Below, piece after piece: positions 1 through 64,000 of a stretch of 64,000 nucleotides of DNA. A program made the position numbers and the translations under genes. Source of the stretch: a virus; IMG/VR virus record IMGVR_UViG_3300023210_000011, positions 1-64,000 of that record, one strand, 5' to 3'. Positions within the stretch are counted from its first letter, which is position 1; every line of letters starts with the position of its first letter. The notes below the pieces were generated by a model that worked only from the letters and a program-made list of their open reading frames with translations, did no database searches and was not told the origin of the DNA.

Positions 1-141
1 GTAGGCGCATGGAGGGTCCATAGTGCCGAGCTTCTCGCACTGCTTCTTGGTGAAGACCTGGAAGAGCCAGTAGGCTCCCAGGTACTCCTTGACGTAGGGG
101 CCCAGGCGCTTCAGGTCGCCGGGGCGGAGCGGCGCAGTCAT
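1..141 (-). CDS. Partial hypothetical protein
   Basis: The reading frame starts at ATG (141) and runs off the left edge with at least 46 residues, beginning MTAPLRPGDLKRLGPYV. Its ATGA start overlaps the stop of the gene to its right, which is typical translational coupling in this array. The visible part has a Y/W/F-rich helix and one CEK cysteine but no recognised domain. Function unknown. Confidence 0.6.
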   Translation of the reverse strand, partial: MTAPLRPGDLKRLGPYVKEYLGAYWLFQVFTKKQCEKLGTMDPPCAY

Positions 142-641
142 GCAGACTCCTCGGTAGTCTTCATCTCGCGGAGCCAGTCGAGGCGCTTCTCGTAGAACCC
201 GACCTCGTGCTCCCACGAGCGGAATCTGCTGTACTCGACCGACCGGGTTCCCCCACGGGAGGGGTCGTTCTGGATGGCGCGCTGCAGCTTCCTCTCAGCC
301 TCGCGGATCGCGCCCTCGAGCTTCTTCTGGGTCTGCCTGCGGATGTCGTACCCCAGCGCATTGAGGCACATCTCGAGCGCATCGACCTGGTTCCTGGGCT
401 CATTGTGGCGGTACCCACGCCCGAGCCCGAGGACGGTGGCGGTGTTGCCGCCGACCAAGATCACGGCGGTCTGGTCGGCGTGATGCGTCTCGATGACCCC
501 GCTCTGCGAACCGTGGAAGTCCCGAGGGACAGGCCCGCGGGCCTGGCCGCTACCGGCCATCCGGCTCAACTCTCGGACGAAGCCTTCTTCGATCTCTCTC
601 AGCCGGTCATTCAAGACCAGCACAGTCGTGTTGAAGCCCAC
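138..641 (-). CDS. Hypothetical protein, helical, 167 aa
   Basis: The chosen start is GTG at 641 because AAGGAGG lies four bases upstream; a longer frame would run into the upstream metallopeptidase-like gene. The N-terminal third (FNTTVLVLNDRLREIEEGF) resembles a beta-hairpin plus helix, and the C-terminal half is charged and helical (EAERKLQRAIQ, EKRLDWLREMK). No family recognised. It is cotranscribed leftwards with the genes from 1915 downward. Confidence 0.65.
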   Translation of the reverse strand: MGFNTTVLVLNDRLREIEEGFVRELSRMAGSGQARGPVPRDFHGSQSGVIETHHADQTAVILVGGNTATVLGLGRGYRHNEPRNQVDALEMCLNALGYDIRRQTQKKLEGAIREAERKLQRAIQNDPSRGGTRSVEYSRFRSWEHEVGFYEKRLDWLREMKTTEESA

Positions 642-661
642 CGGGCCTCCTTGTGGCTGCT

Positions 662-1183
662 CTAAACAGCGTAGGGGGTTTCTTTGAGGAATCGGGACGC
701 CCTCTCGAGGACCCCTTCTCGTACATCGCGCCACCCTCTGGACGCCGAATACCGAATCCGGTAGTCAGAGAAATCGTCGTACCTGGAGAAGCGGTCGCTG
801 TCCCAGAAGTCATCGACGAGATTCAGGGCGTCCGCGCATGCCTTCCAGGGCAAGTTCATCTGGATGAGAAGCGCCACGTTCACGGAACACGAAGGGAACT
901 CATTTCCGTCGGCGCGGAGCTCTTGGGCGCCGCCCTGCTCTGTTCCCCAGTTGCGGAGAGCGAGGAACTCTGGGGAGATCTTCCGGGTCACCAAGAAGTG
1001 CCCCACCTCATGCACCACCCACATCTTGGGGCAGGATTCTTCGATGACGAGCTCCTTCCCTGTCCAGTAGGTATCCCCGGGGGAAGACCCGAGCTCTTCG
1101 GGGGTGATGTGCTCTTTGGTTCGCCAGGGGATCCCGAAGTGCTCCAGGAGGCGGAGTGTGGCGGGGCCCCAGAGCCACCGCAT
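662..1183 (-). CDS. Putative zinc metallopeptidase (HEVGH motif)
   Basis: The 173-residue product contains HEVGH at residues 58-62 within WVVHEVGHFLV, the HExxH signature in which the two histidines bind zinc and the glutamate is catalytic. A third ligand cannot be assigned; an aspartate/glutamate-rich segment follows (FWDSDRFSRYDDFSDY). No signal peptide or membrane segment is seen, so it would act in the cytoplasm or as a virion protein. A second, unrelated HExxH protein lies at 17,649-18,236. The motif is clear; peptidase activity is inference. Confidence 0.6.
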   Translation of the reverse strand: MRWLWGPATLRLLEHFGIPWRTKEHITPEELGSSPGDTYWTGKELVIEESCPKMWVVHEVGHFLVTRKISPEFLALRNWGTEQGGAQELRADGNEFPSCSVNVALLIQMNLPWKACADALNLVDDFWDSDRFSRYDDFSDYRIRYSASRGWRDVREGVLERASRFLKETPYAV

Positions 1184-1434
1184 CAGATCACCTCCTTGAT
1201 GAACACGCCCTGCCAGATCTCACCGCTTGCCTGCCTCGACATGACCGCGAGGCACTCCAGGCAGAGAGACATGCTCCCCGCGTGTCCGTCCTCTCCGGGG
1301 CGCCGCTCCTCTACGATGACGTGCGGCGAAGTTTCGCACCGGACATGCTTCGGCCCAGGACCCATGCTGAGAAAACTGTGCCCTGTCGGAACATCTGCCT
1401 GGCAGCGTGCGCGATCAGGGGGAATCAGTGCCAT
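1183..1434 (-). CDS. Small putative zinc-binding protein, 83 aa
   Basis: Starts at ATG 1434 (MALIPPDRARCQ) with AAAGGA upstream; it overlaps the upstream gene by 20 bases and its stop abuts the start of the HEVGH gene. CQ, RCE and CLEC cysteines with nearby histidines (GHS, KHV, GHAG) suggest a treble-clef or rubredoxin-like zinc site. No known family recognised. Confidence 0.55.
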   Translation of the reverse strand: MALIPPDRARCQADVPTGHSFLSMGPGPKHVRCETSPHVIVEERRPGEDGHAGSMSLCLECLAVMSRQASGEIWQGVFIKEVI

Positions 1435-1915
1435 TTGGGGTTTCCTTTCTGTAGTTGAGTTTGTACAGGAAGGACTGGCCCACAGGGGAGCCAAGCCATT
1501 GGATTGCGGTTGCCGCAGCCACTCGCGCCTCATCACTCACAGGAGAGACGTACAAATCGTTGGGGTCTTCGGCCATCAGCTTGTCGATGTGGTGGTGTCC
1601 GCGCGCATCTTGGTACTTGGACGTACACTCCGCCCAGGCCTCTGCGAACCTGCGCTCCTCCGCATGGCTTCCCCACCGGTACGTCTTCGCTCCGTACAGA
1701 GTCTCGGCCTCCACCTCCCTGACTCGCAAGAGGGCGTCAACCTCCCGCAAGCGGCTGTGCGCCCAGTAGCGGAGAATCGTGCCTGCTGTGCCCAGCTTGA
1801 ACAGCCAGTGCAGCAGGTTGCTGAGGAGGGATCTGAGCTCTTCCAGGTGCACAGTCTCGATGTATGCCTCGTTGATCAGCCGCTCCAGGTGGCGGTCTAC
1901 ATCTTCTCGGGTCAT
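1415..1915 (-). CDS. Hypothetical protein, 166 aa
   Basis: First gene of the leftmost operon, placed directly after the promoter-like element at 1966-1991. It begins MTREDVDRHLERLINEAYIE and is helical with a hydrophobic central helix (LLSNLLHWLFKLGTAGTIL) that could be amphipathic or membrane-associated. The C-terminal part (EERRFAEAWAECTSKYQDARGHHHIDKL) is typical of small soluble phage proteins. Function unknown. Confidence 0.6.
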   Translation of the reverse strand: MTREDVDRHLERLINEAYIETVHLEELRSLLSNLLHWLFKLGTAGTILRYWAHSRLREVDALLRVREVEAETLYGAKTYRWGSHAEERRFAEAWAECTSKYQDARGHHHIDKLMAEDPNDLYVSPVSDEARVAAATAIQWLGSPVGQSFLYKLNYRKETPNGTDSP

Positions 1916-1965
1916 CGGGTCTCCGTGGGATGAATACGAGGAGTATGGGTCTCCTGTACAGATGG

Positions 1966-1991
1966 CTTATGGCGCAGAAAACCTAAAGTTT
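1966..1991 (-). promoter_or_regulatory. Phage promoter-like element P1
   Basis: Read leftwards: AAACT, 14 bases, CCATAAG. It lies about 50 bases upstream of the gene starting at 1915 and follows a terminator hairpin. Member of the 26-copy family described in the findings. Confidence 0.65.
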
Positions 1992-2001
1992 ACTCGAGGT
2001 G

Positions 2002-2027
2002 TGTGGGGCCTCAAACGGGGCCCCACA
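2002..2027 (-). terminator. Terminator hairpin after the 2053 gene
   Basis: TGTGGGGCC / GGCCCCACA stem of nine pairs around a short loop, just past the stop of the leftward gene ending at 2053. No long U tract follows. Confidence 0.6.
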
Positions 2028-2052
2028 GCACATTACGCGTCTCTGCAAGACG

Positions 2053-2346
2053 CTACTGGTACAGCCTCCGCAGCCCCTCCATGATGAACTCCCGCATACA
2101 GGTCAGCAGGATTCGCCACTTGATCGGGTCGTCATCACCCTCGAAGACGAAGATGAGGACAATGTTGCCCTCCTCCAACTCGTAGTCGGTGGTGAAGATG
2201 AGATCCATCAGACTCACGAGCTCTCCCCCGAGGTTGTTGAGGTCCTGGGGAGCCTGCGGGAAGACACTCCACCCCGGCGCAAGCAGGACATCTACGGAGA
2301 CATCTGCCCCCCGCGCCCGAAGGATGATCTTCGTATTCACGTCCAT
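2053..2346 (-). CDS. Hypothetical protein, 97 aa
   Basis: The ATG at 2346 (MDVNTKIILRARG) is preferred over the GTG two codons earlier because AAGGAG sits at normal distance from it. The product looks like a compact alpha/beta protein with strands KIILRA and NIVLIFVFEGD and a helical C-terminus (REFIMEGLRRLYQ). Last gene of the 3813-to-2053 operon. Function unknown. Confidence 0.6.
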   Translation of the reverse strand: MDVNTKIILRARGADVSVDVLLAPGWSVFPQAPQDLNNLGGELVSLMDLIFTTDYELEEGNIVLIFVFEGDDDPIKWRILLTCMREFIMEGLRRLYQ

Positions 2347-2348
2347 GT

Positions 2349-3008
2349 TCACTCCTTTTCTGTGGAATCGCGAGGGGTGCCCTCGTGCTTTTCGAAGTCT
2401 CTGGCACGTCTGTAGGCTTCCTCCTGCGCAGAGCCGTCATCCACACCCCAGAAGGTGGAATGCACTACCGCCCCGTCCGTGTCTCGCGTGAGCACGACAC
2501 GGAACCGGGTCTTGTCTTTGTTGAACTCGGTGGTCTGCGTCCAGGCCATGTGTTTGGGCCAGCGGGGGAGCGCAGGATCGCCGGTCATCCGGCGGCGCCA
2601 GTACATGCTGTTGACCGGCGCGGAAGAGCAGTCCGACGGTTGGATCTCTCTCCCCAGGCGCACTCCCATACATCTCGGGCACGCATGCCCGTTCTTGGGG
2701 TAGAGCCGCTCCCACAGGGCATCCTTCAGCATCACCATGTCGAAGTCCTCTCGATGGCAATCCTGGCAGAAGTACCGGTGGGTGTAGAACCACTTGTTGT
2801 TGGCCTTCACTCTCCGCTCGAGCTCCCCCGGCATCACAACTTCCCAGGGGGCAGCATTCAAGGTCTCCAGCACCCCAGGCTCATCCATCTCCAGGGCCGC
2901 GTACTCCTGGGATCCATAGTAGTAGTCGGACGACAGGTGGGTCCGATCGTCAGCACGGACGTAGATCGGCCCGGTCACCTCGGTGAGCAGCGCCTCGGGA
3001 AGGCTCAT
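2349..3008 (-). CDS. Hypothetical protein with zinc ribbon, 219 aa
   Basis: Residues around 80-120 hold two CxxC knuckles, CQDC and CPRC, about 35 residues apart, a spacing compatible with one zinc ribbon. The C-terminal half (KTRFRVVLTRDTDG, EEAYRRARDFEKH) resembles a beta-sheet plus helix module. It overlaps the upstream gene by four bases. No enzymatic motif is visible. Confidence 0.6.
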   Translation of the reverse strand: MSLPEALLTEVTGPIYVRADDRTHLSSDYYYGSQEYAALEMDEPGVLETLNAAPWEVVMPGELERRVKANNKWFYTHRYFCQDCHREDFDMVMLKDALWERLYPKNGHACPRCMGVRLGREIQPSDCSSAPVNSMYWRRRMTGDPALPRWPKHMAWTQTTEFNKDKTRFRVVLTRDTDGAVVHSTFWGVDDGSAQEEAYRRARDFEKHEGTPRDSTEKE

Positions 3009-3358
3009 GGCCCTCTCCGACTCTCTGCGTAGTCCTTGCAGAGTGACTGGAACTTGGGGTCGCCTTCGATCTCAATACCCATCGCCTTGGCGCGGGCCAA
3101 GACTGCCTCGGGTCCGTGAGGAAACACGGACCCGATCAGCTTCTCCCGCACCGACGACTTCAGGTACCGGCTGCCGTCTCCCGACTCATTGGCCCGGTCG
3201 AAGGTGGCATTCATGTCCCTTCGCCACTCCTTGAGCATCTGCGCTTCGAGGTCGGCCAGCAGTTCCTCGCGCGTGTAGTTGTAGTGAGTGAAGCTGTCGA
3301 CGATGGAGCTCCAGCGGCAGAACTTGCCGTTGGGCTGCTTCATGATTCGGGATCCCAT
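3005..3358 (-). CDS. Hypothetical protein, 117 aa
   Basis: Starts at ATG 3358 overlapping the upstream stop (TGATG) with GAGGGG upstream. The product is charged and helical (REELLADLEAQMLKEWRRD) with an N-terminal basic segment. No recognised domain. Translationally coupled to both neighbours. Confidence 0.6.
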   Translation of the reverse strand: MGSRIMKQPNGKFCRWSSIVDSFTHYNYTREELLADLEAQMLKEWRRDMNATFDRANESGDGSRYLKSSVREKLIGSVFPHGPEAVLARAKAMGIEIEGDPKFQSLCKDYAESRRGP

Positions 3359-3813
3359 CAGTTCATCCCCTCCCGGCCGCTCAGGTTGTGGAAGCGGCCA
3401 CTCACCGCACTTCCTTCCTGGATCTCGACTTCTCCGAGGGTCTTGGGTCCCAGGATCTGCCGGGTCATCATGAGGTTCACACCCTCCCCGGAAGCGGTGA
3501 TCATGATGATCTCCATCCTCGCCGGGTCTTTACTGGGTGCCCCAGAGAGTGGGTTCATGCTCAACCAGGCCTCAGAGACCATGAAGACGCACTTGGCGCC
3601 CTTCTCCTCTGCGATCGACTGGACGATCGCCGCCAGGTGGTCCTTGTTCGCCGCAGGGAACACGGCGCCAGGGACCAGCTGCACCGTGTTGTCGATGAGG
3701 AAGCCGAACATCTGCTGGACCTCCTCTCCCTGCTCCTCACGAAAGCTCGAGGCGACGTCCATCAGGTCGTATGCGATGTTCTTCGCCCTGTCAGAGAGGC
3801 TCTGTTCTACCAT
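3358..3813 (-). CDS. Hypothetical alpha/beta protein, 151 aa
   Basis: First gene after promoter element P2 at 3857-3882. The N-terminal 60 residues are helical (SDRAKNIAYDLMDVASSF); the middle has strand-like stretches KCVFMVSEAW and MEIIMITASGEG. The layout recalls small phage proteins of unknown function with an alpha/beta core. No catalytic residues can be assigned. Confidence 0.6.
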   Translation of the reverse strand: MVEQSLSDRAKNIAYDLMDVASSFREEQGEEVQQMFGFLIDNTVQLVPGAVFPAANKDHLAAIVQSIAEEKGAKCVFMVSEAWLSMNPLSGAPSKDPARMEIIMITASGEGVNLMMTRQILGPKTLGEVEIQEGSAVSGRFHNLSGREGMN

Positions 3814-3856
3814 TTTGCACCTCCGGGCCGGCTACGGATGTCCGACCTCTGAGGGC

Positions 3857-3882
3857 TTTATGGCCTCATTAGGACTAAGATT
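3857..3882 (-). promoter_or_regulatory. Phage promoter-like element P2
   Basis: Leftward AATCT, 14 bases, CCATAAA, 44 bases upstream of the gene starting at 3813. Confidence 0.6.
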
Positions 3883-3890
3883 TTGCCGCG

Positions 3891-3920
3891 AGGATGCGGG
3901 CCCCGAAGGGCCCGCATCCT
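3891..3920 (-). terminator. UUCG-loop terminator hairpin
   Basis: Perfect 12-base arms AGGATGCGGGCC / GGCCCGCATCCT around a six-base centre containing UUCG on the transcribed strand. It begins at the stop codon of the gene ending at 3920 and separates two operons. Confidence 0.75.
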
Positions 3921-4522
3921 CAATCCGCCATGTACAGACCACCGGGGTTGTGGTCCGTCAGCATCCCTACGATGTCGATGGGAATCGTTCCACGAATGCG
4001 CTCATCTCGGTAGCAGGCGTCGATGAGCTCTCTCAAGATGGGCGGGTTCGCCATCGGGCACTGGGAGAAGAACCTCATCCACCATCCGTAGCTCAGGGGC
4101 CCACCCACCTGGGCCTTCAGGAACGCCAGGAAGGCGGTCGCCCCGCCAGTGATCGGCTCTCGCGGGATCAGCTCATCGCCGCCGACAGACTGCGGACAGC
4201 TGAAGTCCCACAAGTCTCCCGCACCCTTCGGGGTGTGCCAAGGAGTCCCGCCGGCAGTGTTGAAGTACAGACCTTCGACATCATCTCGGTAGGTCCACAG
4301 TGTCGGATCGAGGATCGGCACCTTCTTCTCGAACATGGAACCCGGACGCCCAGAGAGGACGACCCAGCTGTGCTGACTGCCCACTCCCGAGCACATCCCT
4401 CTCGCGACCCGAGAAGGGCCATACAGCTTCTTCTGCGCGATGGCCAGGCTCACCTCGTGGCACTTGCCATGCCATGTGGCCAGGGGGATTCCGATGGCCG
4501 CGGCCACCTCTTCTTGGTTCAT
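3920..4522 (-). CDS. Putative transglutaminase-like cysteine protein
   Basis: The start is ATG 4522 (MNQEEVAAAIGIP); the longer frame overlaps the upstream gene. In order the product has GKCHEVSLAI, SGVGSQHSWVVL and PILDPTLWTY. This Cys...His-x-W...Asp-P-T arrangement is the pattern of the transglutaminase/papain-like catalytic triad. If real, the enzyme would act on amide bonds, as a protease or amidotransferase. It is 200 residues and lacks a signal peptide. The triad is seen in the sequence; the fold is inferred and no homologue was checked. Confidence 0.5.
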   Translation of the reverse strand: MNQEEVAAAIGIPLATWHGKCHEVSLAIAQKKLYGPSRVARGMCSGVGSQHSWVVLSGRPGSMFEKKVPILDPTLWTYRDDVEGLYFNTAGGTPWHTPKGAGDLWDFSCPQSVGGDELIPREPITGGATAFLAFLKAQVGGPLSYGWWMRFFSQCPMANPPILRELIDACYRDERIRGTIPIDIVGMLTDHNPGGLYMAD

Positions 4523-4923
4523 GCCTTTTCCTTTGGGGCCCAGTCGATGTCGAGCTCTCGCGCCCTCTCTACGAGGCGCTCCTTCCAGTGAACCGGAGAG
4601 AAGGAGTCGTGCAGCCACTGGAGCCAGCTCAGGAGGTCGACGAGGTCGTGTCTGTCGATCTCCGCATCGGGGAGGCCCTGACTCTTCTGGATTGCACGCA
4701 GAACCTCGGACTCTACGGAGGCTTGTCCCTCGAGGTCCTCAGTGTAGAACTCACTGGTGATCAGACAGCCCAGGGCGCACTTCAGTCCTTCTGGGGATCG
4801 GTACCTGCAGGAGGAGGGCGGGGTGAGAGGCGTATCAAGGCCTACGATGGCCTTCTTTCCCTGCTTCATCAGGTGGTCGGCACTCTTGATGAAGATCTTC
4901 TTGACCACGTCAGTCGTCTGCAT
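4519..4923 (-). CDS. Hypothetical protein with conserved-looking CALGCL motif
   Basis: Starts at ATG 4923 (MQTTDVVKKIFIKSADHLMKQ). The centre reads SSCRYRSPEGLKCALGCLIT, a layout resembling a small family found in bacteria and phages in which a C...G.KCA.GCL core precedes an acidic helix. The C-terminus is rich in W, H and D (WLQWLHDSFSPVHWKERL). It overlaps both neighbours by a few bases. Function unknown. Confidence 0.55.
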   Translation of the reverse strand: MQTTDVVKKIFIKSADHLMKQGKKAIVGLDTPLTPPSSCRYRSPEGLKCALGCLITSEFYTEDLEGQASVESEVLRAIQKSQGLPDAEIDRHDLVDLLSWLQWLHDSFSPVHWKERLVERARELDIDWAPKEKA

Positions 4924-5383
4924 TCTTGCTCCACGAATACGTCTGGCGCATCCTGCGTACGTGGGGGGTGTGCTCGTCCAAGGCAGGGATGTCTGCCATC
5001 TTGTCGATCTCCGGACCAAGGACTGAGCGGAGGTACTCCACATGCTCCCGGTTGAAGTCTATGGTCCAGCGCCAGCCTCGCAGGTCTCTGGCCCTTCGGC
5101 GCAGACATCTGCGGCATGTCGTATGTGTGATCTCCCAGGACAGCGGGTGTCGGTTCATCTGTGCCTGATCTGGGACGCAGTCCGGGTAGTAGTGAAGGCG
5201 GCGCGTCGCACGCTCCACCTGGGTCACTCCCTTGTAGATGTCGGACATGTTCTCGCGAAGGCCCAGCCCCTGAAATGTCCCATCGTTCAGTGCCCTCGCC
5301 TCCACGGCATCCAGGACATGCCCTACTCTCGTCTCCCCACTGTAGTGGAACCAGACAGCATCTCCCTCTTTGAACTCAGCCAT
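4910..5383 (-). CDS. Hypothetical protein, putative SH3-like N-terminus
   Basis: Begins MAEFKEGDAVWFHYSGETRVGHVLDA, typical of a small SH3-like or KOW-like barrel (GDxVWFxYxGExxxGxV). A CRRC pair and a basic stretch (CLRRRARDLRGWRW) follow, then a Tyr/Trp-rich C-terminus. Strong AAGGAGG is present before ATG 5383. A nucleic-acid or protein-binding role is possible but not shown. Confidence 0.55.
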   Translation of the reverse strand: MAEFKEGDAVWFHYSGETRVGHVLDAVEARALNDGTFQGLGLRENMSDIYKGVTQVERATRRLHYYPDCVPDQAQMNRHPLSWEITHTTCRRCLRRRARDLRGWRWTIDFNREHVEYLRSVLGPEIDKMADIPALDEHTPHVRRMRQTYSWSKNADD

Positions 5384-5566
5384 GTGGGGCCTCCTTGTCT
5401 TGTCCAGGCTTGTGGATGTTGCCGACGTGGATGATCCGGGCGGTGCCGTACACCTTCAGAGCCACATCATTCGCACGCTCCCACGTCGTGTAGGAACCCC
5501 ATCGCTGCCAGCTGGGGTTGCGTTCCCATCGCTGACTTCCACCCTCCAGGGGCGCTTCTTCGACAT
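5376..5566 (-). pseudogene. Small gene split by an apparent frameshift
   Basis: A start at ATG 5566 (MSKKRPWRVEV) overlaps the preceding stop, but this frame ends after 36 codons. The -1 frame, open to 5376, encodes QRWERNPSWQRWGSYTTW and RANDVALKVYGTARI, which look protein-like and end just inside the start region of the next gene. Together they would make one 63-residue protein if one base were gained or lost near the GGGAAC at about 5500-5520. No canonical slippery heptamer is visible, so an indel or base-call error is the simplest reading. Confidence 0.4.
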
Positions 5567-5655
5567 CAGTAGTCGTCCTCTCCGCGTGGGACCGGGAGCG
5601 CCCGGCCGGTGTCGTCGCTCACGAGGATGCGGGGCGCGGTTATGGGGTCAGCCAT
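5566..5655 (-). CDS. Mini-protein, 29 aa
   Basis: ATG 5655 follows GGAGG at six bases, inside the end of the upstream gene. The peptide is MADPITAPRILVSDDTGRA plus a ten-residue acidic tail ending DDY. Its stop overlaps the next start (TGATG), so it sits in a translational chain. Too short for family assignment. Confidence 0.4.
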   Translation of the reverse strand: MADPITAPRILVSDDTGRALPVPRGEDDY

Positions 5656-6178
5656 GGGGCGCCTCCGGGTACATCGCAGCGCACAGCCCATCGACCCCGT
5701 AGCCCTCAAACCACGCCGGCCAGCATTCGGGCCCATCGTCGTGCATCTTCACGACCTCATAGGCGGCGGAGATGGTGGCCGACTTCCAGGCCCGCAGTCC
5801 CTCGACCTCGGCGCGCAGGGCGTCGCGCTCCCTCTCGGCCGCCCGCAGCGCATCGGTCCGCCGGGTCAACAGTCGCTCGCGCGCGGCGGCGTTCTTCCGC
5901 TCCCGGGCGCGCTCCGCTCTGGCCAGATCAATGTGCCCCAGGGCGGAGTCCATATTGCTGTGCAGGAACTCGATATTCTCGTGCAGCGCGATGACTGTGC
6001 GGGCGAGGGCGGGGGCGGCGGCGAACAACGCCCCCGCCGCGCGCAAGGCGGCAGCCTCCTCGGGCGAGGTCGTCCACGTCCACTCCTTCAGCGTGAACAG
6101 TGCCGGACCAGACAGCCCCTCGACGGCGTCCAGCAGCGCCCGCGCCTCGGCGGCGGTCACGGCGTCGGCGGCGCTCAC
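5648..6178 (-). CDS. Alanine-rich coiled-coil protein, 176 aa
   Basis: The centre (residues about 75-130) is a heptad-rich basic/acidic helix with repeated ERARERKNAAARERLL and RAAERERDALRAEVEGL, typical of a coiled coil. The C-terminus is aromatic (ECWPAWFEGYGVDGL). Probably an oligomeric binding protein; function unknown. It is higher in GC and alanine than its neighbours, suggesting separate acquisition. Confidence 0.6.
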   Translation of the reverse strand: MSAADAVTAAEARALLDAVEGLSGPALFTLKEWTWTTSPEEAAALRAAGALFAAAPALARTVIALHENIEFLHSNMDSALGHIDLARAERARERKNAAARERLLTRRTDALRAAERERDALRAEVEGLRAWKSATISAAYEVVKMHDDGPECWPAWFEGYGVDGLCAAMYPEAPHG

Positions 6179-6474
6179 GAGGTCACATCACCCTCGTCCG
6201 TCTCCGGCTTCCGGGGCTCCAAGAGCCCCACCGCGGCGCCGACCATGAGATCCCGCACCCTCAGGTGCTCGCTGGAGAGGATGAAGTCCCCCACTCTCTT
6301 GTCGGCAGCTACAGTCGTCATGGCGACTTCTTCCTCATCGAGCGACATGAAGTGCGGGCACTCCTTGCCTCCCTCGAAGTGAGCGACACTCTGTCGCTTC
6401 CCCCACTCCGCACGGTAGCGGAAGCACTTGTTCCGCACATCGCACCCGGCGTTCGTACACAGCGTGATGTCCAT
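6175..6474 (-). CDS. Small cysteine-rich protein, 99 aa
   Basis: The ATG at 6474 has AAGGAGG at seven bases. The N-terminus carries CTNAGCDVRNKCFRYRA followed about 27 residues later by CPHF, a four-cysteine pattern seen in small phage/plasmid proteins likely to bind zinc. The rest is acidic and helical. First gene after promoter P3. Confidence 0.6.
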   Translation of the reverse strand: MDITLCTNAGCDVRNKCFRYRAEWGKRQSVAHFEGGKECPHFMSLDEEEVAMTTVAADKRVGDFILSSEHLRVRDLMVGAAVGLLEPRKPETDEGDVTS

Positions 6475-6503
6475 GCTCACACCTCCTTAGATTGAGCAGA
6501 GAG

Positions 6504-6529
6504 CTTATGGCGCCTAATGACCTAAATTT
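6504..6529 (-). promoter_or_regulatory. Phage promoter-like element P3
   Basis: Leftward AAATT, 14 bases, CCATAAG, 30 bases upstream of the gene at 6474. The flanking GCGAAATTT is shared with element P4. Confidence 0.7.
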
Positions 6530-6553
6530 CGCACCCTAAGAGAGTGCCACGAG

Positions 6554-6575
6554 GGGGGGCCCCGAAGGACCCCCA
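6554..6575 (-). terminator. UUCG-loop terminator hairpin
   Basis: GGGGGGGCCC / GGACCCCC arms around CGAA (UUCG on the transcribed strand), immediately past the stop at 6579. Confidence 0.65.
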
Positions 6576-6578
6576 CCT

Positions 6579-6773
6579 CTACTCGCACTCTGCGTACTCA
6601 CGCAGCTCCTCGATCTCTGCCTCGAGCTCGACGATATGAACGACGATGCCCAGATTTTCGCACCTGTTCAGTGATCCTCCATGAAGGTACCAAGTCACTC
6701 CGTACCAGGGGCACACGCCAAGGCCGTGATTTCTCCTCGCAGCTGCTCTCGGAGCCCCTGAAGGTACTTGCAC
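6579..6773 (-). CDS. Small acidic-tailed protein, start uncertain
   Basis: The frame ends with VELEAEIEELREYAECE, a short acidic coiled coil, and is followed by a terminator. The listed GTG start gives 64 residues; a later GTG (about 6698) that overlaps the stop of a competing frame would give 39. No good ribosome site decides between them. It is the last gene of the methyltransferase operon. Confidence 0.35.
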   Translation of the reverse strand: MQVPSGAPRAAARRNHGLGVCPWYGVTWYLHGGSLNRCENLGIVVHIVELEAEIEELREYAECE

Positions 6774-6804
6774 TCAACAGAGAGCTCCTGGGCGTGCGCG
6801 CTCC

Positions 6805-9270
6805 TTACTTCAGAAATCCGAAGTTGTAGACGCCATCCTTGAGCCGTGCGGCCAAGGTCTTGTGCGCTTCCTTGAGCGCATTCCATTCGCTCTCGTACAG
6901 CTCACGCCACAGGTGCTTGAGCTGGTACACGCCTGCATCCCATGCCACCAGGTGGAGCTCGGGATGCTCATCTGCGAACCGCTGACGATCGACCAGACTC
7001 TCTGCCCACAGGTCATCGAGAAGATCGAGCACCTTCTGCGCATCCGGCGAGAGCGTGAGCCCCTCCTTCAGCAGCTGTGCGAAGTACGGGTCGTTCTTGT
7101 GCTCTCGGCAGTCCTTCGAGATCTTCTTCGTGTACGCGCTCTGCTTCAAGAGCTTGTGCGCGTCTTCTCGAGTTCGCCAGAACCAGTGGTTGTGGATCTG
7201 CCAGTCCTCCCCCTTGTACGGCACATCGCGCATGGCCGTGCAGTTGTTCCGCCGTGGGTAGACGAGCGCGTAGACGTGGCAGTCATTCACCCACTGCTCG
7301 TAGCCAGGGGCGCCTCCGGAGGGGGCGAGGTATTCGTCCGCACGATTCACCCATGAGCTCTCAGTCAACAGCCGGGCCCCACAAAGAGACACCGCACGAC
7401 GCCAGTTGCTCGGGGCTATCCGGACCTCCCCATTTGCTCTATTGGAGCAAGGACCTATCCAGTACACGTCAGTATCCGATTTGGTTACTGAGTTGGAGTC
7501 GTTGTGGAGACAGGGGAGCCCACTCGGGTCTGCCTTGCCTGTGCCGCTGTCTCTCACCTTCAGCCCACTGCTCATCTGAGGGGCGTCCACACCCTTGCGC
7601 CCTCTGACGGGCTCGCGGACCCACTTGGAGGCCTCTCGACCGTCACTGTTGTAGACCTGCTTCAGCCCCGTAGGGTGTACGACTCCGTGCTCATCGTCCC
7701 GGGAGTACAACCACATCGGGAGATCTACATCCGTGTGGGTCATGCCGTGACCATCCCACACAGTGAAGCAGACACCCCAGCTCCCCTTCACATCCGCGAA
7801 CTGCGACGCCTGGAACATGAAGCCGCCGTCGTAGTGGTGCGCGCCGTACCACCACTCGCGGAACTTCCGGTATGAGCCGGAACACATGAACTTCGGCATC
7901 GAGAACAGCGCGACCGTGTAGTACTCGAACCCGAACTCCTCTGCGATCTGACGGCACTGGAACATGAACTGGACGTAGAGCTGGCGGGAAGCAAGGCCCA
8001 TCTTCTGGGACTTCATGGCGGCGTTCACTGCCGTCTGGGCCACACCCGTCTTTGCCTTTCCTGACGTACCTGCTGTGCTGTGTTCTGCATACGGCGGGTT
8101 GATGAAGAACACCAGCCGCTTTCCGGCCTTGGCCTTTTCGCGAAGAAGACGATCTACATCAGCAGGCACCTGACTGATGCCGTCGAAGAAGGGACTCTCC
8201 GCACCATCGTTGAGGAAGTCGTACTGGAAGACCGTGCCGCCCCAGCCGAATCGCTGCATCACAGCTACGTCCGTGCGTTCCACCGTCGAAGACAGCAGGC
8301 ACCCCCAGTCCAGGTCGCGCGTGAGGTTGCCGGTCCCGGCAGCGCAGTCCCACACCACGCATTCTTCCTTCCAGTTCGACCCCAGTGACTTTTCGATCTC
8401 CTTCACGGCTTCATTACGCCAGATTTCAGGAGTGTAGAAGGCACCCTGGAAGCGACGTGCCTCATCTTCAATCAGCTCATCTCGACGCGAAAGGAGGAGA
8501 GTGCTCTCCTCCTCAGAGTAGCCAGTCTTGTACGTGTTCCCGAAGAGCGCCAGCTGCATTTCCTTCACCTTGATCTTGCCGAAGCCGTCCACGTAGATCT
8601 GCCCGCCCGTGCGCGGAAGTTCAGAGATTCCCCGCTCGATGATCGCAAAGAACATCATCACGCGCTCGATCGGATTCGCAGGAGGGGAAACGATCACTCC
8701 CTTCTGCTTCCACACCTCGTACACCCGAGACAGGTTCGAGGGGGTGATGCAGATGGCGTAGCTCTGGCCCCCGCTCAGTGCCTCCGCATGACGAAGCACG
8801 TCCTCGAGGTCGAAGCCTTCTCGCACGGGATGGACGAAGTATTCCAGCTGTGCGTCCCTCAACAGCGCAGCCGTCAGCTTCTTGTTCCCTTTCGACGCCG
8901 CCGCTCCCCAGTCAATCCGCATCTTCGTGTGGGGCATCAACACGTCAGACGACACGATGAAGCACTCGTTCTTGTCCGCGACCATCACGACCGTCGGAGG
9001 CGCATGCCCCGCGCCCACGAACGCGCGCAAGTAGAAGACGGCCTGAGCCAAGACCTCACACGCGTCCTTCCGACTGAGCAGGTCCTTGTCCAGCTTCGCT
9101 TCCAGAAGAAGACGAGTCCGCCCCCACTTCGTGAACCCATCCAGCCGCGCCCCGACATCAGGCGTCTCCCATGAGCATCCGCGCAGTCGAGTGACCTCCT
9201 GCCGGTACACTCCCTCCACGAACTTCTCTTCTTGCGCTCGAGCAAGCTCTTCAATGGCTCGCTGCTTCAT
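6805..9270 (-). CDS. Nuclease-DNA adenine methyltransferase fusion (type IIG-like)
   Basis: The 821-residue product starts at ATG 9270 (MKQRAIEELARAQ) after AGGAGG. Near residue 45-60 it has RLDGF...LLLEAKLDKD, the D-x(n)-E-x-K pattern of PD-(D/E)xK nucleases. FYTPEIW precedes methyltransferase motif I DCAAGTGN (about residue 307) and motif IV NPPY (about 390), as in N6-adenine enzymes using S-adenosylmethionine. The C-terminal 350 residues would hold target recognition. Such one-chain enzymes are usually type IIG/BREX-like. Here it may methylate phage DNA against host restriction or attack competitors. The nuclease domain needs confirmation. Confidence 0.75.
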   Translation of the reverse strand: MKQRAIEELARAQEEKFVEGVYRQEVTRLRGCSWETPDVGARLDGFTKWGRTRLLLEAKLDKDLLSRKDACEVLAQAVFYLRAFVGAGHAPPTVVMVADKNECFIVSSDVLMPHTKMRIDWGAAASKGNKKLTAALLRDAQLEYFVHPVREGFDLEDVLRHAEALSGGQSYAICITPSNLSRVYEVWKQKGVIVSPPANPIERVMMFFAIIERGISELPRTGGQIYVDGFGKIKVKEMQLALFGNTYKTGYSEEESTLLLSRRDELIEDEARRFQGAFYTPEIWRNEAVKEIEKSLGSNWKEECVVWDCAAGTGNLTRDLDWGCLLSSTVERTDVAVMQRFGWGGTVFQYDFLNDGAESPFFDGISQVPADVDRLLREKAKAGKRLVFFINPPYAEHSTAGTSGKAKTGVAQTAVNAAMKSQKMGLASRQLYVQFMFQCRQIAEEFGFEYYTVALFSMPKFMCSGSYRKFREWWYGAHHYDGGFMFQASQFADVKGSWGVCFTVWDGHGMTHTDVDLPMWLYSRDDEHGVVHPTGLKQVYNSDGREASKWVREPVRGRKGVDAPQMSSGLKVRDSGTGKADPSGLPCLHNDSNSVTKSDTDVYWIGPCSNRANGEVRIAPSNWRRAVSLCGARLLTESSWVNRADEYLAPSGGAPGYEQWVNDCHVYALVYPRRNNCTAMRDVPYKGEDWQIHNHWFWRTREDAHKLLKQSAYTKKISKDCREHKNDPYFAQLLKEGLTLSPDAQKVLDLLDDLWAESLVDRQRFADEHPELHLVAWDAGVYQLKHLWRELYESEWNALKEAHKTLAARLKDGVYNFGFLK

Positions 9271-9300
9271 CGGGTACCTCCTATGTCTTGTACCACCAGC

Positions 9301-9326
9301 CTTATCACTCGCGTCAAACAAAATTT
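9301..9326 (-). promoter_or_regulatory. Phage promoter-like element P4
   Basis: Leftward AAATT, 14 bases, TGATAAG, 31 bases upstream of the methyltransferase start. Its upstream half is duplicated at 10,026-10,044. Confidence 0.6.
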
Positions 9327-9332
9327 CGCACC
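9314..9332. repeat. 19-bp direct repeat, left copy
   Basis: TCAAACAAAATTTCGCACC here is identical to 10,026-10,044. The copies flank the only rightward gene of the left arm and each carries the upstream half of a promoter element; only this copy retains the -10-like half. Confidence 0.85.
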
Positions 9333-9433
9333 ACCAGAGAACACCCCAAGTACATACACACCCTCCATGTACTCAAGAGACCCCAGTAACCAGAGAGGGT
9401 ATACTCGTGGCACAGAGTAGCGGAGTGGAGATC

Positions 9434-10012
9434 ATGGACTACGACCAGATGTACTTCTTTCGTGATGAACTCGAGAAGATCGCAGTGATCGCAGGAACCC
9501 TGGGGTTCCTCGGGAGGTACGCGGCCAAAGGCAGTCCGGTCTCCAGGGCGGCCTTGTCCGTGCTGGGTAAGACACCCACAGGCAGAGCCGCCATGGCCAA
9601 CTCCATTCCAAGAATCGCGAAAGGCCCTGCTCAGACGGCCGTGTCGAACTCCTGGATGTCTGCTCACCGGGCAAGGCCCCCCGCCGTCCCATCTTCCAAG
9701 ATGCTGGATGGGGTACCCGTACCCAAAGAAGCCCTGGGGGTCAGGGGAGCGGTGTCGAGGGCAGGCATGAGCGCAGTGAAGGGCACGCAGAAGGCATCGG
9801 ATACCGCACAACGACTCGCGGCCACCCCAACTGCGCAGAGGTTCGCCCAGGGGCTGCGCGGTGCTGATGGAGGGATCTTCGAGGCAGGAGTGGCGGCTGC
9901 CGCACCACACGTCGCCAAGGCCACCGCACCACACGTCGCGAAAGCATCCAAGACGCTCAAGGGAGCCATTCAGCCTCTGCGCCTACCCAGGACAGGCTTC
10001 GCTGGCGGGTGA
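9434..10012 (+). CDS. Alanine-rich protein with N-terminal FFRDELEKIA motif
   Basis: A lone rightward gene inside the leftward array, starting ATG 9434 with GGAG five bases upstream. The N-terminus MDYDQMYFFRDELEKIA resembles that of the small structural-module protein at 53,651 (SAFFFDELTKEA). The remainder is Ala/Gly/Pro-rich, basic and low in acidic residues (RPAVPSS-type segments, VAAAAPHVAKATAPHVAKA with an internal PHVAKA repeat). It could be a packaged internal virion protein or DNA-associated protein. A TATACT lies 30 bases upstream but without a convincing -35. Confidence 0.55.
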   Translation: MDYDQMYFFRDELEKIAVIAGTLGFLGRYAAKGSPVSRAALSVLGKTPTGRAAMANSIPRIAKGPAQTAVSNSWMSAHRARPPAVPSSKMLDGVPVPKEALGVRGAVSRAGMSAVKGTQKASDTAQRLAATPTAQRFAQGLRGADGGIFEAGVAAAAPHVAKATAPHVAKASKTLKGAIQPLRLPRTGFAGG

Positions 10013-10025
10013 CGTCCTCCACCGA

Positions 10026-10044
10026 TCAAACAAAATTTCGCACC
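10026..10044. repeat. 19-bp direct repeat, right copy
   Basis: Second copy of the 9314-9332 repeat, 14 bases after the stop of the inserted rightward gene. It lacks the CATAA half of the promoter element and looks like a promoter remnant. Confidence 0.8.
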
Positions 10045-10585
10045 CTCTCGGTGATCTACCAATAGATACCTATACCAAGAGGTACCAGGAGAGGATGCGA
10101 AGCGTCCCCACGACACGAGGCATCCCCCAGTGGGGGGTGCCTTGACTGTCGTGATGTGGCTGCGTGTAGAGGAAGGTGCAGAGGAAGATGTAGAGGAATG
10201 AGCAGAGAAAAAGAACCGGAAAGAGCCCGATGGGGGCGAGGAAAGAATGAGGGGAAAAGGTAAGTTAATCAGTATGCCCTTTAGAAGTCTAAAGGCCGTT
10301 AGGACCCTTTATAGGCCATTCCCCGATGGGACACGCGGTTAGAGCCTGTATTCCCCCGATGGGAAGGGTGCGAATAAGTGTACTCCAGACCCCCCCCTAT
10401 ACGGTGTAAGGCACTGCTTCCTACTGAAATCTCTTTTCGTACTCTTTCTATGGGCTAAGAAAAGGCCACGACTCATCCCTCTTCCGGGGGGGAGTCGCGC
10501 CTTACCGGGGTGAGGGAGAGGCTTACCCAAGGAGGTGCGAATGCTTGTTGGAAGACAGCAGGTAGTGTGCCCCTCCCTCGAGTTC
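10045..10585. other. Gene-poor interval with repeats and a possible mini-ORF
   Basis: No convincing gene except the candidate at 10,339-10,476. The interval is AG-rich on the plus strand at 10,160-10,265, holds three copies of CCGATGGG (near 10,229, 10,323 and 10,356) and an imperfect inverted repeat around 10,470-10,500 that would place the mini-ORF start in a stem. Transcription should enter from P5 on the right. Confidence 0.5.
10339..10476 (-). CDS. Possible basic mini-protein, 45 aa
   Basis: ATG 10476 has GGAAG at four bases and encodes a basic peptide beginning MSRGLFLAHRKSTKRDFSRK. It is the only frame with a plausible start downstream of promoter P5. Composition is consistent with a small nucleic-acid-binding peptide, but length and the poor context make it tentative. 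Confidence 0.3.
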   Translation of the reverse strand: MSRGLFLAHRKSTKRDFSRKQCLTPYRGGSGVHLFAPFPSGEYRL

Positions 10586-10611
10586 CTTATGGCGCGGAAT
10601 CTTCCCTTTTT
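10586..10611 (-). promoter_or_regulatory. Phage promoter-like element P5
   Basis: Leftward AAAAA, 14 bases, CCATAAG. An ACTTCTTAGC motif lies just upstream, as also at P20. Confidence 0.6.
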
Positions 10612-10640
10612 GTGAAACAGCTAAGAAGTGGGCCAGTGGC

Positions 10641-10666
10641 GCGGGACCCCCCGAAGGAGGCCCCGC
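10641..10666 (-). terminator. UUCG-type terminator hairpin
   Basis: GCGGG...CCCGC arms with an internal GG/CC stem and CGAA centre, ten bases past the stop at 10,677. Confidence 0.55.
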
Positions 10667-10676
10667 ACCGCGGTCT

Positions 10677-11054
10677 CTACATCATCGACAACTCGTCGGC
10701 CAGGTCCTTGAGCTTCCGTCCCTCCCCCGCGGGGACGGACGGGGCGGAAGCGATGGTCTTCATCGCCCCCGACAGCTGGCGGGACGCCTTGGCGGCGTAG
10801 TAGCCGTCACCGGACCCGAAGGCCCAATCTGCCGCGCCGTGGGCCACGGCAGTCACGCCCGCCCCGACCAGCCCACCGCCGACGACGTTGGCCCCGGCGA
10901 GGTGGGCGATGCCCGCCCCCGCCGCGCCCCCGAGCCCCGCCACCGCCAGGTGGCGGGGGATGCGGGAGCCCCCGAGAATCCCGTCCACATTCCCACTGTA
11001 CTTCTCGTACAGCGTCACGCCCGTCGCGCCCTTCTCGCCCGTGGTGTTACCCAT
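10677..11054 (-). CDS. Glycine-zipper putative membrane protein, 125 aa
   Basis: The ATG at 11054 (MGNTTGEKGATGV) has GAGGAGG upstream. The centre is a long small-residue hydrophobic stretch (LAVAGLGGAAGAGIAHLAG followed by VVGGGLVGAGVTAVAHGA), compatible with two glycine-zipper membrane helices, then a charged C-terminus (EGRKLKDLADEL). Glycine-zipper proteins include membrane-permeabilising and tail-tip proteins, so a holin-like or membrane-pore role is possible. A related GG-rich stretch occurs in the 80-residue protein at 53,651. Confidence 0.55.
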   Translation of the reverse strand: MGNTTGEKGATGVTLYEKYSGNVDGILGGSRIPRHLAVAGLGGAAGAGIAHLAGANVVGGGLVGAGVTAVAHGAADWAFGSGDGYYAAKASRQLSGAMKTIASAPSVPAGEGRKLKDLADELSMM

Positions 11055-11109
11055 GATGTCCTCCTCAGGACAGTAGCGAGAGGGGGGTTTACTCCTCCCG
11101 CTACAATAC

Positions 11110-11135
11110 TTATGCCCTCGAACACCCCCAAATTG
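11110..11135 (-). promoter_or_regulatory. Phage promoter-like element P6
   Basis: Leftward CAATT, 14 bases, GGCATAAG, 56 bases upstream of the gene at 11,054; the stretch downstream of the -10 reads TATTGTAG, near the ATAGTAG seen at other sites. Confidence 0.65.
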
Positions 11136-11451
11136 AAGATCTGCGCACCTCAAAGAAAGACCTTCAAGCTCGGTGTATGTCCTTAGGAACCTCAGAAGGG
11201 CCCGAACCGTTACTTACGTGGGTCACAGGGGTCCCCATCGCACTGCCCCCATTTTACTTACCGGGGAAAATCCGAGAAGAAGCGCCTCCCCCTGGTAGCC
11301 GCCACTCCGGGAGCATTCTGCCAACCGTCACATTTCCCAGAAGAAGTCCTCCCTGCTCATCCGCCGCACCCCACGTGATAGGACACTGAGATATTTTCTG
11401 GGGTAGAATTTACTTCTTGGATATTTCTGGGCTAAGAAGTAAGAGAGGGGG
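11136..11451. other. Non-coding interval, nothing assignable
   Basis: About 315 bases with only very short frames (10-20 codons) on the leftward strand. An imperfect inverted repeat ACTTCTT...AAGAAGT lies near 11,410-11,440. No CATAA-type element is associated with it. Confidence 0.5.
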
Positions 11452-11456
11452 CGGAG

Positions 11457-11478
11457 CCCCGCCCCCGGAGGGGCGGGG
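11457..11478 (-). terminator. Terminator hairpin, TCCG loop
   Basis: Perfect nine-pair CCCCGCCCC / GGGGCGGGG stem with a four-base loop just past the stop at 11,482. Confidence 0.7.
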
Positions 11479-11481
11479 CCG

Positions 11482-11667
11482 CTACAGGGGCTCCATGTCC
11501 AGGCCCTCGACGGCCAGGACCAGAAGGTCCTGGGCTCGCCGGGCCTTGTGGTCCGCCTTCTGGAGGCCCTCGACGGCCTCCTCGAGGCGAGCCTTGGCCC
11601 GCTCGTGTCGGGCGGCCGAGGCCGCCTTGTGGTTCTCGAACCATGTCTTCATCTCGCTCGCGGTCAT
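11482..11667 (-). CDS. Small coiled-coil protein, 61 aa
   Basis: The ATG at 11667 (MTASEMKTWFENHKA) is preferred because GGAG lies six bases upstream; an ATG four codons earlier would give 65 residues but has no ribosome site. The body is one amphipathic helix (ARHERAKARLEEAVEGLQK) ending LDMEPL. Single-gene operon between its own promoter and terminator. Confidence 0.55.
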   Translation of the reverse strand: MTASEMKTWFENHKAASAARHERAKARLEEAVEGLQKADHKARRAQDLLVLAVEGLDMEPL

Positions 11668-11718
11668 GTCGAACTCCATAGAGAGAAAGGGGGGTTCAAT
11701 CCTTCCTCGCTACTATTA

Positions 11719-11744
11719 TTATGCCTTTTTTGAGGGGTAAATTA
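11719..11744 (-). promoter_or_regulatory. Phage promoter-like element P7
   Basis: Leftward TAATT, 14 bases, GGCATAATAATAGTAG; one of the clearest copies of the extended -10 region. Confidence 0.75.
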
Positions 11745-11762
11745 AGGAATGGGCCGCCACCG

Positions 11763-11790
11763 CCTCCGGCCTGGAGAACCAGGCCGGAGG
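11763..11790 (-). terminator. Terminator hairpin
   Basis: CCTCCGGCCTGG / CCAGGCCGGAGG, twelve perfect pairs with a four-base loop, eight bases past the stop at 11,798. Confidence 0.75.
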
Positions 11791-11797
11791 CAGTTGT

Positions 11798-12196
11798 CTA
11801 CCGGGCGGGGAGCAGCGTGCCCCCGCGGAGGACGCCGACCCCTCCGTAGAGGTCGGCCACCATGTTCGCCACTCGGGCGAACGTGACGTCCTCGTCCGTG
11901 ACGAAGTCGGGGCGGGGCAAGCCCGCCTGGACGACCTCGTCGACGAAGAACGTGACGTCCTCCGCCGACTTCGCCCCACGGGGCTGGAAGAAGAAGGTGA
12001 TCCGCAGGCCACCCCCCTGATCCTCAGTGCGGATGGCGAAGAAGCCCTCGCGGGCCTCCTCGCCGACCACCAGCTCTGCGCGAGCGCGGAGCTGGTGCCA
12101 GGGGGTGTCTCCCCCCAGCTGGATCACGCCCCGGCCGCAGCCGGGGCAGGTGGGGGTGAAAGTCTCGGTCTCGGTCCCACAGTGCATGCAATGCAT
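11798..12196 (-). CDS. Zinc-ribbon protein, 132 aa
   Basis: The N-terminus has CMHCG and CPGCG separated by about ten residues, a classic zinc ribbon. The rest resembles an alpha/beta domain (EGFFAIRTEDQGGGLRITF, SAEDVTFFVDEVVQAG). Such ribbon-headed small proteins often bind nucleic acid or RNA polymerase. Monocistronic between P8 and a terminator. Confidence 0.6.
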   Translation of the reverse strand: MHCMHCGTETETFTPTCPGCGRGVIQLGGDTPWHQLRARAELVVGEEAREGFFAIRTEDQGGGLRITFFFQPRGAKSAEDVTFFVDEVVQAGLPRPDFVTDEDVTFARVANMVADLYGGVGVLRGGTLLPAR

Positions 12197-12251
12197 CAGA
12201 ACATCCAGTGAGGAGAGAAGGGGGTGAAATCTACCCTCGTCACTACTATTA

Positions 12252-12277
12252 TTATGCCGTTTTCCAACCTGGATTTA
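12252..12277 (-). promoter_or_regulatory. Phage promoter-like element P8
   Basis: Leftward TAAAT, 14 bases, GGCATAATAATAGTAG. Confidence 0.75.
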
Positions 12278-12291
12278 TGATAGGGAGGGAT

Positions 12292-12313
12292 GCCCGCCCC
12301 CGGAGGGGCGAGG
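12292..12313 (-). terminator. Terminator hairpin
   Basis: GCCCGCCCC / GGGGCGAGGC stem with TCCG-type loop, downstream of the stop at 12,336; it closes the long operon that begins at 17,567. Confidence 0.6.
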
Positions 12314-12335
12314 CGCGGAAGGTCACGTAGAGGGG

Positions 12336-12848
12336 CTACTTCTGCATGGCCCTCAGTCGGACCTCCGCTGGGGAGAGCACACAGCGCAGGTAGTAGATGT
12401 TGGTCCCCCGGACCATCTCCAGCGCGCTGCGCCAGTTCTGACTCTTCTGCCAGTCCCGCACCGCCGTCTCGTACTTTGAGCATCCCTTGCTGAAATGCTG
12501 CTCGCGGAACATCTCCTGAAGCTGCTCCTCGGAGAAGGGAGACTCCTCCCGCGTCTCGCTATCCAGGGGGCGCATCCACCAGACCGATCCCGACCTCCGG
12601 TTCTGATTCTTCTGCCCGACCCAGAACCGGAGGTCGAGCGTCTCTCCGTCCAGCTGGACGGTCAGGTTGAACCCATCCCGGATGGAGGCGACGGTTTCCT
12701 GGAGGACCTGATCCCACGTCTTGCACTTGAAGTGCGCCTCGAGCGCCACTGTCCGCGGGGAGCAGTGGGCCATGAAATCTGTGTTGATGAGGCTCTGCCT
12801 CTCGGAGTTGTCGGCGCTCGGGAGGCAGGGCAGCATGATGAGTGCCAT
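12336..12848 (-). CDS. Hypothetical protein, 170 aa
   Basis: ATG 12848 has AAGGA seven bases upstream. The product includes KCKTWDQVLQETVASIRDGF, a beta-rich centre (LTVQLDGETLDLRFWVGQK) and a helical C-terminus. No motif recognised. A hairpin AGAGAGG/CCTCTCT lies between it and the upstream gene and might modulate readthrough. Confidence 0.55.
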   Translation of the reverse strand: MALIMLPCLPSADNSERQSLINTDFMAHCSPRTVALEAHFKCKTWDQVLQETVASIRDGFNLTVQLDGETLDLRFWVGQKNQNRRSGSVWWMRPLDSETREESPFSEEQLQEMFREQHFSKGCSKYETAVRDWQKSQNWRSALEMVRGTNIYYLRCVLSPAEVRLRAMQK

Positions 12849-12912
12849 TATCGATCCTTGGATTGCACTTAGAGAGGCTCATCCTCTCTGTACGTTTTGT
12901 GGCGCGCGGGAG

Positions 12913-13365
12913 TCACCCCTCGCTGCCATCCGAGATGGTCGTGTCGAATTCGAAGGCGTCCAGCACAGCGAAGAGGGCCGCACTGCACGCGGCGTGGTCT
13001 GCGCTCTCGAAGGAGATGTGGCCCTCGCCAGGCGACCAGAAGTCACACGACCACCCATTCTCGTTGGCCTTCTCCCAGATCAGCTCCCGGCGAGCCGTCT
13101 CGTCCTTCGAGTCCTTGGGGACCGCATACCCGAAGGCGATCCGGGTGTTCCACCGACGGTGCACAACGGTGCGCCCGACCAGGATGTCCTGCCAGCGGTA
13201 ATCCTCGTGAATGGGGTTGTTGTTCAGACCGATCACCCCCGGGGAGATCTCCTTCGCCCACATGGTCTCGCCCGGGATCAGCCCGGTGCGGGTATCCTGG
13301 AGGTCCCACCACCCTTCGTAGATCTTGTTGATGTCGAGCCCTTCGGGCAGCTGTACTTCACTCAT
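12913..13365 (-). CDS. Hypothetical protein, 150 aa
   Basis: Starts ATG 13365 (MSEVQLPEGLDINKIYEGWW) with AGGAG upstream. It has WWDLQDTRTGLIPGETMW and an acidic Ala-rich C-terminus (FESADHAACSAALFAVLDAF). Overlaps the upstream gene by eight bases. No domain recognised. Confidence 0.55.
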   Translation of the reverse strand: MSEVQLPEGLDINKIYEGWWDLQDTRTGLIPGETMWAKEISPGVIGLNNNPIHEDYRWQDILVGRTVVHRRWNTRIAFGYAVPKDSKDETARRELIWEKANENGWSCDFWSPGEGHISFESADHAACSAALFAVLDAFEFDTTISDGSEG

Positions 13366-13624
13366 CAGGGAGCTCCTGGTTGTACCCCGCCGTGGCATTG
13401 CGCAGGCGGAGCATCTCTTCTCGGTAGTTGCTGTGGTGAACGTCGGCGCGGAGATCGAGAGACCCCACGCTCATCCGGACCTCGAGACCGGGCACTACGA
13501 CCCAGCTCACGAACGCGTCAAGGTCCGCATCATCCGTGTTCGCGATCCAGTCTCCACCGGATGGCGCCCAATCTTCCGGCGCCACCAGGCTGGCGACGCT
13601 GTCTGCCCACTCAGGAGGCGGCAA
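13358..13624 (-). CDS. Hypothetical protein, 88 aa
   Basis: Likely uses TTG 13624 (MPPPEWADSVASL), overlapping the end of the upstream gene by 14 bases; no in-frame ATG fits. The centre alternates acidic turns and strands (DDADLDAFVSWVVVPGLEV). Function unknown. Confidence 0.5.
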   Translation of the reverse strand: MPPPEWADSVASLVAPEDWAPSGGDWIANTDDADLDAFVSWVVVPGLEVRMSVGSLDLRADVHHSNYREEMLRLRNATAGYNQELPDE

Positions 13625-13928
13625 GGCCGAAGTCCTGCGGGTTCAGCCGGCACTCCTCGACGAAGCGCTCAGCGATGTAGTTGTACGCGCCCTGAATCAG
13701 CGCGTCGGACACCTCCGGAGCTTCCTTCCTCTCGTAGTACTCACGGTGGCGCCGACGGAACTCCGGGACGTGCCGCTCGATGACCGGACGGAACTTCCAG
13801 GCGAAGTGCCGCCACACCCTCTTCTCGTCGCTGACGAACGGCGCCAGCTCTCGGTACAGCTTCTCGAGCTCGGGGTAGAGCTCGGACTCGTTGAGAACCT
13901 GCTCAGCCAGGTTCCGGGACGTCAGCAT
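13611..13928 (-). CDS. Hypothetical helical protein, 105 aa
   Basis: ATG 13928 follows AAGGAG. The product is strongly helical and basic/aromatic (EKRVWRHFAWKFRPVIERH, PEFRRRHREYYERK), a composition compatible with nucleic-acid binding. No family recognised. Confidence 0.55.
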   Translation of the reverse strand: MLTSRNLAEQVLNESELYPELEKLYRELAPFVSDEKRVWRHFAWKFRPVIERHVPEFRRRHREYYERKEAPEVSDALIQGAYNYIAERFVEECRLNPQDFGLAAS

Positions 13929-14181
13929 TGGCGTTCTCCTTCAGTGGGGCCAGAGCCTCTGCGTAGCGTTCGACCAGGGCCAGATCATCGGGATGGACGT
14001 TGGACATGGCCTCGATGCAGTCGTTCTGGTGTGGGTCGTCCTCACACCCCAGCGCCAGCAGGCGCCGCAGGCCCGTGAGGGACCGCAGCGCCTGCGCAGC
14101 AGTGGCCTGCCCAGAGCAGATCTCCCAGACCTTCAGGCAGTCTTCGGCCTCCTTGTGGCCGATGAGGCGCTTGCTGTCCAT
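13903..14181 (-). CDS. Hypothetical protein, 92 aa
   Basis: ATG 14181 (MDSKRLIGHKEAEDCLKVW) overlaps the stop of the upstream gene. Three spaced cysteines and a helical repeat (LRSLTGLRRLLALG). Coupled to both neighbours; function unknown. Confidence 0.5.
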   Translation of the reverse strand: MDSKRLIGHKEAEDCLKVWEICSGQATAAQALRSLTGLRRLLALGCEDDPHQNDCIEAMSNVHPDDLALVERYAEALAPLKENANADVPEPG

Positions 14182-14495
14182 CAGGGAGCCTCAGTGAGTG
14201 CGGCGTGGATAGCTCGCGCCGCGGTGTAGCTGTCGTCCCCGGGATCACCCTGCGGTTCCCAGGGCACCTCCCCCGGAGGGGGCATCTCGCTGACCATCTC
14301 CACCAGCATGTCGCTGTCGATCTCAAGGACCCCCAGACGATCCATGTGCCGCAGCAGACGACGACAGAACGTGGCCGTATCGAGCCGAGGACGGGTCAGG
14401 GCGGCCTTCAGCTCGTCCCAGGCCCGATCACGCTCCTCCGGAGTCTCCGCCTCCTGGACGACGCCCAGAAGCGCATGCGCGCGCAGCTCATCCAT
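14181..14495 (-). CDS. Hypothetical protein, 104 aa
   Basis: Start ATG 14495 (MDELRAHALLGVVQEAET) overlaps the upstream stop. Helical N-terminus, then LLRHMDRLGVLEIDSDML and a C-terminal TAARAIHAALTEAP helix. No recognised domain. Confidence 0.5.
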   Translation of the reverse strand: MDELRAHALLGVVQEAETPEERDRAWDELKAALTRPRLDTATFCRRLLRHMDRLGVLEIDSDMLVEMVSEMPPPGEVPWEPQGDPGDDSYTAARAIHAALTEAP

Positions 14496-14731
14496 CAGCA
14501 GCTCCCGTGCCGGTAGGACTTGAAGCCCCCGTCGTCCTCGAAGAATCCGAGTTCGTCGAGCCTCTTCTTGTCCTCCTCGGACACCTTCTCTCCGTCGATG
14601 CAGAGCCACATCTCGTCGTGCTCGCAGTGGGTGATCCACTTCTTGTCCCCGTACTTGCTGGCGATGGTGAACACCTCGACCAGCTGCTCTGCGCCAGACA
14701 TGACGTCGGGGTTCTTCTTCTCAGTTGCCAC
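14495..14731 (-). CDS. Hypothetical protein, 78 aa
   Basis: GTG 14731 has GGGAGG at a good distance. The product (MATEKKNPDVMSGAEQL...) ends DELGFFEDDGGFKSYRHGSC and has a HCEHDEMWLC segment with possible metal ligands. Function unknown. Confidence 0.5.
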   Translation of the reverse strand: MATEKKNPDVMSGAEQLVEVFTIASKYGDKKWITHCEHDEMWLCIDGEKVSEEDKKRLDELGFFEDDGGFKSYRHGSC

Positions 14732-14780
14732 TGGGTACCTCCCTCTTGGCGATTTCCTCGTCGCAGTGCGCGCACTTCAC
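14721..14780 (-). CDS. Possible 19-residue zinc-knuckle peptide
   Basis: A GTG at 14780 overlapping the upstream stop (GTGA) opens MKCAHCDEEIAKREVPSGN, which fits the operon's coupled style and carries one CxxC. Only a weak AAGG precedes it. Could be a chance frame. Confidence 0.3.
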   Translation of the reverse strand: MKCAHCDEEIAKREVPSGN

Positions 14781-15031
14781 GGCGCCGCCTTCAGTCGGTC
14801 GATCTTCTCCTGCAGCTCTTCCTGGGTCTCGAAGGACCAGGAGCAGTGATAGGGCCCGTTGGGGTCATCCCAGCAGTTGAACTTCGCCAGACAGGGGAAC
14901 TCATCGGGCTTCCCGTCGTGCTCGTAGGCGTACTCATGGCTCACGAAACCATTGCCGGCATCGACATGGCCGCAGGCCTTCTCGAAGTCCTCCATCGTCT
15001 GGAGGAGGAACGGGTAGACATTGAGGTTCAT
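14777..15031 (-). CDS. Hypothetical protein, 84 aa
   Basis: ATG 15031 (MNLNVYPFLLQTMEDFEKA) has AAGGAGG. Contains ACGHVDAGNGF and a YEHDGKPDEFPC...NCWDDPNGPYHCSW segment with several Cys/His that may bind metal. Ends in a helix (QEELQEKIDRLKAAP). Confidence 0.5.
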   Translation of the reverse strand: MNLNVYPFLLQTMEDFEKACGHVDAGNGFVSHEYAYEHDGKPDEFPCLAKFNCWDDPNGPYHCSWSFETQEELQEKIDRLKAAP

Positions 15032-15399
15032 AGGACCTCCTTGAATGAGTGGATCTCGTCTGCGTTCTCCTCGCATGCCCGGATGGCAGCGCGGAGGCAG
15101 TCATGCACTCCCACGGGGGTGAGCCATTTCGCGTGCGGAAGCGGGACCACCCGGGCGAACCCGGGCTTGATCCACTGTCCGCTGCAGTGGAGGCCCCATC
15201 CGGTGGGGATGCACCCACAGCACCACCCCTCCTCATACCATTCCGCTTCTCCGATCTGGAACCAGCCCCCAGGCTCGGAGATGATGTGTCGAAGGTCCAC
15301 CGATTCGATCTCACCGATCTCGCGCTTCCCGCAGACCATGCAACGAAATGCCGGTCGTAGCCCCGCGGCATTCAGGAAGTCATGCGTGATCGTACTCAT
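15028..15399 (-). CDS. Putative zinc-binding protein, 123 aa
   Basis: Cysteines occur as CMVCG near residue 20 and as WCCGC about 40 residues later, plus LHCSG. This suggests a two-knuckle zinc fold. The C-terminal part is helical (HDCLRAAIRACEENADEI). Start ATG 15399 overlaps the upstream stop. Confidence 0.55.
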   Translation of the reverse strand: MSTITHDFLNAAGLRPAFRCMVCGKREIGEIESVDLRHIISEPGGWFQIGEAEWYEEGWCCGCIPTGWGLHCSGQWIKPGFARVVPLPHAKWLTPVGVHDCLRAAIRACEENADEIHSFKEVL

Positions 15400-15656
15400 C
15401 CCATGAATCCCTGCATGAAGGTGGTGCGAACCTTCCGAAAGCCTTCGGCCATGGCCTCCGCCTCGTAGTACAGGCCCATGCTGATCATCTGGCGGAGTCG
15501 GAGCTCAAAGCTCTCAGAGCTCACGAACCCTTGCCCCTCGAGGGCCCCGATGACCATCAGAACCTCGCGGGTCCTCTTGTCCAGCGGCTCGCCGGGATCG
15601 AAGGAGAACTCCGGCCCGGTCTTCATTGAAGAGGGGCGAGCTGCATCCGGAGTCAT
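15396..15656 (-). CDS. Hypothetical protein, start uncertain
   Basis: The C-terminal 75 residues (DKRTREVLMVIGALEGQ, LRLRQMISMGLYYEAEAMA) look like a helical protein. ATG 15656 or 15626 are both possible; neither has a strong ribosome site. It overlaps the cysteine-rich gene above by more than 100 bases in another frame. Confidence 0.45.
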   Translation of the reverse strand: MTPDAARPSSMKTGPEFSFDPGEPLDKRTREVLMVIGALEGQGFVSSESFELRLRQMISMGLYYEAEAMAEGFRKVRTTFMQGFMG

Positions 15657-15867
15657 CCCCGAATCCCCCGACTTCACTACCCCCCGCTGAGATCTTCCCG
15701 TCCTCTGCGAGGCCACAGCGGTATCCCCCGGGTCCTGTCCCCCGGAGGAAGTCACATGTTCTCCCATTGCCTTTTCTCCCGGTCCCCTCGGACCTGTGGT
15801 ACATGCCCGCAGCACAGGTGACCTGCTTGCAGCAGAACCCGCTCCGGACGCATGGTGCGAATTTCAT
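15514..15867 (-). CDS. Cysteine-rich small protein, possibly frameshift-extended
   Basis: ATG 15867 overlaps the upstream stop. The first about 85 residues hold CVRSGFCCKQVTCAAG, CDFLRGTGPGGYRCG and GCSSPLFNEDR. From memory this resembles a small phage/bacterial family with a CCK...YRCG...GC(C/S)SPLFN layout, likely metal-binding. The family would normally end soon after LFN; here the frame continues 35 residues into what looks like antisense-frame sequence of the next gene, so a lost stop or indel is suspected. Confidence 0.45.
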   Translation of the reverse strand: MKFAPCVRSGFCCKQVTCAAGMYHRSEGTGRKGNGRTCDFLRGTGPGGYRCGLAEDGKISAGGSEVGGFGDDSGCSSPLFNEDRAGVLLRSRRAAGQEDPRGSDGHRGPRGARVREL

Positions 15868-16370
15868 GCCTCCGCAGGACGACGCGCCCCACGGACCTGT
15901 ACATTCGGGCTCTGTGCGAGCTGCTGCAGGGCCGCATCCTGCCGGAGAGCTTCCTTCTTCCGGTACGGGAGCAGCCCGGCGAGGAACGTCTCTGCGTCCT
16001 CTCTTGTGAGTACGAGGAGCCCATAGATCTGCGACCACCGGTACGCCTCAAGCTTCCCGTAGAGCTTCGGAGGCTTCGCCAGGCGCTCCTCCAGCAGGGC
16101 GCATGCCACCGGCACCTTCGACGGCATCACACACATCGCCCAGCCACGAAGGCGGACCCGGATGAAGGGGTCCTGGAAGTTGAGCATCGGGCCCCCGGGG
16201 TCGAACATCCCCCTACGGACCCGCGAGGTAGCCTCTGGCGCCGCTTGGTACTCTTCTGTGATGTAGTTCCTGACCGCCGCTCCGAGCCCGGGGGCGCAGA
16301 GGTGGGTCTGGATCTGCGCGCCGTGCCGGACCCTCGGGTACTGCAACAACGCCGCACGGCGGTCGCTCAT
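15864..16370 (-). CDS. Hypothetical protein, 168 aa
   Basis: MSDRRAALLQYPRVRHGAQ start. The middle (FIRVRLRGWAMCVMPSKVP) suggests beta strands and the C-terminal half is helical (YGLLVLTREDAETFLAGLLPY). No family recognised. Coupled by four-base overlaps on both sides. Confidence 0.55.
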   Translation of the reverse strand: MSDRRAALLQYPRVRHGAQIQTHLCAPGLGAAVRNYITEEYQAAPEATSRVRRGMFDPGGPMLNFQDPFIRVRLRGWAMCVMPSKVPVACALLEERLAKPPKLYGKLEAYRWSQIYGLLVLTREDAETFLAGLLPYRKKEALRQDAALQQLAQSPNVQVRGARRPAEA

Positions 16371-16516
16371 CGTCCCTGCATCCAGTGAGTGATCTCACTG
16401 TTGAGGAGCCGGATGAGCTTGTCGTCGCCGTCTTCCTGCGGCTCCGCCCGGCCCAGAAGGCGGAGAATCCGCAAAACCTCTTTCTCCGTGAGCGGGATGT
16501 TCTTGGTGTGCCGCAT
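16367..16516 (-). CDS. Small helical protein, 49 aa
   Basis: ATG 16516 opens MRHTKNIPLTEKEVLRILR with GGAGCC upstream. Two predicted amphipathic helices. Its stop overlaps the next ATG. Function unknown. Confidence 0.5.
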   Translation of the reverse strand: MRHTKNIPLTEKEVLRILRLLGRAEPQEDGDDKLIRLLNSEITHWMQGR

Positions 16517-16524
16517 GTGGGCTC

Positions 16525-16698
16525 CTACTGTTGGACGTCGCCGGGTTTCCACCGGTCAAAGGTTGGGTTTCGTGGATAGAGGTCCCCGTAGAGGTACCGA
16601 CCCTCCCGCGAAACCTTGAACCGGATGCACGGGAAGTCCGCCGTTCCGGTCTCCTCAATGATCTCCTTCGCGCGAACTGCGCTCTCAGTGTCCGGCAT
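16525..16698 (-). CDS. Hypothetical protein, 57 aa
   Basis: ATG 16698 (MPDTESAVRAKEIIEETG) directly follows the TGA of the gene above. A helix is followed by strands (FPCIRFKVSREGRYLYG). Short but consistent with the chain of coupled genes around it. Confidence 0.5.
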   Translation of the reverse strand: MPDTESAVRAKEIIEETGTADFPCIRFKVSREGRYLYGDLYPRNPTFDRWKPGDVQQ

Positions 16699-16806
16699 TC
16701 ACCAGAAGTCTCCGTTCGGTGCGTACAGCCGCGCGCGACCTCCGATGAGGGGCCCGATGACGAGCTCCTCCCCGGGCGCCAGGTGTACGGGGAACTGGTG
16801 GTTCAC
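16699..16806 (-). CDS. Small protein, 35 aa
   Basis: GTG 16806 overlaps the stop of the pyrophosphohydrolase gene (GTGA), with GGAG just upstream. The peptide is MNHQFPVHLAPGEELVIGP followed by a strand-rich end (RARLYAPNGDFW). Probably real because it fills the coupled gap exactly. Confidence 0.45.
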   Translation of the reverse strand: MNHQFPVHLAPGEELVIGPLIGGRARLYAPNGDFW

Positions 16807-17567
16807 AGCTCCAACACGTCGATGTCGCCGTCCACCAAGGTCACCGTGTCCGCGGCGATGCTCCCCACGAGGGGGGAAGCGACCTCTCCTTCGAGGGCGG
16901 CCCGCTCTCCCTTGAGATCTCGGGTATTCGCGGCATCGTCGCTGTAGCCTTCAGGGAACCGCTTCTTGTGGAGCTTCGCGATGTTGCGCTCCATGGTCTT
17001 CTCGAGGTTGAACTCCCCGCCCCGGCCGAAGCGCAGGATGAGGAGGTCTTCCACTGCCCGCACGATCATCCCCAGGTGGAAGGCCAGCACGGGAGGATCG
17101 AGGGGACGGCGGTACATCGCCTTCTTCTTGGGGCCGTCTCCGAACGCGCTGATGTGATAGATCAGCCGCTTCTCCGCGTCTGTCGCCATCTCTCCCGTCC
17201 TGTCTACGGGCGGAGCTGACATCTGCCCGACCTGCCAGACGTGCAGAGGGTTGAGACCCAGAGCTGAGACGGCAACCGCCCAGTACCACAGGATGTCTCC
17301 GAGCTCCTCCATGACGTTGATGTCGTCTTCCGCGTCGCAGGCGTCCTGGTACTCGTGGATCTCCGAGCTCATGCCCATGCTGACATGAACCAGCCGGACA
17401 GTCTGTCCTCCGTAGATCGCCGGGACCGTCTCGTGGGTCTCGAAGACCTCACTGCTGTCCACGAGCTCTTGGAACTGGGGCGTCCAGGCCCCCGAATCGG
17501 TGTAGTTGAACGTCGGAACGCTCTCGGTGACGAGAGCATCGCGAACGTAGTTGTGTAGATGAGACAT
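16803..17567 (-). CDS. MazG-type nucleoside triphosphate pyrophosphohydrolase
   Basis: The 254-residue product has SEIHEYQDACDAEDD followed by INVMEELGDILWYWAVAV, the all-alpha NTP pyrophosphohydrolase pattern (E-x-x-E ... E-E-x-x-D) that binds Mg2+ and cleaves NTPs to NMP and PPi. RNIAKLHKKRFPEGYSD, a common feature of phage MazG-like proteins, follows near residue 200. It would act in the cytoplasm, cleaning nucleotide pools or lowering (p)ppGpp-linked signals. First gene of a long operon extending to 12,336. Confidence 0.75.
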   Translation of the reverse strand: MSHLHNYVRDALVTESVPTFNYTDSGAWTPQFQELVDSSEVFETHETVPAIYGGQTVRLVHVSMGMSSEIHEYQDACDAEDDINVMEELGDILWYWAVAVSALGLNPLHVWQVGQMSAPPVDRTGEMATDAEKRLIYHISAFGDGPKKKAMYRRPLDPPVLAFHLGMIVRAVEDLLILRFGRGGEFNLEKTMERNIAKLHKKRFPEGYSDDAANTRDLKGERAALEGEVASPLVGSIAADTVTLVDGDIDVLEL

Positions 17568-17589
17568 TATACCTCCGGCCTCTTTGGCC

Positions 17590-17615
17590 TTATGACGGGT
17601 AATAAGGGGGTTTCA
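17590..17615 (-). promoter_or_regulatory. Phage promoter-like element P9
   Basis: Leftward TGAAA, 14 bases, GTCATAAG, 23 bases upstream of ATG 17567; it would drive the longest leftward operon (about 5 kb). Confidence 0.6.
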
Positions 17616-17619
17616 AGCA

Positions 17620-17643
17620 GGGGGCCCACCGAAGTGGGGCCCC
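17620..17643 (-). terminator. UUCG-loop terminator hairpin
   Basis: GGGGCCCAC / GTGGGGCCCC with CGAA loop, six bases past the stop of the lipoprotein gene at 17,649. Confidence 0.75.
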
Positions 17644-17648
17644 GCTAT

Positions 17649-18236
17649 TCAACGAATGTACCGACGCTTCCGCTGCACGACGTAGTCCGCTTCTCCGTCG
17701 TCCACTCCGAGCTCTGCGAAGCTCTCGGCGAACTGGATGCACCACCCGTACGGGCCGTCCATCCCGAAGTCGTACTTCCCCTGGAGATCGTGACCTCCGT
17801 AGGAGCTGTGACGTCCCTCATGGACCACCGTACATCCGGCCGAAGCCACGCCATGCTGGACGTTCAGACTGGCGTGCCCCAATCGGATCTCGGAGGCACC
17901 TGGCTCGGAGGAGATGATCCCCGAGGCCACAGCGTCGTACTTCTCTTCTCGAGCGTGCAGATCGATCGGGGCGCGAGCCAAGGCCCACATCCCACGAATG
18001 ATGAACTCGAGATCACGCGCCTCGTCCTCCCAGTCCGTAGGCTCGATGCCCAGGTGAGAGATCAAAGCCTCCTCGCAGTCCGGGGCAGGGTAGCCCTCGT
18101 ACTCCCAGGAGTCCCCACACGCGACGTCCAGGTCCCGGAATCGGTCCCCGTCGTCTACCGTGCAGGCACTCAGCGCAAGCGACGCGCCGAGAAGACCTGC
18201 GACCCGAAGGTCACTTCCGCGTTGACGTGGTCCCAC
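17649..18236 (-). CDS. Putative lipoprotein with HExxH motif
   Basis: The N-terminus has arginines, a hydrophobic run (VAGLLGASLALSAC) and a lipobox ending at Cys25, so the product is probably exported and lipidated. Near residue 135 it reads CTVVHEGRHSSYGGHD, an HExxH zinc signature. GTG 18236 is the only in-frame start that keeps the signal; it overlaps the upstream lipoprotein gene by 67 bases. A zinc-dependent peptidase on the host outer membrane is plausible, but activity is inferred. Confidence 0.6.
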   Translation of the reverse strand: MGPRQRGSDLRVAGLLGASLALSACTVDDGDRFRDLDVACGDSWEYEGYPAPDCEEALISHLGIEPTDWEDEARDLEFIIRGMWALARAPIDLHAREEKYDAVASGIISSEPGASEIRLGHASLNVQHGVASAGCTVVHEGRHSSYGGHDLQGKYDFGMDGPYGWCIQFAESFAELGVDDGEADYVVQRKRRYIR

Positions 18237-19771
18237 TGGAACTCCGTGCCCATGAAGGCGTTGAGGGAGTCAGCGGGGACCGTGACGATGTCACGGCGAC
18301 CGCTGAGCTGGAGGCGGAGCGCGCCGATGGGCGCATTCTCGCCGTTGTCGTGGTCGACGTGGGGGATCCACGTCTCGGTGACCAGGAGATCCTGGTCCCC
18401 GTAGATGTCCGTGACGAGCCAGGTGGGCTCATCACCGATCTCCGAGACCACCGTGGGATCGCAGTCCCACGCGATGGTGATCTCCGTACCGGGGTCCACC
18501 TCCGCGTAGGTGAGCCCGAGCGGCCAGGGTGCGCCCTGGATGTTGCCGAACTTGAAGTCCAGCCCGCTCTCCTGTCCTCGGACGTGCATCCGCAGGGACT
18601 CGGGCCCCTGCGTGATGACCGACCGCGCCCCCGGGGCGCCCTCGTAGATCTCGATCGGGACCAGCATGGCCCGGCCGCCCTTCGAAGGGGTCCGGCTGGG
18701 GAGAGCCATGAAGATGCCCTCACCCGGCACACAGTCGTCCTCGGCCTCCGGGATGAGCTCCTGCTCGAACGAGCAGTCCCGGGTCATGACTCCCTCGCCG
18801 TCATCGAGACACTGCTCGATGCACTCCGAGACCTCCACGGGGTCCGCGGTCATCTCCCGGCACCAGTCCTCGCAGTAGCTGCGGAGGGCCTCGTCCTCAT
18901 CCTCTCCCCCGTCCTCGTTGTCGTTGAGGTTCGGGATCTCAGCGGTGCATTCCGCCGACCGCTCCGTGCCATCGCCACCCCACTCGAGGGCAGTCTTGGC
19001 CACGTGCGCGACCAGGTCGCTCTCGATGTGGGTCGAGAGACCGAACTCGATCCCGGCACCGCCGCTGCCGAACTCGAGAGAGACGTCTTCCGCCTCCACC
19101 CAGTCGTCCGCGAGGTACCTCGTGAGGTGGAGCCCGCAGGGGGCGTCGTTGTAGATCTCGGAGATCTCGGTATTGACGACGCCGCTCTCGGCGAGGATGC
19201 GCGGGTCCGGGTGGCTGAACCGGAAGCTGGCCACCGCGCCGTAGGCGGCGAAGAGCTCACCCACGAAGCCCTGCGGCTTCTGGCTCTCCGTACCGGCCGT
19301 CTGTGCAGCTCGGTACGACCAGCCGTCCGTACGCCCCCGCCCGTCACGGTCGATGACCGTCCCGTGGAAGCGGTCGTTGGCCCAGATCATACGACCGTGG
19401 GCGGGGCACCAGGTCAGGAGTGCCGCGTTCGCCCGCATGGGGGCGGTGACCAGCTTGTGGTCTCCGGCGGAGTCGCCACCGCTGACGCTGGTGACCCAGC
19501 GGTTCAGGGTGTACATCTCCTCTCGCGCGTAGCTGTCGGGGGCCTCCTGCAGATGCTTCTCGAGGAGGCACGCGTACCCGTCCGGGTACGGCAGACCGAC
19601 GGTGCTCTCGTACGGGTACGAGAGCGCATCAGATCCAGCGTGCTTCTGCCCCCACCGGACCTCCTGGCACTCGTGGCGCCCCTGGACGAAGAGGCTGTCG
19701 GGCTCGGGGTCCTCCTTCCCGTTGCATGCGGCGAGGGTCGCGAGGGTCGCGAGCAAAATCAGACGATTCAT
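18170..19771 (-). CDS. Large secreted lipoprotein, 533 aa
   Basis: MNRLILLATLATLAAC is a textbook signal with lipobox and Cys16, followed by an acidic linker (NGKEDPEPD). The mature part is beta-rich with many cysteines; a D/E-rich linker (DNEDGGEDEDEA) and CEDWCREM...CIEQCLDDG form a paired-cysteine helical segment near residues 300-330. The C-terminal 150 residues (IEIYEGAPGARSVI, EITIAWDCDP) look Ig-like. Start ATG 19771 is chosen over one four codons upstream. Confidence 0.65.
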   Translation of the reverse strand: MNRLILLATLATLAACNGKEDPEPDSLFVQGRHECQEVRWGQKHAGSDALSYPYESTVGLPYPDGYACLLEKHLQEAPDSYAREEMYTLNRWVTSVSGGDSAGDHKLVTAPMRANAALLTWCPAHGRMIWANDRFHGTVIDRDGRGRTDGWSYRAAQTAGTESQKPQGFVGELFAAYGAVASFRFSHPDPRILAESGVVNTEISEIYNDAPCGLHLTRYLADDWVEAEDVSLEFGSGGAGIEFGLSTHIESDLVAHVAKTALEWGGDGTERSAECTAEIPNLNDNEDGGEDEDEALRSYCEDWCREMTADPVEVSECIEQCLDDGEGVMTRDCSFEQELIPEAEDDCVPGEGIFMALPSRTPSKGGRAMLVPIEIYEGAPGARSVITQGPESLRMHVRGQESGLDFKFGNIQGAPWPLGLTYAEVDPGTEITIAWDCDPTVVSEIGDEPTWLVTDIYGDQDLLVTETWIPHVDHDNGENAPIGALRLQLSGRRDIVTVPADSLNAFMGTEFQWDHVNAEVTFGSQVFSARRLR

Positions 19772-19818
19772 TGTGTTTCTCACATTCGCAGTGCGGGTCT
19801 AATTGTCCCGTATGCTCG

Positions 19819-19844
19819 TTATGACCCCTAATGATAGGATTTTA
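19819..19844 (-). promoter_or_regulatory. Phage promoter-like element P10
   Basis: Leftward TAAAA, 14 bases, GTCATAAC, 48 bases upstream of the lipoprotein operon. Confidence 0.6.
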
Positions 19845-19866
19845 AGCTAAAGAACCACCCACGAGA

Positions 19867-19890
19867 GGCGGCCCCTCGCGGAGCCGCCTT
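19867..19890 (-). terminator. Terminator hairpin
   Basis: AAGGCGGCTCC / GGGGCCGCC-type stem just past the stop at 19,893. Confidence 0.6.
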
Positions 19891-19892
19891 CT

Positions 19893-20663
19893 CTACTTCA
19901 CGCGCCGCAAGTCCTTCTTGCTCGCGCTCTTGCACCTCATCACGATCTCCTCCGCATCCATTGGCGGGAGAGTGAGGTCCTCCGGGAACGACGCCGGGCT
20001 GTGGACCAGCTCCCTCACGACACCCTCGAGGGTGTCGATCTCCCGGTACTCCTGCCGGGCCACGGTGACCCGGAACCAGAGCTTGGAGCCCGGGTTCTGG
20101 CAGAGCCACTCCCCGCCTCCGAGGGAGAGTGCCGTGCTCGGGCGCGCGCCGGGGCGCTTCTTCGGCGCCACCCCCCGGCGGAGGATCCCCTGGTGGTCCT
20201 CCCAGAGCCAGGAGTTCCGGCGGGAGCCGGTGAACTCCAGGAGGGCCAGCCCCCCACCATATAGGCGGCGGCGGTGGGGAACTCCATCCACCACCACAAC
20301 TTCCGCCGCCGGGACGACGTAGTCCCAGAGGTGTTGGAAGATGTGCCCCCCGACCGCGCTTCGACGGTCCATGCCCTCGCAGAGCTCCGAGTACACGGAG
20401 CTCCAGTTCCGTCCTACCTGCGCGCACAGGTAGCGGAACAACGGGGAGAGGTTCTCCCCAGGGCTCTTTCGGTCGTGCGTCCGGCCCCGTGGCCGGATGC
20501 TGCCCCGTCGGGGGGCGCTGTCGTCCTCTCGGACGGGCCCCCGAAGGCTCTTGACGCTCCCGTTGAGCACCGTGCCCTTGCCGCGGCCCTTGCCGCTGCG
20601 CCGCTGCCAGGACGCGCCCTCACGGTAGGTCTCGACCAGCTTCCTGGCCATGTCTTTTCGCAT
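19893..20663 (-). CDS. Basic hypothetical protein, 256 aa
   Basis: ATG 20663 has AGGAG upstream. Residues 15-70 are very basic (RRSGKGRGKGTVLNGS, PRRGSIRPRGRTHDRKS), suggesting nucleic-acid binding or disorder. The middle (FRYLCAQVGRNWSSVYSEL) and the strands (LWFRVTVARQEYREIDTL) form a folded domain of unknown type. Confidence 0.55.
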   Translation of the reverse strand: MRKDMARKLVETYREGASWQRRSGKGRGKGTVLNGSVKSLRGPVREDDSAPRRGSIRPRGRTHDRKSPGENLSPLFRYLCAQVGRNWSSVYSELCEGMDRRSAVGGHIFQHLWDYVVPAAEVVVVDGVPHRRRLYGGGLALLEFTGSRRNSWLWEDHQGILRRGVAPKKRPGARPSTALSLGGGEWLCQNPGSKLWFRVTVARQEYREIDTLEGVVRELVHSPASFPEDLTLPPMDAEEIVMRCKSASKKDLRRVK

Positions 20664-20689
20664 CTGACACTCCTAATGGAAGAGGGGTG

Positions 20690-20722
20690 AGAGGGGCAGG
20701 GGGGTACCCTGCCCCTCTCGGG
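20690..20722 (-). terminator. Long GC hairpin
   Basis: GAGAGGGGCAGGG / CCCTGCCCCTCTC, 13 perfect pairs with a short loop, about 30 bases upstream of ATG 20663. It would end transcripts from P11 or act as an attenuator for the 20,663 gene, which has no promoter of its own. Confidence 0.6.
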
Positions 20723-20782
20723 TGTTGCGAAGGGGCGACTCTCCCGCCCGTGTTGTTTTGCCTCTACGAGGGATGTCTCGCG

Positions 20783-20860
20783 TCAACGGCCTTCTGTGCC
20801 CTCCAGCATCTGCTGGTTTCCCCTCTGGTCCGGCTGGGCAGCCGTAGTGCGCTTAAACAT
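20783..20860 (-). CDS. Possible mini-protein, 25 aa
   Basis: ATG 20860 with GGAAAGGA at good spacing opens MFKRTTAAQPDQRGNQQML and six more residues. The ribosome site is its main support. Confidence 0.3.
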   Translation of the reverse strand: MFKRTTAAQPDQRGNQQMLEGTEGR

Positions 20861-20879
20861 CCCGAATCCTTTCCGCGCT

Positions 20880-20969
20880 CTACGTCAGGGGGATGGAGGT
20901 CCCGTCACCGGGGGACCTCTTCCTGGCGCTGCCGCCAGGCGAGGACTTGATTGGGCGCGTCAGCGTCAT
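20880..20969 (-). CDS. Possible basic mini-protein, 29 aa
   Basis: ATG 20969 preceded by GGGGG opens MTLTRPIKSSPGGSARKR and a short Pro/Thr tail. It lies about 45 bases downstream of P11, where a gene would be expected. Confidence 0.3.
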   Translation of the reverse strand: MTLTRPIKSSPGGSARKRSPGDGTSIPLT

Positions 20970-21012
20970 ACCCCCAGTCAAGCGTCAAGGCATAGCCTTC
21001 CCTCTACTACTA

Positions 21013-21038
21013 TTATGCCGTTTTTCGGCGGGGAATTT
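21013..21038 (-). promoter_or_regulatory. Phage promoter-like element P11
   Basis: Leftward AAATT, 14 bases, GGCATAATAGTAGTAG. The upstream box overlaps the stop codon of the receiver-domain gene. Confidence 0.75.
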
Positions 21039-21624
21039 ACTCCCCCGTCGGAGTCTCGAACGCCGCCGCGATCGCCTCGAAGACCCGGTCCGGGCAGAAC
21101 CCGTCGCGGGGCTGCGGCGATGAGATGTGGCAGTGGTCGCAGAACCACTGGAATCCGGAGGTTCCCGGGTTGTGTTCCCACTCGTGGTGACACCTGGACA
21201 TCACGTCCTGGACCCGCCACTTCAGTCCGGGATCTACGGTGGCCACATCCTCGCGCCACAGATCCTGCAGATCCCCCAGGCGGGACATCATATTGATTTC
21301 GGGCTGCCCCTTCTCGAAGACAGTCAGCTCGCCGCGCACGGCCGCCTCCGAGAGTCCGGGGAGGCGCGGCTCCCCCGTGTAGACCCAGCAGGAAGCGCAC
21401 CCCTGCTTCCGCGTGTCCCTCGACACGTCTGTCCAAAGACCCTCGAGGCCATCGGTGATCACCACCGACTTGGGCCCGATCTCGAGCATACTGAAGGCGG
21501 CATACGCCGCCTCACCGTTGTTCCCCGTCACCACCGTGATGGTGCTGTCGGGGAATCTGAGCCTGATCCGCCTCTTCAGGGCGTACGCCGCCCTGATGTC
21601 GTCTTCCACGATGTAGACATGCAT
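21037..21624 (-). CDS. CheY-like receiver-domain protein with zinc-binding tail
   Basis: The first 120 residues follow a response-regulator receiver: MHVYIVEDD (D8, D9 metal site), VVITDG with D58 as phospho-acceptor, VYTGE with T83, and FEKG with K105. All conserved positions are present and spaced as in CheY. The C-terminal 70 residues hold CHHEWEH and WFCDHCH, a likely zinc site, instead of a usual DNA-binding domain. ATG 21624 is chosen for its AGGAGG spacing. It might intercept host phosphorelay signals; no kinase gene is nearby. Confidence 0.7.
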   Translation of the reverse strand: MHVYIVEDDIRAAYALKRRIRLRFPDSTITVVTGNNGEAAYAAFSMLEIGPKSVVITDGLEGLWTDVSRDTRKQGCASCWVYTGEPRLPGLSEAAVRGELTVFEKGQPEINMMSRLGDLQDLWREDVATVDPGLKWRVQDVMSRCHHEWEHNPGTSGFQWFCDHCHISSPQPRDGFCPDRVFEAIAAAFETPTGE

Positions 21625-21658
21625 CTGCACCTCCTACAGGTTGAGTCCTGTAGGAGAC

Positions 21659-21684
21659 TTATGCCGTGATAGACAGCCGGTTTC
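21659..21684 (-). promoter_or_regulatory. Phage promoter-like element P12
   Basis: Leftward GAAAC, 14 bases, GGCATAAG, 35 bases upstream of the receiver-domain gene. Confidence 0.65.
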
Positions 21685-21690
21685 GGGTGT

Positions 21691-21822
21691 CTACGCGATG
21701 GCGATGTCCGCGCAAACCGAGATCCAGTTCCACCAGATGATCACCATGGTGGGCTGCTCCTCCATCCAGTCCAGGAGCTCATCCCAGCTCTCAGATTCGA
21801 CTGTGTCAGCATCCGCCACCAT
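21691..21822 (-). CDS. Small acidic protein, 43 aa
   Basis: ATG 21822 with GGAGG upstream; MVADADTVESESWDELLDW then a hydrophobic tryptophan-rich end (MVIIWWNWISVCADI) that could insert in a membrane or bind a partner. No promoter separates it from the gene at 21,902, but a terminator hairpin does. Confidence 0.5.
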   Translation of the reverse strand: MVADADTVESESWDELLDWMEEQPTMVIIWWNWISVCADIAIA

Positions 21823-21867
21823 ACTGCCTCCGGGGTCACAGCTAACGTATCGCGCGAGTGCGCCCTG

Positions 21868-21898
21868 GCCGCCCACAAGGGACGGCCAGGGCACGGAG
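21868..21898 (-). terminator. Terminator hairpin
   Basis: GCCCTGGCCG / CGGCCAGGGC stem just past the stop at 21,902. Confidence 0.65.
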
Positions 21899-21901
21899 AT
21901 C

Positions 21902-22363
21902 TCAGGAGGCGGAGCGGAGCGCCTTGATGCGCTCCGTCTCCGCGTTCTTCTGCTTGACCTCGAGCTCACCCTCGCGCGTCTGCGCGAGGGTGAGCTGCGC
22001 CTCGGCGAGGCGCAGCTGCGCCTCCGCCTCGGTCTCCCGCACCGCCGCCTCCTCGGCGGCGACGTCGAGCGCGCGCATCGCGACGCGCTCGGCGACGGGC
22101 AGGACCGCCGCCGTGAGATTGTTGAGACCCTTGAGGCTCACCTGGAGGGCCCTGCGGCCCTCCTTGGCGAGATTCGAGCGGAGGGCCACGTAGCCCTCCG
22201 CCCCGACGGAGGTGGCCAGGGCCACCTCCGCCTCGGCCATCTTACTGGCCAGCGTGATCTCGGCGAGGCCCAGGGCCTCGCCGACGTCCAGGGCCCGCAG
22301 GCCCAGGATGCGGACGAGCTTGCGCTCGCCCTCGTCCGACTTCATCCGCTTCTTCCGTCCCAT
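21902..22363 (-). CDS. Alpha-helical coiled-coil protein, 153 aa
   Basis: Starts MGRKKRMKSDEGERKL and is almost wholly helical; residues about 105-150 (AEEAAVRETEAEAQLRLAE, QTREGELEVKQKNAETER) show clear heptads. Likely an oligomeric scaffold. Monocistronic after P13. Confidence 0.6.
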   Translation of the reverse strand: MGRKKRMKSDEGERKLVRILGLRALDVGEALGLAEITLASKMAEAEVALATSVGAEGYVALRSNLAKEGRRALQVSLKGLNNLTAAVLPVAERVAMRALDVAAEEAAVRETEAEAQLRLAEAQLTLAQTREGELEVKQKNAETERIKALRSAS

Positions 22364-22417
22364 TGTGCCCTCCTGGGCAAGTGGAGAGGTTGGTCATACT
22401 CCTCCCCACTACTATAT

Positions 22418-22443
22418 TTATGCCCGAAATCAGCCTGTATTTA
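22418..22443 (-). promoter_or_regulatory. Phage promoter-like element P13
   Basis: Leftward TAAAT, 14 bases, GGCATAAATATAGTAG. It overlaps the stop of the gene at 22,441. Confidence 0.75.
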
Positions 22444-22728
22444 CAGACTGAGATCGATACCGTTGACTGCGAATGCCGCAGCGGCGTAGGAGATCTCAGT
22501 CTCCGTGGCTCCCATGGCCTGCCGGAGAACATGCCGCGTCATAGCGGCCGTCTGCGCCTCCTCCGTCAGGGAAGACCACCACTCCCGCGCCGCTCCGGGG
22601 TAGCCCTTGTAGGCCAGGTAGCCGACGTAGTCGGTGACCATGCGGAACTCTCGATCCGCCACCTTCAGGATCCCCTCGGGGACTCCGGTGACCTCTATTG
22701 AGGACTCGATCGTAGGAATACGAAGCAT
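22441..22728 (-). CDS. Hypothetical protein, 95 aa
   Basis: MLRIPTIESSIEVTGVPEG start with GGAGG. A small beta/helical protein (FRMVTDYVGYLAYKGYP, EEAQTAAMTRHVLRQAMG). Monocistronic. Function unknown. Confidence 0.55.
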   Translation of the reverse strand: MLRIPTIESSIEVTGVPEGILKVADREFRMVTDYVGYLAYKGYPGAAREWWSSLTEEAQTAAMTRHVLRQAMGATETEISYAAAAFAVNGIDLSL

Positions 22729-22764
22729 TGGACGCCTCCAGTGTTGAAGTCCTTAGCTTCATTG

Positions 22765-22790
22765 TTATGCCTCCGTATAGGGAGAAATTG
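22765..22790 (-). promoter_or_regulatory. Phage promoter-like element P14
   Basis: Leftward CAATT, 14 bases, GGCATAAC, 37 bases upstream of ATG 22728. Confidence 0.65.
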
Positions 22791-22815
22791 CACAAGCTAA
22801 GGCAACAAATCTGTA

Positions 22816-22895
22816 CAGCCCGCACAGAGGCGGGCCCAGAAAAGTGCGGGGAGAGGGCAGCTTTTACCTGCTTTCCCGAGAGCTTTCGCTCTCCG
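22816..22895 (-). terminator. Two successive hairpins
   Basis: GCCCGC/GCGGGC near 22,818-22,836 and GAGAGC/GCTCTC with a GAAA-type loop near 22,878-22,895, both past the stop of the gene at 22,915. Confidence 0.5.
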
Positions 22896-22914
22896 TTACG
22901 TCTCCATCACCTCT

Positions 22915-23028
22915 TCAGAGGTTCAGGAGGGCGTGCAGTTTGCGCTGCGCCGCCGGGCGAGAGGTCGCGAAGACCACCTCGACACTGCCGTCGCTCATCA
23001 CAAACCGAAACGCACGAAGCTGGGGCAT
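22915..23028 (-). CDS. Small protein, 37 aa
   Basis: ATG 23028 has a strong GGAGGG and opens MPQLRAFRFVMSDGSVEVV followed by a basic helix (SRPAAQRKLHALLNL). It is the sole gene of its promoter-terminator unit, which supports it despite its length. Confidence 0.5.
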   Translation of the reverse strand: MPQLRAFRFVMSDGSVEVVFATSRPAAQRKLHALLNL

Positions 23029-23093
23029 TGAACCCTCCGTGAATTTCTCGAGAGACTACAGTACACCGCGTACTGCTCTCCTCTCTACTTATA

Positions 23094-23119
23094 TTATGCC
23101 CGGAACTGACCCGTATTTT
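23094..23119 (-). promoter_or_regulatory. Phage promoter-like element P15
   Basis: Leftward AAAAT, 14 bases, GGCATAATATAAGTAG, upstream of the 37-residue gene. Confidence 0.7.
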
Positions 23120-23211
23120 ACGTTTCTGCATGATAGGATATGCAAGTTAAAGAGGAAGCCCAGCTTTTGCCTGGTACCTCTACCGCCAGACGAGAGCGGC
23201 ACTTTTCGACG

Positions 23212-23649
23212 TCAGCCTTCCAGCTCGAATCCGCCGACCAAGTCGGAGACCCAACCCCACTGCACGTCTTCGACGCCGTGGAACCCCAGAATCCGCGTCA
23301 CTTTCGTGCGCTTCCTGAAGTTGGACCCGCCTTTCAGCGACTCTGGATTGAACTCCACCCCGTGCTGCGTGCAGATCTCCGCCCAGGTGTCAAACCGGGC
23401 AGCGAACTTCACGCAGCTCGAGTGGCCGAGACCTTTCGGAATCGTCCACCCGAGCACACTCGGGACTGCTTGGCCGAGAAGAGCCCAGAGGCAGAACCAG
23501 ACGTCATTCCACTCCTCGCGGATGTGGGGGACGTCCAGGTCCCTGACTGCCTCGGCGAGTTCATGGAACTCCCCAAAACAGAACCTCCAGGTCATCGGAC
23601 CTGCCAGAAGATGACGCCTCAGGTCTGAGACCTTGAAGTGTTTCTTCAT
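23212..23649 (-). CDS. MazG-like pyrophosphohydrolase-type protein, 145 aa
   Basis: Residues 40-60 read VPHIREEWNDVWFCLWALLG, resembling the E-E-x-x-D helix of phage MazG-like proteins, and the C-terminal SNFRKRTKVTRILGFHG recalls the NxRKxxKV segment of that family. ATG 23649 lies only seven bases after the -10-like box with no ribosome site, so a leaderless message or a later start (residue 19, after AGG) is possible. Moderate confidence in family. Confidence 0.5.
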   Translation of the reverse strand: MKKHFKVSDLRRHLLAGPMTWRFCFGEFHELAEAVRDLDVPHIREEWNDVWFCLWALLGQAVPSVLGWTIPKGLGHSSCVKFAARFDTWAEICTQHGVEFNPESLKGGSNFRKRTKVTRILGFHGVEDVQWGWVSDLVGGFELEG

Positions 23650-23656
23650 ATCTATG

Positions 23657-23682
23657 TTATGCCCGTTCTACGGGCTAAATTT
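23657..23682 (-). promoter_or_regulatory. Phage promoter-like element P16
   Basis: Leftward AAATT, 14 bases, GGCATAAC; the predicted start of transcription falls at ATG 23649. Confidence 0.7.
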
Positions 23683-23693
23683 GACATCGGGGC

Positions 23694-23711
23694 GGGGGCC
23701 CGAAGGCCCCC
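23694..23711 (-). terminator. UUCG-loop terminator hairpin
   Basis: GGGGGCC / GGCCCCC with CGAA loop, extendable by three pairs, ten bases past the stop at 23,721. Confidence 0.75.
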
Positions 23712-23720
23712 ACCCACGCT

Positions 23721-25160
23721 TCACGCCATCGCTCCGTCGATCAGCTCCTGAACGCTCCACTTGGGGTGCGCGTCCTGGAGCTCGAGACACTTCTCCAAGA
23801 TCGGGCCAAAGTGCCATCCCGGCTTCATCTTCCGTGCAATCAGGTCCCGGCCCTGCACCTTCGGATCCGGAGGAGCGTTCTCGAACTCCGCCGCCCGGTC
23901 CAGAACCAACTGGGAGGTCTTGTGGTTCCAGTCGGGACTGCCAGTCTTGAGGGACCGAGTCTTCCAGTCTGCCGAGGTGGCGCATGAATCGCACTGGCAG
24001 ACACTCGCCAGATGCCGCAGAGTGAGGCCGCACGCCCCGAGGCGCCGGTGGAGCCTCGCCCACGCACCGCCCGACGCGTTCCCCTGCATGAGGTTCCACG
24101 GCTGCATGTGCTCACCAACCAAGCACGTGACCTTCTGCCGGAGCTTCTTTCCGCCCCGCTCCCCCGTGAATCGGGAGAGGAATAGATCTGCGGGAGCCCT
24201 CCCCTTCTGGTCGTGTCCCCAGGCGGTCCACAGCCGCTCCTTGGGCGCCTCGTCCCGGGCCACCATCTCCGGAGTGATAGTGGTCAGCGGCTTTCCGATG
24301 TCATGCAGGAAAGCCGCCAGCATGATGACCAGGCGATCCTCCTCGGGCAAGAAGCTCCGGAGCTCAGCCGCCGCATCCAAGGCCAGCAGGCTGTGCACCA
24401 TGACATTGCCCTCTGGGTGGTGATCCGGGCTCTGACCGGTACTCGCCAGCGCCGACAGCTCCGGAGCCATGAACTCCCAGAGTCCGAGGTCGCTGGCCAG
24501 CTGGACCCCGATGCTCGGCTTCTCGGCCTTGAGCATCAGCTTCTCCAGCTCCGCGAAGAGCCGCTCCGGGGGCAGATGCTCCGTCTCCCGCACCATGCTG
24601 CGCATCAGCAGCATGGTGTGTGGGTCCACCGATAGGGCCTTCCGGGGAAGGAGCTGGACGGCCCTCCACACACGAAGGGAGTCCTCCCGGAAGAGGTCGG
24701 GATCCGTTGCCCGGAGAACCCCAAAAGACAGGTCCCGGAGCCCACCCCACTCATCCACAATCTCGCCCGTAGCGATGTCCATCGCCAGGGTGTTGATCGT
24801 GAAGTCGCGACGGCGGGCAGCCTCGCGCACAGACATCGTGGGGTCCACCTCCACCACGAAGTCCTTGTGTCCCTTGCCGACCTTGTTGTCGGTGCGCGGC
24901 ACGTTGATGTCGACGTCCACCCCATCGACGTTCAGCTTGAGGATGCCGAAGGCCCGACCAGCCTCCTTGACGGGATGGTCGGGGAAGAGGGCCGTGATCT
25001 GGTCGAAGTCGAGGCCGAACACCTCGAGATCCCAGTCCTTCGCGGCCCGGTCGCAAAGGAGGTCGATGACAGAGCCACCGACCAGAAGAGCGCGGCCCCC
25101 GCCGCGCTGGATTCGCCGAGCCACCATGTGGACCTCAGCAGGGATTGCGTGGGTGTTCAT
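23721..25160 (-). CDS. CCA-adding/poly(A) polymerase-type nucleotidyltransferase with HD domain
   Basis: ATG 25160 follows GGAGGG. Near residue 25 the product has LLVGGSVIDLL and KDWDLEVFG, the class II nucleotidyltransferase G-G and acidic motif; VDVDINVPR supplies the next acidic pair, and RRDFTINTLAMDI is the motif that binds the incoming nucleotide. A C-terminal HD domain contains FLHDIGKP. These enzymes add CCA or A tails to RNA 3' ends in the cytoplasm; HD versions also hydrolyse 2',3'-cyclic phosphates. In this genome it may repair the phage tmRNA, host tRNAs or structured RNAs. Confidence 0.85.
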   Translation of the reverse strand: MNTHAIPAEVHMVARRIQRGGGRALLVGGSVIDLLCDRAAKDWDLEVFGLDFDQITALFPDHPVKEAGRAFGILKLNVDGVDVDINVPRTDNKVGKGHKDFVVEVDPTMSVREAARRRDFTINTLAMDIATGEIVDEWGGLRDLSFGVLRATDPDLFREDSLRVWRAVQLLPRKALSVDPHTMLLMRSMVRETEHLPPERLFAELEKLMLKAEKPSIGVQLASDLGLWEFMAPELSALASTGQSPDHHPEGNVMVHSLLALDAAAELRSFLPEEDRLVIMLAAFLHDIGKPLTTITPEMVARDEAPKERLWTAWGHDQKGRAPADLFLSRFTGERGGKKLRQKVTCLVGEHMQPWNLMQGNASGGAWARLHRRLGACGLTLRHLASVCQCDSCATSADWKTRSLKTGSPDWNHKTSQLVLDRAAEFENAPPDPKVQGRDLIARKMKPGWHFGPILEKCLELQDAHPKWSVQELIDGAMA

Positions 25161-25176
25161 GTTCCCTCCTACTCCC

Positions 25177-25202
25177 TTATGCCGTGTTGTTTCGGCCTTT
25201 TG
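25177..25202 (-). promoter_or_regulatory. Phage promoter-like element P17
   Basis: Leftward CAAAA, 14 bases, GGCATAAG, 17 bases upstream of the nucleotidyltransferase ATG; a second AAATCTTAG box lies further upstream. Confidence 0.65.
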
Positions 25203-25224
25203 AGGGCTAAGATTTCGGCATGAT

Positions 25225-25248
25225 GGCGGGCCCCACCCGGGGCCCGCC
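25225..25248 (-). terminator. Terminator hairpin of the structured RNA
   Basis: GGCGGGCCCC / GGGGCCCGCC, ten pairs with a short loop. Confidence 0.75.
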
Positions 25249-25545
25249 TGGTCTCTTGGTCTCACACGCCCACGTGGGGCCAAGTGAGCTCGTGGGAGAG
25301 CACAGGACTCCCTTCTTCTACCTCCCGGCAAGCCGCCCAACTGGACAGCCTGCGCACAAAGGGGGCAGGAGTCCTGCGCCGTTACCGTACTACCAGCGAC
25401 CCCTCACCTTCCGGTGAGACAACACGCGCCCCGCGCTTTCGCGCTTAAGGTCCCGCCAAGGGACCAGGGTATCTCCCTTTCGGGGGCACGGTTGAGAGCG
25501 ACGTCACCACTGATGTTGGGCGCCCTCTGGTCACTATGTTCCTCT
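25225..25545 (-). ncRNA. Candidate structured non-coding RNA (about 320 nt)
   Basis: This unit runs from promoter P18 to its own terminator without a convincing gene. The leftward transcript can form GGTCCC/GGGACC (25,449-25,465), GCGC-GAAA-GCGC (25,433-25,444), CTCACC-GGAA-GGTGAG (25,403-25,418), a long-range 12-pair helix between 25,368-25,379 and 25,300-25,311, and CCCACG/CGTGGG within 25,270-25,296. Two loops are GNRA type, common in tertiary contacts of large RNAs. A 29-codon GTG frame (25,445-25,534) is the only alternative. No known class recognised. Confidence 0.6.
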
Positions 25546-25554
25546 CTATACATA

Positions 25555-25580
25555 TTATGCCCGAATACGGGCACTATTTA
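25555..25580 (-). promoter_or_regulatory. Phage promoter-like element P18
   Basis: Leftward TAAAT, 14 bases, GGCATAAT; drives the structured-RNA unit. Confidence 0.75.
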
Positions 25581-25591
25581 AGCCAGCGGCC

Positions 25592-25621
25592 CCGGCCCGC
25601 CCCCATTCAGGGGCGGGCCGG
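25592..25621 (-). terminator. Terminator hairpin overlapping a stop codon
   Basis: CCGGCCCGCCCC / GGGGCGGGCCGG, twelve pairs; the stop of the gene at 25,607 sits in the loop. Confidence 0.75.
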
Positions 25622-25753
25622 CTTCTTCATCTTCTTTGGCTTGGTGTAGAACACCGGACAGCCCTTCCGACTGCACGCCACCGTCACGATGGTGGCCTTC
25701 TCTCGCTCGATTAGCTCGCCCCCGCAGCGGCTGCACCAATCCACTACCTTCAC
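25607..25753 (-). CDS. Small zinc-ribbon protein, 48 aa
   Basis: GTG 25753 overlaps the upstream stop (GTGA) with GAGGGA upstream. CSRCGG and CSRKGC form a four-cysteine ribbon, and the tail is basic (KPKKMKKPARP). Likely binds zinc and possibly nucleic acid. Confidence 0.6.
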   Translation of the reverse strand: MKVVDWCSRCGGELIEREKATIVTVACSRKGCPVFYTKPKKMKKPARP

Positions 25754-26019
25754 GGCGTCCCTCGAAGCGCGGAAAGGAACTCGAGGTACGAGGTCTCGAA
25801 CTCCGGACACGGGACCGGATTCTTTCCCGAGTTCCCGGTCATGACCCGCTCCTGCGGGAGCTTCCACCCGCTGTCCTCAATCTCGACCGTGTCGCAGCGG
25901 TGAACCGTCCACACGCCCCGCCACTCAACCGAGGCCATCCCCGGGACGCCCTCACCAACGGGGACGGGGTCAGGCGGCGTCCCAATCCCAATACACCCAC
26001 ACGGGTACTTGTACAGCAT
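25750..26019 (-). CDS. Hypothetical protein, 89 aa
   Basis: ATG 26019 has AAGGAGG. The N-terminus carries CGC, then VEWRGVWTVHRCDTVEIED, a strand-rich segment, and VPCPEFETSYLEFL. No family recognised. Confidence 0.55.
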   Translation of the reverse strand: MLYKYPCGCIGIGTPPDPVPVGEGVPGMASVEWRGVWTVHRCDTVEIEDSGWKLPQERVMTGNSGKNPVPCPEFETSYLEFLSALRGTP

Positions 26020-26043
26020 ATGAACCTCCTTGGCTCATACACC

Positions 26044-26069
26044 TTATGCCCCAATAGAGGTCGGTTTTG
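26044..26069 (-). promoter_or_regulatory. Phage promoter-like element P19
   Basis: Leftward CAAAA, 14 bases, GGCATAAG, 25 bases upstream of ATG 26019. Confidence 0.65.
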
Positions 26070-26070
26070 G

Positions 26071-26295
26071 CTATGTGGGATCGATGAGCCACAGGGGGCA
26101 CACCACCTCGACTCCCTCTTCGTAGTGCCGCTTCTTGGGGATCCAGACGTAGCCCTCGGGGGTGTCCACCAGGCAGGACTCCTCGGTGCATTGATCGATC
26201 ACACATTCGGGGACTGTGGGCTGCTTGAACGCGAGCAGAACAGCGAGGGCCATGAGCATGATAGGGATCCCAGTGGAAGCCCTCTGGTGTAGCAC
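26071..26295 (-). CDS. Small membrane or secreted cysteine protein, 74 aa
   Basis: An N-terminal hydrophobic helix (IPIMLMALAVLLAF) is followed by a short domain with four cysteines (PECVIDQCTEESCLV ... VVC). It could be a single-pass membrane protein or have a signal peptide, with disulfides outside the cytoplasm. GTG 26295 or a later ATG (about 26259) may be the start. Confidence 0.5.
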   Translation of the reverse strand: MLHQRASTGIPIMLMALAVLLAFKQPTVPECVIDQCTEESCLVDTPEGYVWIPKKRHYEEGVEVVCPLWLIDPT

Positions 26296-26323
26296 GGCGG
26301 CTAAAGAGTTGTCCCGCGCCCAG

Positions 26324-26358
26324 GCGCAGGCGAGCCCCCGAAGGGACCCGCCTGCGCC
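26324..26358 (-). terminator. UUCG-loop terminator hairpin
   Basis: GCGCAGGCG / CGCCTGCGC outer arms, CCC/GGG inner pairs and a CGAA loop, past the stop at 26,368. Confidence 0.75.
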
Positions 26359-26367
26359 ACACTGTGC

Positions 26368-27183
26368 TCAGGCGAACTTCAGGAACACCGGCCAGACCGT
26401 GTCCCAGCCGAGGCTGGAACGCAGTCCGCCCTCCTTGCGGGGGGCGCCGCCGATGGTGCTGCCGCCGCCCCACCCGTCCTCGATCTCGTTCATGGCAGCC
26501 AGGAAGCCGGGGATGTCCCCGGGTGCGAAGTCCGACCGCTTGCCGACGGTCCAGCCGAAGGTCCCCTCCGGGCCGGGGACCTTCGCCAGCGCCATGATGG
26601 CGCCGGCGGCGTAGGCGGCGGCGAAGTCTCCGCTGACCTCCACCACATTGCCGTTCTTGTCCACGCCGTGCACGGGGCACGGCGGGAACGCGAAGGGCTC
26701 CGGGAGCTGCTCGTCTCCGTGGTCGTACCAGCAGCAGATGTGCTGCTGGTCCTCCCACATCATGTCCCGCGTCTGCGCGACGCGGGGATTCCGCGAGAGA
26801 ATCTTGTGGAGCTTCTCCGGCTTCCGAACCGGCCCGTGGCTGTCCACGAACCCGATGGCCCGGACCAGGTTCCGGACCCGGTCGTCGACCTTGTCCGGGT
26901 TCATCAGCAGCCACAGGCTCAGGCTGCCGTCGGCATCGAGGTCGTTCAAGACGATCTCCATGCCCTCGGGGTTGAACCCGAGGTCGAGGGCGAGCAAGAC
27001 CTGCTCGCAGGTGGAGAGGGTTGCGAAGCGCGAGCACTCCGCGTGGTGGTCGAAGGAGTACGACCGCTTCTCGACGTCGATCTTGGGGCCCCGGCAGGCC
27101 CCGTCGAGGTAGATGGTGCCCGGGGCCATCTCCTCGGGGTTGATGGTGGAACCATAGCGGAAAGTGACGACGGTGTCGCCCAT
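26368..27183 (-). CDS. DHH-family phosphoesterase-like protein, 271 aa
   Basis: Early residues read KRSYSFDHHAECSRFATLS, containing DHH, followed by VLNDLDADGSLSLWLL, the D-x-D metal pattern of DHH phosphoesterases. RAIGFVDSHG may add another ligand. The C-terminal half is Gly/Ala-rich. DHH enzymes act on cyclic dinucleotides, nanoRNA or single-stranded DNA; which applies here cannot be told. It is the first gene after the 27.2-27.65 kb RNA-like leader. Confidence 0.6.
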   Translation of the reverse strand: MGDTVVTFRYGSTINPEEMAPGTIYLDGACRGPKIDVEKRSYSFDHHAECSRFATLSTCEQVLLALDLGFNPEGMEIVLNDLDADGSLSLWLLMNPDKVDDRVRNLVRAIGFVDSHGPVRKPEKLHKILSRNPRVAQTRDMMWEDQQHICCWYDHGDEQLPEPFAFPPCPVHGVDKNGNVVEVSGDFAAAYAAGAIMALAKVPGPEGTFGWTVGKRSDFAPGDIPGFLAAMNEIEDGWGGGSTIGGAPRKEGGLRSSLGWDTVWPVFLKFA

Positions 27184-27199
27184 GTGATGTTCCGAAGCA

Positions 27200-27640
27200 G
27201 GCAGGGAAAGAACGCACCACTCACGAGCCCGAGGGCCGCCTGCGTGTGGGTGATGCGCGAATCAAGGTGCAGCCAGCCTCAACCCGTAGGGAGGCCAACC
27301 GCGGTATTTGCGGTGAGGAGGGGGACTCGAACCCCCCGAGCTCCAAATCACGGTCTCACACAGATCGGTCACGCTCCCCTTCGCCCCTCCCATTGGAGGT
27401 CGGCACGCCCGGCAGGTTGTCCGTCTTCTGCTCCGGCGGTGGCGTGTAGGGTAGACTGGTGCTTAGCAGAAGGGGAAGTTGCTACAGCAGCGCGACTGTG
27501 TGATTCCGATTTGGTGCTCCCCCCCGTATGCTTGGGGTCCTCTCACCATATATGAAGTGTGGTCCGGGTTCCGGAGCCCCGTTGCCCCGTGTTCTCCGGA
27601 ACCCGGCCACACTTGAAATCTTCGAGCTGGTTACTCACCT
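27200..27640 (-). ncRNA. Candidate structured RNA or leader with tRNA-like T-arm
   Basis: About 440 bases between promoter P20 and the DHH-like gene hold no convincing frame. Near the 5' end of the leftward transcript is a 21-pair hairpin with one bulge (27,555-27,576 with 27,594-27,614). Near 27,320-27,336 is a canonical T-arm, GGGGG-TTCGAGT-CCCCC, whose 3' flank CTCACC can pair with GGTGAG at about 27,541-27,546, as in a tmRNA-like tRNA domain. It does not fold into an ordinary tRNA by eye. It may be an independent RNA or a 5' leader. Confidence 0.45.
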
Positions 27641-27654
27641 CTGCTCTACTTACT

Positions 27655-27680
27655 TTATGCCCCAAACAGGTACGGAATTT
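27655..27680 (-). promoter_or_regulatory. Phage promoter-like element P20
   Basis: Leftward AAATT, 14 bases, GGCATAAAGTAAGTAG; ACTTCTTAGC lies 15 bases upstream of the first box. Confidence 0.7.
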
Positions 27681-27707
27681 AGGGTACGAGCTAAGAAGTG
27701 CGTGATA

Positions 27708-27731
27708 GGCGCCGCCCTTTCGGGCGACGCC
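27708..27731 (-). terminator. Terminator hairpin
   Basis: GGCG..GCCC / GGGC..CGCC stem with GAAA loop on the transcribed strand, five bases past the stop at 27,736. Confidence 0.6.
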
Positions 27732-27735
27732 ATTC

Positions 27736-27981
27736 TCAGTCCTCTGGAATGGAGACCACGAAGTAGTCTCCCCTCCTGTGGATCTCCAGGTCCAGCTGGA
27801 CCGTCCAGGTCTCCCCGCACTGCGGGCAGGTGACCTCCCCTCTCCATGCGGGATCCCAGATAGACCCGCAGTGCGCTCCCTCTTGCAGGAAGGGGTCCCC
27901 TGTGACGGAGATCTCCTTCTCGCACGAGTCGCACGCCACCGAGTCGATCTCTCGTCCTCGGTAGCGCGCGGGGGAGCTCAC
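27736..27981 (-). CDS. Zinc-ribbon protein, 81 aa
   Basis: GTG 27981 overlaps the upstream stop. CDSC near residue 17 and CPQC about 35 residues later form a zinc ribbon, with VQLDLEIHRRGDYFVVS strands at the end. Function unknown. Confidence 0.55.
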   Translation of the reverse strand: MSSPARYRGREIDSVACDSCEKEISVTGDPFLQEGAHCGSIWDPAWRGEVTCPQCGETWTVQLDLEIHRRGDYFVVSIPED

Positions 27982-28121
27982 AGGAACGCCGCCCGAAGGG
28001 CGGCGTCGTGTTGTCCCACCCACCAGGCCCACATGACGAGCATGCTCGTCACGAGGAACCCGGCGGCGTAGAGGGCCGCAAGGTCGGCGGCCCTCTCCAG
28101 CTTCGCTTCTTTGCTACTCAT
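27978..28121 (-). CDS. Small single-pass membrane protein, 47 aa
   Basis: ATG 28121 has GGAGGTG upstream. A charged N-terminus (MSSKEAKLERAAD) precedes a hydrophobic helix (LYAAGFLVTSMLVMWAWWVG). Size and topology fit a holin-like or membrane-anchoring phage protein, but one helix is not diagnostic. Confidence 0.55.
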   Translation of the reverse strand: MSSKEAKLERAADLAALYAAGFLVTSMLVMWAWWVGQHDAALRAAFL

Positions 28122-28138
28122 TCTCACCTCCACCTATA

Positions 28139-28164
28139 TTATGACCTTTTGGGGCCAGAAATAA
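28139..28164 (-). promoter_or_regulatory. Phage promoter-like element P21
   Basis: Leftward TTATT, 14 bases, GTCATAATATAGGTGG; the upstream box is the weakest of the set. Confidence 0.5.
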
Positions 28165-28175
28165 GGCAGTTGGGC

Positions 28176-28409
28176 CTATGGGACGATCTCGGAGATCTTG
28201 CCGGCCTTCACCAGTCGGTCTCTGATCTGCTTGATCATTTCCCCATCCCTCAAGAACTCCTCCACGAACATGGCGCACAGTCCCGTTGCCGAGAGGGGCG
28301 CGTCCGGAGAGGAAGGCCGCGGGAGGATCATGTCGAGATCCCCGGATTCCCGGAAGATGAGGGCTGCGTCCCCCTCCACCATGGTCATCTGCTGCATGCC
28401 GTCATCCAT
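28176..28409 (-). CDS. Hypothetical protein, 77 aa
   Basis: Starts MDDGMQQMTMVEGDAAL overlapping the upstream stop. A beta-then-helix protein ending IKQIRDRLVKAGKISEIV. Coupled to the gene above. Function unknown. Confidence 0.5.
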   Translation of the reverse strand: MDDGMQQMTMVEGDAALIFRESGDLDMILPRPSSPDAPLSATGLCAMFVEEFLRDGEMIKQIRDRLVKAGKISEIVP

Positions 28410-29004
28410 TCTGGGGCCCCGGGAAGAGGAACCTACGGTGGTAGAAGATCCGCTGGTCGGCAGAATTCACGATCGAGAACGTGTAGCGGGGGGGCCCGTC
28501 GAGGAAGGCGTTCGCCATGACCGCTCCGGTCATGACCTCCGCGAGTGTTCCCGACACGATGACCCTCCGTGTCGCTGTGCAGGAGAAGCGGTAGTAGTAG
28601 CCGGGGACACCCACATCCCCCGGGTAGTCCTTGAGCGAGATCTTGACCTCCCGGAGTGATTGCCGCAGGCCCCCCGCATTCGAGACCACCGTATCCAGGG
28701 GGTCTCGAGGCTTCTCCACCTTCACCGCCTCCTCGTCTTCCTCATCGTCTTCGCCGAAGATTGCGACGTAGAGGTCCGCGATCTGATCGGGGGAGATCTT
28801 AATCGACTTCACTGTACCGGTGGGGAGCACCTCGAAGAGCTCGCTGATGTCCAGGTGGTACTTGATCTCGTCACTCACGTCGATCCGGCCCAGGGCTTCC
28901 TCAGCTTCGATCAGCTGTCGGGAGAGGTCTTCCCGCTGCCTCTCGAGCTCGGCGAGGGCATTCTCGCAGTATCGCTTGGCTTCCAGTGCGTCTTTGAACC
29001 CCAT
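28402..29004 (-). CDS. Hypothetical protein with N-terminal coiled coil, 200 aa
   Basis: ATG 29004 has GGAGG. Residues 5-45 are a coiled coil (LEAKRYCENALAELERQR, QLIEAEEALGRID), the middle is very acidic (GEDDEEDEEA), and the C-terminal 90 residues are beta-rich (VPGYYYRFSCTATRRVIVS). The upstream tmRNA terminator separates it from the RNA. Confidence 0.55.
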   Translation of the reverse strand: MGFKDALEAKRYCENALAELERQREDLSRQLIEAEEALGRIDVSDEIKYHLDISELFEVLPTGTVKSIKISPDQIADLYVAIFGEDDEEDEEAVKVEKPRDPLDTVVSNAGGLRQSLREVKISLKDYPGDVGVPGYYYRFSCTATRRVIVSGTLAEVMTGAVMANAFLDGPPRYTFSIVNSADQRIFYHRRFLFPGPQNG

Positions 29005-29016
29005 GGGGCCTCCAGT

Positions 29017-29047
29017 GAAAAGGCCCCTCCAGAGATGGAGGGGCCTT
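29017..29047 (-). terminator. tmRNA terminator
   Basis: AAGGCCCCTCC / GGAGGGGCCTT, eleven pairs, followed by TTTT, eleven bases after the tmRNA 3' end. Confidence 0.85.
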
Positions 29048-29057
29048 ACGATGAAAG

Positions 29058-29460
29058 TGGTGGACCTGGTGGGAGTCGAACCCACGTCCGCAGCATCATT
29101 CCTCAGTCCGTTCGCTACATCCCCGTACTTGACCCAGCGGGGCGGGTGTCCCAGGTGGCTTCCCCTGGCTCCAGTTGTCCTTCACGCGAGGCTCTAAAGG
29201 CCTCGCCGCATTCCAGCCCGCTGAGCAACTTCCTCTCTCTTGAGCTTGCGAAGTCTCGTTTTACACCTGGTGAAGCTCGACCAGCTTCCTCACCAAGCAC
29301 CGGGGCTCACGGAGTCCCCGGACTTCTCTCACGCGGCCGCGGCCACGGGAGCGAAGTGGTTGTTGTTGTTGGCAATTGTCGTTTGCCTCACCGTTAGGCC
29401 GGTGAGCACGCCGCAGCGCGAACTTTCGTGCAGATACCCCGTCGAAACCGTTTCAGGCCC
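29058..29460 (-). ncRNA. ssrA: Transfer-messenger RNA (tmRNA)
   Basis: The 5' end GGGCCTGAAACGGTTTCGACGG and the 3' end GGACGTGGGTTCGACTCCC...CAGGTCCACCA match the tmRNA tRNA-like domain; GGGCCTG pairs with CAGGTCC (one G-U) and CCA is encoded. A PK1-like stem CTCACCG/CGGTGAG lies before the tag reading frame. The best tag, from GCC at 29,373 to TGA at 29,329, is ANNNNHFAPVAAAA (14 residues). tmRNA rescues stalled ribosomes and marks products for proteolysis. Phage copies are known mainly in large phages. Tag start is inferred. Confidence 0.9.
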
Positions 29461-29595
29461 AGAGGGATGGAGCGATGTTTTTGCGTAAATCTACAGGCCG
29501 TAGATTATTTTCGCTTCCCCGATCGCTTCCACCGGGGAAAGGGACGAACCGGATGATTCGTCCTCCACCACCTCCCGCCTTGCGGCGGGAAGATC
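29461..29595. other. Hairpin-rich spacer upstream of tmRNA
   Basis: Stems CCCGCC-GCAA-GGCGGG (about 29,571-29,590), GACGAA/TTCGTC and AATCTAC/GTAGATT lie between the stop at 29,596 and the tmRNA 5' end. The first may be the terminator of the 29,883 gene. No 26-base promoter element is present, so the tmRNA promoter is unclear. Confidence 0.45.
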
Positions 29596-29883
29596 TTACG
29601 TCGCCGACCCGGGAGCCGACACCTGATTCGTGAGAACCGTCGAGGGAGGCGGAGCGTGACGCGCCTGGCGCTGCGCACGCTGCGTCTCCTCCCGATTCCG
29701 AACCCGCGGAGGAATCGGGGTCCGGGGGGTCCCCCTCTTCACCATCTCGATGTGATGGCTGATGCGCGCCTGGACGTAGTCCGACGCACCGCGGTCCTTC
29801 GCACGCCGGAGGCTGCGCCGCTGTCGGCGGAGCTCCCGGTTCTTGCGCGACTCCCGAGTCGCCTCGCTTGCCTTTCCTGCCAT
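29596..29883 (-). CDS. Basic hypothetical protein, 95 aa
   Basis: ATG 29883 with GGAGG opens MAGKASEATRESRKNRELR. It is extremely basic and probably disordered (RRQRRSLRRAKDRGAS), consistent with nucleic-acid or ribosome binding. Located directly upstream of tmRNA. Confidence 0.5.
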   Translation of the reverse strand: MAGKASEATRESRKNRELRRQRRSLRRAKDRGASDYVQARISHHIEMVKRGTPRTPIPPRVRNREETQRAQRQARHAPPPSTVLTNQVSAPGSAT

Positions 29884-29892
29884 GGGGCCTCC

Positions 29893-30249
29893 CTACTTGT
29901 TCCGCATCTGGCTGCGGGTGTGCGCGTTCTTCAGTCGACACTTCTTGGAGCAGTACTTCAACGGTTTCCCGCCCCTCCCCATCTTTGTGGGCTTATCGCA
30001 CTCGGTCCACGTGCAGCTGGGCCAGTTGGGGTCCGTGTTGACCTCTTCCTGAGCCTGGACTCTCTTGAGGTCCTTCAGAAGGACTTTGTGCCCGGCCCGC
30101 TGCTTCTCGACCAGTTCTTCGATCTTCTCATCTCCGTAGAGCGCCCACCCACAGGAGTAGCAGCTCACTATTCCAACCTTCGCCCTTCTGCCCCGTTCGT
30201 ATGCCAGCGGTTTGTGGCTACATTTCGGGCACCAAGGGCGGTAGGTCAT
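29893..30249 (-). CDS. Double zinc-ribbon protein, 118 aa
   Basis: CPKC and CYSC form an N-terminal ribbon; CTWTEC and YCSKKC form a second near the C-terminus, the latter resembling zinc knuckles of restriction-associated or ribosomal proteins. A basic helix (AGHKVLLKDLKRVQAQ) joins them. Probably nucleic-acid binding. Confidence 0.6.
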   Translation of the reverse strand: MTYRPWCPKCSHKPLAYERGRRAKVGIVSCYSCGWALYGDEKIEELVEKQRAGHKVLLKDLKRVQAQEEVNTDPNWPSCTWTECDKPTKMGRGGKPLKYCSKKCRLKNAHTRSQMRNK

Positions 30250-30446
30250 CAGGAACGCTCGAGCTCAAGACTCAGCTGGCGGAGCTCCGGGAGGAGCTTG
30301 CGGAGCGCGCTGATACCCTGCCGGACTCGCTTGTTCGCCGCCTTCGAGCCACGTTCTCCGGAGAGGGCGGCTTCGCCGTCCTCGTCGAGCTGGTTGGCCA
30401 GCTGGAGAATCTCCGCCATCTTGTTCGAGAAGTCATCGTTGATCAA
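30249..30446 (-). CDS. Small H1-like basic helical protein, 65 aa
   Basis: TTG 30446 (GGAG upstream) opens MINDDFSNKMAEILQLANQ. The segment GSKAANKRVRQGISALRKL resembles the AA(R/K)RARKAL repeats of bacterial histone H1-like (Hc1) proteins, which bind DNA. Short for that family; role in nucleoid or virion DNA packing is conjecture. Confidence 0.45.
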   Translation of the reverse strand: MINDDFSNKMAEILQLANQLDEDGEAALSGERGSKAANKRVRQGISALRKLLPELRQLSLELERS

Positions 30447-30485
30447 GGGTCACTCCAGTCGGGGTTAGATCTTCTGACATCAGCG

Positions 30486-30511
30486 TTATGCCGCGAAAAA
30501 TCGGGGGTTTT
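30486..30511 (-). promoter_or_regulatory. Phage promoter-like element P22
   Basis: Leftward AAAAC, 14 bases, GGCATAAC, 40 bases upstream of the 30,446 start. Confidence 0.6.
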
Positions 30512-30513
30512 CG

Positions 30514-30834
30514 CTACTCCTTGAGCTGACGCCAGGTACCCGTCTCCTCTGTCCAGTTGTAGATGCGGAACTTCCCGCCCTCCACCTTGCGGCGGATGGT
30601 CTCCACTCCCAGGAGCCACCCCTTGTCCGTAGACGTGATGGGCTCGTAGATGGTGTCGTCATCTCCAGACATGGCACCTCGAAGGAGGCCGTACCGCACA
30701 GTATCATCCCCCTCAGAGAAGGTGTTGCTACGCACGCACTCCCAGACCACTCCCTCTCGGGGGTCCTCGAGCTGGTCCCCTGTTCCGGGGAAGTAGGTCT
30801 TGCGGCTCAGGGCGCCGATACGGCCTCGGGGCAT
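30514..30834 (-). CDS. Hypothetical protein, 106 aa
   Basis: ATG 30834 (MPRGRIGALSRKTYFPG) with AAAGGAG. A beta-rich small protein (EGVVWECVRSN, DTVRYGLLRGAMSG, FRIYNWTEETGTW). Rightmost gene of the leftward arm, divergent from the late genes. Confidence 0.55.
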   Translation of the reverse strand: MPRGRIGALSRKTYFPGTGDQLEDPREGVVWECVRSNTFSEGDDTVRYGLLRGAMSGDDDTIYEPITSTDKGWLLGVETIRRKVEGGKFRIYNWTEETGTWRQLKE

Positions 30835-30887
30835 GGGACTCTCCTTTGCTACATGGGTATTGGTAGCGTATTTTCTTCTCTAAATAG

Positions 30888-30913
30888 TTATGTGACCCTT
30901 TACCAGCTCTTTG
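30888..30913 (-). promoter_or_regulatory. Phage promoter-like element P23
   Basis: Leftward CAAAG, 14 bases, CACATAAC; it overlaps the ribosome site of the divergent rightward gene at 30,923. Confidence 0.5.
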
Positions 30914-30922
30914 GAGAAGAAA

Positions 30923-31150
30923 ATGCCTTGTAGACCCGGAGAAACCGCAGCGGCCTACTTCCGGAGGCGGAAGCAGCTGAGCCTGGCATCGCGGCGCGGG
31001 GTCGAACGTGCAGAGGGGCGGCGCTGGGTGAAGGCGCCTCTCTCGTATGTGTGCCGTCCAGGGGATAGACTGCGGGTAGCCGCGTCGGAAGATCCTGGCG
31101 TGCTCGGTCCCCTCGTAGAAGCCCTGCAGCGCGTCGGAGTGAAACTGTGA
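30923..31150 (+). CDS. Basic hypothetical protein, 75 aa
   Basis: ATG 30923 has GGAGAA four bases upstream. MPCRPGETAAAYFRRRKQL is followed by a strand-like segment (PLSYVCRPGDRLRVAASED). First gene of the rightward arm. Function unknown; its stop overlaps the next GTG. Confidence 0.55.
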   Translation: MPCRPGETAAAYFRRRKQLSLASRRGVERAEGRRWVKAPLSYVCRPGDRLRVAASEDPGVLGPLVEALQRVGVKL

Positions 31151-31803
31151 ACCTGGTCATCCCCGGCGAGGAACTCCCTATCACTGTGGCGGAGGCGTTC
31201 ACCGCGACCCCAGTGTCCCTTCCTGCGAAGCGGAAGATCTTGGAGGATGCCCGCCTGGGGCGCATCTCCGAGAGCTCCCCGGTGTCGGGAGCAGACATCG
31301 CACAGGTGGTGGATGGGATGCTGCAGCTACGAAAGGCGTGGGCAGCGCCGACCTCCAACACCTTCGTGGAGGCCCTACGTTCTGGGGTGGGACGGCGGCG
31401 GCTGGTGGTCTACCCGACCATCTTGGACTCGAGTGGGAGCTACGTCCCCTCAACCCGGCGGGCGCGCTCCCAGCAGGAGAAGACCCGGGACTATGAGCTG
31501 CCGGGAGCGAGCCCTTCAACGGTATGGGTACACGTCGGCTACGTCGATCGTGGTGCGGGAGTCCCCACCCTGATCGACATCACCGCGGACGTCGTGGCGG
31601 GGAACTCCACGGTGTCTTCCGCTGTGGAGGTCTCGCCCGGAGTCATCCAGGTCAAACTCCTCCCGGGGTCGGGCGACCTGGGAGTCGTACTCAGGCTTCG
31701 GGCTGTGGATGATCTGAAGTTCACCGATCCACGGTCGGGTGGGGCGTGGGATCTGGACGCGGCGAAGCCCCGGCTCGACCAGCAGATCTACATCGAATTC
31801 TGA
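31147..31803 (+). CDS. Hypothetical structural-type protein, 218 aa
   Basis: GTG 31147 (MNLVIPGEELPITVAEAF) overlaps the upstream stop. The N-terminal half is helical, the C-terminal half beta-rich (STVWVHVGYVDRGAGVPTL, GVIQVKLLPGSGDLGVVL). A virion or assembly protein is likely from context only. Confidence 0.5.
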   Translation: MNLVIPGEELPITVAEAFTATPVSLPAKRKILEDARLGRISESSPVSGADIAQVVDGMLQLRKAWAAPTSNTFVEALRSGVGRRRLVVYPTILDSSGSYVPSTRRARSQQEKTRDYELPGASPSTVWVHVGYVDRGAGVPTLIDITADVVAGNSTVSSAVEVSPGVIQVKLLPGSGDLGVVLRLRAVDDLKFTDPRSGGAWDLDAAKPRLDQQIYIEF

Positions 31804-31813
31804 TGGAAAATCC

Positions 31814-31842
31814 TTGACTGTGCTCACGAATGTCAGTACACA
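31814..31842 (+). promoter_or_regulatory. Possible sigma-70-type promoter, leaderless gene
   Basis: TTGACT, 17 bases, TACACA. Transcription would begin near 31,849, the ATG of the next gene, which has no ribosome site, so a leaderless message is suggested. The -10 match is weak. Confidence 0.4.
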
Positions 31843-31848
31843 CTCGTC

Positions 31849-32274
31849 ATGGATCCAAACGACCCGCTCGATGAATTCCTGAAGCAAGAAAGCATCAAGG
31901 AGTTCCACAAGGACGCCCAGCAGACTGAGGCCAAGCCCCAGAGACTGCGCACGGCTGCCGATGAGATCATCGAGACCATCGGGGGCGAGCCCCCGAAGAA
32001 AGACGCGCGCAGGACTTGTCCTGTGTGCTCCGGGACCGAGTTCAAGATCCGTCGCCCCATCACCGGGCAGATGACCGCCAAGTGCCAGGGCTGCGGATTC
32101 AAGATGCACGGGCCAGGTCCACGAGTAGTGGACAGCACTCCGAAGATGCACGGCCAGCTCCCCCACGGGCCGACGTACCGGGGGACTCGTTCCCCTCCCA
32201 AGCAGGCTCCCCACTCCCCCATTGCCAGATTGAAGGGCCGTGACTACCGCGCCCTCAAGGCCAAGGACGACTGA
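31849..32274 (+). CDS. Zinc-ribbon protein, 141 aa
   Basis: Charged N-terminus (MDPNDPLDEFLKQESIKEF) and a ribbon with CPVC and CQGC about 19 residues apart, then a basic proline-rich tail. Precedes the tail-assembly chaperone genes. Role unknown. Confidence 0.55.
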   Translation: MDPNDPLDEFLKQESIKEFHKDAQQTEAKPQRLRTAADEIIETIGGEPPKKDARRTCPVCSGTEFKIRRPITGQMTAKCQGCGFKMHGPGPRVVDSTPKMHGQLPHGPTYRGTRSPPKQAPHSPIARLKGRDYRALKAKDD

Positions 32275-32275
32275 C

Positions 32276-33043
32276 ATGCCCAAGAAGCAGCCGGTGCGAC
32301 CCAGCTCCGCGCCCGTATCTTTCCATGACGCCCCTGCCGGCAAGTCCGGAAAGTACAAGGCGATCATCGAGCGGGCGAAGGCCGCCCAGGTCCCCGACCG
32401 TCCAGGAGACCTGACGGGTACGCCGAACTTCGAGGACACCCAGAAGAGCTGGGAGTCTCGGCAGCCTGCCCAGACCCATCTCTCTCCGAACACCGCCGCG
32501 CAGCTCGAGGCGGTCGCCCACGCGACCGCGAACGCCCCTGTGCCGGAGGAGGAGCCGGAGGAGGAGGAGTTCTCTGCACCGCCGGAGCCTGAGGAGGAGC
32601 TCTCCGATGATGAGCGCCTCCGGCGTGCCGTAGAGGACCGGATCACCAACACGATCGACATCGGCCGGTACCTGATGAACGGGGAGACCACGCAGACGGT
32701 TCCGATCATCCCGGGGAAGCTGGAGGTCACCTTCCGGACGGTCACGGACCTGGAGGAGTCGTACGTGGACGGGAAGCTGGCGGAGGACAAGGGGGCCACC
32801 GCCCGCGTGTTCCTCCGTCAGTCCAACGAGTGGGCGCTGGCGTTTCACATCGCGGCGGTCAACGGCAAGTCGTGGCCGGCGACCACCATCCAGGGGGACA
32901 TCAATGACGTCTCCCTGCAGAAGCGCCTCGGCCACATCAAGAAGCTGTCCTCCCCCGTGTTCTCCATGATCACGCAGAACCTCGTCTGGTTCCTCGAGCG
33001 GGTCAACTCCGCCCTGACCGTGGAGGCCCTGGGAAATGGATAG
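32276..33043 (+). CDS. Tail-assembly chaperone, short form (G-like)
   Basis: 255 residues from ATG 32276. An acidic linker (EEEPEEEEFSAPPEPEEE) precedes a folded domain (TQTVPIIPGKLEVTFRTVT, RVFLRQSNEWALAFHIAAV). This arrangement, with a slippery GGGAAAT immediately before the stop and a -1 frame open beyond it, is the hallmark of phage tail-assembly chaperone pairs, which coat the tape-measure protein during tail assembly. The tape-measure-like gene is 11.7 kb downstream rather than adjacent. Confidence 0.65.
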   Translation: MPKKQPVRPSSAPVSFHDAPAGKSGKYKAIIERAKAAQVPDRPGDLTGTPNFEDTQKSWESRQPAQTHLSPNTAAQLEAVAHATANAPVPEEEPEEEEFSAPPEPEEELSDDERLRRAVEDRITNTIDIGRYLMNGETTQTVPIIPGKLEVTFRTVTDLEESYVDGKLAEDKGATARVFLRQSNEWALAFHIAAVNGKSWPATTIQGDINDVSLQKRLGHIKKLSSPVFSMITQNLVWFLERVNSALTVEALGNG

Positions 33044-33060
33044 CCACCCCGGTGGGGTGG
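33031..33060 (+). promoter_or_regulatory. Programmed -1 frameshift site
   Basis: G-GGA-AAT (33,031-33,037) is a perfect X-XXY-YYZ heptamer in the frame of the upstream gene. Six bases later CCACCCC/GGGGTGG (33,044-33,060) forms a seven-pair hairpin with a three-base loop. The zero-frame stop TAG is at 33,041. Confidence 0.8.
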
Positions 33061-33396
33061 GCCCGCGCGAATGTCATCTACGACACCGCGCCCGGACCTC
33101 CGAGGTTCGGCACCCTCTCGGAAGCGATGTTCCTGATGGTCTGGCAGACCAGGATCTCGCAGGATGTGGCAGCCACCCGGGCCGTAGCACAGGCCGCCAT
33201 CGGCGGTGAGAAGGCCACTGAGGCTTTCAGCGACTACACGAACCTCATCAACCGCACCACCACAACCACCGACAAGAAGAAGATGGCAACCAGGCTCGAG
33301 GACCTCAAGAAGATGCAGGCGGTCAAGTTCCGCCCAGCAGAGAGGGCCATGGGGCAGAAGGCCAGTAGTCTTCGCACCGTACGGAGGAAGCAGTGA
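33037..33396 (+). CDS. Tail-assembly chaperone, frameshift extension (T-like)
   Basis: The -1 frame is open through the slippery site and adds 119 residues (WIATPVGWARANVIYD...) to give a fusion of about 373 residues. A GTG at 33,052 has no ribosome site, so frameshifting is the likely way it is made. The extension is helical (SEAMFLMVWQTRISQDVAA) with a Thr-rich turn and basic end. The G-T ratio would set tail assembly. Confidence 0.65.
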   Translation, partial: WIATPVGWARANVIYDTAPGPPRFGTLSEAMFLMVWQTRISQDVAATRAVAQAAIGGEKATEAFSDYTNLINRTTTTTDKKKMATRLEDLKKMQAVKFRPAERAMGQKASSLRTVRRKQ

Positions 33397-33701
33397 AAAT
33401 GATCGGAATCGTCGAGTTCCACCCACTCGACGGGACAGAACGGGGACTATTTCTACTGGCGCATGGCCCCTCGGGAGAGTTCCGGGTGCCCGTCACCCAG
33501 GATCAGGCCGTCGCGCTTCTCTCTCGGATCCAGGAGGCCCCTGCCCCCGCGGAGGAGGAGGAGGAGGAGGAGGAGGAGTTCGGTGGGTACGAGGAGTTCG
33601 AGCAGGCTCTGCACGGAGAGCCCTCGTCCAGTCCGGCCCCTGATGGGTTCAGGATGGGGGCTGCTGAGCTCGACGACGACGACGACGACGGTGATCTGTG
33701 A
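33393..33701 (+). CDS. Acidic-tailed hypothetical protein, 102 aa
   Basis: GTG 33393 is favoured by GGAGG at five bases. Strand-rich first half (GLFLLAHGPSGEFRVPV) and a very acidic linker and tail (nine consecutive Glu; DDDDDD). Overlaps neighbours by four bases. Function unknown. Confidence 0.5.
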   Translation: MKMIGIVEFHPLDGTERGLFLLAHGPSGEFRVPVTQDQAVALLSRIQEAPAPAEEEEEEEEEFGGYEEFEQALHGEPSSSPAPDGFRMGAAELDDDDDDGDL

Positions 33702-34021
33702 ACCTCGATCGGATGAGACTCGAGTACAAGCTCGACCTGATCATCCGTGCCCTGCAGCAGAGCGGGGCCATGCTGGGGGAACTCCCCGGCCTCGAGGGAA
33801 TCGAGAAGGACTGCTGCCCCATCTGTGAGACTCCGGTTCGCGTCATCGCGGACATGGAGACCGAGACCCCCCTCTACACCTGTGAATGCCGGTCCCCCAA
33901 GGTGATCGTGACCGGCATCTCCGCCCTCGTTCCCCCCAGGAGCCATGATGTCTACGCCGACCGGAATCCAGAAGAAGAAGTTCCACACGAACGCACGCCG
34001 CCAGGTGATCGCGACAGCTGA
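33698..34021 (+). CDS. Putative zinc-binding protein, 107 aa
   Basis: GTG 33698 (MNLDRMRLEYKLDLIIRAL). CCPICE and YTCEC suggest a small zinc site about 30 residues apart. The last 25 residues overlap the next gene in another frame and may be unconserved. Confidence 0.5.
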   Translation: MNLDRMRLEYKLDLIIRALQQSGAMLGELPGLEGIEKDCCPICETPVRVIADMETETPLYTCECRSPKVIVTGISALVPPRSHDVYADRNPEEEVPHERTPPGDRDS

Positions 34022-34334
34022 TGTGTCCATTCGGCAGGTCCAGGTGATCGACAAGGTCGGTGCCGTTCGCGGCATCGTGGTGTGGCAGTGTGGCCCCGAC
34101 ATCTTCTGGGCGGACACCATGGACGGCATGTTCGACGCAGCGCGTCGGAAGTCCGCCCCTCCGTGGCTGGTGGAGCAGATCAAGAACCTGCCGCAGTCGC
34201 AGAAGTTCTTCAGCGACGGGACCGCGTACGACTCCGCCGTGGAGGTCTCCACACCGGTGGGCTCCGTGGATACGTCCCCAGATCACGTCCCCGGAGACGC
34301 GGACACCGACCTCCCCAGCTTCGCGCAGGCCTGA
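33945..34334 (+). CDS. Hypothetical protein, 129 aa
   Basis: ATG 33945 or 33948 with AGGAG. MSTPTGIQKKKFHTNARRQ opens a beta-rich protein (VRGIVVWQCGPDIFWADTM). The 77-base overlap with the upstream frame is the longest in this region. Function unknown. Confidence 0.5.
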   Translation: MMSTPTGIQKKKFHTNARRQVIATADVSIRQVQVIDKVGAVRGIVVWQCGPDIFWADTMDGMFDAARRKSAPPWLVEQIKNLPQSQKFFSDGTAYDSAVEVSTPVGSVDTSPDHVPGDADTDLPSFAQA

Positions 34335-34335
34335 C

Positions 34336-34680
34336 ATGTCCGGACTCCGACCCATGCCGGGGTGGGCGCTGTGCAGAGCAGCCCCGCACTCTCTGAAGAC
34401 CAAGTCCGGGCTCTACCTGGCCACAGAGATCGACAAGAACGTCCAGTCTGAGGGCGTCGCAGTCATCGAGAGCGTGGTGCCCCGTGAGGGGATGCCTGCT
34501 GGGGTCTCGGCAGGAGACCAGGTCATCTACCGAGGGTTCCTGAGGTTCGCCAACCAGGTGGGGAATCTCATGGGGGTAGACCGAGACTGCGAGTTCTTCC
34601 TGCTCAACCTGCAGGACATCCTTGCAGTGGTCTCGGGTCCCGGGACTGTGGGTGTCCACGGAGAATACGAGGTGCAGTGA
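34336..34680 (+). CDS. GroES-like co-chaperonin (Cpn10)
   Basis: The 114-residue product aligns by eye with the Cpn10 barrel: KTKSGLYLATEIDKNVQSEG and VAVIESVVP, then SAGDQVIYRGF, and CEFFLLNLQDILAVV at the end, matching the typical G-D-x-V-x-(F/Y) and (D/E)-(D/S)-I-L-A-(V/I) segments. Phage co-chaperonins such as T4 gp31 pair with host GroEL to fold capsid proteins. No GroEL gene is in the window. Confidence 0.7.
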   Translation: MSGLRPMPGWALCRAAPHSLKTKSGLYLATEIDKNVQSEGVAVIESVVPREGMPAGVSAGDQVIYRGFLRFANQVGNLMGVDRDCEFFLLNLQDILAVVSGPGTVGVHGEYEVQ

Positions 34681-34844
34681 TGGGCAAGAAGAGCCGCCGG
34701 CTTCAGGTTCGGCTGGAGGGGGAGGACCATGACTTCCTCCTCCTCTACGCGGAGCGCAACGGACTGACCATCAGCCAGATGGTCCGGGACTTCATTCAGT
34801 GGCTGAAGCGGAGGGAGGAATCTGATGGATCTTCGACGTCGTAG
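34680..34844 (+). CDS. Ribbon-helix-helix DNA-binding protein, 54 aa
   Basis: ATG 34680 overlaps the upstream stop. RLQVRLEGEDHDFLLLYAE then RNGLTISQMVRDFIQWLKR fits the Arc/MetJ ribbon-helix-helix pattern (one strand, two helices), which binds DNA as a dimer. Probably a small transcription regulator. Confidence 0.6.
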   Translation: MGKKSRRLQVRLEGEDHDFLLLYAERNGLTISQMVRDFIQWLKRREESDGSSTS

Positions 34845-35349
34845 TCGCGTTGTCGTCTCGGAAGAGGTTCCGCTCCAGCGGAATACTGTTCAGGCGTTGA
34901 TGGACGCCCTGGGGTCCCTGTTCGGAAGGAAGGACAAGCCCACACGACTCCTCTACGTGAAGGGGGAGGCGCTGCAGGTGGAGACGCCCAAGCTCCTGGA
35001 TGCTCCAGACATTGAAGGTCTGGATAGCGGCCTGTTCACCCCGTACCAGGCAATCCGGCAGCACTGCGAGGTAGACGTGATGGAGACCGAAGCCAGCCCA
35101 TTGATGGCCGCGTGTCTGGCGGTGGCCAAGGTTCGGGGACAGGCAGACGTTCTCTCGGGGGTAGTCATCCAGTCCAAGGACTCCCTCGATGACTGGCTGC
35201 CTGGGGTGAAGCTGGACGAGATCTTCGGGATCCCGGTCTACATCGACCCCGAGACTCCAGAGGGCTTCGTGTTTTTCTGCAGTAGCTCCCGCAGTACGAT
35301 GGTTCGTGACTTCGAGCAGGCGGTCGCCTGCCACACCAACGGGAGCTGA
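34825..35349 (+). CDS. Hypothetical protein, 174 aa
   Basis: ATG 34825 overlaps the previous gene by 20 bases. MDLRRRSRVVVSEEVPLQR, then an alpha/beta body (FGIPVYIDPETPEGFVFF). No recognised motif. The N-terminal basic strand may hint at DNA or RNA binding. Confidence 0.5.
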   Translation: MDLRRRSRVVVSEEVPLQRNTVQALMDALGSLFGRKDKPTRLLYVKGEALQVETPKLLDAPDIEGLDSGLFTPYQAIRQHCEVDVMETEASPLMAACLAVAKVRGQADVLSGVVIQSKDSLDDWLPGVKLDEIFGIPVYIDPETPEGFVFFCSSSRSTMVRDFEQAVACHTNGS

Positions 35350-35351
35350 CC

Positions 35352-35693
35352 ATGGCGTGTGTAGGACGTTGCGGGGACTACGAGTCCCGACCCCAGTTCT
35401 GCAAGGACTACCCACAGGTGACGGACTTCGTCCCTTCGGGCTGTACCTTCTCGTTCCTCGGTGCAGAGCGGCAGGGGTCGTGCCAGCCGGAGGAGTGCCA
35501 GCAGGACATCTGTTGCGGCTACCCCCGGGAGGGGGGAGAGCCGGAAGGGACGTCCCTCGACGCCATGATCGGCGGAGAGCCCTGCAAGCATCTGACATGG
35601 ATCGAGATCACCACCAAGGAAGCCTCAGATGAGGAGGTAGCCCCGATGGAGGTCCTTCACTCCCTGATCGCTGACGCTCTCGGAGGATTCTGA
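35352..35693 (+). CDS. YkgJ-like cysteine-rich protein, 113 aa
   Basis: CVGRCGDYESRPQFCKDYP recalls the C-x(3)-C...R-P-x-x-C-x-x-(F/Y)-P core of the YkgJ/UPF0153 family, thought to bind zinc or an iron-sulfur centre; CQPEECQQDICCG adds more ligands. The family is uncharacterised enzymatically. Confidence 0.55.
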   Translation: MACVGRCGDYESRPQFCKDYPQVTDFVPSGCTFSFLGAERQGSCQPEECQQDICCGYPREGGEPEGTSLDAMIGGEPCKHLTWIEITTKEASDEEVAPMEVLHSLIADALGGF

Positions 35694-35695
35694 GC

Positions 35696-36229
35696 ATGTT
35701 CGCCCCCTATATGACTCGCTCGAAGAGCCTCGAGATGATCGAGGAGGAAAGCAGCGAGGACGGGCTGGCCCACAAGGTCACCTTTCGCGTCACAGATCTC
35801 ACTGCGTGGAACTCGCAGCTGGTCGATGTCCTGAAGTTCGCGGAGGACGAGGAAGACTACGTCTTGTCCGTGCGCAAGGAGTACTACGTCCTGGACGGCG
35901 CTCCTCGATTCGTCTGGAACATGATGATCTGGGGCGACTACGCCTCTGCTGCTCGAGATCTCGGTCCTCTGATGCAGATCGTTCCGCAAAGGGCGTCGCC
36001 CCCGGCACCCGCGGAGAAGGCGGCGGCCCCCGCTGCGCAGCGAGGCCGTGCATCGATCCTGGCCGTCCGGAAGATCGGCGTAGAGGATGACGGCACCACT
36101 CGGGTCGTGAAGAAAGTGCGGCTGCCGCACCGTCGCGGAAACCGCGACAACCCCGGAGAGGGGATCACCAAGAAGATGGGAGACAAGCGCATGGGCGCCT
36201 ATGTGTCTACTGCCAGTGGAGCGATCTGA
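35696..36229 (+). CDS. Hypothetical protein, 177 aa
   Basis: MFAPYMTRSKSLEMIEEES start. A folded N-terminal domain (VTFRVTDLTAWNSQLVDVL, EEDYVLSVRKEYYVL), an Ala/Pro linker and a basic C-terminus (TTRVVKKVRLPHRRGN). Its stop overlaps the next ATG region. Function unknown. Confidence 0.55.
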   Translation: MFAPYMTRSKSLEMIEEESSEDGLAHKVTFRVTDLTAWNSQLVDVLKFAEDEEDYVLSVRKEYYVLDGAPRFVWNMMIWGDYASAARDLGPLMQIVPQRASPPAPAEKAAAPAAQRGRASILAVRKIGVEDDGTTRVVKKVRLPHRRGNRDNPGEGITKKMGDKRMGAYVSTASGAI

Positions 36230-36873
36230 TGGACATGAATCTCGCCACCCGCCGCTTCCACGCGAAGCTGGCGCAAGAGCAGGAAGCGCACGCAGCCGAG
36301 ATGGCCAAGCGCGCCAAGTACAAGATTCAGATCTGGTTCCGCTCCGACCGGTCCCTGCATCGTCCGATGACCTTCTCGATGTCCTTCTGGGAGTCTGGGA
36401 AGCGTCTGCACGGAGGAGGGGACGAGCTCCTCTTCATCTGTCGTCGGCACGCCGACGCCCCCAAGATCTCCCCCTTCGAGATGGCCAACGCCGCCAAGAA
36501 GAAGGGAAGCGACACGGGGTGTGGGGGGTTGATCTCCGGAGACAGCATCAGCCCAGAGGGGATCGTGGTCTGCCCCCACTGCTTCCTCCAGCACCGCACG
36601 GAGCAGATCGGGGACTCGATCTTCTACAGGGTCCAGGTGGGCCAGGCTGCGAAGATCCTCGCGGACTGGTGGCGCAAGGTCGGCAGCAACGCTGACATCT
36701 ACGCCAAGTACAGTCCCGAAGATCCACGTACGGTTATGATGAGCCGTACCTACTCTCCCCGCAAGGCGCGGGAGAGGAAGGGCCTGACCATCTACCCCCT
36801 GGCCAACATCCTCAAGGACACCCTCAACGGTGCGTCCCTCGAGTCCAGGATGAGGGCCTTCATCACGGCGTGA
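36229..36873 (+). CDS. Hypothetical protein, 214 aa
   Basis: Charged helical N-terminus (FHAKLAQEQEAHAAEMAKR), a beta-rich body with CPHC (VVCPHCFLQHRTEQ) and one further cysteine pair, suggesting a zinc ribbon. The C-terminus RERKGLTIYPLANILKDTL is helical. No family recognised. Confidence 0.55.
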   Translation: MDMNLATRRFHAKLAQEQEAHAAEMAKRAKYKIQIWFRSDRSLHRPMTFSMSFWESGKRLHGGGDELLFICRRHADAPKISPFEMANAAKKKGSDTGCGGLISGDSISPEGIVVCPHCFLQHRTEQIGDSIFYRVQVGQAAKILADWWRKVGSNADIYAKYSPEDPRTVMMSRTYSPRKARERKGLTIYPLANILKDTLNGASLESRMRAFITA

Positions 36874-36876
36874 GAC

Positions 36877-39753
36877 ATGGACCACTTCTACCCGGAGTTC
36901 GAAAAGGAGGCGGACCTCGCCTCCTTCCTCGCCCCGGTAACGGAGAGAATCCAGGGCTTCTTCCAGTCCAAGGAGAAGAAGCGCGCGGCTCGCCGGGTGG
37001 AGGGGTTCCACAAGACGGAAGACAAGGACTGGGACGGGTTCACCGACCAGACTTCCCGCAAGAGCTTCGTCAAGCAGCTGGGGTCGGACACGCGCTCCGA
37101 TCCCAAGCTCCTGCAGTACGCCGACAACATGAACCGCCTCAAGACGGGCAAGCAGGTCGGAGAGGTCCAGGGAAGCCGGGGCACCTACAAGATCGTGAAG
37201 CTGCGGGGCCAGGATCGACTGGGGTGCTCCTGCAACGACTGGCGCTACAAGAAGTCCGTCGCGCAGCCTGGTGAGCAGGTGGACTGCAAGCACATCCGGC
37301 AGTTTCAGCAGCTGAAGGTTGCGGGTGTGAAGAAGCTCGAGCCCTCGCAGGGCGAGCGGGCTGAGTGGGAAAAGCGGGTAGCGCAGGCTGCGCTCTCGGG
37401 CGGGGACGGCGCCTCTCTGATGAAGACGGAAGAGGGCTTCGCAGCCTACACGCACCGCTCCCGTTCGAAGTTCTACCCAAGCCCCGCCTCCATTCCTCTT
37501 GGGAAGATCCGCTCCGTCGCGAAGACGGCGTCCTACCGCGAGGGCGGATCTTTCACGCACGACGGGCAGAAGTACTCTCTTGACGCCGCACTTCGATCCG
37601 CGGAGTCTCGCCCAGCCCTGCAGTTCTCGGTGGACGAGCTCAAGTGGGTGCTTCAGCATGACCGCCCCGACCCTTCGCGGGTACGAGCGGCAGACCTGCG
37701 TGCCCCTCTCTTGCTCGCACCCGACCGCAGGGGGCGGTGGACAGTCATTGATGGGCTGCACCGGCTCGCAAAGGCCGTGCGCGCAGGGAAAGACTCGGTC
37801 CCGGTCAAGATCTTGGCGCTGAGTGAGCTCCAGAAGACGGCCGCAGCAGTCACCTCCACGCTCAAGCCGCACCAGGAGCGGGTGCTGCGCAAGCTCGAGG
37901 ACAGCGACGGAGTCATCGTCGCGCACCGCGTAGGCGCCGGGAAGACGCTGACATCGATCGCCGCGGGCGTAGCGAGTGGCCGTCCCATGGAGGTCATCAC
38001 CCCTGCCTCCCTGACCAAGAACTACGAGAAGGAGCTCAAGAAGCACGTGAAGGGTGAGGTGAAGGCTCGTATCAGCTCCTACGAGAAGGCTGTACGGCGC
38101 GGAGCCAAAGAAGGGGAAGACAGCGTCGAGCCGGGATCTTTCCTGGTGCTCGACGAGGCGCACCGGCTGCGGAACGGAGGGACGCTAACCTCGAAGACCC
38201 TCCGTCCCGCGGCGCTGGAGGCCCACAAGCGGCTCCTCCTCACAGGCACCACGCTCTACAACCGCCCCTCTGATGTGGGGCCCCTGGCGAACGTGGCGGC
38301 GGGAGAGACAGTGCTCCCAGCGGACCCCACCAGGTTCGATCAGAAGTTCATCCAGGAGTCCGAGGTGTCCCCCGGGCTCTGGAACAGGCTGCGAGGGGTG
38401 AAGCCCGGTCTGCGGAAAGATCTGAAGAACGCCTCTCTTCTCCGCAAGGCGCTGTCAGGGCGCATTGATGTCCACTCAGAGGCATCGGCGGAGGACTTCC
38501 CTGAGCAGATCGAAGAGCGGATCGCAGTTCCGATGTCTCCGAAGCAGGAGCAGGTCTACGAGGCCGTGATGGGTGCCGCCCCGGCCCATGTGCGGAGGAA
38601 GATCCGCGCAGGGCTCCCGCCGTCGAAGCAGGAGTCCCGAATGTTGAACGCATTCACTACTGCAGGCCGGCAGGCTTCCCTCTCTCCGCGCCCCTATGTC
38701 GACGACATGACGAACGCGCAGGAGGCGGAGAACACCCCCAAGATCCAAGAGGCTGCGCGGCGGCTCCTGGACGCGCGGAAGACGGATCGAAGGTTCCGGG
38801 GGGTGGTGTACTCGAACTACATCGAGGCGGGCCTGAAGCCCTACGAGCGTGCCCTGAAGAGGCGGAAGATCAAGTTCAACACCCTCACGGGCAAGCTCAA
38901 CGCCAAGCAGAAAGCCCGCATGGTGGATGAGTACAACTCGGGGCAGACGCCCATCCTCCTCGTCTCGAGCTCGGGGACTGAGGGGCTGGACCTGAAGGGC
39001 ACGAAGATGGTCCAGGTCTTGGAGCCGCACTGGAACAACTCCAAGATCGACCAGGTGATTGGACGAGGAGTCCGGTACCAGAGCCACGCCCACCTCCCGA
39101 AGAAGGAGCGCAAGGTTCAGGTCCAGCGGTTCTACTCATCGCTGCCGAAGGGCTTCTTGGGCCGGAACAAGGGCAAGTCCACTGAGCAGTGGATCCAAGA
39201 TCGGGCGGACGACAAGACGCGCCTCTCCAACCAGCTGCGGGAAGTGTTCCAGCAGGCGAGTGACGAGCCCCCGCAGTCGCTACAGGGCCATGTGGCTCAG
39301 CGCATCCAGGAGCGCGCCCCCGGTTCCGGGTACGAGGTCGCCAAGATCCAGGCGCGCATCCCCAAGATGACGCTCCGCCCAGGAAAGACCTACCATGTGC
39401 CGCTCGCCAGAGGGCGGGGCTGGGTCGTGATAGGCGACATCGGTGGCCGGCACGTCGTGAAGACGGTCTTCGGTCCCAATATGCGGCCCCCGGGAGAGCG
39501 CGTGCTGGTCAAGCAGGCCCGCGCACCCCGCGACTACAAGAAGGAGTATGCGGAGTACCACGCCACCCCAGAGCAGCGGAAGAACCGTAGCCTCCGGAAC
39601 CAGGCCCGCCGGAAGGTGGGGCTAAGCAAAGGTGATCCCCGAGAGGTAGACCACAAGACTCCGCTCTCTCGTGGCGGCGGAAATGGCTCTGGGAACCTGC
39701 GTGCAGTTAGCTTCGAGCTCAACCGCAAAAAGTCAAACGGAGAAGCACGATGA
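36877..39753 (+). CDS. SWIM / ParB-like / SNF2 helicase / HNH nuclease fusion
   Basis: 958 residues. An N-terminal segment ends in LGCSCNDWRYKKS...VDCKH (residues 117-139), a SWIM-type C-x-C...C-x-H zinc motif. A ParB/Srx-like domain (about residues 265-310, with DGLHRLAKAV) follows. The SNF2-type superfamily 2 motor has HRVGAGKT (about 351), LVLDEAHRL (about 425), LLLTGTTLYN and IDQVIGRGVRYQS. The last 40 residues (EVDHKTPLSRGGGNGSGNL) are an HNH nuclease. The motor plus nuclease suggests DNA translocation and cutting. N-terminus FYPEFEKEA resembles a shared motif of this module. Confidence 0.8.
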   Translation: MDHFYPEFEKEADLASFLAPVTERIQGFFQSKEKKRAARRVEGFHKTEDKDWDGFTDQTSRKSFVKQLGSDTRSDPKLLQYADNMNRLKTGKQVGEVQGSRGTYKIVKLRGQDRLGCSCNDWRYKKSVAQPGEQVDCKHIRQFQQLKVAGVKKLEPSQGERAEWEKRVAQAALSGGDGASLMKTEEGFAAYTHRSRSKFYPSPASIPLGKIRSVAKTASYREGGSFTHDGQKYSLDAALRSAESRPALQFSVDELKWVLQHDRPDPSRVRAADLRAPLLLAPDRRGRWTVIDGLHRLAKAVRAGKDSVPVKILALSELQKTAAAVTSTLKPHQERVLRKLEDSDGVIVAHRVGAGKTLTSIAAGVASGRPMEVITPASLTKNYEKELKKHVKGEVKARISSYEKAVRRGAKEGEDSVEPGSFLVLDEAHRLRNGGTLTSKTLRPAALEAHKRLLLTGTTLYNRPSDVGPLANVAAGETVLPADPTRFDQKFIQESEVSPGLWNRLRGVKPGLRKDLKNASLLRKALSGRIDVHSEASAEDFPEQIEERIAVPMSPKQEQVYEAVMGAAPAHVRRKIRAGLPPSKQESRMLNAFTTAGRQASLSPRPYVDDMTNAQEAENTPKIQEAARRLLDARKTDRRFRGVVYSNYIEAGLKPYERALKRRKIKFNTLTGKLNAKQKARMVDEYNSGQTPILLVSSSGTEGLDLKGTKMVQVLEPHWNNSKIDQVIGRGVRYQSHAHLPKKERKVQVQRFYSSLPKGFLGRNKGKSTEQWIQDRADDKTRLSNQLREVFQQASDEPPQSLQGHVAQRIQERAPGSGYEVAKIQARIPKMTLRPGKTYHVPLARGRGWVVIGDIGGRHVVKTVFGPNMRPPGERVLVKQARAPRDYKKEYAEYHATPEQRKNRSLRNQARRKVGLSKGDPREVDHKTPLSRGGGNGSGNLRAVSFELNRKKSNGEAR

Positions 39754-40688
39754 AACCCGACTACCGAGGCCTGCGGGCGCACATGCAGAAGGCGAGTCCG
39801 TTCCAGGAAAAGGCGGGCGGCATCCATGGGAGCCCTCATGGAGGCCACAGCCGAGAGGCCCTCCTCGCAGAGCAGGAGCGGGTACGCAGGCAGTTGGCCG
39901 GGGAGAAGGTAGCGGGCGCCCGAGAAGCTCTGCGAGTTTTTCTCACGGGAAAGGTTCCGGTCCGCCACGGAACTACCAAGGCGGTGGCAAAGAAGATTCG
40001 CGCCACCGGCCTGCGTCCGCAGGGGTCAGCAGGCATCTCTTCGTTGCTCGCCGTTCCCGGAGAAGAAGGACTTGCCTTCACTACGAGGTCGAAGGCCATG
40101 GCGAAAAACTACGCTCAGCAGGCTGAAGGCCTCGCCAAGGCGAAGGCGCTGAGGAGGCACATACCGATTGAGCAGAAGCGGCAGATCCTGAACTCCCCTG
40201 CGGTGCAGGGCATGCAGCGCCAGTTCGAGGCTACCGGAAGCTCTGCGAATATGGGAGACGTGTTGCAGGCTCAAGCGGGCAGGGCCCTATCCTTCTTCGG
40301 CAAGGGAGATGTTGTGGAGGCCCGCGTTCCCTGGAAGAAGCTGCGGGCGCGCGAGGCTCCTGGGAGGGAACTCCATGCACCCGTGGTAAAGAGCCAGAGG
40401 GAGGCGCTGTCCCAGATTCACCCCTCTCTCGAACAAGTCCCGGCCGCAGCGTTCATGACTGATGTTCCTGTTCGCGGGGGCTTGCCGGCTGAGTACATCA
40501 AAGGGTCTCCCTCGTATATGCGCACGAGTGTGGGCAGCCTCCGTGACCACCTTCGGAGCATCAAGGACGAGCCCAAGGCCTTTGGCAAGGAGGTTCTTCG
40601 CGCCTACGCCGGCATGCAGCATCGTCCCTCGACTCTGCTGGGCCAGGATCCTGCTCTCCGCAGAAGGCTCCTCGGAGTAGCCGAGTAG
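39750..40688 (+). CDS. Putative ADP-ribosyltransferase-fold protein, 312 aa
   Basis: VPVRHGTTKAVAKKIRATG, LAFTTRSKAMAKNYAQQA and VVEARVPWKKL follow the order of ADP-ribosyltransferase-fold proteins: H/R-G-T-x strand, G-(L/V)-x-F/Y-T strand with A-x-x-Y/YA helix, and a final V-V-(E/x)-x-x-V-P strand with glutamate. T4 packages such an enzyme (Alt) to modify host proteins at infection. It overlaps the helicase-nuclease by four bases, so the two are coupled. Confidence 0.5.
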   Translation: MKPDYRGLRAHMQKASPFQEKAGGIHGSPHGGHSREALLAEQERVRRQLAGEKVAGAREALRVFLTGKVPVRHGTTKAVAKKIRATGLRPQGSAGISSLLAVPGEEGLAFTTRSKAMAKNYAQQAEGLAKAKALRRHIPIEQKRQILNSPAVQGMQRQFEATGSSANMGDVLQAQAGRALSFFGKGDVVEARVPWKKLRAREAPGRELHAPVVKSQREALSQIHPSLEQVPAAAFMTDVPVRGGLPAEYIKGSPSYMRTSVGSLRDHLRSIKDEPKAFGKEVLRAYAGMQHRPSTLLGQDPALRRRLLGVAE

Positions 40689-40860
40689 TCAACACCGCGA
40701 ATAGTCCATTTGCCCTTGGCATGAAAAAGAAGATAATTCGCTTCATCGTGGCCCCTGTAAAGGTGTCACACCAGGCTTTCCCGGACAATCCAGTACGTCC
40801 CTGGTGCGGTGAATACTCCTTCGATTTCTCCGGAGATTTCTCGGTTTCCTCACACCGATG

Positions 40861-40886
40861 TTATACCGGAAAAACGGAGGGAATTT
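40861..40886 (-). promoter_or_regulatory. Orphan phage promoter-like element P24
   Basis: Leftward AAATT, 14 bases, GGTATAAC. It fits the family but points into the rightward late region and ends one base before the ATG at 40,887, with no leftward gene next to it. It may give antisense RNA. Confidence 0.45.
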
Positions 40887-41150
40887 ATGCCGCCACAGAA
40901 GAAGACCATTGCGGTCCTGCTGACGCAGGTGACGGAGCTCCGGCAGCGTGCTGCGGTCCAGACTGCCCTCGTGCAGATCTTGCGGACCCGGTATCTGCCG
41001 AGGGATGGGGTCCCGGAGGCCCTGGCCCAGATTGACTGCGAGGGGGCACCCGTCTCTGCCGACATCATCGAGGAGATGGTGGAGGAGTTGGAGGATGTGG
41101 TGTCGGAAATCAACAAGGAAGTCCGCTCGATTCTGAGCCAGGAGGCCTGA
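40887..41150 (+). CDS. Helical hypothetical protein, 87 aa
   Basis: ATG 40887 with ACGGAGG. MPPQKKTIAVLLTQVTELR and DIIEEMVEELEDVVSEINK are helical, suggesting a coiled-coil protein. Coupled to the next gene. Function unknown. Confidence 0.5.
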   Translation: MPPQKKTIAVLLTQVTELRQRAAVQTALVQILRTRYLPRDGVPEALAQIDCEGAPVSADIIEEMVEELEDVVSEINKEVRSILSQEA

Positions 41151-41531
41151 ATGCCATCGCGCACCGAACGACTCGAAGCCAAGTTCACTGAGCTCGAGCA
41201 GCGCATCGCCCTACTGGAGAAGATCCAGTCCGAGGGCATCGATCACCTGATCACCGAGATCCAGAGGCTGTCAGAGAATGACGGAGTACTCGGGGAAGTC
41301 GCAGAGCAGCATGACAACCTCCTCGCAGCACTGCGAGCACTGCTCGATGAGAAGAAGGTCGTGAGTGACGCCGAGGTCACCGCGAAGACCCAGGAGATCT
41401 CAGATCTCCGAGAGCGTGCTCAGAAGAGCCGGGACCAAGAGGCCGAGCTCCGGCAGGTGGCCTTCCGCGCAGAGGAAGCAGCCAAGGAAGAGGCAGGTCA
41501 CCCGAAGGAAGCGTTCATCTTCGGGAGCTAA
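41151..41531 (+). CDS. Coiled-coil protein, 126 aa
   Basis: Long heptads throughout (EAKFTELEQRIALLEKIQ, EISDLRERAQKSRDQEAEL). A scaffold or fibre-like role is possible. Last gene before a bidirectional terminator. Confidence 0.55.
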   Translation: MPSRTERLEAKFTELEQRIALLEKIQSEGIDHLITEIQRLSENDGVLGEVAEQHDNLLAALRALLDEKKVVSDAEVTAKTQEISDLRERAQKSRDQEAELRQVAFRAEEAAKEEAGHPKEAFIFGS

Positions 41532-41541
41532 GGCCTTCGAG

Positions 41542-41573
41542 GCGTACGGGGGTCCCGAAGGACCCCCGTACGC
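41542..41573. terminator. Bidirectional terminator
   Basis: GCGTACGGGGGTCC / GGACCCCCGTACGC, fourteen perfect pairs around CGAA, between convergent genes ending at 41,531 and 41,580. Confidence 0.85.
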
Positions 41574-41579
41574 TCTTGC

Positions 41580-42065
41580 TCACCGCTGGCCGCACTGCCC
41601 GCAGTAGCTCTCGGTCTCTGTTCCGTGACGGCAGAAATCTCCAGACTGGAGAATTCGCTGTTGGATGGCATCTTCTCTCTCGACAAGAACTCCATCGAGA
41701 GTCTCTACCCGCAACTCCATATTGCCGAGGTCTCCGTCCCACATGCGGTCTCGCACGATGCGGTGTGCCCGAGAGTCTACGAAGTCGCGCGGGCCTGTCT
41801 GCTTTACCCAGTCTCGTGCCGGCCAAGAGGCAAAGCGCCAGCGGACCTGGAAGGTAGCAGGCGAGGGTGAGGATGGCTGATCGGGCTTCCGGACCCGGAC
41901 CCATGCGAGGGTCCAGACTTCTCCTGTCTCTGGATCTTTCCGTCCCAGGTCTTCGTCAGTGGCGAAGGTCTGGTCACTCGAGTCGATGATCGTGGAGATC
42001 TCACGATCGAAGAGCCCGCAGGGCTCAAACGTGTCGAGGTCGGGGACCTCCAGGGTACGGGGCAT
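41580..42065 (-). CDS. Hypothetical protein, zinc knuckle at C-terminus, 161 aa
   Basis: Beta-rich body (VWTLAWVRVRKPDQP, TFQVRWRFASWPARDW) and a C-terminal CRHGTETESYCGQCGQR knuckle. Last gene of the ligase operon. Confidence 0.55.
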   Translation of the reverse strand: MPRTLEVPDLDTFEPCGLFDREISTIIDSSDQTFATDEDLGRKDPETGEVWTLAWVRVRKPDQPSSPSPATFQVRWRFASWPARDWVKQTGPRDFVDSRAHRIVRDRMWDGDLGNMELRVETLDGVLVEREDAIQQRILQSGDFCRHGTETESYCGQCGQR

Positions 42066-42106
42066 CAGTCCTCCAGGTATTTGCTGTGCCAGTCCGGGAT
42101 CTTCAT
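42065..42106 (-). CDS. Possible leader peptide, 13 aa
   Basis: ATG 42106 with GAGG encodes MKIPDWHSKYLED; its stop overlaps the next ATG (TGATG), a typical reinitiation arrangement. Confidence 0.3.
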   Translation of the reverse strand: MKIPDWHSKYLED

Positions 42107-42336
42107 GTAGACCTCAAAACGTGATTGAAATGGCGCGTGGTTCGGCGTGTCCTGGTGAGGAACCCCGAGAACAGGGGGGAGTAGCCACAGCTCTTGCACT
42201 GCAGCGTGGGGGTCAGCTGGTAGCCGCCCGGAGGGGGCGTGCCTCGCTGGTTCCACGGGCACTGGACGAGCACCTGGCCCATCTTGTAGTGCTTCTTTCC
42301 GCAGTCGGGGCAGGGAATGTAGGAAGGACGCCTCAT
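42103..42336 (-). CDS. Zinc-ribbon protein, 77 aa
   Basis: MRRPSYIPCPDCGKKHYKM and LQCKSCGYSPLF form CPDC...CKSC, a ribbon about 40 residues across. The tail is basic (TRTRRTTRHFNH), so it may bind nucleic acid. Confidence 0.6.
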   Translation of the reverse strand: MRRPSYIPCPDCGKKHYKMGQVLVQCPWNQRGTPPPGGYQLTPTLQCKSCGYSPLFSGFLTRTRRTTRHFNHVLRST

Positions 42337-42599
42337 GTCGTTCCCCACCGCTCTACGGCCGTGAGCGGTGCCTTGCATCCCCAGAACCGGAGCCGAATGA
42401 CCAGTCCCCGGCCCCGGTTCTGCTCCCAGGCTCCGTGCCTGAAGTCGAGCACTCCGGCGTACACGCGCTCGGCTACTCGACGCTCAATCGGAGCACCCGG
42501 GCAGTGCGTGGTGAGCTCTCCTTCTGCGAGGTCGCAGACCACGCACTCAGAGATGCCCTCGTGTCCGGGGACATCTCTGAGCTTGTGCTCTCGGGACAT
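42333..42599 (-). CDS. Hypothetical protein with CVVC, 88 aa
   Basis: MSREHKLRDVPGHEGISEC begins a segment with CVVC and a C-P near residue 33, then a beta-rich end (GRGLVIRLRFWGCKAPL). Possible metal site. Directly follows the stop of the gene above. Confidence 0.5.
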   Translation of the reverse strand: MSREHKLRDVPGHEGISECVVCDLAEGELTTHCPGAPIERRVAERVYAGVLDFRHGAWEQNRGRGLVIRLRFWGCKAPLTAVERWGTT

Positions 42600-42764
42600 C
42601 TACCGCCCGCCCCAAGGGAGGAGAGTGCCTCCCCGGATCTCGCGTTCTACGCCGCACTCACAGCGGCACCACCAGGTCACTTGGCCGTTTTTCTTTCCGT
42701 GTCTTCGAAGTACAGACCACTTCCCATAGGCGTGCCCAGTTTCATCTTTCACTTTTGCTGCCAT
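42600..42764 (-). CDS. Small zinc-binding protein, 54 aa
   Basis: ATG 42764, inside the end of the ligase gene, encodes MAAKVKDETGHAYGKWSVL followed by WWCRCECGVEREIRGGTLL. The YGKW-S/T-V...C-x-C-x-C-G pattern is common in short phage proteins and at the N-termini of HNH homing endonucleases, where it likely binds DNA. No nuclease follows it here. Confidence 0.55.
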   Translation of the reverse strand: MAAKVKDETGHAYGKWSVLRRHGKKNGQVTWWCRCECGVEREIRGGTLLPWGGR

Positions 42765-44052
42765 AGGTCAGACTCTCCTCGATGCACTCTTCTGCCTCCT
42801 TGTCGTCGCGAAATCGAACGACCCGAGGGAACTGAAGTGCGTTGGTGGCCTCCCCGTCGGCGATGAAGGTCCGGCTGGCGAATTGAATCTCTGCGACCAC
42901 AGGGAACACGCCAGGAGTGCTGAGCCAGTTCCTGTGGTCCTGGGTGAGTCCTCCTCCGCAGTCGCACAAGTAGACCAGTTCTCCGTCGGCGTCGTATTGG
43001 TGGAGGGCTACGGACCCTACCTTTCCACGGTTCTTCCCGCGGCCGTACTTGCCGACGCCCTGTTCGGGGTCCCATAGGCAGACAGCATCCAGTTCGAAGA
43101 CGGGCTTCAGCTTGCAGCAGGTGTTCGGGCGGTCGGGCTTGCCGCGCAGGTTGAAGGACTTCTCGCCGTAGGTGGAGTGCGGGTCCACGATGACGAAGCC
43201 CTCCCACCCCTGAGCGACCAGGGTGTTGCGGAGTCCCTCGACCCCCTTGTAGTCGCCTTCGATGAAGGTCTCCGGCGGATGTACGAACTGGCCGGAGAAC
43301 AGGTCCGCGTGGTCCAGGCGGAACCGGTACTGCATCTCTCCGAGCAGCTGGAGCCCGGCAGCCCAGGCCACGTCCCAGCAGATGAAGTGCAGGAACCCGG
43401 TCTTCTCCTGGATCTCGAGGGCCTTCGGAGTCAACGACTTCATCACCTTCGCGACCCGCCATCGATCATCCGCGTCAGGCCCGTTCACGATCTCGCCCAA
43501 CAGGATGGTGTTGTTCGGGATCTCGTCGTTCTCCTCGATCTCCGTGGCGATGTGGTCGAAGCGCTCGCGCCAGGTGTGCTGATCTTCGAGGTGGTGATTC
43601 GTCAGCATCCGTCGGCTGAAGAAGATCGCCTCCCCCTCGGAGTTCTTGACGATGACCATCATCTCGCCATCGTACTTCCGCACCGCCCACGCCTTCCCGT
43701 CCTCGACCATCTTCTCCATCTTCTTGTTCAGCGAGTTCTGAGGCTTGTAGAAGGACAGGTTGTCCACGATGCCGTGCTCGAAGGGGCTGTAGTCAGCGGT
43801 CTCCTCCAGCTTCGTGTCGTAGCCCTTCCGCATCTTCTTCGAGATCAGGCGATCCATCATGTTCTGCGCGTCTTGCTCAGCCGAGACCTCGTTGCTGCGC
43901 CCCGCGTGCTTGGCGGTTCCGTAGTCCGTGACCTCCTGCATCTTCCCGTCGAGCTGGCCGAAGCGCGTGTGGACCGCGTTCCCCTCGACAGCGATTTCCC
44001 AGACCCGCACAGCGCCGGTGCGCGCACGGTTATAGAGTGTGGTGTAGTTCAT
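42742..44052 (-). CDS. ATP-dependent DNA ligase with N-terminal WGR domain
   Basis: The first about 80 residues resemble a WGR domain (YNRARTGAVRVWEIAV, HTRFGQLDGKMQEV). The ligase core has the active-site lysine in VRKYDGEMM (K126), LLGEIVNGP (motif III), WEGFVIVDP (motif IV) and CKLKP (motif V). It seals nicks with ATP, forming an enzyme-AMP intermediate; WGR domains bind DNA or nicks in PARP enzymes. Start ATG 44052 follows GGAGG. First gene of its operon. Confidence 0.85.
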   Translation of the reverse strand: MNYTTLYNRARTGAVRVWEIAVEGNAVHTRFGQLDGKMQEVTDYGTAKHAGRSNEVSAEQDAQNMMDRLISKKMRKGYDTKLEETADYSPFEHGIVDNLSFYKPQNSLNKKMEKMVEDGKAWAVRKYDGEMMVIVKNSEGEAIFFSRRMLTNHHLEDQHTWRERFDHIATEIEENDEIPNNTILLGEIVNGPDADDRWRVAKVMKSLTPKALEIQEKTGFLHFICWDVAWAAGLQLLGEMQYRFRLDHADLFSGQFVHPPETFIEGDYKGVEGLRNTLVAQGWEGFVIVDPHSTYGEKSFNLRGKPDRPNTCCKLKPVFELDAVCLWDPEQGVGKYGRGKNRGKVGSVALHQYDADGELVYLCDCGGGLTQDHRNWLSTPGVFPVVAEIQFASRTFIADGEATNALQFPRVVRFRDDKEAEECIEESLTYGSKSER

Positions 44053-44067
44053 TGTGCCTCCGGGGGA

Positions 44068-44093
44068 CTTATGGCCGGGAAAACTGAAATCTT
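44068..44093 (-). promoter_or_regulatory. Phage promoter-like element P25
   Basis: Leftward AAGAT, 14 bases, CCATAAG, drives the ligase operon; it overlaps the start of the divergent gene at 44,071. Confidence 0.6.
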
Positions 44094-44274
44094 GCAGCGC
44101 GCCGATGTGGACATCGATGCCTTCGACAAGTGGTTTCAGGAGCAGGGAGCTCAGCCTCTTGTCAGATCAGAGCGCGCTATCATCAAGACATTCTTGGTGG
44201 CGCTCCGGTCAGGCAAGCTCGCGCCCCCCGCACACGAGGGCACGACTGAAATGCCGCCGTGCCGGCTAACGTGA
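44071..44274 (+). CDS. Small protein, 67 aa
   Basis: ATG 44071 (MAGKTEILQRADVDIDAFD) with a G-rich site four bases upstream. The centre (PLVRSERAIIKTFLVALRS) resembles a common small phage protein with an E-R/K-A-I/L-L-K-T-F/Y-L helix. Encoded opposite the ligase promoter. Function unknown. Confidence 0.5.
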   Translation: MAGKTEILQRADVDIDAFDKWFQEQGAQPLVRSERAIIKTFLVALRSGKLAPPAHEGTTEMPPCRLT

Positions 44275-44283
44275 GAGCCGCTA

Positions 44284-44309
44284 CGCCCCCGCACCGAAGT
44301 GCGGGGGCG
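44284..44309. terminator. Bidirectional UUCG terminator
   Basis: CGCCCCCGCAC / GTGCGGGGGCG around CGAA between convergent genes at 44,274 and 44,319. Confidence 0.85.
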
Positions 44310-44318
44310 GGTTTCCGC

Positions 44319-44669
44319 TCATCCGACCTGGGCGTACCCATCTCGGACCAGCCCCAGTCGGCGGGGCTGGTCCATGATGATGTGACGCACCTTTCTCGAC
44401 ACATCCTCCTTACTCCTGTTGGGCCAGCCTTCCGCCAGCCACCACATCGCCTCCCTGCCGGTCATCAAGACCGAGATGTCGAGCACCTCGATCTTGACGT
44501 CGAGGAACTCAGGCCTTTGAGTAACTGGCTCCCTGCCCGTCCCCGACGACAAGTTCTTCGCGAACTTGTCGTCGTCCCGGCGGGCCTGGCGGCCCGCCTG
44601 GTTCTGGCTGTCGATTGCCTGGATGGCGCCGACAGCCGCGGCAACGATGCCGCAAGTCACAAAGAACAT
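44319..44669 (-). CDS. Putative membrane-anchored protein, 116 aa
   Basis: ATG 44669 with GGAGG. The N-terminal MFFVTCGIVAAAVGAIQAI is hydrophobic (signal anchor), followed by a basic/polar linker and a soluble part (IEVLDISVLMTGREAMWWL). Single-gene unit after P26. Confidence 0.55.
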   Translation of the reverse strand: MFFVTCGIVAAAVGAIQAIDSQNQAGRQARRDDDKFAKNLSSGTGREPVTQRPEFLDVKIEVLDISVLMTGREAMWWLAEGWPNRSKEDVSRKVRHIIMDQPRRLGLVRDGYAQVG

Positions 44670-44690
44670 CGTTCCTCCTGTGTACTATAC

Positions 44691-44716
44691 TTATGCCCGA
44701 TTCCGAGGTGTAATCC
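44691..44716 (-). promoter_or_regulatory. Phage promoter-like element P26
   Basis: Leftward GGATT, 14 bases, GGCATAAGTATAGTAC; it ends exactly at the base before the tape-measure ATG on the other strand. Confidence 0.6.
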
Positions 44717-47700
44717 ATGATTACCGCCCAGCAGGTGGCCCAGGGAATGGCCCTTCAGCAGCAGCAGCACTCGATGCTGACCGCTGGCGCGTCCGGAATG
44801 ATGCAGGCACAGCCTGCGATGGGCATGTCGCAGTACCCGCCGCAGTTCAGCTACGCGATGCCGAGCAACCCCAACCACGGTCGTGCGGCGCTGGGCAGTT
44901 CAATGGTGATGGGCGGCATGACGGGCGGCATCAACGCTGCCAGCTCCATCGCCAACCTCGCGGCGATCCCGGCGACTGCTGCGGGAATCGGCAGTTTGGG
45001 ATTCGCAGGGGCCAACTTCCTCGGACTGGGCGGCGGCGCTACCGCGGCCTCTCTCGGGGCCATGTCCGGAGGATTCATGACAGGGGCTGCCCTTCCCATG
45101 GCGGGCCTCGGCGTTGCTGCGGGCACGGCCTCGGCGATGAGATCTGGCATGCAGCAGACGCAGCAGGTCAACCAGCTCTTCGGCGGGATGCAGTTCGCCA
45201 ACATGGGCGGAGACCCTCGAACAGGTCGAGGATTCAGCCAGAACGACCTCGGGCAGATTCAGAGAGGAATCCGGGCTATCAACGCCAACAATCCCTTTGT
45301 GTCCATGTCGGATGCGCTCCGCTCATCCGAGCAGTTCACCGATATGGGGATGCACCAGGGGGTGCAGGACGCCGAGAAGATGGCGCGCAAGCTCACAGAG
45401 ATGGGCAAGACGATGCACCAGATGGCGCGGATCATGGGCACTTCCATGGAGGAGGCCGGCAAGGCGATGGGTTCGATGCGTTCTTCCGGGTTCTACTCGG
45501 CCTCCGATGTCATGGGGAACACGGCAGACATGAACTTGATGCGCGGCTACGGCATGACCTCAGACCGGTTCGCCGGCATGCAGGCTTCCGGGGCTGCCGC
45601 GACTCGAGGAGCACAGCTCTCCGGACGCGCAGGCGCCGGATTCGTCACGGGGGCTGCCCAGGACATCATGAGCGGCATCCGTACGGGCGCGCTGTCTGGT
45701 GAGCAGATCATGGACATCACAGGGGGCCGGGATCCCCTGGAAGCGGCACAGATGATGGCGCAGCAGTCCCTCGGGGCCACCATGCAGGGGCTCTCCGGTC
45801 CTGGAGGGACTGCGATGTTGGCCGCTATGGGGACCATGAAAGACGGGAAGTTCACGGGAGGGATCGACGCAGGGGTGATGCGTCAGATGGCCGAAGGGAA
45901 GCTGGGCCTCCGGGACCTGAGTGCCCGAGGCCAGAAGAAGGTCGGGTCAAGTCGGAGCTCGCAGGTGTCCTTTGTCGCGAACCAGAAGGACATCATGGAT
46001 ACTGCTCTCCAGAGTCCCGAGATGTCGGAGGCGCTGCTCAACGTCATCCGAACCGAGGCCCGTGAGATGGGGGACGAGAGCGAGGAGTACCTGCAGGTCC
46101 TGGCACAGACACAGTTCAACATGGATCGACGCCAGTTCCGCATCCTCTCTCGCATGGCTGAAGATCGGAAGAAGGGCCACCGTGAGCGCCTGTCGAGCCT
46201 GAAGCGCGAGGTGGACACTTCATCGCGCTCTGCCTACCTCCGTGAGAATCGCACCCTCGGTGGATTTGTCCAGAAGGCGACGGGCGGGGCCGCAGATCTG
46301 TGGCAGCAGGGCGCCGTTGACTTCTTCAGTGACGCCTCTCGGGACATTACCGAGGGGTTCCAGGAGGCCGAGCGTCGGATCTACGGGGACACGGAGGTTT
46401 CGGTCTCCAGATCTGCCATCCAGGACGTAATCATGGCGGGGAAGGGCAACTCCTCCGCGCTGTCGAAGGTGAGCCCCACGGTGGCTGCACGCCACGCGAT
46501 GTCCACGGGGAACATGGATGCGTTCACCGGGACGCTGGGGGTCTCGGATGAGCTCCTGGGCAGTGTAGACCTCGAGGGGGTCAACCAAGGAGCGCGGGCG
46601 GCGATGTCTGCCGAGCGTGGCGGAGTGGCGGCCCGTAAGCTGGGCCTCCCAAGCGGGCGGAGTGCCAAATTGGAAGCCCTGCGCGCCGAGGTGCGCGACC
46701 AGGTAAGGGGGAAGGGGTCAGTTGCAACCCCTGCCGAGATCGACGCCATCATCGCGAAGTCCGGGGCTGCCGGGGCGCGGTTGATTGCCCAGGACAAGTC
46801 CCAGACCCGGGTGTGGGAGGACGGATGGAACAAGGTCCCATCCTTCGGCGCCAGAGGCGGTGCCGCGGACAGTGTCATCGCCAGTCAGAAGAGCCTGGCG
46901 GCCGAGTCGGGCCTGGACGACCTCTCCAACGAGGCCGCTGGCGCCGCCGTGGCCTTCTTGGGCTCTCGTATGGTGGCAACCGGCGCCGTGCTGGCGGTGG
47001 TAGGAGGGCCGATGGGTTGGGCTGCGGGAGCAACGACCATCGCAGCTGGAGTGGCCGTTGGCGGCGTGGGGATACTCATGGGTTTGGGGGACTCAGACCT
47101 GGATGACATGCAGGAGGACTTCACCTCTGGCAAGGCGGGCACCGAGCTTGTTGCCGACTACGCGGACAAGGACAAGCAGGTCAAGATCGATGAGATCATC
47201 GCGGACGCCGCCGCGTCATCCAACACCCTGGCCGAGGGCCGAGAGAAGGCCGCCAAGAACCTCTCAAAGCTCTTGGGCCGTCCGGTGTCCGCGCGAGACG
47301 TGGAGATCGCGGACACGGTGATGCAGAAGCGCACCAACAAGAATGCGGCGGAGCGCAAGACCCTCACTTCCGCAGAGCGGGAGAAGATGGTCAAGGTCGC
47401 CAAAATGGGGAAGGCGCAGGTCGGCCTGGTCGCCACCAAGCGGGTAGCGGAGAGCCTCAAAGGTCTCGGGAACGAGATCGGAATGGCGGATGTGGATGAG
47501 ACTACGAGAGCTGCATTCCGGAAGGCCACCTCGGGGCTTGCCGGAGGGGATGGAGACGCCTTCGAGAACCTGGGCTCCGCCCTGCGTGCAGCTGCGGGAG
47601 GAGGATTTGAGGTCGGGGAGAATGCCTCGGGCACACGGCAGATCTTCGGGCTGGGCGTGGACGCCTACAACGAGCTGCAGGGGATGGGAGAAGACGGCCT

Positions 47701-48064
47701 CACCCTCGAAGAGATGGCCACGGTCACGAACTACAAGAAGGAGGATCTCGAGAAGATCCTCAAGAGGGTCGGGGTCTCGGCTACTGGTGGCGTAGTTAAG
47801 GGCCGCCGCGACATCGAGAAGGTCACTGGAGCCCTCTCCTCCCAGATGGTTGCAGGGGTACTCACGGAGGGGAAGGAGGGCATCCAGAGGGTCCTTGACT
47901 CTGGGAAGACACAGGAGCAGATCACAGCGGAGGCTGTGACTGCCATGACCACCGCGGTCAACCAGTCGGTCGAGATGACTGAAGCCCTCTACAAGACCGT
48001 GAGGAACGAGGGCCTTGACGTCCAGCTCGTAGATCCTGACAGCGCAGCTAAGGGGGAGAAGTAG
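44717..48064 (+). CDS. Tape-measure-like tail protein, 1115 aa
   Basis: ATG 44717 with GAGGTG. The N-terminal 300 residues are Met/Gln/Ala/Gly-rich with hydrophobic stretches (AAGIGSLGFAGANFLGLGG, AALPMAGLGVAAGTASAM); a further hydrophobic pair lies near residues 745-795 (VAFLGSRMVATGAVLAVVG). The rest is helical and repetitive. This layout, its size and its place before baseplate genes fit the protein that sets tail length and aids DNA entry. No lysozyme domain is seen. Confidence 0.6.
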   Translation: MITAQQVAQGMALQQQQHSMLTAGASGMMQAQPAMGMSQYPPQFSYAMPSNPNHGRAALGSSMVMGGMTGGINAASSIANLAAIPATAAGIGSLGFAGANFLGLGGGATAASLGAMSGGFMTGAALPMAGLGVAAGTASAMRSGMQQTQQVNQLFGGMQFANMGGDPRTGRGFSQNDLGQIQRGIRAINANNPFVSMSDALRSSEQFTDMGMHQGVQDAEKMARKLTEMGKTMHQMARIMGTSMEEAGKAMGSMRSSGFYSASDVMGNTADMNLMRGYGMTSDRFAGMQASGAAATRGAQLSGRAGAGFVTGAAQDIMSGIRTGALSGEQIMDITGGRDPLEAAQMMAQQSLGATMQGLSGPGGTAMLAAMGTMKDGKFTGGIDAGVMRQMAEGKLGLRDLSARGQKKVGSSRSSQVSFVANQKDIMDTALQSPEMSEALLNVIRTEAREMGDESEEYLQVLAQTQFNMDRRQFRILSRMAEDRKKGHRERLSSLKREVDTSSRSAYLRENRTLGGFVQKATGGAADLWQQGAVDFFSDASRDITEGFQEAERRIYGDTEVSVSRSAIQDVIMAGKGNSSALSKVSPTVAARHAMSTGNMDAFTGTLGVSDELLGSVDLEGVNQGARAAMSAERGGVAARKLGLPSGRSAKLEALRAEVRDQVRGKGSVATPAEIDAIIAKSGAAGARLIAQDKSQTRVWEDGWNKVPSFGARGGAADSVIASQKSLAAESGLDDLSNEAAGAAVAFLGSRMVATGAVLAVVGGPMGWAAGATTIAAGVAVGGVGILMGLGDSDLDDMQEDFTSGKAGTELVADYADKDKQVKIDEIIADAAASSNTLAEGREKAAKNLSKLLGRPVSARDVEIADTVMQKRTNKNAAERKTLTSAEREKMVKVAKMGKAQVGLVATKRVAESLKGLGNEIGMADVDETTRAAFRKATSGLAGGDGDAFENLGSALRAAAGGGFEVGENASGTRQIFGLGVDAYNELQGMGEDGLTLEEMATVTNYKKEDLEKILKRVGVSATGGVVKGRRDIEKVTGALSSQMVAGVLTEGKEGIQRVLDSGKTQEQITAEAVTAMTTAVNQSVEMTEALYKTVRNEGLDVQLVDPDSAAKGEK

Positions 48065-48319
48065 ATGAGTGACGACACCCAGATCGCTTCCAGGATTTCC
48101 GACACCCGCCCGGAGTCTTCTTTCGCATACCGAGACGAGCGAGGGATCAACCGGGAGGTCCGCATCGTGGACTACCCGACCCCCGACGACATCGCTCGGC
48201 AGGGGATGATGCAGGCGGCAGGGGAGATCGCCCTGGGTACCGGATACTCTTCCACCATGGACTACGACATGGTGACGGAGATGATCCGTACTCGAGTCCC
48301 TGTGCGGAGGACCCGATGA
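48065..48319 (+). CDS. Small structural-module protein, 84 aa
   Basis: MSDDTQIASRISDTRPESS start, followed by strand-rich FAYRDERGINREVRIVDYP. It lies between the tape-measure-like gene and a tail protein and overlaps the latter by four bases, so a virion or tail-assembly role is likely. Confidence 0.55.
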   Translation: MSDDTQIASRISDTRPESSFAYRDERGINREVRIVDYPTPDDIARQGMMQAAGEIALGTGYSSTMDYDMVTEMIRTRVPVRRTR

Positions 48320-49989
48320 GCACACCTGCGATCTTCCAGGCTCCCCTCGCGGCGGACTTCGCGGGAAGGCAGGGTCTCCATGTCTACGACGCCACCGATA
48401 CCGCAACTGTGGCCATCGAAGGTGTGGCGAGTTCCAAATTCGTACGCCGGCCCATGCGAGGGATCGTCGTCAAGAAAGACACGTACGCCAGCATCACGGT
48501 CGTCACTGCTGGGGGCGCGGCAGGGCTGTCGCTGCGGAATAGCAGTCATCCCCCCGGCACTCCCCCGAACTACACGTCGAACTTCGTCCTGCAGTCCGTG
48601 ACAGAGACCCGGAACGAGAAGGCGCAGTTCGTCACCACCTTCGGGGCCACCTACGCGTTCTTCTTCGGGGAGCAGCCACGGATCATCAACTGCTCTGCGA
48701 TCCTGCCGAACACGGCGGACTTTGAGTGGAGCAAGGAGTGGTGGCTCAACTACGAAGAGCGGCTCCGTGGGACCTCCCTGGCGAGCACGAACACGAAGGT
48801 GCGACTCCAGTACGATGAGCAGGTGGTCACCGGCTACCTGACAAACTGCACCACCATCCAGACCTCCATGGAGCCCAACTCCCTGCAGGTCAACTTCTCC
48901 CTCTTCGTAGAGAGCATCACCCGAGGTGGAGGTTCGAGAGAGTCTGATGCGCGGGCGTACCGTCGCTCGGGAACCTCAGACTACCTGGGAGTCGGTGCCT
49001 TGGATGATGTCCAGGATACCGCGCTGCTGGCCGACAGCTCCACGGCGGCTGTCCGCAAGACGAACATCAAGCTGTCCCCTCTGTCCGCTGGTGCTCCCGG
49101 GGCGATGAGCAAGTTCCTCTCTGCTCTGAACGAGATCGACGCAGCGATGGACAACGGAGTCCGCAAGATCCGGAATGCCCTCTACGGGCGGAACTTGGTC
49201 GTGCCGGTCAGCTTCACTTCCAGTCGAGCGAGCCGTGCCATCTTCGCGTCGGGCTCGGCGTCGGAAGACCTGGCGGGCCTGGAGGTCACGAACTTCTTTG
49301 GCGCGTCTCTCCTGGCGTTCAGCGACGGCACACCCCGTCCGGGACAGAACTCCGTGACGCTTCGCACGAACACGGATGGGTTCCTGGCCCTGGATGCGGC
49401 GCGCAAGGTCCAGAACGACGCGGTCTTCAACTTCCAGAACTTCGACGAGTACGTCAACTACCCGACTGCGACCTATGTGTCTGAGATCGGAGACCAGGCG
49501 ATCCGGGAATCTGAGCTCCGTGAGCTCGGCAGTGAGGAGGCCTTCTACAGCAACCGCGGGATCGCGGCATTCCAGGCATTTGGAATCAACGTGGCACCCT
49601 TCCCGCAGGTCCCCGGGGTGCCTCTTGAGCGCCAGGACACCGACATGGTGGTGCAGACCGCCCTCGGCTACCGGAGTGCGGCTGCGGCCAAGCAGCGCAC
49701 CGGGGAGATCGTGAGGACGATCGCCCGTGCGGCATTCGGCGTCGCAGTGCTCGGCTACGGGTACAGCGTGGTGAACGCACGGCGCCGTCTGCAGGAGAGT
49801 GTGAACAACCCGAACTCCGGAGGGCTCTCCGCATCTCAGCGTCAGGAGCTCCAGGGCAAGATCGACCGTGCTCAGAGGACTGAGGAGCAGCGCCGCTTGG
49901 TCAGCGAGGCTGCGGCGGCAGACCTCCGGGGCGAGACCGGCACGGTCTACCCGGGGACCCTGGGTGCGGCCCTCTCGGTGGTGCTGTGA
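48316..49989 (+). CDS. Tail/baseplate structural protein, 557 aa
   Basis: Beta-rich first half (KFVRRPMRGIVVKKDTYAS, FFFGEQPRIINCSAILPNT, WWLNYEERLRGTSLAS) resembles tail proteins near the tube-baseplate junction. The C-terminal helix (ARRRLQESVNNPNSGG...) is charged. Position directly before the hub-like protein supports a baseplate or tail-terminator role. Family uncertain. Confidence 0.5.
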   Translation: MSTPAIFQAPLAADFAGRQGLHVYDATDTATVAIEGVASSKFVRRPMRGIVVKKDTYASITVVTAGGAAGLSLRNSSHPPGTPPNYTSNFVLQSVTETRNEKAQFVTTFGATYAFFFGEQPRIINCSAILPNTADFEWSKEWWLNYEERLRGTSLASTNTKVRLQYDEQVVTGYLTNCTTIQTSMEPNSLQVNFSLFVESITRGGGSRESDARAYRRSGTSDYLGVGALDDVQDTALLADSSTAAVRKTNIKLSPLSAGAPGAMSKFLSALNEIDAAMDNGVRKIRNALYGRNLVVPVSFTSSRASRAIFASGSASEDLAGLEVTNFFGASLLAFSDGTPRPGQNSVTLRTNTDGFLALDAARKVQNDAVFNFQNFDEYVNYPTATYVSEIGDQAIRESELRELGSEEAFYSNRGIAAFQAFGINVAPFPQVPGVPLERQDTDMVVQTALGYRSAAAAKQRTGEIVRTIARAAFGVAVLGYGYSVVNARRRLQESVNNPNSGGLSASQRQELQGKIDRAQRTEEQRRLVSEAAAADLRGETGTVYPGTLGAALSVVL

Positions 49990-52900
49990 GCTCCCCCGGG
50001 TTCCACCTGCATCTCCGGCTGTTCCTCGAGGGCCTCGAGGTCCCGGTGATTGGTGCGTCGGTCACCACGCAGATCGGCTCCGCGGCGACCGCGAACATCC
50101 AGGTGGTGCCGGACGACGCGCTACTCGAGCTGCTGCCCCGCACGGTGGTCCATCTCTTCGTACTGGACTCCATGGAGTTCGCAGCCAGTGGCCGGACTCA
50201 GAGAGCCGGGGACGACTTCTACAAGCTGCTCTTCTGTGGGGAAGTCTCTGGGGTCCAGTTCTCGAAGGCAGGGGCCGGTTCACGGTCGGCCTCGCTGAAC
50301 TGCATGGATTTCTCGAACGTCTGGGACACGAACTACGCGTTCTCCCTGAACTTCGGAGCCAGCAGCGGGGACGCCACGACCATCGAGAACCGCTCAGCGT
50401 TCTTGGCGATCTCTCAGCCGTCGTTCGACAACATCATCCAGACTCCCGCGACGCTCGTGCGGTTGATCTCTCAGCAGAGGCCGCAGGCAGCGGGCCAAGC
50501 AGGGGCGCAGTCTGTGCTCGGAGGGCTGTTCAGCGTCCTGGAGGCGCTCAGTGGCGTCCAGGGGGCCTTCATGGGCGCAGGGCCCTGGCCCACAGTCCAG
50601 GAGAGGCGCACACGCGTCCTGGACTCCATCGTGTCCGATTCTGGGGAGACCGCTGCGGCGCTCTACTCCGCTGCGACGTTCTCTGAGTGGCTGAAGGGCC
50701 GACAGGGGCAGGTGGGAGCAGTCAGCTCGTTCCGCGACACCATCAACATGATCCTCGGGTTCATCTTCTACGATTTCGTGCCGAATCCGGCACCGAAGTA
50801 CATCAGAGGAGAGGACGCGGAGAAGGAGCACCCTGGTCGGGATGTGCCCTATTCATCCAAGGGCGCCCTCCGAGAGAAGATCCTGTCGGAGTTCTCTGCC
50901 AAGGACGGTGTGGTCAGCGATCCGCGAAAGCTGATCAACCTCAACCTCGAGTTCTTGGAGAAGGTGGTCATCCTGCTGTCCGGCCTCAAGGAGCGGGTCG
51001 GAGACCCTCTGATCTACAAAGGGCCGGGATCTGCCCCTGGTGGAGAGGACACGGGGTACAAGTTCGATTTCCGGATCCACGACGGGTGGCGCGAAGATGA
51101 CGTCATCAGCACGGCGCACGAGCGTGGGTTCGCAATTGACATCGGGCATCCCCAGTTCTCCGGGAGGCTGTTCGCAGGAAGTATGCCCTTCAACCTCAAA
51201 GATGGGGTGGCCCAGCCGACTCTGCTGGAAGAGGCCGTTGGTGTGCAGGGGAAGTTCCGGCACGTCATGTACCAGTGGGAGGCGCTGGGAAAGGGTAAAC
51301 TGTCGAATCTCTGGGATCTGGAGATGGCCGCGCAGGACGAGGCATACCGGCGCCTCTGGGCATCTGGTCAGGAGATCTACGACGATATTCAGATGCTGAA
51401 GGCGCTTAGCGCCTGGGTGGACGTGGTCCTGGTAGAGACCGACAAAGATCCAGACCTCCAGTCGGGAGGGGACCCCCTCGATTGGCCCTTGACCCCAGAT
51501 CCGCTCTTCGCGCTGGTCGGCGTGGCCAACGATCCTGTTCATGTCCAGGACCGGCACCACAAGACCAAGTTCTCCGAAGCTGAGGGAACCCTCCAGGCGG
51601 GGGCGACCGGAAGGGGAGTCAGAGAGAGGCTCAACTCTTTCATCTTCCGGCCCAACATCTGGTTTGCGGCACCGCCGCGGTGCAATGTCATCTACCCAGA
51701 TCAGGTCACATCTTTCAGCATGCAGCGGGCCATGCTCCGAGAGACTACGCGACTGCAGCTCAACATCGCGTTCGACCAGATCAAGGAGAAGACGAAGCAG
51801 TTGGACCGTCTGGCGTTCGCCCCCAAGCTGGTGGGAGAGGAGCAGAACGTCCAGAAGGGGCTCGGGAGCGCAGACAAGGTGATCATCCACGATCACGAGG
51901 TCTACAGCGGCGTCATCCCGAAGTTCGAGCGAGCCTCGGACCTCCTCTACTACCGGCTGAAGGGAGTGGAAACGGGAAGCGGCACGGAGTCTGAGTCTCG
52001 GATCGACACTTTCGCAGACCGCCTCGCGCACTTCCACCTGCTCTCGAATCGGTACCTGTCGCGCAGTGCGTCTGTGGCCGGAGTGTTCAACCTGAACCTC
52101 GTCTGCGGGTTCCCTGGCGTCGTGGTTGGGGCCCCCCTGTCTGCCTACGAACTGCAGAAGACGGAGAAGGGAGCCCGCTCTGACAGAGTCCACTGGTTGG
52201 GGATGCTCTCGTCAGTCACGCACTCGATCACGCAGGGCGGCGCCCAGACAAACGTGTCGCTCACGCATGTCCGGTCGCACCGTACGGGTGATAGGACGGA
52301 CGATCTCTTCTCTGAGAACATCAATAGCAGCGGGCAGCTGACGATCCAGAGCCGCGCAGAGATTCTTCAGGGGCAGGGGATCTTCTCCGTGGAGTCCGGG
52401 ACCTCTATCGGGGTCTTGAACTCCACCCCCGAGTCGGTGCCTTCGCGCCTGGGGCTGCCGCTGGACGAAGATCCGAACTCCCTCTACTTCTGGGAGGCCC
52501 TCGGAGTCCTCATCGGAGACTTTCGGACGTACCTCAGAAACCTGCCGAAAATCTACGGGGATCGTGCGGGCTTCCTCATCGACCCGAGCACGTTCCCTCC
52601 CACTGACCTGACCGCGACAGGGGTGCAGGCCGGGCAGTCTGTAGCGATCCCAGAAGTTCCAGTGCCCGGGGGCAAGACCACCAAGGGCGTCATCTGGACG
52701 GGGCCGCCCACCACGGTGGCAATCCGTGCCCGGGGGTCCATGCCTCCAGGAGAGGAAGTTGTAGCGGTACTCGAGGTGGACTCTCCCTTTTCCATACAGA
52801 ATCAGACCGGCGGCACCATCACGCAGTTCGTGAAGGAGAAGAAGTCCGCTGCGTTCTGGGACTCTGAGGACGTCCACGGCGTCGTAGAATTCCTGGTCAC

Positions 52901-53648
52901 GCTGCCCGGAAGTACGCTGACGGTAGAGGAAGTTGACGCGGACGCGCGCCTTGGCTTGCCGGTGGAGGAGGCCATCCGTCCCTCTTGGATCTCGTCGGAC
53001 TACAGCACCGAGAAGGTAGAGACGGGCAACATCACCAAGATCTCAGAGCGGGTGTACCTGCCGTTCTTCGGCTCACCGTGTATCGTCGACCGGGTCTTGT
53101 CTGAGGATCCGCCGGAAGGCCTGGTTCGCCATTCTGTGGAGCAGGCCGTAGACCGCCTGGTGTGGGACTACTCCGAGGCTGTGGACAAGGGTTCCCGCTA
53201 CGTTCTCCAGTTCATCCATGGGTCTACCCACAGGAAGGTGGCCACTCTCCGCGAGGTGCTTGCGGACAAGACCCAGAAGCTCGGACCCGATGGGTGGGTC
53301 CATGAGCCTCGTGGGCCAGGTGGATTCAAGGACAGGAAGTACGCCCGGTACGGGGGATTCCACTCCAACGCTGTGAACTTCGGTCTTGTGGACTATGGAT
53401 CCGAGCTCGAGTTCCTCGACTTGGAGGGTCCGCTACGTTCCCGATATGGGTCGGGGCGGGAAGATCTGTCCAAGCAGATCACCAACGAGCTCGATCCCCG
53501 GGCTGAGCGTGCCCGCCGGGTAATCCGGTACCGGGGCCAGGTCCGGGCAGCGACATCGCTGACCAAGCGGCCCCGAGTGTCCTTGAGCCCCGATGGCGAG
53601 GATGCTACGATCCAAAATACTCCCCTCGGCATCGCCAAAAGAGGCTGA
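49986..53648 (+). CDS. Baseplate hub-like protein, 1220 aa
   Basis: GTG 49986. The first 130 residues (FHLHLRLFLEGLEVPVIGA, SAATANIQVVPDDALLEL, RTVVHLFVLDS) resemble the gp27/gpD-type hub barrel. A later segment (SFIFRPNIWFAAPPRCNVI, YPDQVTSFSMQR) is typical of hub proteins that carry the tail tip. The C-terminal half is beta-rich with a peptidoglycan-unrelated composition. It precedes the wedge genes. Hub assignment is by context and pattern. Confidence 0.5.
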   Translation: MSSPGFHLHLRLFLEGLEVPVIGASVTTQIGSAATANIQVVPDDALLELLPRTVVHLFVLDSMEFAASGRTQRAGDDFYKLLFCGEVSGVQFSKAGAGSRSASLNCMDFSNVWDTNYAFSLNFGASSGDATTIENRSAFLAISQPSFDNIIQTPATLVRLISQQRPQAAGQAGAQSVLGGLFSVLEALSGVQGAFMGAGPWPTVQERRTRVLDSIVSDSGETAAALYSAATFSEWLKGRQGQVGAVSSFRDTINMILGFIFYDFVPNPAPKYIRGEDAEKEHPGRDVPYSSKGALREKILSEFSAKDGVVSDPRKLINLNLEFLEKVVILLSGLKERVGDPLIYKGPGSAPGGEDTGYKFDFRIHDGWREDDVISTAHERGFAIDIGHPQFSGRLFAGSMPFNLKDGVAQPTLLEEAVGVQGKFRHVMYQWEALGKGKLSNLWDLEMAAQDEAYRRLWASGQEIYDDIQMLKALSAWVDVVLVETDKDPDLQSGGDPLDWPLTPDPLFALVGVANDPVHVQDRHHKTKFSEAEGTLQAGATGRGVRERLNSFIFRPNIWFAAPPRCNVIYPDQVTSFSMQRAMLRETTRLQLNIAFDQIKEKTKQLDRLAFAPKLVGEEQNVQKGLGSADKVIIHDHEVYSGVIPKFERASDLLYYRLKGVETGSGTESESRIDTFADRLAHFHLLSNRYLSRSASVAGVFNLNLVCGFPGVVVGAPLSAYELQKTEKGARSDRVHWLGMLSSVTHSITQGGAQTNVSLTHVRSHRTGDRTDDLFSENINSSGQLTIQSRAEILQGQGIFSVESGTSIGVLNSTPESVPSRLGLPLDEDPNSLYFWEALGVLIGDFRTYLRNLPKIYGDRAGFLIDPSTFPPTDLTATGVQAGQSVAIPEVPVPGGKTTKGVIWTGPPTTVAIRARGSMPPGEEVVAVLEVDSPFSIQNQTGGTITQFVKEKKSAAFWDSEDVHGVVEFLVTLPGSTLTVEEVDADARLGLPVEEAIRPSWISSDYSTEKVETGNITKISERVYLPFFGSPCIVDRVLSEDPPEGLVRHSVEQAVDRLVWDYSEAVDKGSRYVLQFIHGSTHRKVATLREVLADKTQKLGPDGWVHEPRGPGGFKDRKYARYGGFHSNAVNFGLVDYGSELEFLDLEGPLRSRYGSGREDLSKQITNELDPRAERARRVIRYRGQVRAATSLTKRPRVSLSPDGEDATIQNTPLGIAKRG

Positions 53649-53650
53649 TC

Positions 53651-53893
53651 ATGATCGACCCGAACATCTCTGCGTTCTTCTTCGACGAGCTCACGAAGGA
53701 GGCCCTGAGTGGCAAACACCTCGGCGGAGCAGCTCTCGTCGGCGGCGGCGTCATCGCCGGTGCCGTGGGCAAGGATGCTCTCCAGGACCGCAAGGAGGGT
53801 CGCGTCATCCGCGCGCAGCGCGAGATGCAGCAGCGTCAGATGATGCAGGCCATGAAGCGTCGGAAGTCGGGCGCCTCCCAGGGGGGCTACTGA
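53651..53893 (+). CDS. Small protein with FFFDELTKEA motif, 80 aa
   Basis: MIDPNISAFFFDELTKEAL, then a glycine-rich hydrophobic stretch (GGAALVGGGVIAGAVG) and a basic helix (REMQQRQMMQAMKRRKSG). The opening motif matches that of the gene at 9,434. It may be a membrane-active or packaged tail component. Confidence 0.55.
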   Translation: MIDPNISAFFFDELTKEALSGKHLGGAALVGGGVIAGAVGKDALQDRKEGRVIRAQREMQQRQMMQAMKRRKSGASQGGY

Positions 53894-54135
53894 TGGCCAA
53901 CGACCTCTTCCAGCGAGACCATCACCTGTCTCACGCCGCAGAGATGTCGAACGTGGCCAACACGAACGAGATCTTGGATGATCTCTTCACCCGACGTGAC
54001 GATCTGGCCGCCCGGTCCTACCGGCAGCTCTCGGGCCTGTTCTCCGGCAAGGAGCACTACGGGCGCAACACCCGCTTGGGCATGTCTGCTCGCGAGGCCG
54101 GTCGCCTGGTGAACCGGGCATTCTCGGATGGCTGA
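53893..54135 (+). CDS. Small protein, 80 aa
   Basis: ATG 53893 (TGATG overlap) encodes MANDLFQRDHHLSHAAEMS, a polar, helical protein (TNEILDDLFTRRDDLAARS). Coupled to the sigma-like gene. Function unknown. Confidence 0.55.
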   Translation: MANDLFQRDHHLSHAAEMSNVANTNEILDDLFTRRDDLAARSYRQLSGLFSGKEHYGRNTRLGMSAREAGRLVNRAFSDG

Positions 54136-54940
54136 CCTCCGGAGCCGACTCGAGAAGATCGCGGCAAAGGACCCGTACCAGTTCCCGACTTCTTGGACGT
54201 CCGGGCAGCCGATGTCGTCTCGGGCCGCTCAAGATCTGGACCTGTGGCGGCAGTGGAAGACCTCCAAGGAAGACCCAGAGAAGCTGGCTCCGCTCCTCAC
54301 GTCGCTCAATCCAGTCATCTCTTCGCAGGTGAACCGGCACCGGGCCCCGAGGATCTACAAGCCTGCGATCGAGGCCCACGCGCGCACCCTGGCAGTCCAG
54401 GCACTCCGTCGGTATGACCCGACCCGGAAGGCTGCGGTCGCATCGCACGTCCAGAACAACCTCAAGGGTCTCAACCGCTACGTGAAGAAGCATCAGAACT
54501 TCACGCGGATCGTAGAGGCACAGGCCAACAAGATCGGGCCGTACTCGCGGGCCAAGGCTGTGCTCGAGGAGGAGCTGGGCAGGGAGCCCACCACCTTCGA
54601 GCTCGCAGACAAGCTCAAGATGAGCCCGAAGAAGGTCGAGCGCCTGGCGAAAGAGATCCGGCCGGACATCTTCAACCTGCCGGCAGTCGGAGAAGATGCG
54701 TTCGAGTCCTCCCCCTTCGAGGAGGAGTCCCCCAGGCACCGCGAGGTCATCGCGATGCTGCCCTACGAGCTCACAACCGACGAGACAGCAGTGTTCAACT
54801 ACCTCTTCGGTAAGGGAGGGAAGCGCAAGATGGAGGTGATGAACGACATCGCGCGTGAACTCGGGTGGTCTGCGTCCAAGGTCTCCCAGGTCAAGAACTC
54901 GATCTCGAAGAAGTACCGCGACTACCTGAGAAGCTTCTGA
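54128..54940 (+). CDS. Sigma-70-family transcription factor
   Basis: 270 residues. A region-2-like segment includes LRRYDPTRKAAVASHVQNN and RYVKKHQNFTRIVEAQ; a region-3-like helix has EEELGREPTTFELADKLKM; a region-4 helix-turn-helix lies near the C-terminus (MNDIARELGWSASKVSQVK). The order and spacing fit sigma-70/FliA proteins, which direct RNA polymerase to promoters. It sits among tail genes, so it would be made late or packaged. N-terminus ADLRSRLEKIA echoes the shared motif. Confidence 0.75.
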   Translation: MADLRSRLEKIAAKDPYQFPTSWTSGQPMSSRAAQDLDLWRQWKTSKEDPEKLAPLLTSLNPVISSQVNRHRAPRIYKPAIEAHARTLAVQALRRYDPTRKAAVASHVQNNLKGLNRYVKKHQNFTRIVEAQANKIGPYSRAKAVLEEELGREPTTFELADKLKMSPKKVERLAKEIRPDIFNLPAVGEDAFESSPFEEESPRHREVIAMLPYELTTDETAVFNYLFGKGGKRKMEVMNDIARELGWSASKVSQVKNSISKKYRDYLRSF

Positions 54941-55176
54941 TGGCGTACCCGGAGACTGTCGCGCGGGTGATCCGTCTGCGGGCACAGCTCGAGTCCGAGC
55001 TCCTCGCGGCGGAAGCAGAGGTTGCTCGCGAGGTTGCGCTGCTCAAGATCATTCATGAGGGGCGCACGGGCGATGGCGCCCTCAGTGCGCGCACGGTAGA
55101 GTTGACCACTGCGCAGACCGTGGGTTTCTTGTCGAAATACCTTCCAGATCTGTCTGCTGCGCTTGCCTCGGGTTGA
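54940..55176 (+). CDS. Helical protein, 78 aa
   Basis: ATG 54940 overlaps the sigma-gene stop. MAYPETVARVIRLRAQLES and LAAEAEVAREVALLKIIHE are a coiled coil; the end has VGFLSKYLPDLSAALAS. Function unknown. Confidence 0.5.
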   Translation: MAYPETVARVIRLRAQLESELLAAEAEVAREVALLKIIHEGRTGDGALSARTVELTTAQTVGFLSKYLPDLSAALASG

Positions 55177-55178
55177 TT

Positions 55179-55391
55179 GTGCCGTTCACTACTCAGGATA
55201 TGTCGTTCGCCGCATTCTTGGTGCAGCGGGGATTCTCGATCTCAGACGTGTCGCGGTCCAGTCGTCGGACCTCCTGGACCTTCAACATTACCCAAGAAGA
55301 CCTGTCCAAGATGGAAGCAGAGTGGCCGGGCACGCAGGAGTGCCGCTTCTTCAACTGCTACCAGACTCTCAAGAATCAGGTCCGAAAATAG
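55179..55391 (+). CDS. Small protein, 70 aa
   Basis: GTG 55179 (MPFTTQDMSFAAFLVQRGF), two bases after the previous stop; a TTG at 55,173 would add two residues. Helical with WTFNITQEDLSKMEAEWPG. No family recognised. Confidence 0.45.
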   Translation: MPFTTQDMSFAAFLVQRGFSISDVSRSSRRTSWTFNITQEDLSKMEAEWPGTQECRFFNCYQTLKNQVRK

Positions 55392-55403
55392 TAGGGAGGC
55401 GTC

Positions 55404-56075
55404 ATGTCGTTCACGACGGTTGGCCTGGCCACCACTGCCACCCTGCGGGTCACCTTCGATGGCGGCTCCGGCACCGAGACGTTCCTCAACGCCGACGATG
55501 ATCCCAGCCTCGCGGTCATCCTCGACGATGAGACCCTTGAGACGATCACCAGCTTCGTCAACGACGTCACCGGGATCTACAGTGCGCTGTGGACTCCCCT
55601 CATTGCGGGACAGTACACGCTGACCTGGACCTTCGGGGTCGCAGGCACTGAGTACACCCGCAGCGACACCGTGGACGCGCTGGACTCTGGAGATCTCCCC
55701 CCGGGGGCAGTAGACCCCGACCCAGATGTGGGGGTAGACAACACCTGTACGCTGACCGGCACATTCGTGGACTCCGCAGGGAACTTCCTGCCGGGCCACC
55801 ACGTCCGATTCAGTCCCGATCTCGCCACCTCTCAGGTCACCGGAGTCGGCTTCGTAGCTGACGATGTCACGGCCACCTCAGATGCCAATGGTGAGATCTC
55901 CTTCACGGCCGTTCGCGGCCTGACAGGCTTGCTCGCCGTCTCAGGATCTTCCCTGGTTCGGCGCGTCACCATCCCTGACCAAGCCACCATCGATATCTTC
56001 GAGCTTGCGGCTACCGCAGACGATCTGCTCGAAATCCAGGAGATTGAGCTGGTCGAGCTGCCTCGGAGATCTTGA
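55404..56075 (+). CDS. Ig-like virion protein, 223 aa
   Basis: Two beta-sandwich-like units (ATLRVTFDGGSGTETFLNA; TLTGTFVDSAGNFLPGH), with the D-x-N-G-x-x-x-F turn (SDANGEISFTAVRG) of Ig-like/transthyretin folds. Typical of surface decorations on phage tails. Followed by another Ig-like protein. Confidence 0.6.
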   Translation: MSFTTVGLATTATLRVTFDGGSGTETFLNADDDPSLAVILDDETLETITSFVNDVTGIYSALWTPLIAGQYTLTWTFGVAGTEYTRSDTVDALDSGDLPPGAVDPDPDVGVDNTCTLTGTFVDSAGNFLPGHHVRFSPDLATSQVTGVGFVADDVTATSDANGEISFTAVRGLTGLLAVSGSSLVRRVTIPDQATIDIFELAATADDLLEIQEIELVELPRRS

Positions 56076-56968
56076 TGAGCGCGGTCACCCTCTACGTCTA
56101 CGACTCCTCAGACGAGACCAAGAACACCCCCCTCGAGTCCTGCACGGTCTTCGTCTTCTCTGAGGATGGATCTACGTTCATCACCCAGGGGAACACCACC
56201 GTTGAAGGACAGGTCGTGTTCGACCTGCCCGACGCCACCTACTGGGTCCGCTTCTTCAAGACTGGGTTCTCCTTCGACACCGGACTGAGTGTCGTAGTCG
56301 AGGAGGATTCAGAGTTCGAGGTGGGCGGCGAGAACCTCGATGACCGACCTCCCGCGACGCTGAGTCACCTCTGCCGGGTGAGCGGCTTCATCATCGGGGC
56401 TGCGGGACAGCATCTGGCCAACGTGACCGCGGAGTTCATGCTCAACGAGCGCGTCCGCATCAGTGGCGGCAACGCCACCGGCAACTCCAAGGTGATCGTG
56501 GTGTCTAACGCCGCGGGCTACTTCGAGTTCGATCTCCTCCGGGGAGCCGTGTACGAAGTGGTGGTGGAGTCCTACGAGCCGGACGTCTTCGTAGTCACTG
56601 TCCCGGACAAGGTCTCTACGGGGTTCACCGACCTCATCTGGCCCTACGTCTCCCGGGTCGATCTGACTCCCTCATCTGTCAGCATCGATGAGGAGGATGA
56701 GGTCGAAGTAGAAGCCGAAGTGGTCCTGTCGAGTGGACGCGCCGCGCCGTACAAGAAGATCCAGGGCGAGGCGGTGGGGTCGAGCCTCGTGTCCGTGTCC
56801 TCCACCGATCCAGCTGTGGCCACCGCATCCATGAGTGGGTCCACGGTCACCATCGTCGGTGTCGGCGCCGGAACCTGCGAGATTGAGTTCTCGTCCTCCT
56901 TGGCGGAGGCTGAGAGAGTCCCCGCAGTGGACGTCACCTTCGACAGCATCTCCGTTACGGTGGCTTGA
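56072..56968 (+). CDS. Ig-like virion protein with BIG2-type domain, 298 aa
   Basis: Several beta units, including SNAAGYFEFDLLRGAVYEV and the C-terminal VDLTPSSVSIDEEDEVEVE...TVTIVGVGAGTCEIEF, which matches the bacterial Ig-like (BIG2) pattern. Likely surface-exposed and adhesive to cells or sugars. Confidence 0.6.
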   Translation: MMSAVTLYVYDSSDETKNTPLESCTVFVFSEDGSTFITQGNTTVEGQVVFDLPDATYWVRFFKTGFSFDTGLSVVVEEDSEFEVGGENLDDRPPATLSHLCRVSGFIIGAAGQHLANVTAEFMLNERVRISGGNATGNSKVIVVSNAAGYFEFDLLRGAVYEVVVESYEPDVFVVTVPDKVSTGFTDLIWPYVSRVDLTPSSVSIDEEDEVEVEAEVVLSSGRAAPYKKIQGEAVGSSLVSVSSTDPAVATASMSGSTVTIVGVGAGTCEIEFSSSLAEAERVPAVDVTFDSISVTVA

Positions 56969-58086
56969 TGCCGCTGAAACTCTCTGATGCTGACCTCCAG
57001 CGGAGCGCCAAGAGTGCTCTGTCCCCGGTGCCCCCTTCTGGGGCCAGCCGGGCGGAAGATCGGGAGTTCGCGTGGGACCGTTTCCGGGCGTCAGCAGCCC
57101 AGGCCGTGCTCTCCGACCCAGACACGATGCTCTACCTCAAGCTCCGCAAGATGCGGGGTCTGGTGCGTCCCGCAGCAGAGATGCACGGTCTACTCTGTAC
57201 GGCTGTCATGCTGACCGAGCTCGCAGTCCGGCCGGCAGATGTGGGCGTCTCTGACGCGCCCTCCGATGTATCGCAGATTGAGGCAGTGCTCTCTCGAGGC
57301 ACTACCCCAGACCTGGCAGCCCTCCAGGCAGCGACTGCAGCAGCGTTCCGGGACGAGGTGAAGAGAGAGGTCCGAAAGGGCTACGCCCGTCCGAGTGACG
57401 CGGGGGCGTCACTGTCTGTGGTTGTGCAGGAGATCGTCAGACGGGCGGAGGATCTCTACGAGATCTGCGTGCAGGTCAAGAGTCGGATCCCAGACCACCG
57501 CGCGATCCTCCTGGCTACCGCCGCAGGCCCGGTCAAGGATCGGGCGCTGCTGGCGCTGAGCGAGCGAGACGGGCTGGACAGGGTGCTGGCGGTCAGCAAC
57601 GCGGTGGGGGCGCTGCAGGCCCTCCAGGCTGATCCACCGACCCAGGTGCTGCTGTCCCGTCACGCCGCAGCCGGGGCACACATGGCGACACTGATGCGCG
57701 CCCTGTCCGGGCTGCTGCGGCCACGCAAGCTGGCGGCGTCACGGGCGGAGGCCGCGAGGGAAGTGGCCTTCTACGGGGAGTCGGCCTCTCTGATCTCTTC
57801 CCTCACTCCCGAGGCCTCCCGGGCGTTCGGTCTCCTGTTCTTGGACACTCCGGACTCGGTAGACACCCTGGGGAGCCTCCGGGAGATCTCGCTCGAAGCA
57901 GCCGCAGGTACGGTGTCCTCTGCCCAGCAGCTCCTGAAGTCATGTGCTGCCGAGGGATTCGACGCAGCATACCGAGACCTCGAGATGGGGAACCCCCTCC
58001 GGCTGGTGCGCTCGGGCTTCCTCTCTGGGACGCGGGTTGGGAGCATCTCTGCGGTTACCGGAGACCTCACCTACCGCTCAGGGTGA
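56965..58086 (+). CDS. Helical structural-module protein, 373 aa
   Basis: ATG 56965 overlaps the upstream stop. Mostly alpha-helical and Ala/Arg-rich (RASAAQAVLSDPDTMLYLK, EKR-type helices, LAASRAEAAREVAFYGESA). No domain recognised. Between Ig-like and wedge genes, so a baseplate or tail role is likely. Confidence 0.5.
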   Translation: MMPLKLSDADLQRSAKSALSPVPPSGASRAEDREFAWDRFRASAAQAVLSDPDTMLYLKLRKMRGLVRPAAEMHGLLCTAVMLTELAVRPADVGVSDAPSDVSQIEAVLSRGTTPDLAALQAATAAAFRDEVKREVRKGYARPSDAGASLSVVVQEIVRRAEDLYEICVQVKSRIPDHRAILLATAAGPVKDRALLALSERDGLDRVLAVSNAVGALQALQADPPTQVLLSRHAAAGAHMATLMRALSGLLRPRKLAASRAEAAREVAFYGESASLISSLTPEASRAFGLLFLDTPDSVDTLGSLREISLEAAAGTVSSAQQLLKSCAAEGFDAAYRDLEMGNPLRLVRSGFLSGTRVGSISAVTGDLTYRSG

Positions 58087-58090
58087 CCAC

Positions 58091-58435
58091 ATGCCCGACA
58101 CCAAGACCCTGGACCTGGCGACTCAGCAGCTCCTCGCCCTCGTCGGAGATGCGATCACAGAGGTCAGCACCGCCCAGGCACTGAACCAGGTCGCTTCGGC
58201 AAGCCTTCGGTCCTCCTTGGAGGATGCGATCCTGCTGCTGGACTCCGAAGCATTCGGTGAAGTGGGAGCTTTCGCGGTAGGAGGAGAGGCGTCGCCTATC
58301 ACTGGTACGCTTCCCTCCCGCACCGTGGGTGGTAAGATCCAGAGAATCCGTGAGCTCCGGGCGGCCCTTTTCGGTTCCGCTGGGAACTCAGTAGGTGCCA
58401 TGGACATCCTCCTGCAGGCCGCCTCGGTGGAGTGA
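58091..58435 (+). CDS. Small structural-module protein, 114 aa
   Basis: ATG 58091 (MPDTKTLDLATQQLLALVG). Helical, with a short strand pair (GAFAVGGEASPITGTLPSR). Lies just before the wedge protein. Function unknown. Confidence 0.5.
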   Translation: MPDTKTLDLATQQLLALVGDAITEVSTAQALNQVASASLRSSLEDAILLLDSEAFGEVGAFAVGGEASPITGTLPSRTVGGKIQRIRELRAALFGSAGNSVGAMDILLQAASVE

Positions 58436-58436
58436 C

Positions 58437-59078
58437 ATGGACTACCCCCTTCTCGCGTTCCAGCAGACCAAGAACATCCAGCGGGTGACGTTCTTCGGTC
58501 AGGGCACCGCCCTGGACATTCGCGGGCTGAACTTCCGCGACATCACTGGGGTGATCGTCAACGGGGTCCGCTCTCCGGTGTTCGTCACGGTCAGTCCGAC
58601 GCGGATCCTGGCCGACATCCCAGCCGGGGAGGTTGGGGTCATCATCCGGTCGGTGGCGGTCCTCACTGCGAACGTCAGTGGCAGCAAGGCGTCCATTGTC
58701 AGCTTTGAAGCTGCGGTCTCGGCGCAGCAGTTGGGGGACTCTGGGCTCCTCGTTCAGCGATTCCTCAAGGTGCTCCTGACTACGCAGGGGTCGGACATCT
58801 TCGCTCCGCAGGCCGGAGGAAACCTCTTGGCGTTGATCGGGGAGATCTCCGAATCAGAGCGCCAGAATGTGGAAGCACTGGCCATGCTGTACGTTCAGCA
58901 GGCGGAAGAGGTAATGATCACCTCGCAGGCACGGAACCCGCAGCTCCCCGACTCCGCCAAGCTGGGGCGGGTCACCGTTCTTCGGGCGTCATATAGTCCC
59001 CAAGAAACCGCCCTCGATATTCGGCTGCGGATCCAGTCCCTTGACGGGACGGTCGCGATCGCAGGACTCGCCCTCTAA
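58437..59078 (+). CDS. Baseplate wedge protein, TIG-like plus gp25-like, 213 aa
   Basis: Residues 20-90 (ITGVIVNGVRSPVFVTVSP, EVGVIIRSVAVLTA) resemble an IPT/TIG beta-sandwich. The C-terminal part (VLLTTQGSDIFAPQAGGNL, ALDIRLRIQSLDGTV) follows the T4 gp25/gpW-like wedge layout, where LTT-x-G and a final strand IRL/VRI are typical. Immediately followed by the gpJ-like gene, as in many contractile-tail phages. Confidence 0.5.
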   Translation: MDYPLLAFQQTKNIQRVTFFGQGTALDIRGLNFRDITGVIVNGVRSPVFVTVSPTRILADIPAGEVGVIIRSVAVLTANVSGSKASIVSFEAAVSAQQLGDSGLLVQRFLKVLLTTQGSDIFAPQAGGNLLALIGEISESERQNVEALAMLYVQQAEEVMITSQARNPQLPDSAKLGRVTVLRASYSPQETALDIRLRIQSLDGTVAIAGLAL

Positions 59079-59087
59079 GGAAGACCC

Positions 59088-62000
59088 ATGGCCAACACCG
59101 GTACGCAGGCTGATCAGATCCGTGATCTCCTCGTGGAGCTCCTCGAGGCGTACGATCCGACGCTCAATCTGGCCCCGGGTGGGGCGGTGTACGACCGTGT
59201 TGTCGCTCCGCTCTACTCCTCCCTCGGTGTGGACGCGTTCGATACGGACCTCGAGCTCTTCCTCCTGACCCGACTGCGCCAGGAGTTCCCGAGTCTGCCT
59301 GCTGAGCAGGGCGACGCCATCGTTGACCTGGTCATTCGTCCTCTGCAGCTCCTTCTTGAGGGATTCAAGCGGGAACTGCAGATCATCCGACGGGGGCAGT
59401 CCGTCCGCAACTCGGGTCAGATGCGGATCCAGGATGCAGAAGACCTGGCTGCCAACTTCTTCGTGAGCCGCCGAGAGGGGTCCCGGGCGGGAGGCACCGT
59501 CCGGATCTTCTTCGCGAACCCCACGTTCGTCTCGCTGCTGGCTTCGACCGAGCTCCGTACCTCTTCAGGGCTGGTCTTCTACCCGCGCGTTCCTCAGTTC
59601 TTCCGCCCAGAGGTGATGGCTGCTCAGCGTTCGGGGCAGCTCTACTACCTCGATGTGGGCGTAGTCGCGGCAGAAGCCGGCGAGGAGTACAACGTCGAAG
59701 AGGGTGCGATCTCCTCGGTCATCGGGCTCGCCTCTGCCGTGCGCGCCACCAACCGGTTCGCATTCAACGGGGGCAGTTACCAGGAGACGGCCGAGCAGCT
59801 CCTCCAGAGGACGCAGACCTCTCTCACGGAGCGCAGCCTGAACACCCGCCGCGGAGTTCGCGCTCGGCTGTTCTCGGAGTTTCCCACAATCCGGAATATG
59901 GAAGTCGTCGGATTCGGGGATCCGGAGATGCAGCGGGATGTGATCACAGGATCCGGCGGCGGAGATGTGATCACGTCGGGCATGAGCTTCGTTCTGGGTC
60001 GCTACGTGCTCCTGCTGTCGATGTTCGAGAATCGTGGCCGGGATGGGGCTCGTCGAATCCGAGCCGGGAGCCGGATCGAGCTCAACTTCTGGAACTTCCT
60101 CTACGGAACGCGCCCGGAGGAGGCGAACCAGTTCTTCGGGGTCGACGAGGTGGTCTACGAGAGCTCGGAGGACCTGGTTGGGCTGCCCACGATCTACCTG
60201 CTGAAGCTGGACGCGGTTCCTGATGTCGATCCCCCTTCCGTCAGCCTGATCCCTGGCCTCCTTCCTGGGGTGTTCGCTGCTGCGTACGACCGGGCGGAGA
60301 TCCGGATCTCAGACATTCCCGGGGGCATCACGAACCCCGACGCGAATGAGCAGATCATCATCCAGGACGGAGAGGTCCACATCGGCGGGCACTACGACGT
60401 GTACGTCCGCCCGTCTGCGTCCAGTTCGACCTCTACGCAGTACGCCCCGCAGGCCAGCGAGGTTGCGGTGTACGAGGGAGAGGAGCTCACCCTCTCTGGG
60501 CAGATCGATGCAACGGCTCTGCGCGACTACGGGGCCCTCAAGAACAAGGTGCATTCGCGGCTCCGGATCCACTACCGGCCCATCTCAGGAACGCTCACCG
60601 AGACCGAGGTGGTCAACCTCTTCGACGGCTCGAGCATCGAGGAGGACACCGGGGCCTACCTCCTGGATCTGAACACCGCAGAGCGGTACCTGGACCTGTG
60701 CTGCCTGACGTCCGACAACGACTGGTCTTCCGGCCAGATCAAGGGCGCGACCAGTGGTGCCGTCGTCGCCATCTCGAGCGTGGAGCAGGTCATCTGGGAG
60801 GACGTTGGGGTCTCTCGTGGGATGACCCTCAATGTGCTCACGGGACCTGATGCCGGGGTCTACAAGATCTTGGATGTGCGGGGTGTTGAGCTGGTGCTCG
60901 ACCTGGACATGACTGCGTTGTCGTCTGATGTGCGATTCCGCATCATCGACGAGACCGTAGTGGATGCGTTCTCGCCCCAGTCCCCGGTCTACCCGTTCAA
61001 CGCGGACTCTGCGACGGGACTCCGCACGACCATTGGGTCTGCGACGGTCCGGGTCTCCGAAGACCTGCAGCAGTTCGGAGTCGCCACCGGGCACACCTTC
61101 GAGATCCTCGATGGGGGCAACCAGGGGGTCTACCAGATCACCGGATTCGGCGCGAACGGGGGACGTAGCCCCATCCTGAACTCCGAGATGCGGTCTACCG
61201 ACTCCAGTGCGTCCTTCAAGATCTACAGCTCTTCCGGTGGCCTCACCCGGCCGCTGGTCCGGGTGGCTCCCGGTGGCGTGGCGCTGCTCGATACGAGCGG
61301 GCAGGACACGGGCTACACCGTGCCTCCGGCCCTCCCGGTCGGGGCCGCTGCGTACGAAGGCTTCTCCGGCGCTCGGATCACGTACAGCGGGCTCAACGGG
61401 TTCGTGCTGGCAGATGCGGGCACCTCCTGGGCGCCGCAGAGCCATACGCGGCTGCAGGTCTACGACATCGACTCCGCAACAGGTGAGCTGACGAACCCGT
61501 CTGCTGTGAGTCCGCGGTCCCCGGACGGTACGATCACGCAGAAGGACATGAAGACGATCTCCCAGTACTCTGGGCGTCCCGGCACTTGCTACACGGACGA
61601 GTGCCTCCCCAGCGATGACGACTACGTCGCTGTGATGTCTCTTGTGGAGCAGGGGCTGGGTTCTGGGTCTTTCCAGACGCACCTGGCGATTGACCTGCCC
61701 ACGGCGGCCACCGACTTCCTGCAGTCGCTCCGCGATTGGATGGTGGAGCTCACCAGCATCTCAGGCTTCGACCTGGGCGCAGACTTCGAGGCGCTGGCGA
61801 CGCTGTTCGCTCCGTTCACCCTCGACCCAGTGGATGCGGCCAACCCGATCATCGCCCAGTACGAGGTGTTGATCCCGAAGGCCATCTTCGATGGCTGCAA
61901 CAACGTCTTCATCGCCGCCCCAGAGTTCGACTGGAACAAGGCCTTCTCGGGATCCACGTTCGAAGATGCGATGGACGACTACAACAACGGAGAGCTGCGC

Positions 62001-64000
62001 AACACGCCTGCTGCGCTCTCAAACGCGAAGTCGGGGGACGTCCTCACCATCGATGTGGGAGTGAACGCCGGTTCATACGTCATCGACAAGGTCTATACCT
62101 ACAAGATCTACCACGGCGGGAGCATCGTCTCGACCGATCCGTCGTCGTCCGCCGACGACTACTTGGATGCCCGCGTGGCTTACACGTTCTCCGTGGTCAC
62201 GGTCAAGGGTGAGTTCCCGGTGGCGCCCCTTGAGGGCCTGGCGGACTTCTTCTCCACGAGGACCGCATCTCCCCTGGCCTTCCCGTCAGCTCCGAGCTTC
62301 GACGTGGAGAGCAAGATCACGACGGGCCCCTCAGCGGGCAAGGAGCTGGGACCGTGGGAAGTGGTCCAGGAGTCCTTCACCTGGCTGTTCGCGACTCTGG
62401 GCAGCGCCGGTTTCGACGTCCCCAGCGAGTTCGTCCTCGACGCCGGGGCGGTCCTGAAGAGCTTGACCAAGGGCTTCTTCGGCTCCTACCAGGTGGGCAG
62501 GCCGACGGCAGAGCAGATCGTACGGCTCTTCTTCACCGAGCCCACCTCCGTCACGACGTTCGGCCCCACCAGCTGCGCGAACTACTCCTGGAATGAGGAG
62601 GTGACCAGCCCGGCAGATGTCACCGGAGGGGACATCACCCTCCCAGTGGCCAGCAGTGAGGGCCTCGAGGCGGCGCTCACGTTCGTGGGTGCAGCTTCAC
62701 GTACCACCCTGACCGGCACAGTGACCGCTGCCATCGCGGCGCTGACCTCCTTCACTGAGCTGGCAACGGCGCTCCAAGAGCTGCTGGACCCGGACGAAGA
62801 TCTGGTCCGGTTCACGGGTGCCGAGTCTTCCTGGGGAAGCACCACCGGATCGATCACCGTGAGTCCGATTGAGCGCGGGGTGGGGACCACTCTGACAATC
62901 GCTGCAGAGGACCGTGAAGACGGATTCCGCCACTTCGGCTTCTCAGACGAGGAGGGAGGCGGAGTGCTCCAGATTCCGAACTCGGTGGCGTTCCCTGCCG
63001 CGGGCTTCCTGTCTCTGAGCGCAGAGATCGATACGACCCCGTTCGGGGTCTATTACGTCGAAGATGACGTAGTGATCGTGGTGGGAGAGACTCTCACGAT
63101 CACCCAGACTCCTGGGGACTTCGACATCACGCCGCTGGCGGTGATGCGCGTAGACGATCCGGTGTTCGGCGGCATCAAGACGGTGGTTCTGTTCGACCCG
63201 GCCAGCTTCGCGGTGCTGGACCCGGGGGACACTCCGCAGGTCACTCTGGGCTCGGGTACCTACGACATCCTGAGTGCGTCGTCGGTTCTTGGCATCAACA
63301 CCACCTCCGGCGCCACCTACCTGTACCTGGGGTACTCGGCTCTCGAAGAGACCCTGCTCACTGGAATGCAGGCATCCATCGTCTCCGCGATTCTGGCCGT
63401 GGCCATCTCCGACGGGATTCTGGGTGCGGCGACGAGCTACGAGTCCTGGGAGCAGGAGCTGATCACAGGGTTCAGCGTGGCGGGAGACGGCCTCGACCTT
63501 GAGATCTCCGTGGAGTCAGAATCGGACTGGATGGTCTTCGAGTTCCGGACCAAGCTCTACGACGGGACCACCCTCCTGTCGGTGAACATCGACACCTCCG
63601 CAGCCCTCACAGGGACGCTGACCCTCACGGAGATCTTCACCCTTGAGGTCACGCAGCTGGATGCCACGACGCTGACTGCCGCGCTGGCAGACAGTGGGGC
63701 CTCTGCGCTTGAGTTCGAGCAGGCCATTCTGGCGAACATCGCCAACGCCGATGACCTGGCGAGTGCGCTCAACGCCCTCAATGTGGCGGGAGATCTCGGT
63801 CAGTTCGTCTCCCTGTCTGCCGACGGGGGTGATCCTCAGGACGAGCTCGTCCTGCGGGTGCTGGCCGCTGACCAACAGGATGCGGTTCTGGAAGCTGCCA
63901 CGTCGCTCTGCTTCGACGCTGCTACGCCGCACACCACTCTCGAGAGCGTGGTGTGGACTGCTGACGGAACTTCAGAGCCTGGAGAACTCCAGGAAGGAGT
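59088..64000 (+). CDS. Baseplate J/gp6-like protein, partial (more than 1,637 codons)
   Basis: From ATG 59088 the frame is open to the window end with no stop in the stretches I translated. The first 300 residues have GGAVYDRVVAPLYSSLGVD, then a gpJ-like core (STELRTSSGLVFYPRVPQF, AGEEYNVEEGAISSVIGLA) and RGVRARLFSEFPTIRNMEV, matching baseplate wedge proteins that form the rim. The remaining 1,300 residues are beta-rich and very long for this family (usually 350-700), suggesting extra Ig- or fibre-like domains. C-terminus is outside the window. Confidence 0.7.
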   Translation, partial: MANTGTQADQIRDLLVELLEAYDPTLNLAPGGAVYDRVVAPLYSSLGVDAFDTDLELFLLTRLRQEFPSLPAEQGDAIVDLVIRPLQLLLEGFKRELQIIRRGQSVRNSGQMRIQDAEDLAANFFVSRREGSRAGGTVRIFFANPTFVSLLASTELRTSSGLVFYPRVPQFFRPEVMAAQRSGQLYYLDVGVVAAEAGEEYNVEEGAISSVIGLASAVRATNRFAFNGGSYQETAEQLLQRTQTSLTERSLNTRRGVRARLFSEFPTIRNMEVVGFGDPEMQRDVITGSGGGDVITSGMSFVLGRYVLLLSMFENRGRDGARRIRAGSRIELNFWNFLYGTRPEEANQFFGVDEVVYESSEDLVGLPTIYLLKLDAVPDVDPPSVSLIPGLLPGVFAAAYDRAEIRISDIPGGITNPDANEQIIIQDGEVHIGGHYDVYVRPSASSSTSTQYAPQASEVAVYEGEELTLSGQIDATALRDYGALKNKVHSRLRIHYRPISGTLTETEVVNLFDGSSIEEDTGAYLLDLNTAERYLDLCCLTSDNDWSSGQIKGATSGAVVAISSVEQVIWEDVGVSRGMTLNVLTGPDAGVYKILDVRGVELVLDLDMTALSSDVRFRIIDETVVDAFSPQSPVYPFNADSATGLRTTIGSATVRVSEDLQQFGVATGHTFEILDGGNQGVYQITGFGANGGRSPILNSEMRSTDSSASFKIYSSSGGLTRPLVRVAPGGVALLDTSGQDTGYTVPPALPVGAAAYEGFSGARITYSGLNGFVLADAGTSWAPQSHTRLQVYDIDSATGELTNPSAVSPRSPDGTITQKDMKTISQYSGRPGTCYTDECLPSDDDYVAVMSLVEQGLGSGSFQTHLAIDLPTAATDFLQSLRDWMVELTSISGFDLGADFEALATLFAPFTLDPVDAANPIIAQYEVLIPKAIFDGCNNVFIAAPEFDWNKAFSGSTFEDAMDDYNNGELRNTPAALSNAKSGDVLTIDVGVNAGSYVIDKVYTYKIYHGGSIVSTDPSSSADDYLDARVAYTFSVVTVKGEFPVAPLEGLADFFSTRTASPLAFPSAPSFDVESKITTGPSAGKELGPWEVVQESFTWLFATLGSAGFDVPSEFVLDAGAVLKSLTKGFFGSYQVGRPTAEQIVRLFFTEPTSVTTFGPTSCANYSWNEEVTSPADVTGGDITLPVASSEGLEAALTFVGAASRTTLTGTVTAAIAALTSFTELATALQELLDPDEDLVRFTGAESSWGSTTGSITVSPIERGVGTTLTIAAEDREDGFRHFGFSDEEGGGVLQIPNSVAFPAAGFLSLSAEIDTTPFGVYYVEDDVVIVVGETLTITQTPGDFDITPLAVMRVDDPVFGGIKTVVLFDPASFAVLDPGDTPQVTLGSGTYDILSASSVLGINTTSGATYLYLGYSALEETLLTGMQASIVSAILAVAISDGILGAATSYESWEQELITGFSVAGDGLDLEISVESESDWMVFEFRTKLYDGTTLLSVNIDTSAALTGTLTLTEIFTLEVTQLDATTLTAALADSGASALEFEQAILANIANADDLASALNALNVAGDLGQFVSLSADGGDPQDELVLRVLAADQQDAVLEAATSLCFDAATPHTTLESVVWTADGTSEPGELQEG

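Follow-up and report, generated by a model that had tools for sequence, protein, structure and literature searches.

The window and its promoter copies

The window comprises bases 1-64,000 of a 131,435-bp IMG/VR phage contig, the remainder of which was analysed as well. The phage is large and uncultured, with a GC content of 63%. When its first 25 kb were compared by megablast with the phage collection, no relative emerged, and a scan of genome contigs for a host gave as its only match one of 31% in a Chloroflexales MAG. The gene calls come from an ad hoc hexamer/dynamic-programming caller, which makes distances to start codons approximate.

A short bipartite element recurs between the genes of this contig about 28 times: 27 intergenic copies, if the A-box is scored loosely, and one variant with GGTATAA in place of GGCATAA. 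The window holds 24 of the intergenic copies and, as a 25th, the variant; the other three lie elsewhere in the contig. All of them are on the minus strand, so the claim of the sequence-only reading that almost all read leftwards is borne out, and the plus strand of the 131-kb contig has none. We number the element so that the C of CATAA is -12, which places CATAA at -12 to -8. An A-box (AAWW, -32 to -29) is followed by a 14-base spacer, G at -14, [CT]ATAA ending at -8, six further bases, and then T at -1 and a purine at +1.

Given from the A-box at -32 to the predicted +1, the copies on the minus strand of the window lie at 1959-1991, 3850-3882, 6497-6529, 10579-10611, 11102-11134, 11711-11743 (the top score with a position weight matrix, PWM), 12244-12276, 17582-17614 (upstream of a MazG-like gene), 19811-19843, 21005-21037, 21651-21683, 22410-22442, 22757-22789, 23086-23118, 23649-23681, 25169-25201 (upstream of the CCA-adding enzyme gene at 23721-25160, minus strand), 25547-25579, 26036-26068, 27647-27679, 28131-28163, 30478-30510, 30880-30912 (with a divergent -14 region, CACATAA), 40853-40885 (the variant with T at -12, which precedes a candidate non-coding RNA), 44061-44093 (upstream of an ATP-dependent DNA ligase, an arrangement shared with the related phages G002, G003 and G004) and 44683-44715.

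The sequence-only reading had counted 26 copies of a literal string, AAA[TA][TC]N14[GC]NCATAA. The motif is indeed real and has the look of a functional element, and its geometry was described correctly, but the string is too strict, since it has only six matches, every one of them on the minus strand. Looser words are just as one-sided: NCATAA is found 28 times on the window's minus strand versus 0 on the plus strand, and [GC]NCATAA 34 times versus 0 in the whole contig. Of the 33 [GC][GTC]CATAA sites, 22 have AA[AT] starting 20 bases ahead of the C; there are overlapping A-runs at offsets 19 and 21, and other offsets are nearly empty. We therefore agree that the 14-base spacer is fixed.

The proposed comparison of PWM hits with shuffled sequence came out clearly. 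A PWM trained on G004 finds, above 12 bits, 22 sites on the minus strand of this phage and 0 on the plus strand, against an average of 0.0 in five dinucleotide shuffles; one trained on Salmonella phage Arash finds, above 9 bits, 13 and 0, against 1.4 in shuffles. A wide, 46-column PWM was set aside, since a partial palindrome in it produced matches on the reverse strand, and our conclusions therefore rest on the cross-genome PWMs, the strand counts and the positions that played no part in choosing sites (-1 and +1).

The placing of the copies relative to genes also agrees with what had been read from the letters. Most have a called start codon 17-66 bases downstream (20-60 bases had been proposed), and a GC hairpin (z < -1.5) lies upstream of 17 of the 27 copies, compared with 7 of 60 random windows. 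By a strict criterion, 23 of the 43 minus-strand upstream regions are without the motif. A related site lies at genome position 96,117 on the minus strand, where GTCATAA without an A-box stands before the replication operon, as it does at the equivalent places in G002-G004; its flanks are conserved, TGTAG-like upstream and GTAGCAC downstream, and it may be a weaker version of the promoter or one under different regulation.

The genes under the promoters are mostly variable and of unknown function, as the suggestion of a promoter class for accessory genes had implied; however, a DNA ligase, the CCA-adding enzyme, MazG and the RNA candidate are among them too. "Early genes" would be the better label, at a guess. 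The same phage that encodes the CCA-adding enzyme carries a tmRNA (window 29058-29460, minus strand; Rfam RF00023, 77 bits) with the tag ANNNNHFAPVAAAA.

The predicted start site and a conserved RNA candidate

Two positions that were not used to choose the sites stand out downstream of CATAA: a purine at +1 in 27 of 27 copies and T at -1 in 18 of 27. From the letters we predict that transcription begins with this purine, 8 bases beyond CATAA, which is within the 5-9 bases that the sequence-only reading had set as a test. The ATAGTAG continuation that had been described reflects the conserved T at -1 and purine at +1. Of CATAAT, which had been compared with a -10 box, CATAA lies at -12 to -8; T is found at -7 in a minority of the 27 copies.

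The variant copy offers an independent view of the start. It precedes a conserved, structured RNA candidate of about 90 nt (40764-40853, minus strand), whose first base is the predicted +1 and which is shared by five phages, namely this one and, as homologues, G002, G003, G004 and G012. In the promoter ahead of it (G-14 at 40,867) conservation breaks from -5 to -1 and returns exactly at +1, thus placing the start, independently, where the promoter model predicts it. The consensus fold has 23 pairs, four of them changed on both sides, and a comparison of the candidate with Rfam gave no match.

A phage RNA polymerase and a phage sigma factor

Outside the window, at genome positions 101,896-108,222 on the plus strand, domain matches identify a fused beta-beta' RNA polymerase, a single chain of 2108 amino acids. 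It contains Rpb2 domain 6 (E=3e-63) and Rpb1 domains 2, 3 and 5, together with the motifs GRHGNKG and NADFDGD (the catalytic one). Over almost all its length the beta' part aligns with bacterial beta' (E=3e-114); the alignment is colinear and takes in the clamp region, the docking place of sigma region 2. On this evidence the phage beta' could bind a sigma. There is one polymerase match in the contig, which may be incomplete. The gene adjoins one whose Arash homologue directly precedes the Arash polymerase, a place where the portal protein (Gp204) is listed. As to layout (L095-L098, Arash/D69), the polymerase is fully fused in the clade of the window and elsewhere consists of a beta-beta'N fusion and a separate beta' C-terminal protein. 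In the D181/D148 polymerase locus a homing endonuclease is annotated inside.

Within the window (54128-54940, plus), the tail module of the virion strand includes a gene for a sigma-70-family protein of 270 amino acids with regions 2 and 3 and a C-terminal HTH, matching PF04539 (E=1.9e-11) and PHROG_351 (E=4.3e-9). A profile of its family alignment matches the structures of SigA, RpoS and FliA across regions 2-3, and some matches extend toward region 4. Support for region 4 comes from the C-terminal helices and those longer profile matches, and is weaker than for regions 2-3. A predicted structure of moderate quality (pLDDT 76, pTM 0.41) matches sigma-factor folds. The protein thus belongs to the sigma-70 family, with regions 2 and 3 present and region 4 probably so. 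Comparison of the base at -12 with the residues of sigma region 2, by eye in the alignment, gave no clean correlation.

Both genes are on the plus strand, which is the virion or late strand, among the virion genes. The polymerase is present in 15 of 16 sigma-bearing contigs, the exception being a 79-kb fragment.

Conservation of the promoter among relatives

Homologues of the polymerase and sigma are found in Salmonella phage Arash and Vibrio phages D69, D181 and D148, which are distant relatives (protein identity to Arash is about 30%). An exact-pattern scan of the relatives gave almost no matches. Because the bases at -13 and -12 and the A-box drift, the motif had to be discovered de novo. 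An EM search of this kind recovered the same element in G000, G004, Arash, D69, G012 and G017, metagenomic relatives among them, with the form AAAA...GTCATAA in G004, GGTATAAG in Arash and TGTTATAAG in D69. In G002, G003, G014 and G015 EM gave no clear motif; G002 and G003 are fragments with the early arm largely missing. Word counts in G014 (30% GC) put GTTATAA among the most enriched words other than RBS ones, and G015, which has both polymerase and sigma, shows a weak signal (2.5-fold). When the sites are aligned by register, an A-box near -32, G-14, YATAA, T-1 and R+1 recur across the relatives, the -1 signal being weak in G014.

With the strands analysed separately in six genomes, the element is confined to the non-virion strand. 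A search of the virion strand for a late promoter motif, with the strands split in the same way, found none.

The genome shares synteny with G002-G004 in its virion half but has almost no genes in common with them in the left 30 kb. The DNA ligase is preceded by an orthologous copy in four phages, and the gene content under the promoters differs almost completely between relatives. That a promoter is conserved where the genes are not is what one would expect of a signal read by a conserved machine.

The hypothesis

That the promoters are phage-specific is, in our opinion, close to shown. The proposal of a dedicated class outside sigma-70 is supported: TTGACA is absent, T at -7 is in the minority, the spacing is fixed, one strand is used and the element is conserved throughout the family. 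The accompanying suggestion was a phage factor or an altered host polymerase; the phage does encode a sigma-70-family protein, and given that a complete fused polymerase is encoded with it, the polymerase itself is probably viral. We consider it probable, judging from sequence, that these are early promoters of a transcription system carried by the phage and read by a phage polymerase and sigma brought in with the virion.

According to this hypothesis, the polymerase and sigma would be made late and packaged into the particle, and the holoenzyme would enter the cell together with the DNA. Region 4 of sigma would contact the A-box, region 3 G-14 and region 2 [CT]ATAA, RNA synthesis would begin with the purine that lies 8 bases beyond ATAA, and the early genes, which change rapidly, would be transcribed ahead of the first synthesis of phage protein. 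The need for packaging follows from the layout of the genome: as both genes are on the late strand and no copy of the motif stands before either, their products, to act early, must arrive with the particle. Published mass spectrometry of purified Arash particles detected RNAP beta more than any other protein (3516 spectra), and beta' with 1210 spectra and sigma with 467 as well; that proteome has 116 proteins, and according to its authors part of the enzymes could have been carried over (PMC10585845). Many of the 116 probably were. The Arash paper reports no promoter (PMC10585845).

For the more general statement, that an as yet unnamed and widespread phage group packs a complete bacterial-type holoenzyme of fused core and sigma, and uses private bipartite promoters, conserved over about 30% protein identity, to drive fast-changing early genes without the host polymerase, we judge the balance of evidence to be only slightly in favour.

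It is known that host sigma-70 promoters have TTGACA at -35 and TATAAT at -10, with T at -7 as a hallmark, and the sigma factors encoded by SPO1-type and group 2 jumbo phages are believed to work with the host core. The main rival explanation builds on the latter: the phage sigma would read these promoters with the host core, while the fused polymerase serves another purpose, such as late transcription. This sigma does retain recognisable bacterial regions, and jumbo phages that encode a sigma without an RNAP are thought to redirect the host core (PMC7598289, PMC7824862). However, sigma and phage polymerase go together in all but one of the sigma-bearing contigs, both were detected in purified Arash virions (PMC10585845), and the phage beta' is colinear with its bacterial counterpart through the very region that docks sigma region 2. 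We thus hold this rival to be unlikely, if the most serious one, and infer that transcription from these promoters relies on the phage polymerase, not on the host core, and comes first in infection.

One may also ask whether these are simply strong extended -10 promoters for the host housekeeping holoenzyme, given that the -10 of Arash, D69 and G014, TG(G/T)TATAA, comes near to the extended -10 TGnTATAAT. In our opinion this is very doubtful. The critical T at -7 is usually missing, so that a sigma-70 promoter is not what we see; Arash has G there in 15 of 20 sites (the D69 sites had been selected for G). Further, TTGACA is absent, this clade has C at -12, T-1 and R+1 are conserved, the strand of the virion genes never uses the motif, and a sigma-70 scan of the densest 20 kb gave four sites versus 2.4 expected by chance, all on the plus strand. 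Least credible of all is that the copies are binding sites of a regulator, an operator or a terminator-linked element, and not promoters: the hairpins that often lie directly upstream would suit such a role, but the -10/-35-like geometry, the purine at +1, the distance to genes and an RNA candidate that begins at +1 would not, and we give this reading hardly any credence.

Relation to known systems

Open-access surveys describe jumbo phages with multisubunit polymerases but without sigma, and sigma-bearing ones without a polymerase (PMC7824862, PMC7598289). The phage group described here has both, with a bacterial-like promoter geometry, and so bridges the two jumbo-phage strategies. A phage-specific motif near -10 is present here, with a conserved purine at the predicted start; the early promoters of phiKZ and AR9 have such a motif with a conserved start base downstream (in AR9, AAATATATATTAT-6N-G), found bioinformatically ahead of early operons (PMC5312081). 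The phage also encodes a beta/beta'-type polymerase, as those phages do; theirs is a virion enzyme, and this one may be, a virion location having been published for Arash (PMC10585845). However, those phages divide their polymerases among several polypeptides, have two sets of them and lack a sigma (PMC7824862, PMC7598289), whereas here we find one fused chain, one set, a sigma-70-family protein and a bipartite promoter. A fused core with a sigma lacks defining features of the phiKZ/AR9 system.

Among the nearest known systems are also Arash, D69, D181 and D148, with a homologous polymerase (about 30% identity) and a sigma at the same place in the tail module; for Arash and D69 the promoter architecture is the same too. 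They differ in the beta-beta'N fusion with its separate beta' C-terminal protein, in T rather than C at -12, and in a GC content of 45-53%. Bacillus phage 0305phi8-36 likewise combines a phage-specific motif, of 21 bp at 14 sites that are candidate promoters, with a phage RNA polymerase (PMC2147016); that polymerase, however, is a YonO/QDE-1-like single-subunit enzyme, and no sigma is recognised there. The virion RNAP of N4 is T7-like and single-subunit, unlike the beta/beta' type found here.

The element AAAT...GNCATAA also resembles the promoters of FliA and WhiG (sigma-28), with TAAA at -35 and GCCGATAA at -10 (PMC8325347), at a similar spacing, and WhiG and FliA structures are among the matches of the phage sigma. 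However, here C or T, not G, is at -12, the T before AAA is not conserved, the bases before ATAA differ, and the best sequence matches of the phage sigma are to SigA.

A transcription system of two proteins is simple and could be tested in vitro, and the promoter marks the genes expected to be switched on first, in genomes of mostly unknown genes.

A promoter copy outside the window, at genome 101,874 on the minus strand, lies just upstream of the polymerase gene and reads away from it, into a stretch of about 700 bp with small ORFs between the polymerase and the preceding gene; it is conserved in G002, G003 and G004. In Arash (OQ632216), one and the same intergenic stretch, its TTATATAAG core palindromic in appearance, is repeated in at least five places, at about 26742, 66489, 100245, 138592 and 173366.

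Follow-up and report, generated by a model that had tools for sequence, protein, structure and literature searches.

A probable structured non-coding RNA gene with two GNRA loops beside the CCA-adding enzyme and tmRNA genes of a phage

INTRODUCTION

RNA C and RNA D of phage T4 are orphan small RNAs of a large phage; they are independently transcribed, lie in an early or tRNA-type region, and have no known role. ROOL and GOLLD are considerably larger than the ~320 nt considered here. Both are large phage-associated structured non-coding RNAs with multibranch folds, and their exact function is unknown (PMC12286853).

Here, we analyze a window of 64,000 nucleotides, comprising positions 1 to 64,000 of the IMG/VR virus record IMGVR_UViG_3300023210_000011 (131,435 bases, 63% G+C), the other half of which encodes a terminase large subunit, a DNA polymerase, and a DnaB-like helicase. 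The predictions suggest that the minus strand of the window probably carries a non-coding RNA gene with a defined fold that is an orphan in the collections searched (Table 1). Like ROOL and GOLLD, this RNA is phage borne and structured, with a multibranch predicted fold; in contrast, those RNAs are conserved across many genomes and represented in Rfam, whereas the RNA described here is an orphan of ~320 nt. Phage tmRNA (RF00023) is likewise a non-coding RNA and is encoded in the same cluster and on the same strand, but it differs by its tRNA-like domain and tag frame. The likeness to T4 RNA C and RNA D is one of setting, not of sequence comparison, and the RNA described here is longer and has a branched predicted fold.

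Table 1. Coordinates in the window of the candidate RNA, its predicted substructures, and neighboring features
Feature	Positions	Strand	Basis
Inferred non-coding RNA, ~323 nt	25225..25547	-	No gene-like codon usage in any frame; no protein-family match; fold z -5.4
Putative promoter, family TAAAT-N13/14-GGCATAATA, reading leftwards	25551..25580	-	Motif scan
Domain 1, predicted four-way junction without unpaired linkers	25392..25539	-	Partition-function fold, mean pair probabilities 0.82-1.00
P1	25539-25529/25401-25392	-	Mean pair probability 0.82
P2	25528-25517/25509-25495	-	Mean pair probability 0.82
P3, with three inner hairpins	25494-25483/25432-25420	-	Mean pair probability 0.98
P4	25419-25413/25408-25402	-	Mean pair probability 0.94
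Hairpin GCGC-GAAA-GCGC	25433..25444	-	Predicted fold and GNRA hairpin scan
Hairpin UCUCACC-GGAA-GGUGAGG, 6 Watson-Crick pairs CUCACC/GGUGAG (25,418-25,403) plus U-G	25402..25419	-	Predicted fold and GNRA hairpin scan
Domain 2, long-range helix 25379-25367/25312-25300 enclosing hairpin 25355-25343/25338-25327	25300..25379	-	Mean pair probability 0.98 and 0.99
Hairpin P7, 25294-25281/25276-25263	25263..25294	-	Mean pair probability 0.76
Terminal hairpin GGCGGGCCCC/GGGGCCCGCC, 10 G-C pairs, loop GGGU; proposed terminator	25225..25248	-	Fold and hairpin scan
12-bp GC hairpin ending the preceding minus-strand gene (stop 25,607), setting that gene apart from the RNA unit	25592..25621	-	Hairpin scan
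Promoter-like site GGCATAAGGGAGTAG of its own before the CCA-enzyme gene	25165..25183	-	Motif scan
Next gene, CCA-adding tRNA nucleotidyltransferase, 479 aa	23721..25160	-	PHROG 2244, E 4.9e-57; Pfam PolyA_pol, PolyA_pol_RNAbd, and HD domains
tmRNA, tag ANNNNHFAPVAAAA; same gene cluster as the RNA, 3.5 kb off	29,058-29,460	-	ARAGORN and Rfam (RF00023)

RESULTS

Promoter and coding potential

All of the RNA features lie on the minus strand, and the predicted RNA reads from ~25,547 down to 25,225. The initial annotation named no strand; we assigned the RNA to this one because the promoter, the GNRA loops, and a 29-codon frame make sense only there. The initial annotation had placed a promoter, P18, upstream of the RNA. 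The corresponding motif is present as TAAATA (25,580-25,575), 13 nucleotides, and GGCATAATATG (25,561-25,551), also written TAAATA-N13-GGCATAATATGTATAG, and its position would set the start of transcription at ~25,547. With up to three mismatches allowed, the promoter motif matched 2 sites in the window but none in 100 shuffles. The putative promoter is among five near-identical, top-scoring copies of its family (25,561, 23,100, 21,019, 12,258, and 11,725), all of which are on the minus strand, and the weaker family members that precede other genes are likewise on the minus strand throughout. The other half of the record holds a single family site, at 101,874. Two relatives (G005 and G010) keep the counterpart of this site, in front of a different set of genes, where it reads GGTCATAAGTAT and follows an A-rich TAAA-like box. 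The conservation of this site and the distribution of the family therefore support a real phage promoter class, and its assignment as early or middle would follow from the densely clustered short genes that use it. An independent phage non-coding RNA gene would be expected to have a promoter of its own and, on motif evidence, this stretch appears to have one. Elsewhere in the window, 54,212-54,940 (plus strand) encodes a protein that contains sigma-70 region 3; it is a candidate sigma factor of the phage and might recognize one of the promoter classes.

Such a gene would also be expected to lack coding potential, which is what we found. For every frame of 29 to 65 codons tested in the RNA stretch, the codon score fell beyond the range of genes or at its margin, and a PHROG search of these frames gave no match. 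As a control, the 37-aa neighboring gene at 22,915 gave a gene-like score of 0.18. The transcript could nevertheless be the messenger of a short peptide, encoded by a 29-codon GTG frame (25,534-25,445, minus strand) that has the Shine-Dalgarno-like sequence GAGAGG ~7 nt upstream of its GTG. However, the codon score of this frame is -0.21, compared to 0.17 +/- 0.09 for in-frame gene stretches of that length, none of which scores as low, and a purine-rich transcript start is common to most promoters of the family, even where no start codon is in place. We therefore consider a short-peptide messenger highly improbable, and the earlier observation that no good gene lies between the promoter and the terminal hairpin held up.

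Two further promoter-led stretches were observed in the window. The stretch at 27,650-27,224 (minus strand) is seemingly non-coding; its 5' hairpin is very strong and its 3' half resembles a tRNA (GGGGGUUCGAGUCCCCCUCCUCACC), with a weak tRNA-Sec match of 19.7 bits that is below the cut-off. The third promoter-led stretch, at 21,006-20,688 (minus strand), is ~320 nt long and has a 13-bp hairpin at its end; no clear gene and no Rfam match were found in it.

Boundaries and neighboring genes

The RNA had been described as ending in a ten-pair terminator. The 10-bp, all-GC hairpin is indeed present, but the minus-strand sequence after it, ATCATGCCGAAA (also given as AUCAUGCC), has no U-tract. Several of the phage's genes end in comparable minus-strand hairpins, in some cases with C(UUCG)G loops, and a hairpin-type terminator at 25,248-25,225 is therefore plausible. 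Intergenic hairpins with C(UUCG)G loops occur on the minus strand only, at window positions 3,907, 17,633, 23,704, 41,559, and 44,298, and are likely terminators without U-tracts.

The gene directly downstream of the RNA stretch, on the same strand, is that of the CCA-adding enzyme. The stretch might thus be a cis-acting leader of this gene, in which transcription reads through past the hairpin and alternative folds choose between a stop at 25,225 and continuation. The position of the stretch and the absence of a U-tract after the terminal hairpin are in keeping with a leader, as is the sequence CCUGGUC (25,468-25,462), which could pair with GACCAGG (25,253-25,247) beside that hairpin. However, this alternative pairing has a probability of 0.00 in the predicted ensemble, and the distant relative L002 apparently has other genes, and no such leader, upstream of its CCA-enzyme gene. 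In addition, a separate promoter-like site at 25,183 serves the CCA-enzyme gene itself and speaks against a simple leader. Taken together, we regard a role as a leader as unlikely.

The presence of a tmRNA gene in the same cluster indicates that this phage does encode non-coding RNA. No tRNA genes were found in the whole record, despite the CCA-adding enzyme and the tmRNA.

Predicted fold and genomic controls

The minus strand of the stretch has a predicted folding energy of -172 kcal/mol (z -5.4), and none of 100 shuffles was as stable. In the partition-function fold, mean pair probabilities are 0.76-1.00 for most helices. The helices, the GAAA and GGAA loops, and the 12-pair long-range helix reported in the initial annotation are all recovered in this model on the minus strand, and the long-range helix (25,379-25,368/25,311-25,300) includes one G-U pair and is part of a predicted 13-pair helix with a mean probability of 0.98.

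We compared these elements with shuffled sequences and with other windows of the genome. Two GNRA loops on stems of at least 4 bp occurred in 0 of 400 shuffles (mean, 0.06) and in 2 of 301 genome windows, a scanned set that includes the RNA stretch, so that these 2 may be its own. The 12-bp long-range stem is unusual as well: one of such length was found in 2 of 200 shuffles and in 10 of the 301 windows. Of the GNRA hairpins in the window, 6 of 13 on the minus strand are intergenic, compared to 1 of 12 on the plus strand, an excess that fits RNA-level structure on the minus strand.

The energy of the fold is less distinctive. When folds were scored against shuffles, 10 of 187 same-length sense-strand windows of the genome were at least as good, placing the RNA in about the top 5%, and 15 of 301 genome windows equaled it on both the count of confident pairs and long-range pairs. 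The fold energy is unremarkable for this genome because the neighboring minus-strand genes are themselves rich in hairpins: inside the minus-strand genes at 10-31 kb, perfect hairpins occur at 1.24 per kb, compared to 0.08-0.19 per kb in most of the record's other genes, and 18 were observed where permutation of synonymous codons predicts 5.35. These data bear on a further alternative, namely, that the stretch is a spacer whose structure is unselected or only generally selected, in a region that favors hairpins in all its transcripts, and that the fold is a by-product with no specific function. We consider this alternative doubtful. The GNRA loops are specifically enriched in the RNA stretch, its architecture is branched and long range and does not consist of simple perfect hairpins, and a full-strength promoter motif precedes ~320 nt that contain no gene, all of which speak against a by-product. 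The initial argument that dense helices plus GNRA loops are typical of large functional phage RNAs is thus weakened with respect to helix density, since the coding genes of the region are nearly as structured. The case instead rests on the enrichment of GNRA loops, the promoter, and the lack of a gene. More generally, in a region this rich in hairpins, fold energy is not by itself enough to recognize a non-coding RNA.

The hairpin-rich gene set occupies window positions 10,000-31,000 and 41,000-45,000 on the minus strand, the region of the promoter family, with ~10 times the hairpins of most other genes. In these genes, stems containing G-U pairs number 20 in the sense and 12 in the antisense orientation. 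The gene at 21,902-22,363 (minus strand) is packed with perfect hairpins of up to 15 bp, and the fold predicted for its first 300 nt surpasses synonymous shuffles by 10 SD.

Known RNA classes and relatives

In Rfam 15, no family reaches its gathering cut-off on the RNA stretch, and a permissive cmscan to E 10 gave only weak matches, scattered and of 10-21 bits, none of which came near its gathering score and most of which involved flanking hairpins; the best of these, on a flanking hairpin, has 21.4 bits against a cut-off of 50. This agrees with the earlier statement that the RNA matches no recognized class. For RNase P RNA, the one match was RNaseP-T, at 10.8 bits against 60, on a neighboring hairpin. 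No covariance-model match to ROOL or GOLLD was obtained, and SRP RNA, 6S RNA, and group I introns gave no Rfam signal even to E 10. ARAGORN and Rfam find just the tmRNA at 29,058-29,460, and the RNA stretch has neither a tRNA-like domain nor a tag frame. A size of ~320 nt, GNRA loops, and linkage to translation-related genes would suit a highly diverged RNase P, SRP, 6S, ROOL, GOLLD, or packaging RNA, but with every match so far under its gathering score we judge membership of a known class very unlikely.

Searches by blastn, nhmmer, and covariance models identified no homologue of the RNA in phages, plasmids, Rfam, the rest of the record, or the IMG/VR relatives reached outside the records near this one. 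The RNA was found in none of seven contigs of terminase relatives (79-100% protein identity), and the stretches read from four of the terminase relatives held no gene of the 1-33 kb part of the window. The best relative for the RNA region is IMGVR_UViG_3300028177_000003 (G001), whose CCA enzyme is 49% identical; no copy of the RNA was detectable in it by blastn, nhmmer, or covariance models. This distant relative has a tmRNA of its own, with the tag ANNNNAFRAAA, and was the only relative retrieved with the tmRNA pattern as bait. Single-sequence covariance models R1 and R2 gave no significant match besides the query itself, and R1 had no match in 200 genomes from the phylum to which a Gemmatimonadetes metagenome-assembled genome contig with a related CCA gene belongs. 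No relatives were found via two long proteins encoded in the plus-strand half of the window, and four matches to the promoter pattern in IMG/VR were AT-rich chance hits. The absence of the RNA from the relatives' contigs is no evidence against function.

A strongly folding stretch of 750 nt at 101 kb of the record resembled a second large RNA, but it probably consists of small coding genes. A promoter that is conserved in relatives precedes probable small zinc-finger-like genes (L011:2066-2880, L034:7060-7825, and L035:4113-4868, all minus strand), and the minus strand of the relatives folds unusually strongly (z -13.6 and -7.1) though it is probably coding.

DISCUSSION

The promoter motif, the lack of a coding signal, the GNRA excess, and a well-defined predicted fold were all obtained by computation. 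The explanation that we favor, with a probability of about 0.5, is a stand-alone, untranslated, structured RNA of the minus-strand small-gene ("early") region that acts in trans. From these features we infer the ends of the transcript, its termination, its folding in the cell, its action in trans, and its partner, as follows. Transcription would begin near 25,547 from the GGCATAAT promoter of the phage and would mostly stop at the 25,225 hairpin. The untranslated product would have two folded domains, namely, a four-way junction that carries the GAAA and GGAA tetraloops and a long hairpin, followed by a 3' hairpin that may also protect the end of the RNA. The RNA would then most likely work by virtue of its folded shape, serving as a scaffold or decoy, and its partner may be a host or phage RNA-binding protein, or a component of translation, during takeover. 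We propose action in trans because of the independent putative promoter, the separation from the next gene, and the setting beside a tRNA-repair enzyme and tmRNA.

A more speculative and rather doubtful extension is that the stand-alone RNA represents a new class of phage RNA, compact and of two domains, in which a perfect four-way junction is combined with two GNRA loops. Such an RNA would be made in large amounts early in infection and would capture or remodel a component of host translation or RNA processing, and in the gene cluster around it the messages, too, would be under selection for dense hairpins.

If real, this structured phage RNA would have an architecture not seen before, and it would lie next to a tRNA-repair enzyme and a tmRNA in a phage in which no tRNA genes were detected. 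The hairpin-rich coding messages nearby raise the question of why, in a DNA phage, the RNAs of one transcription class are kept folded.
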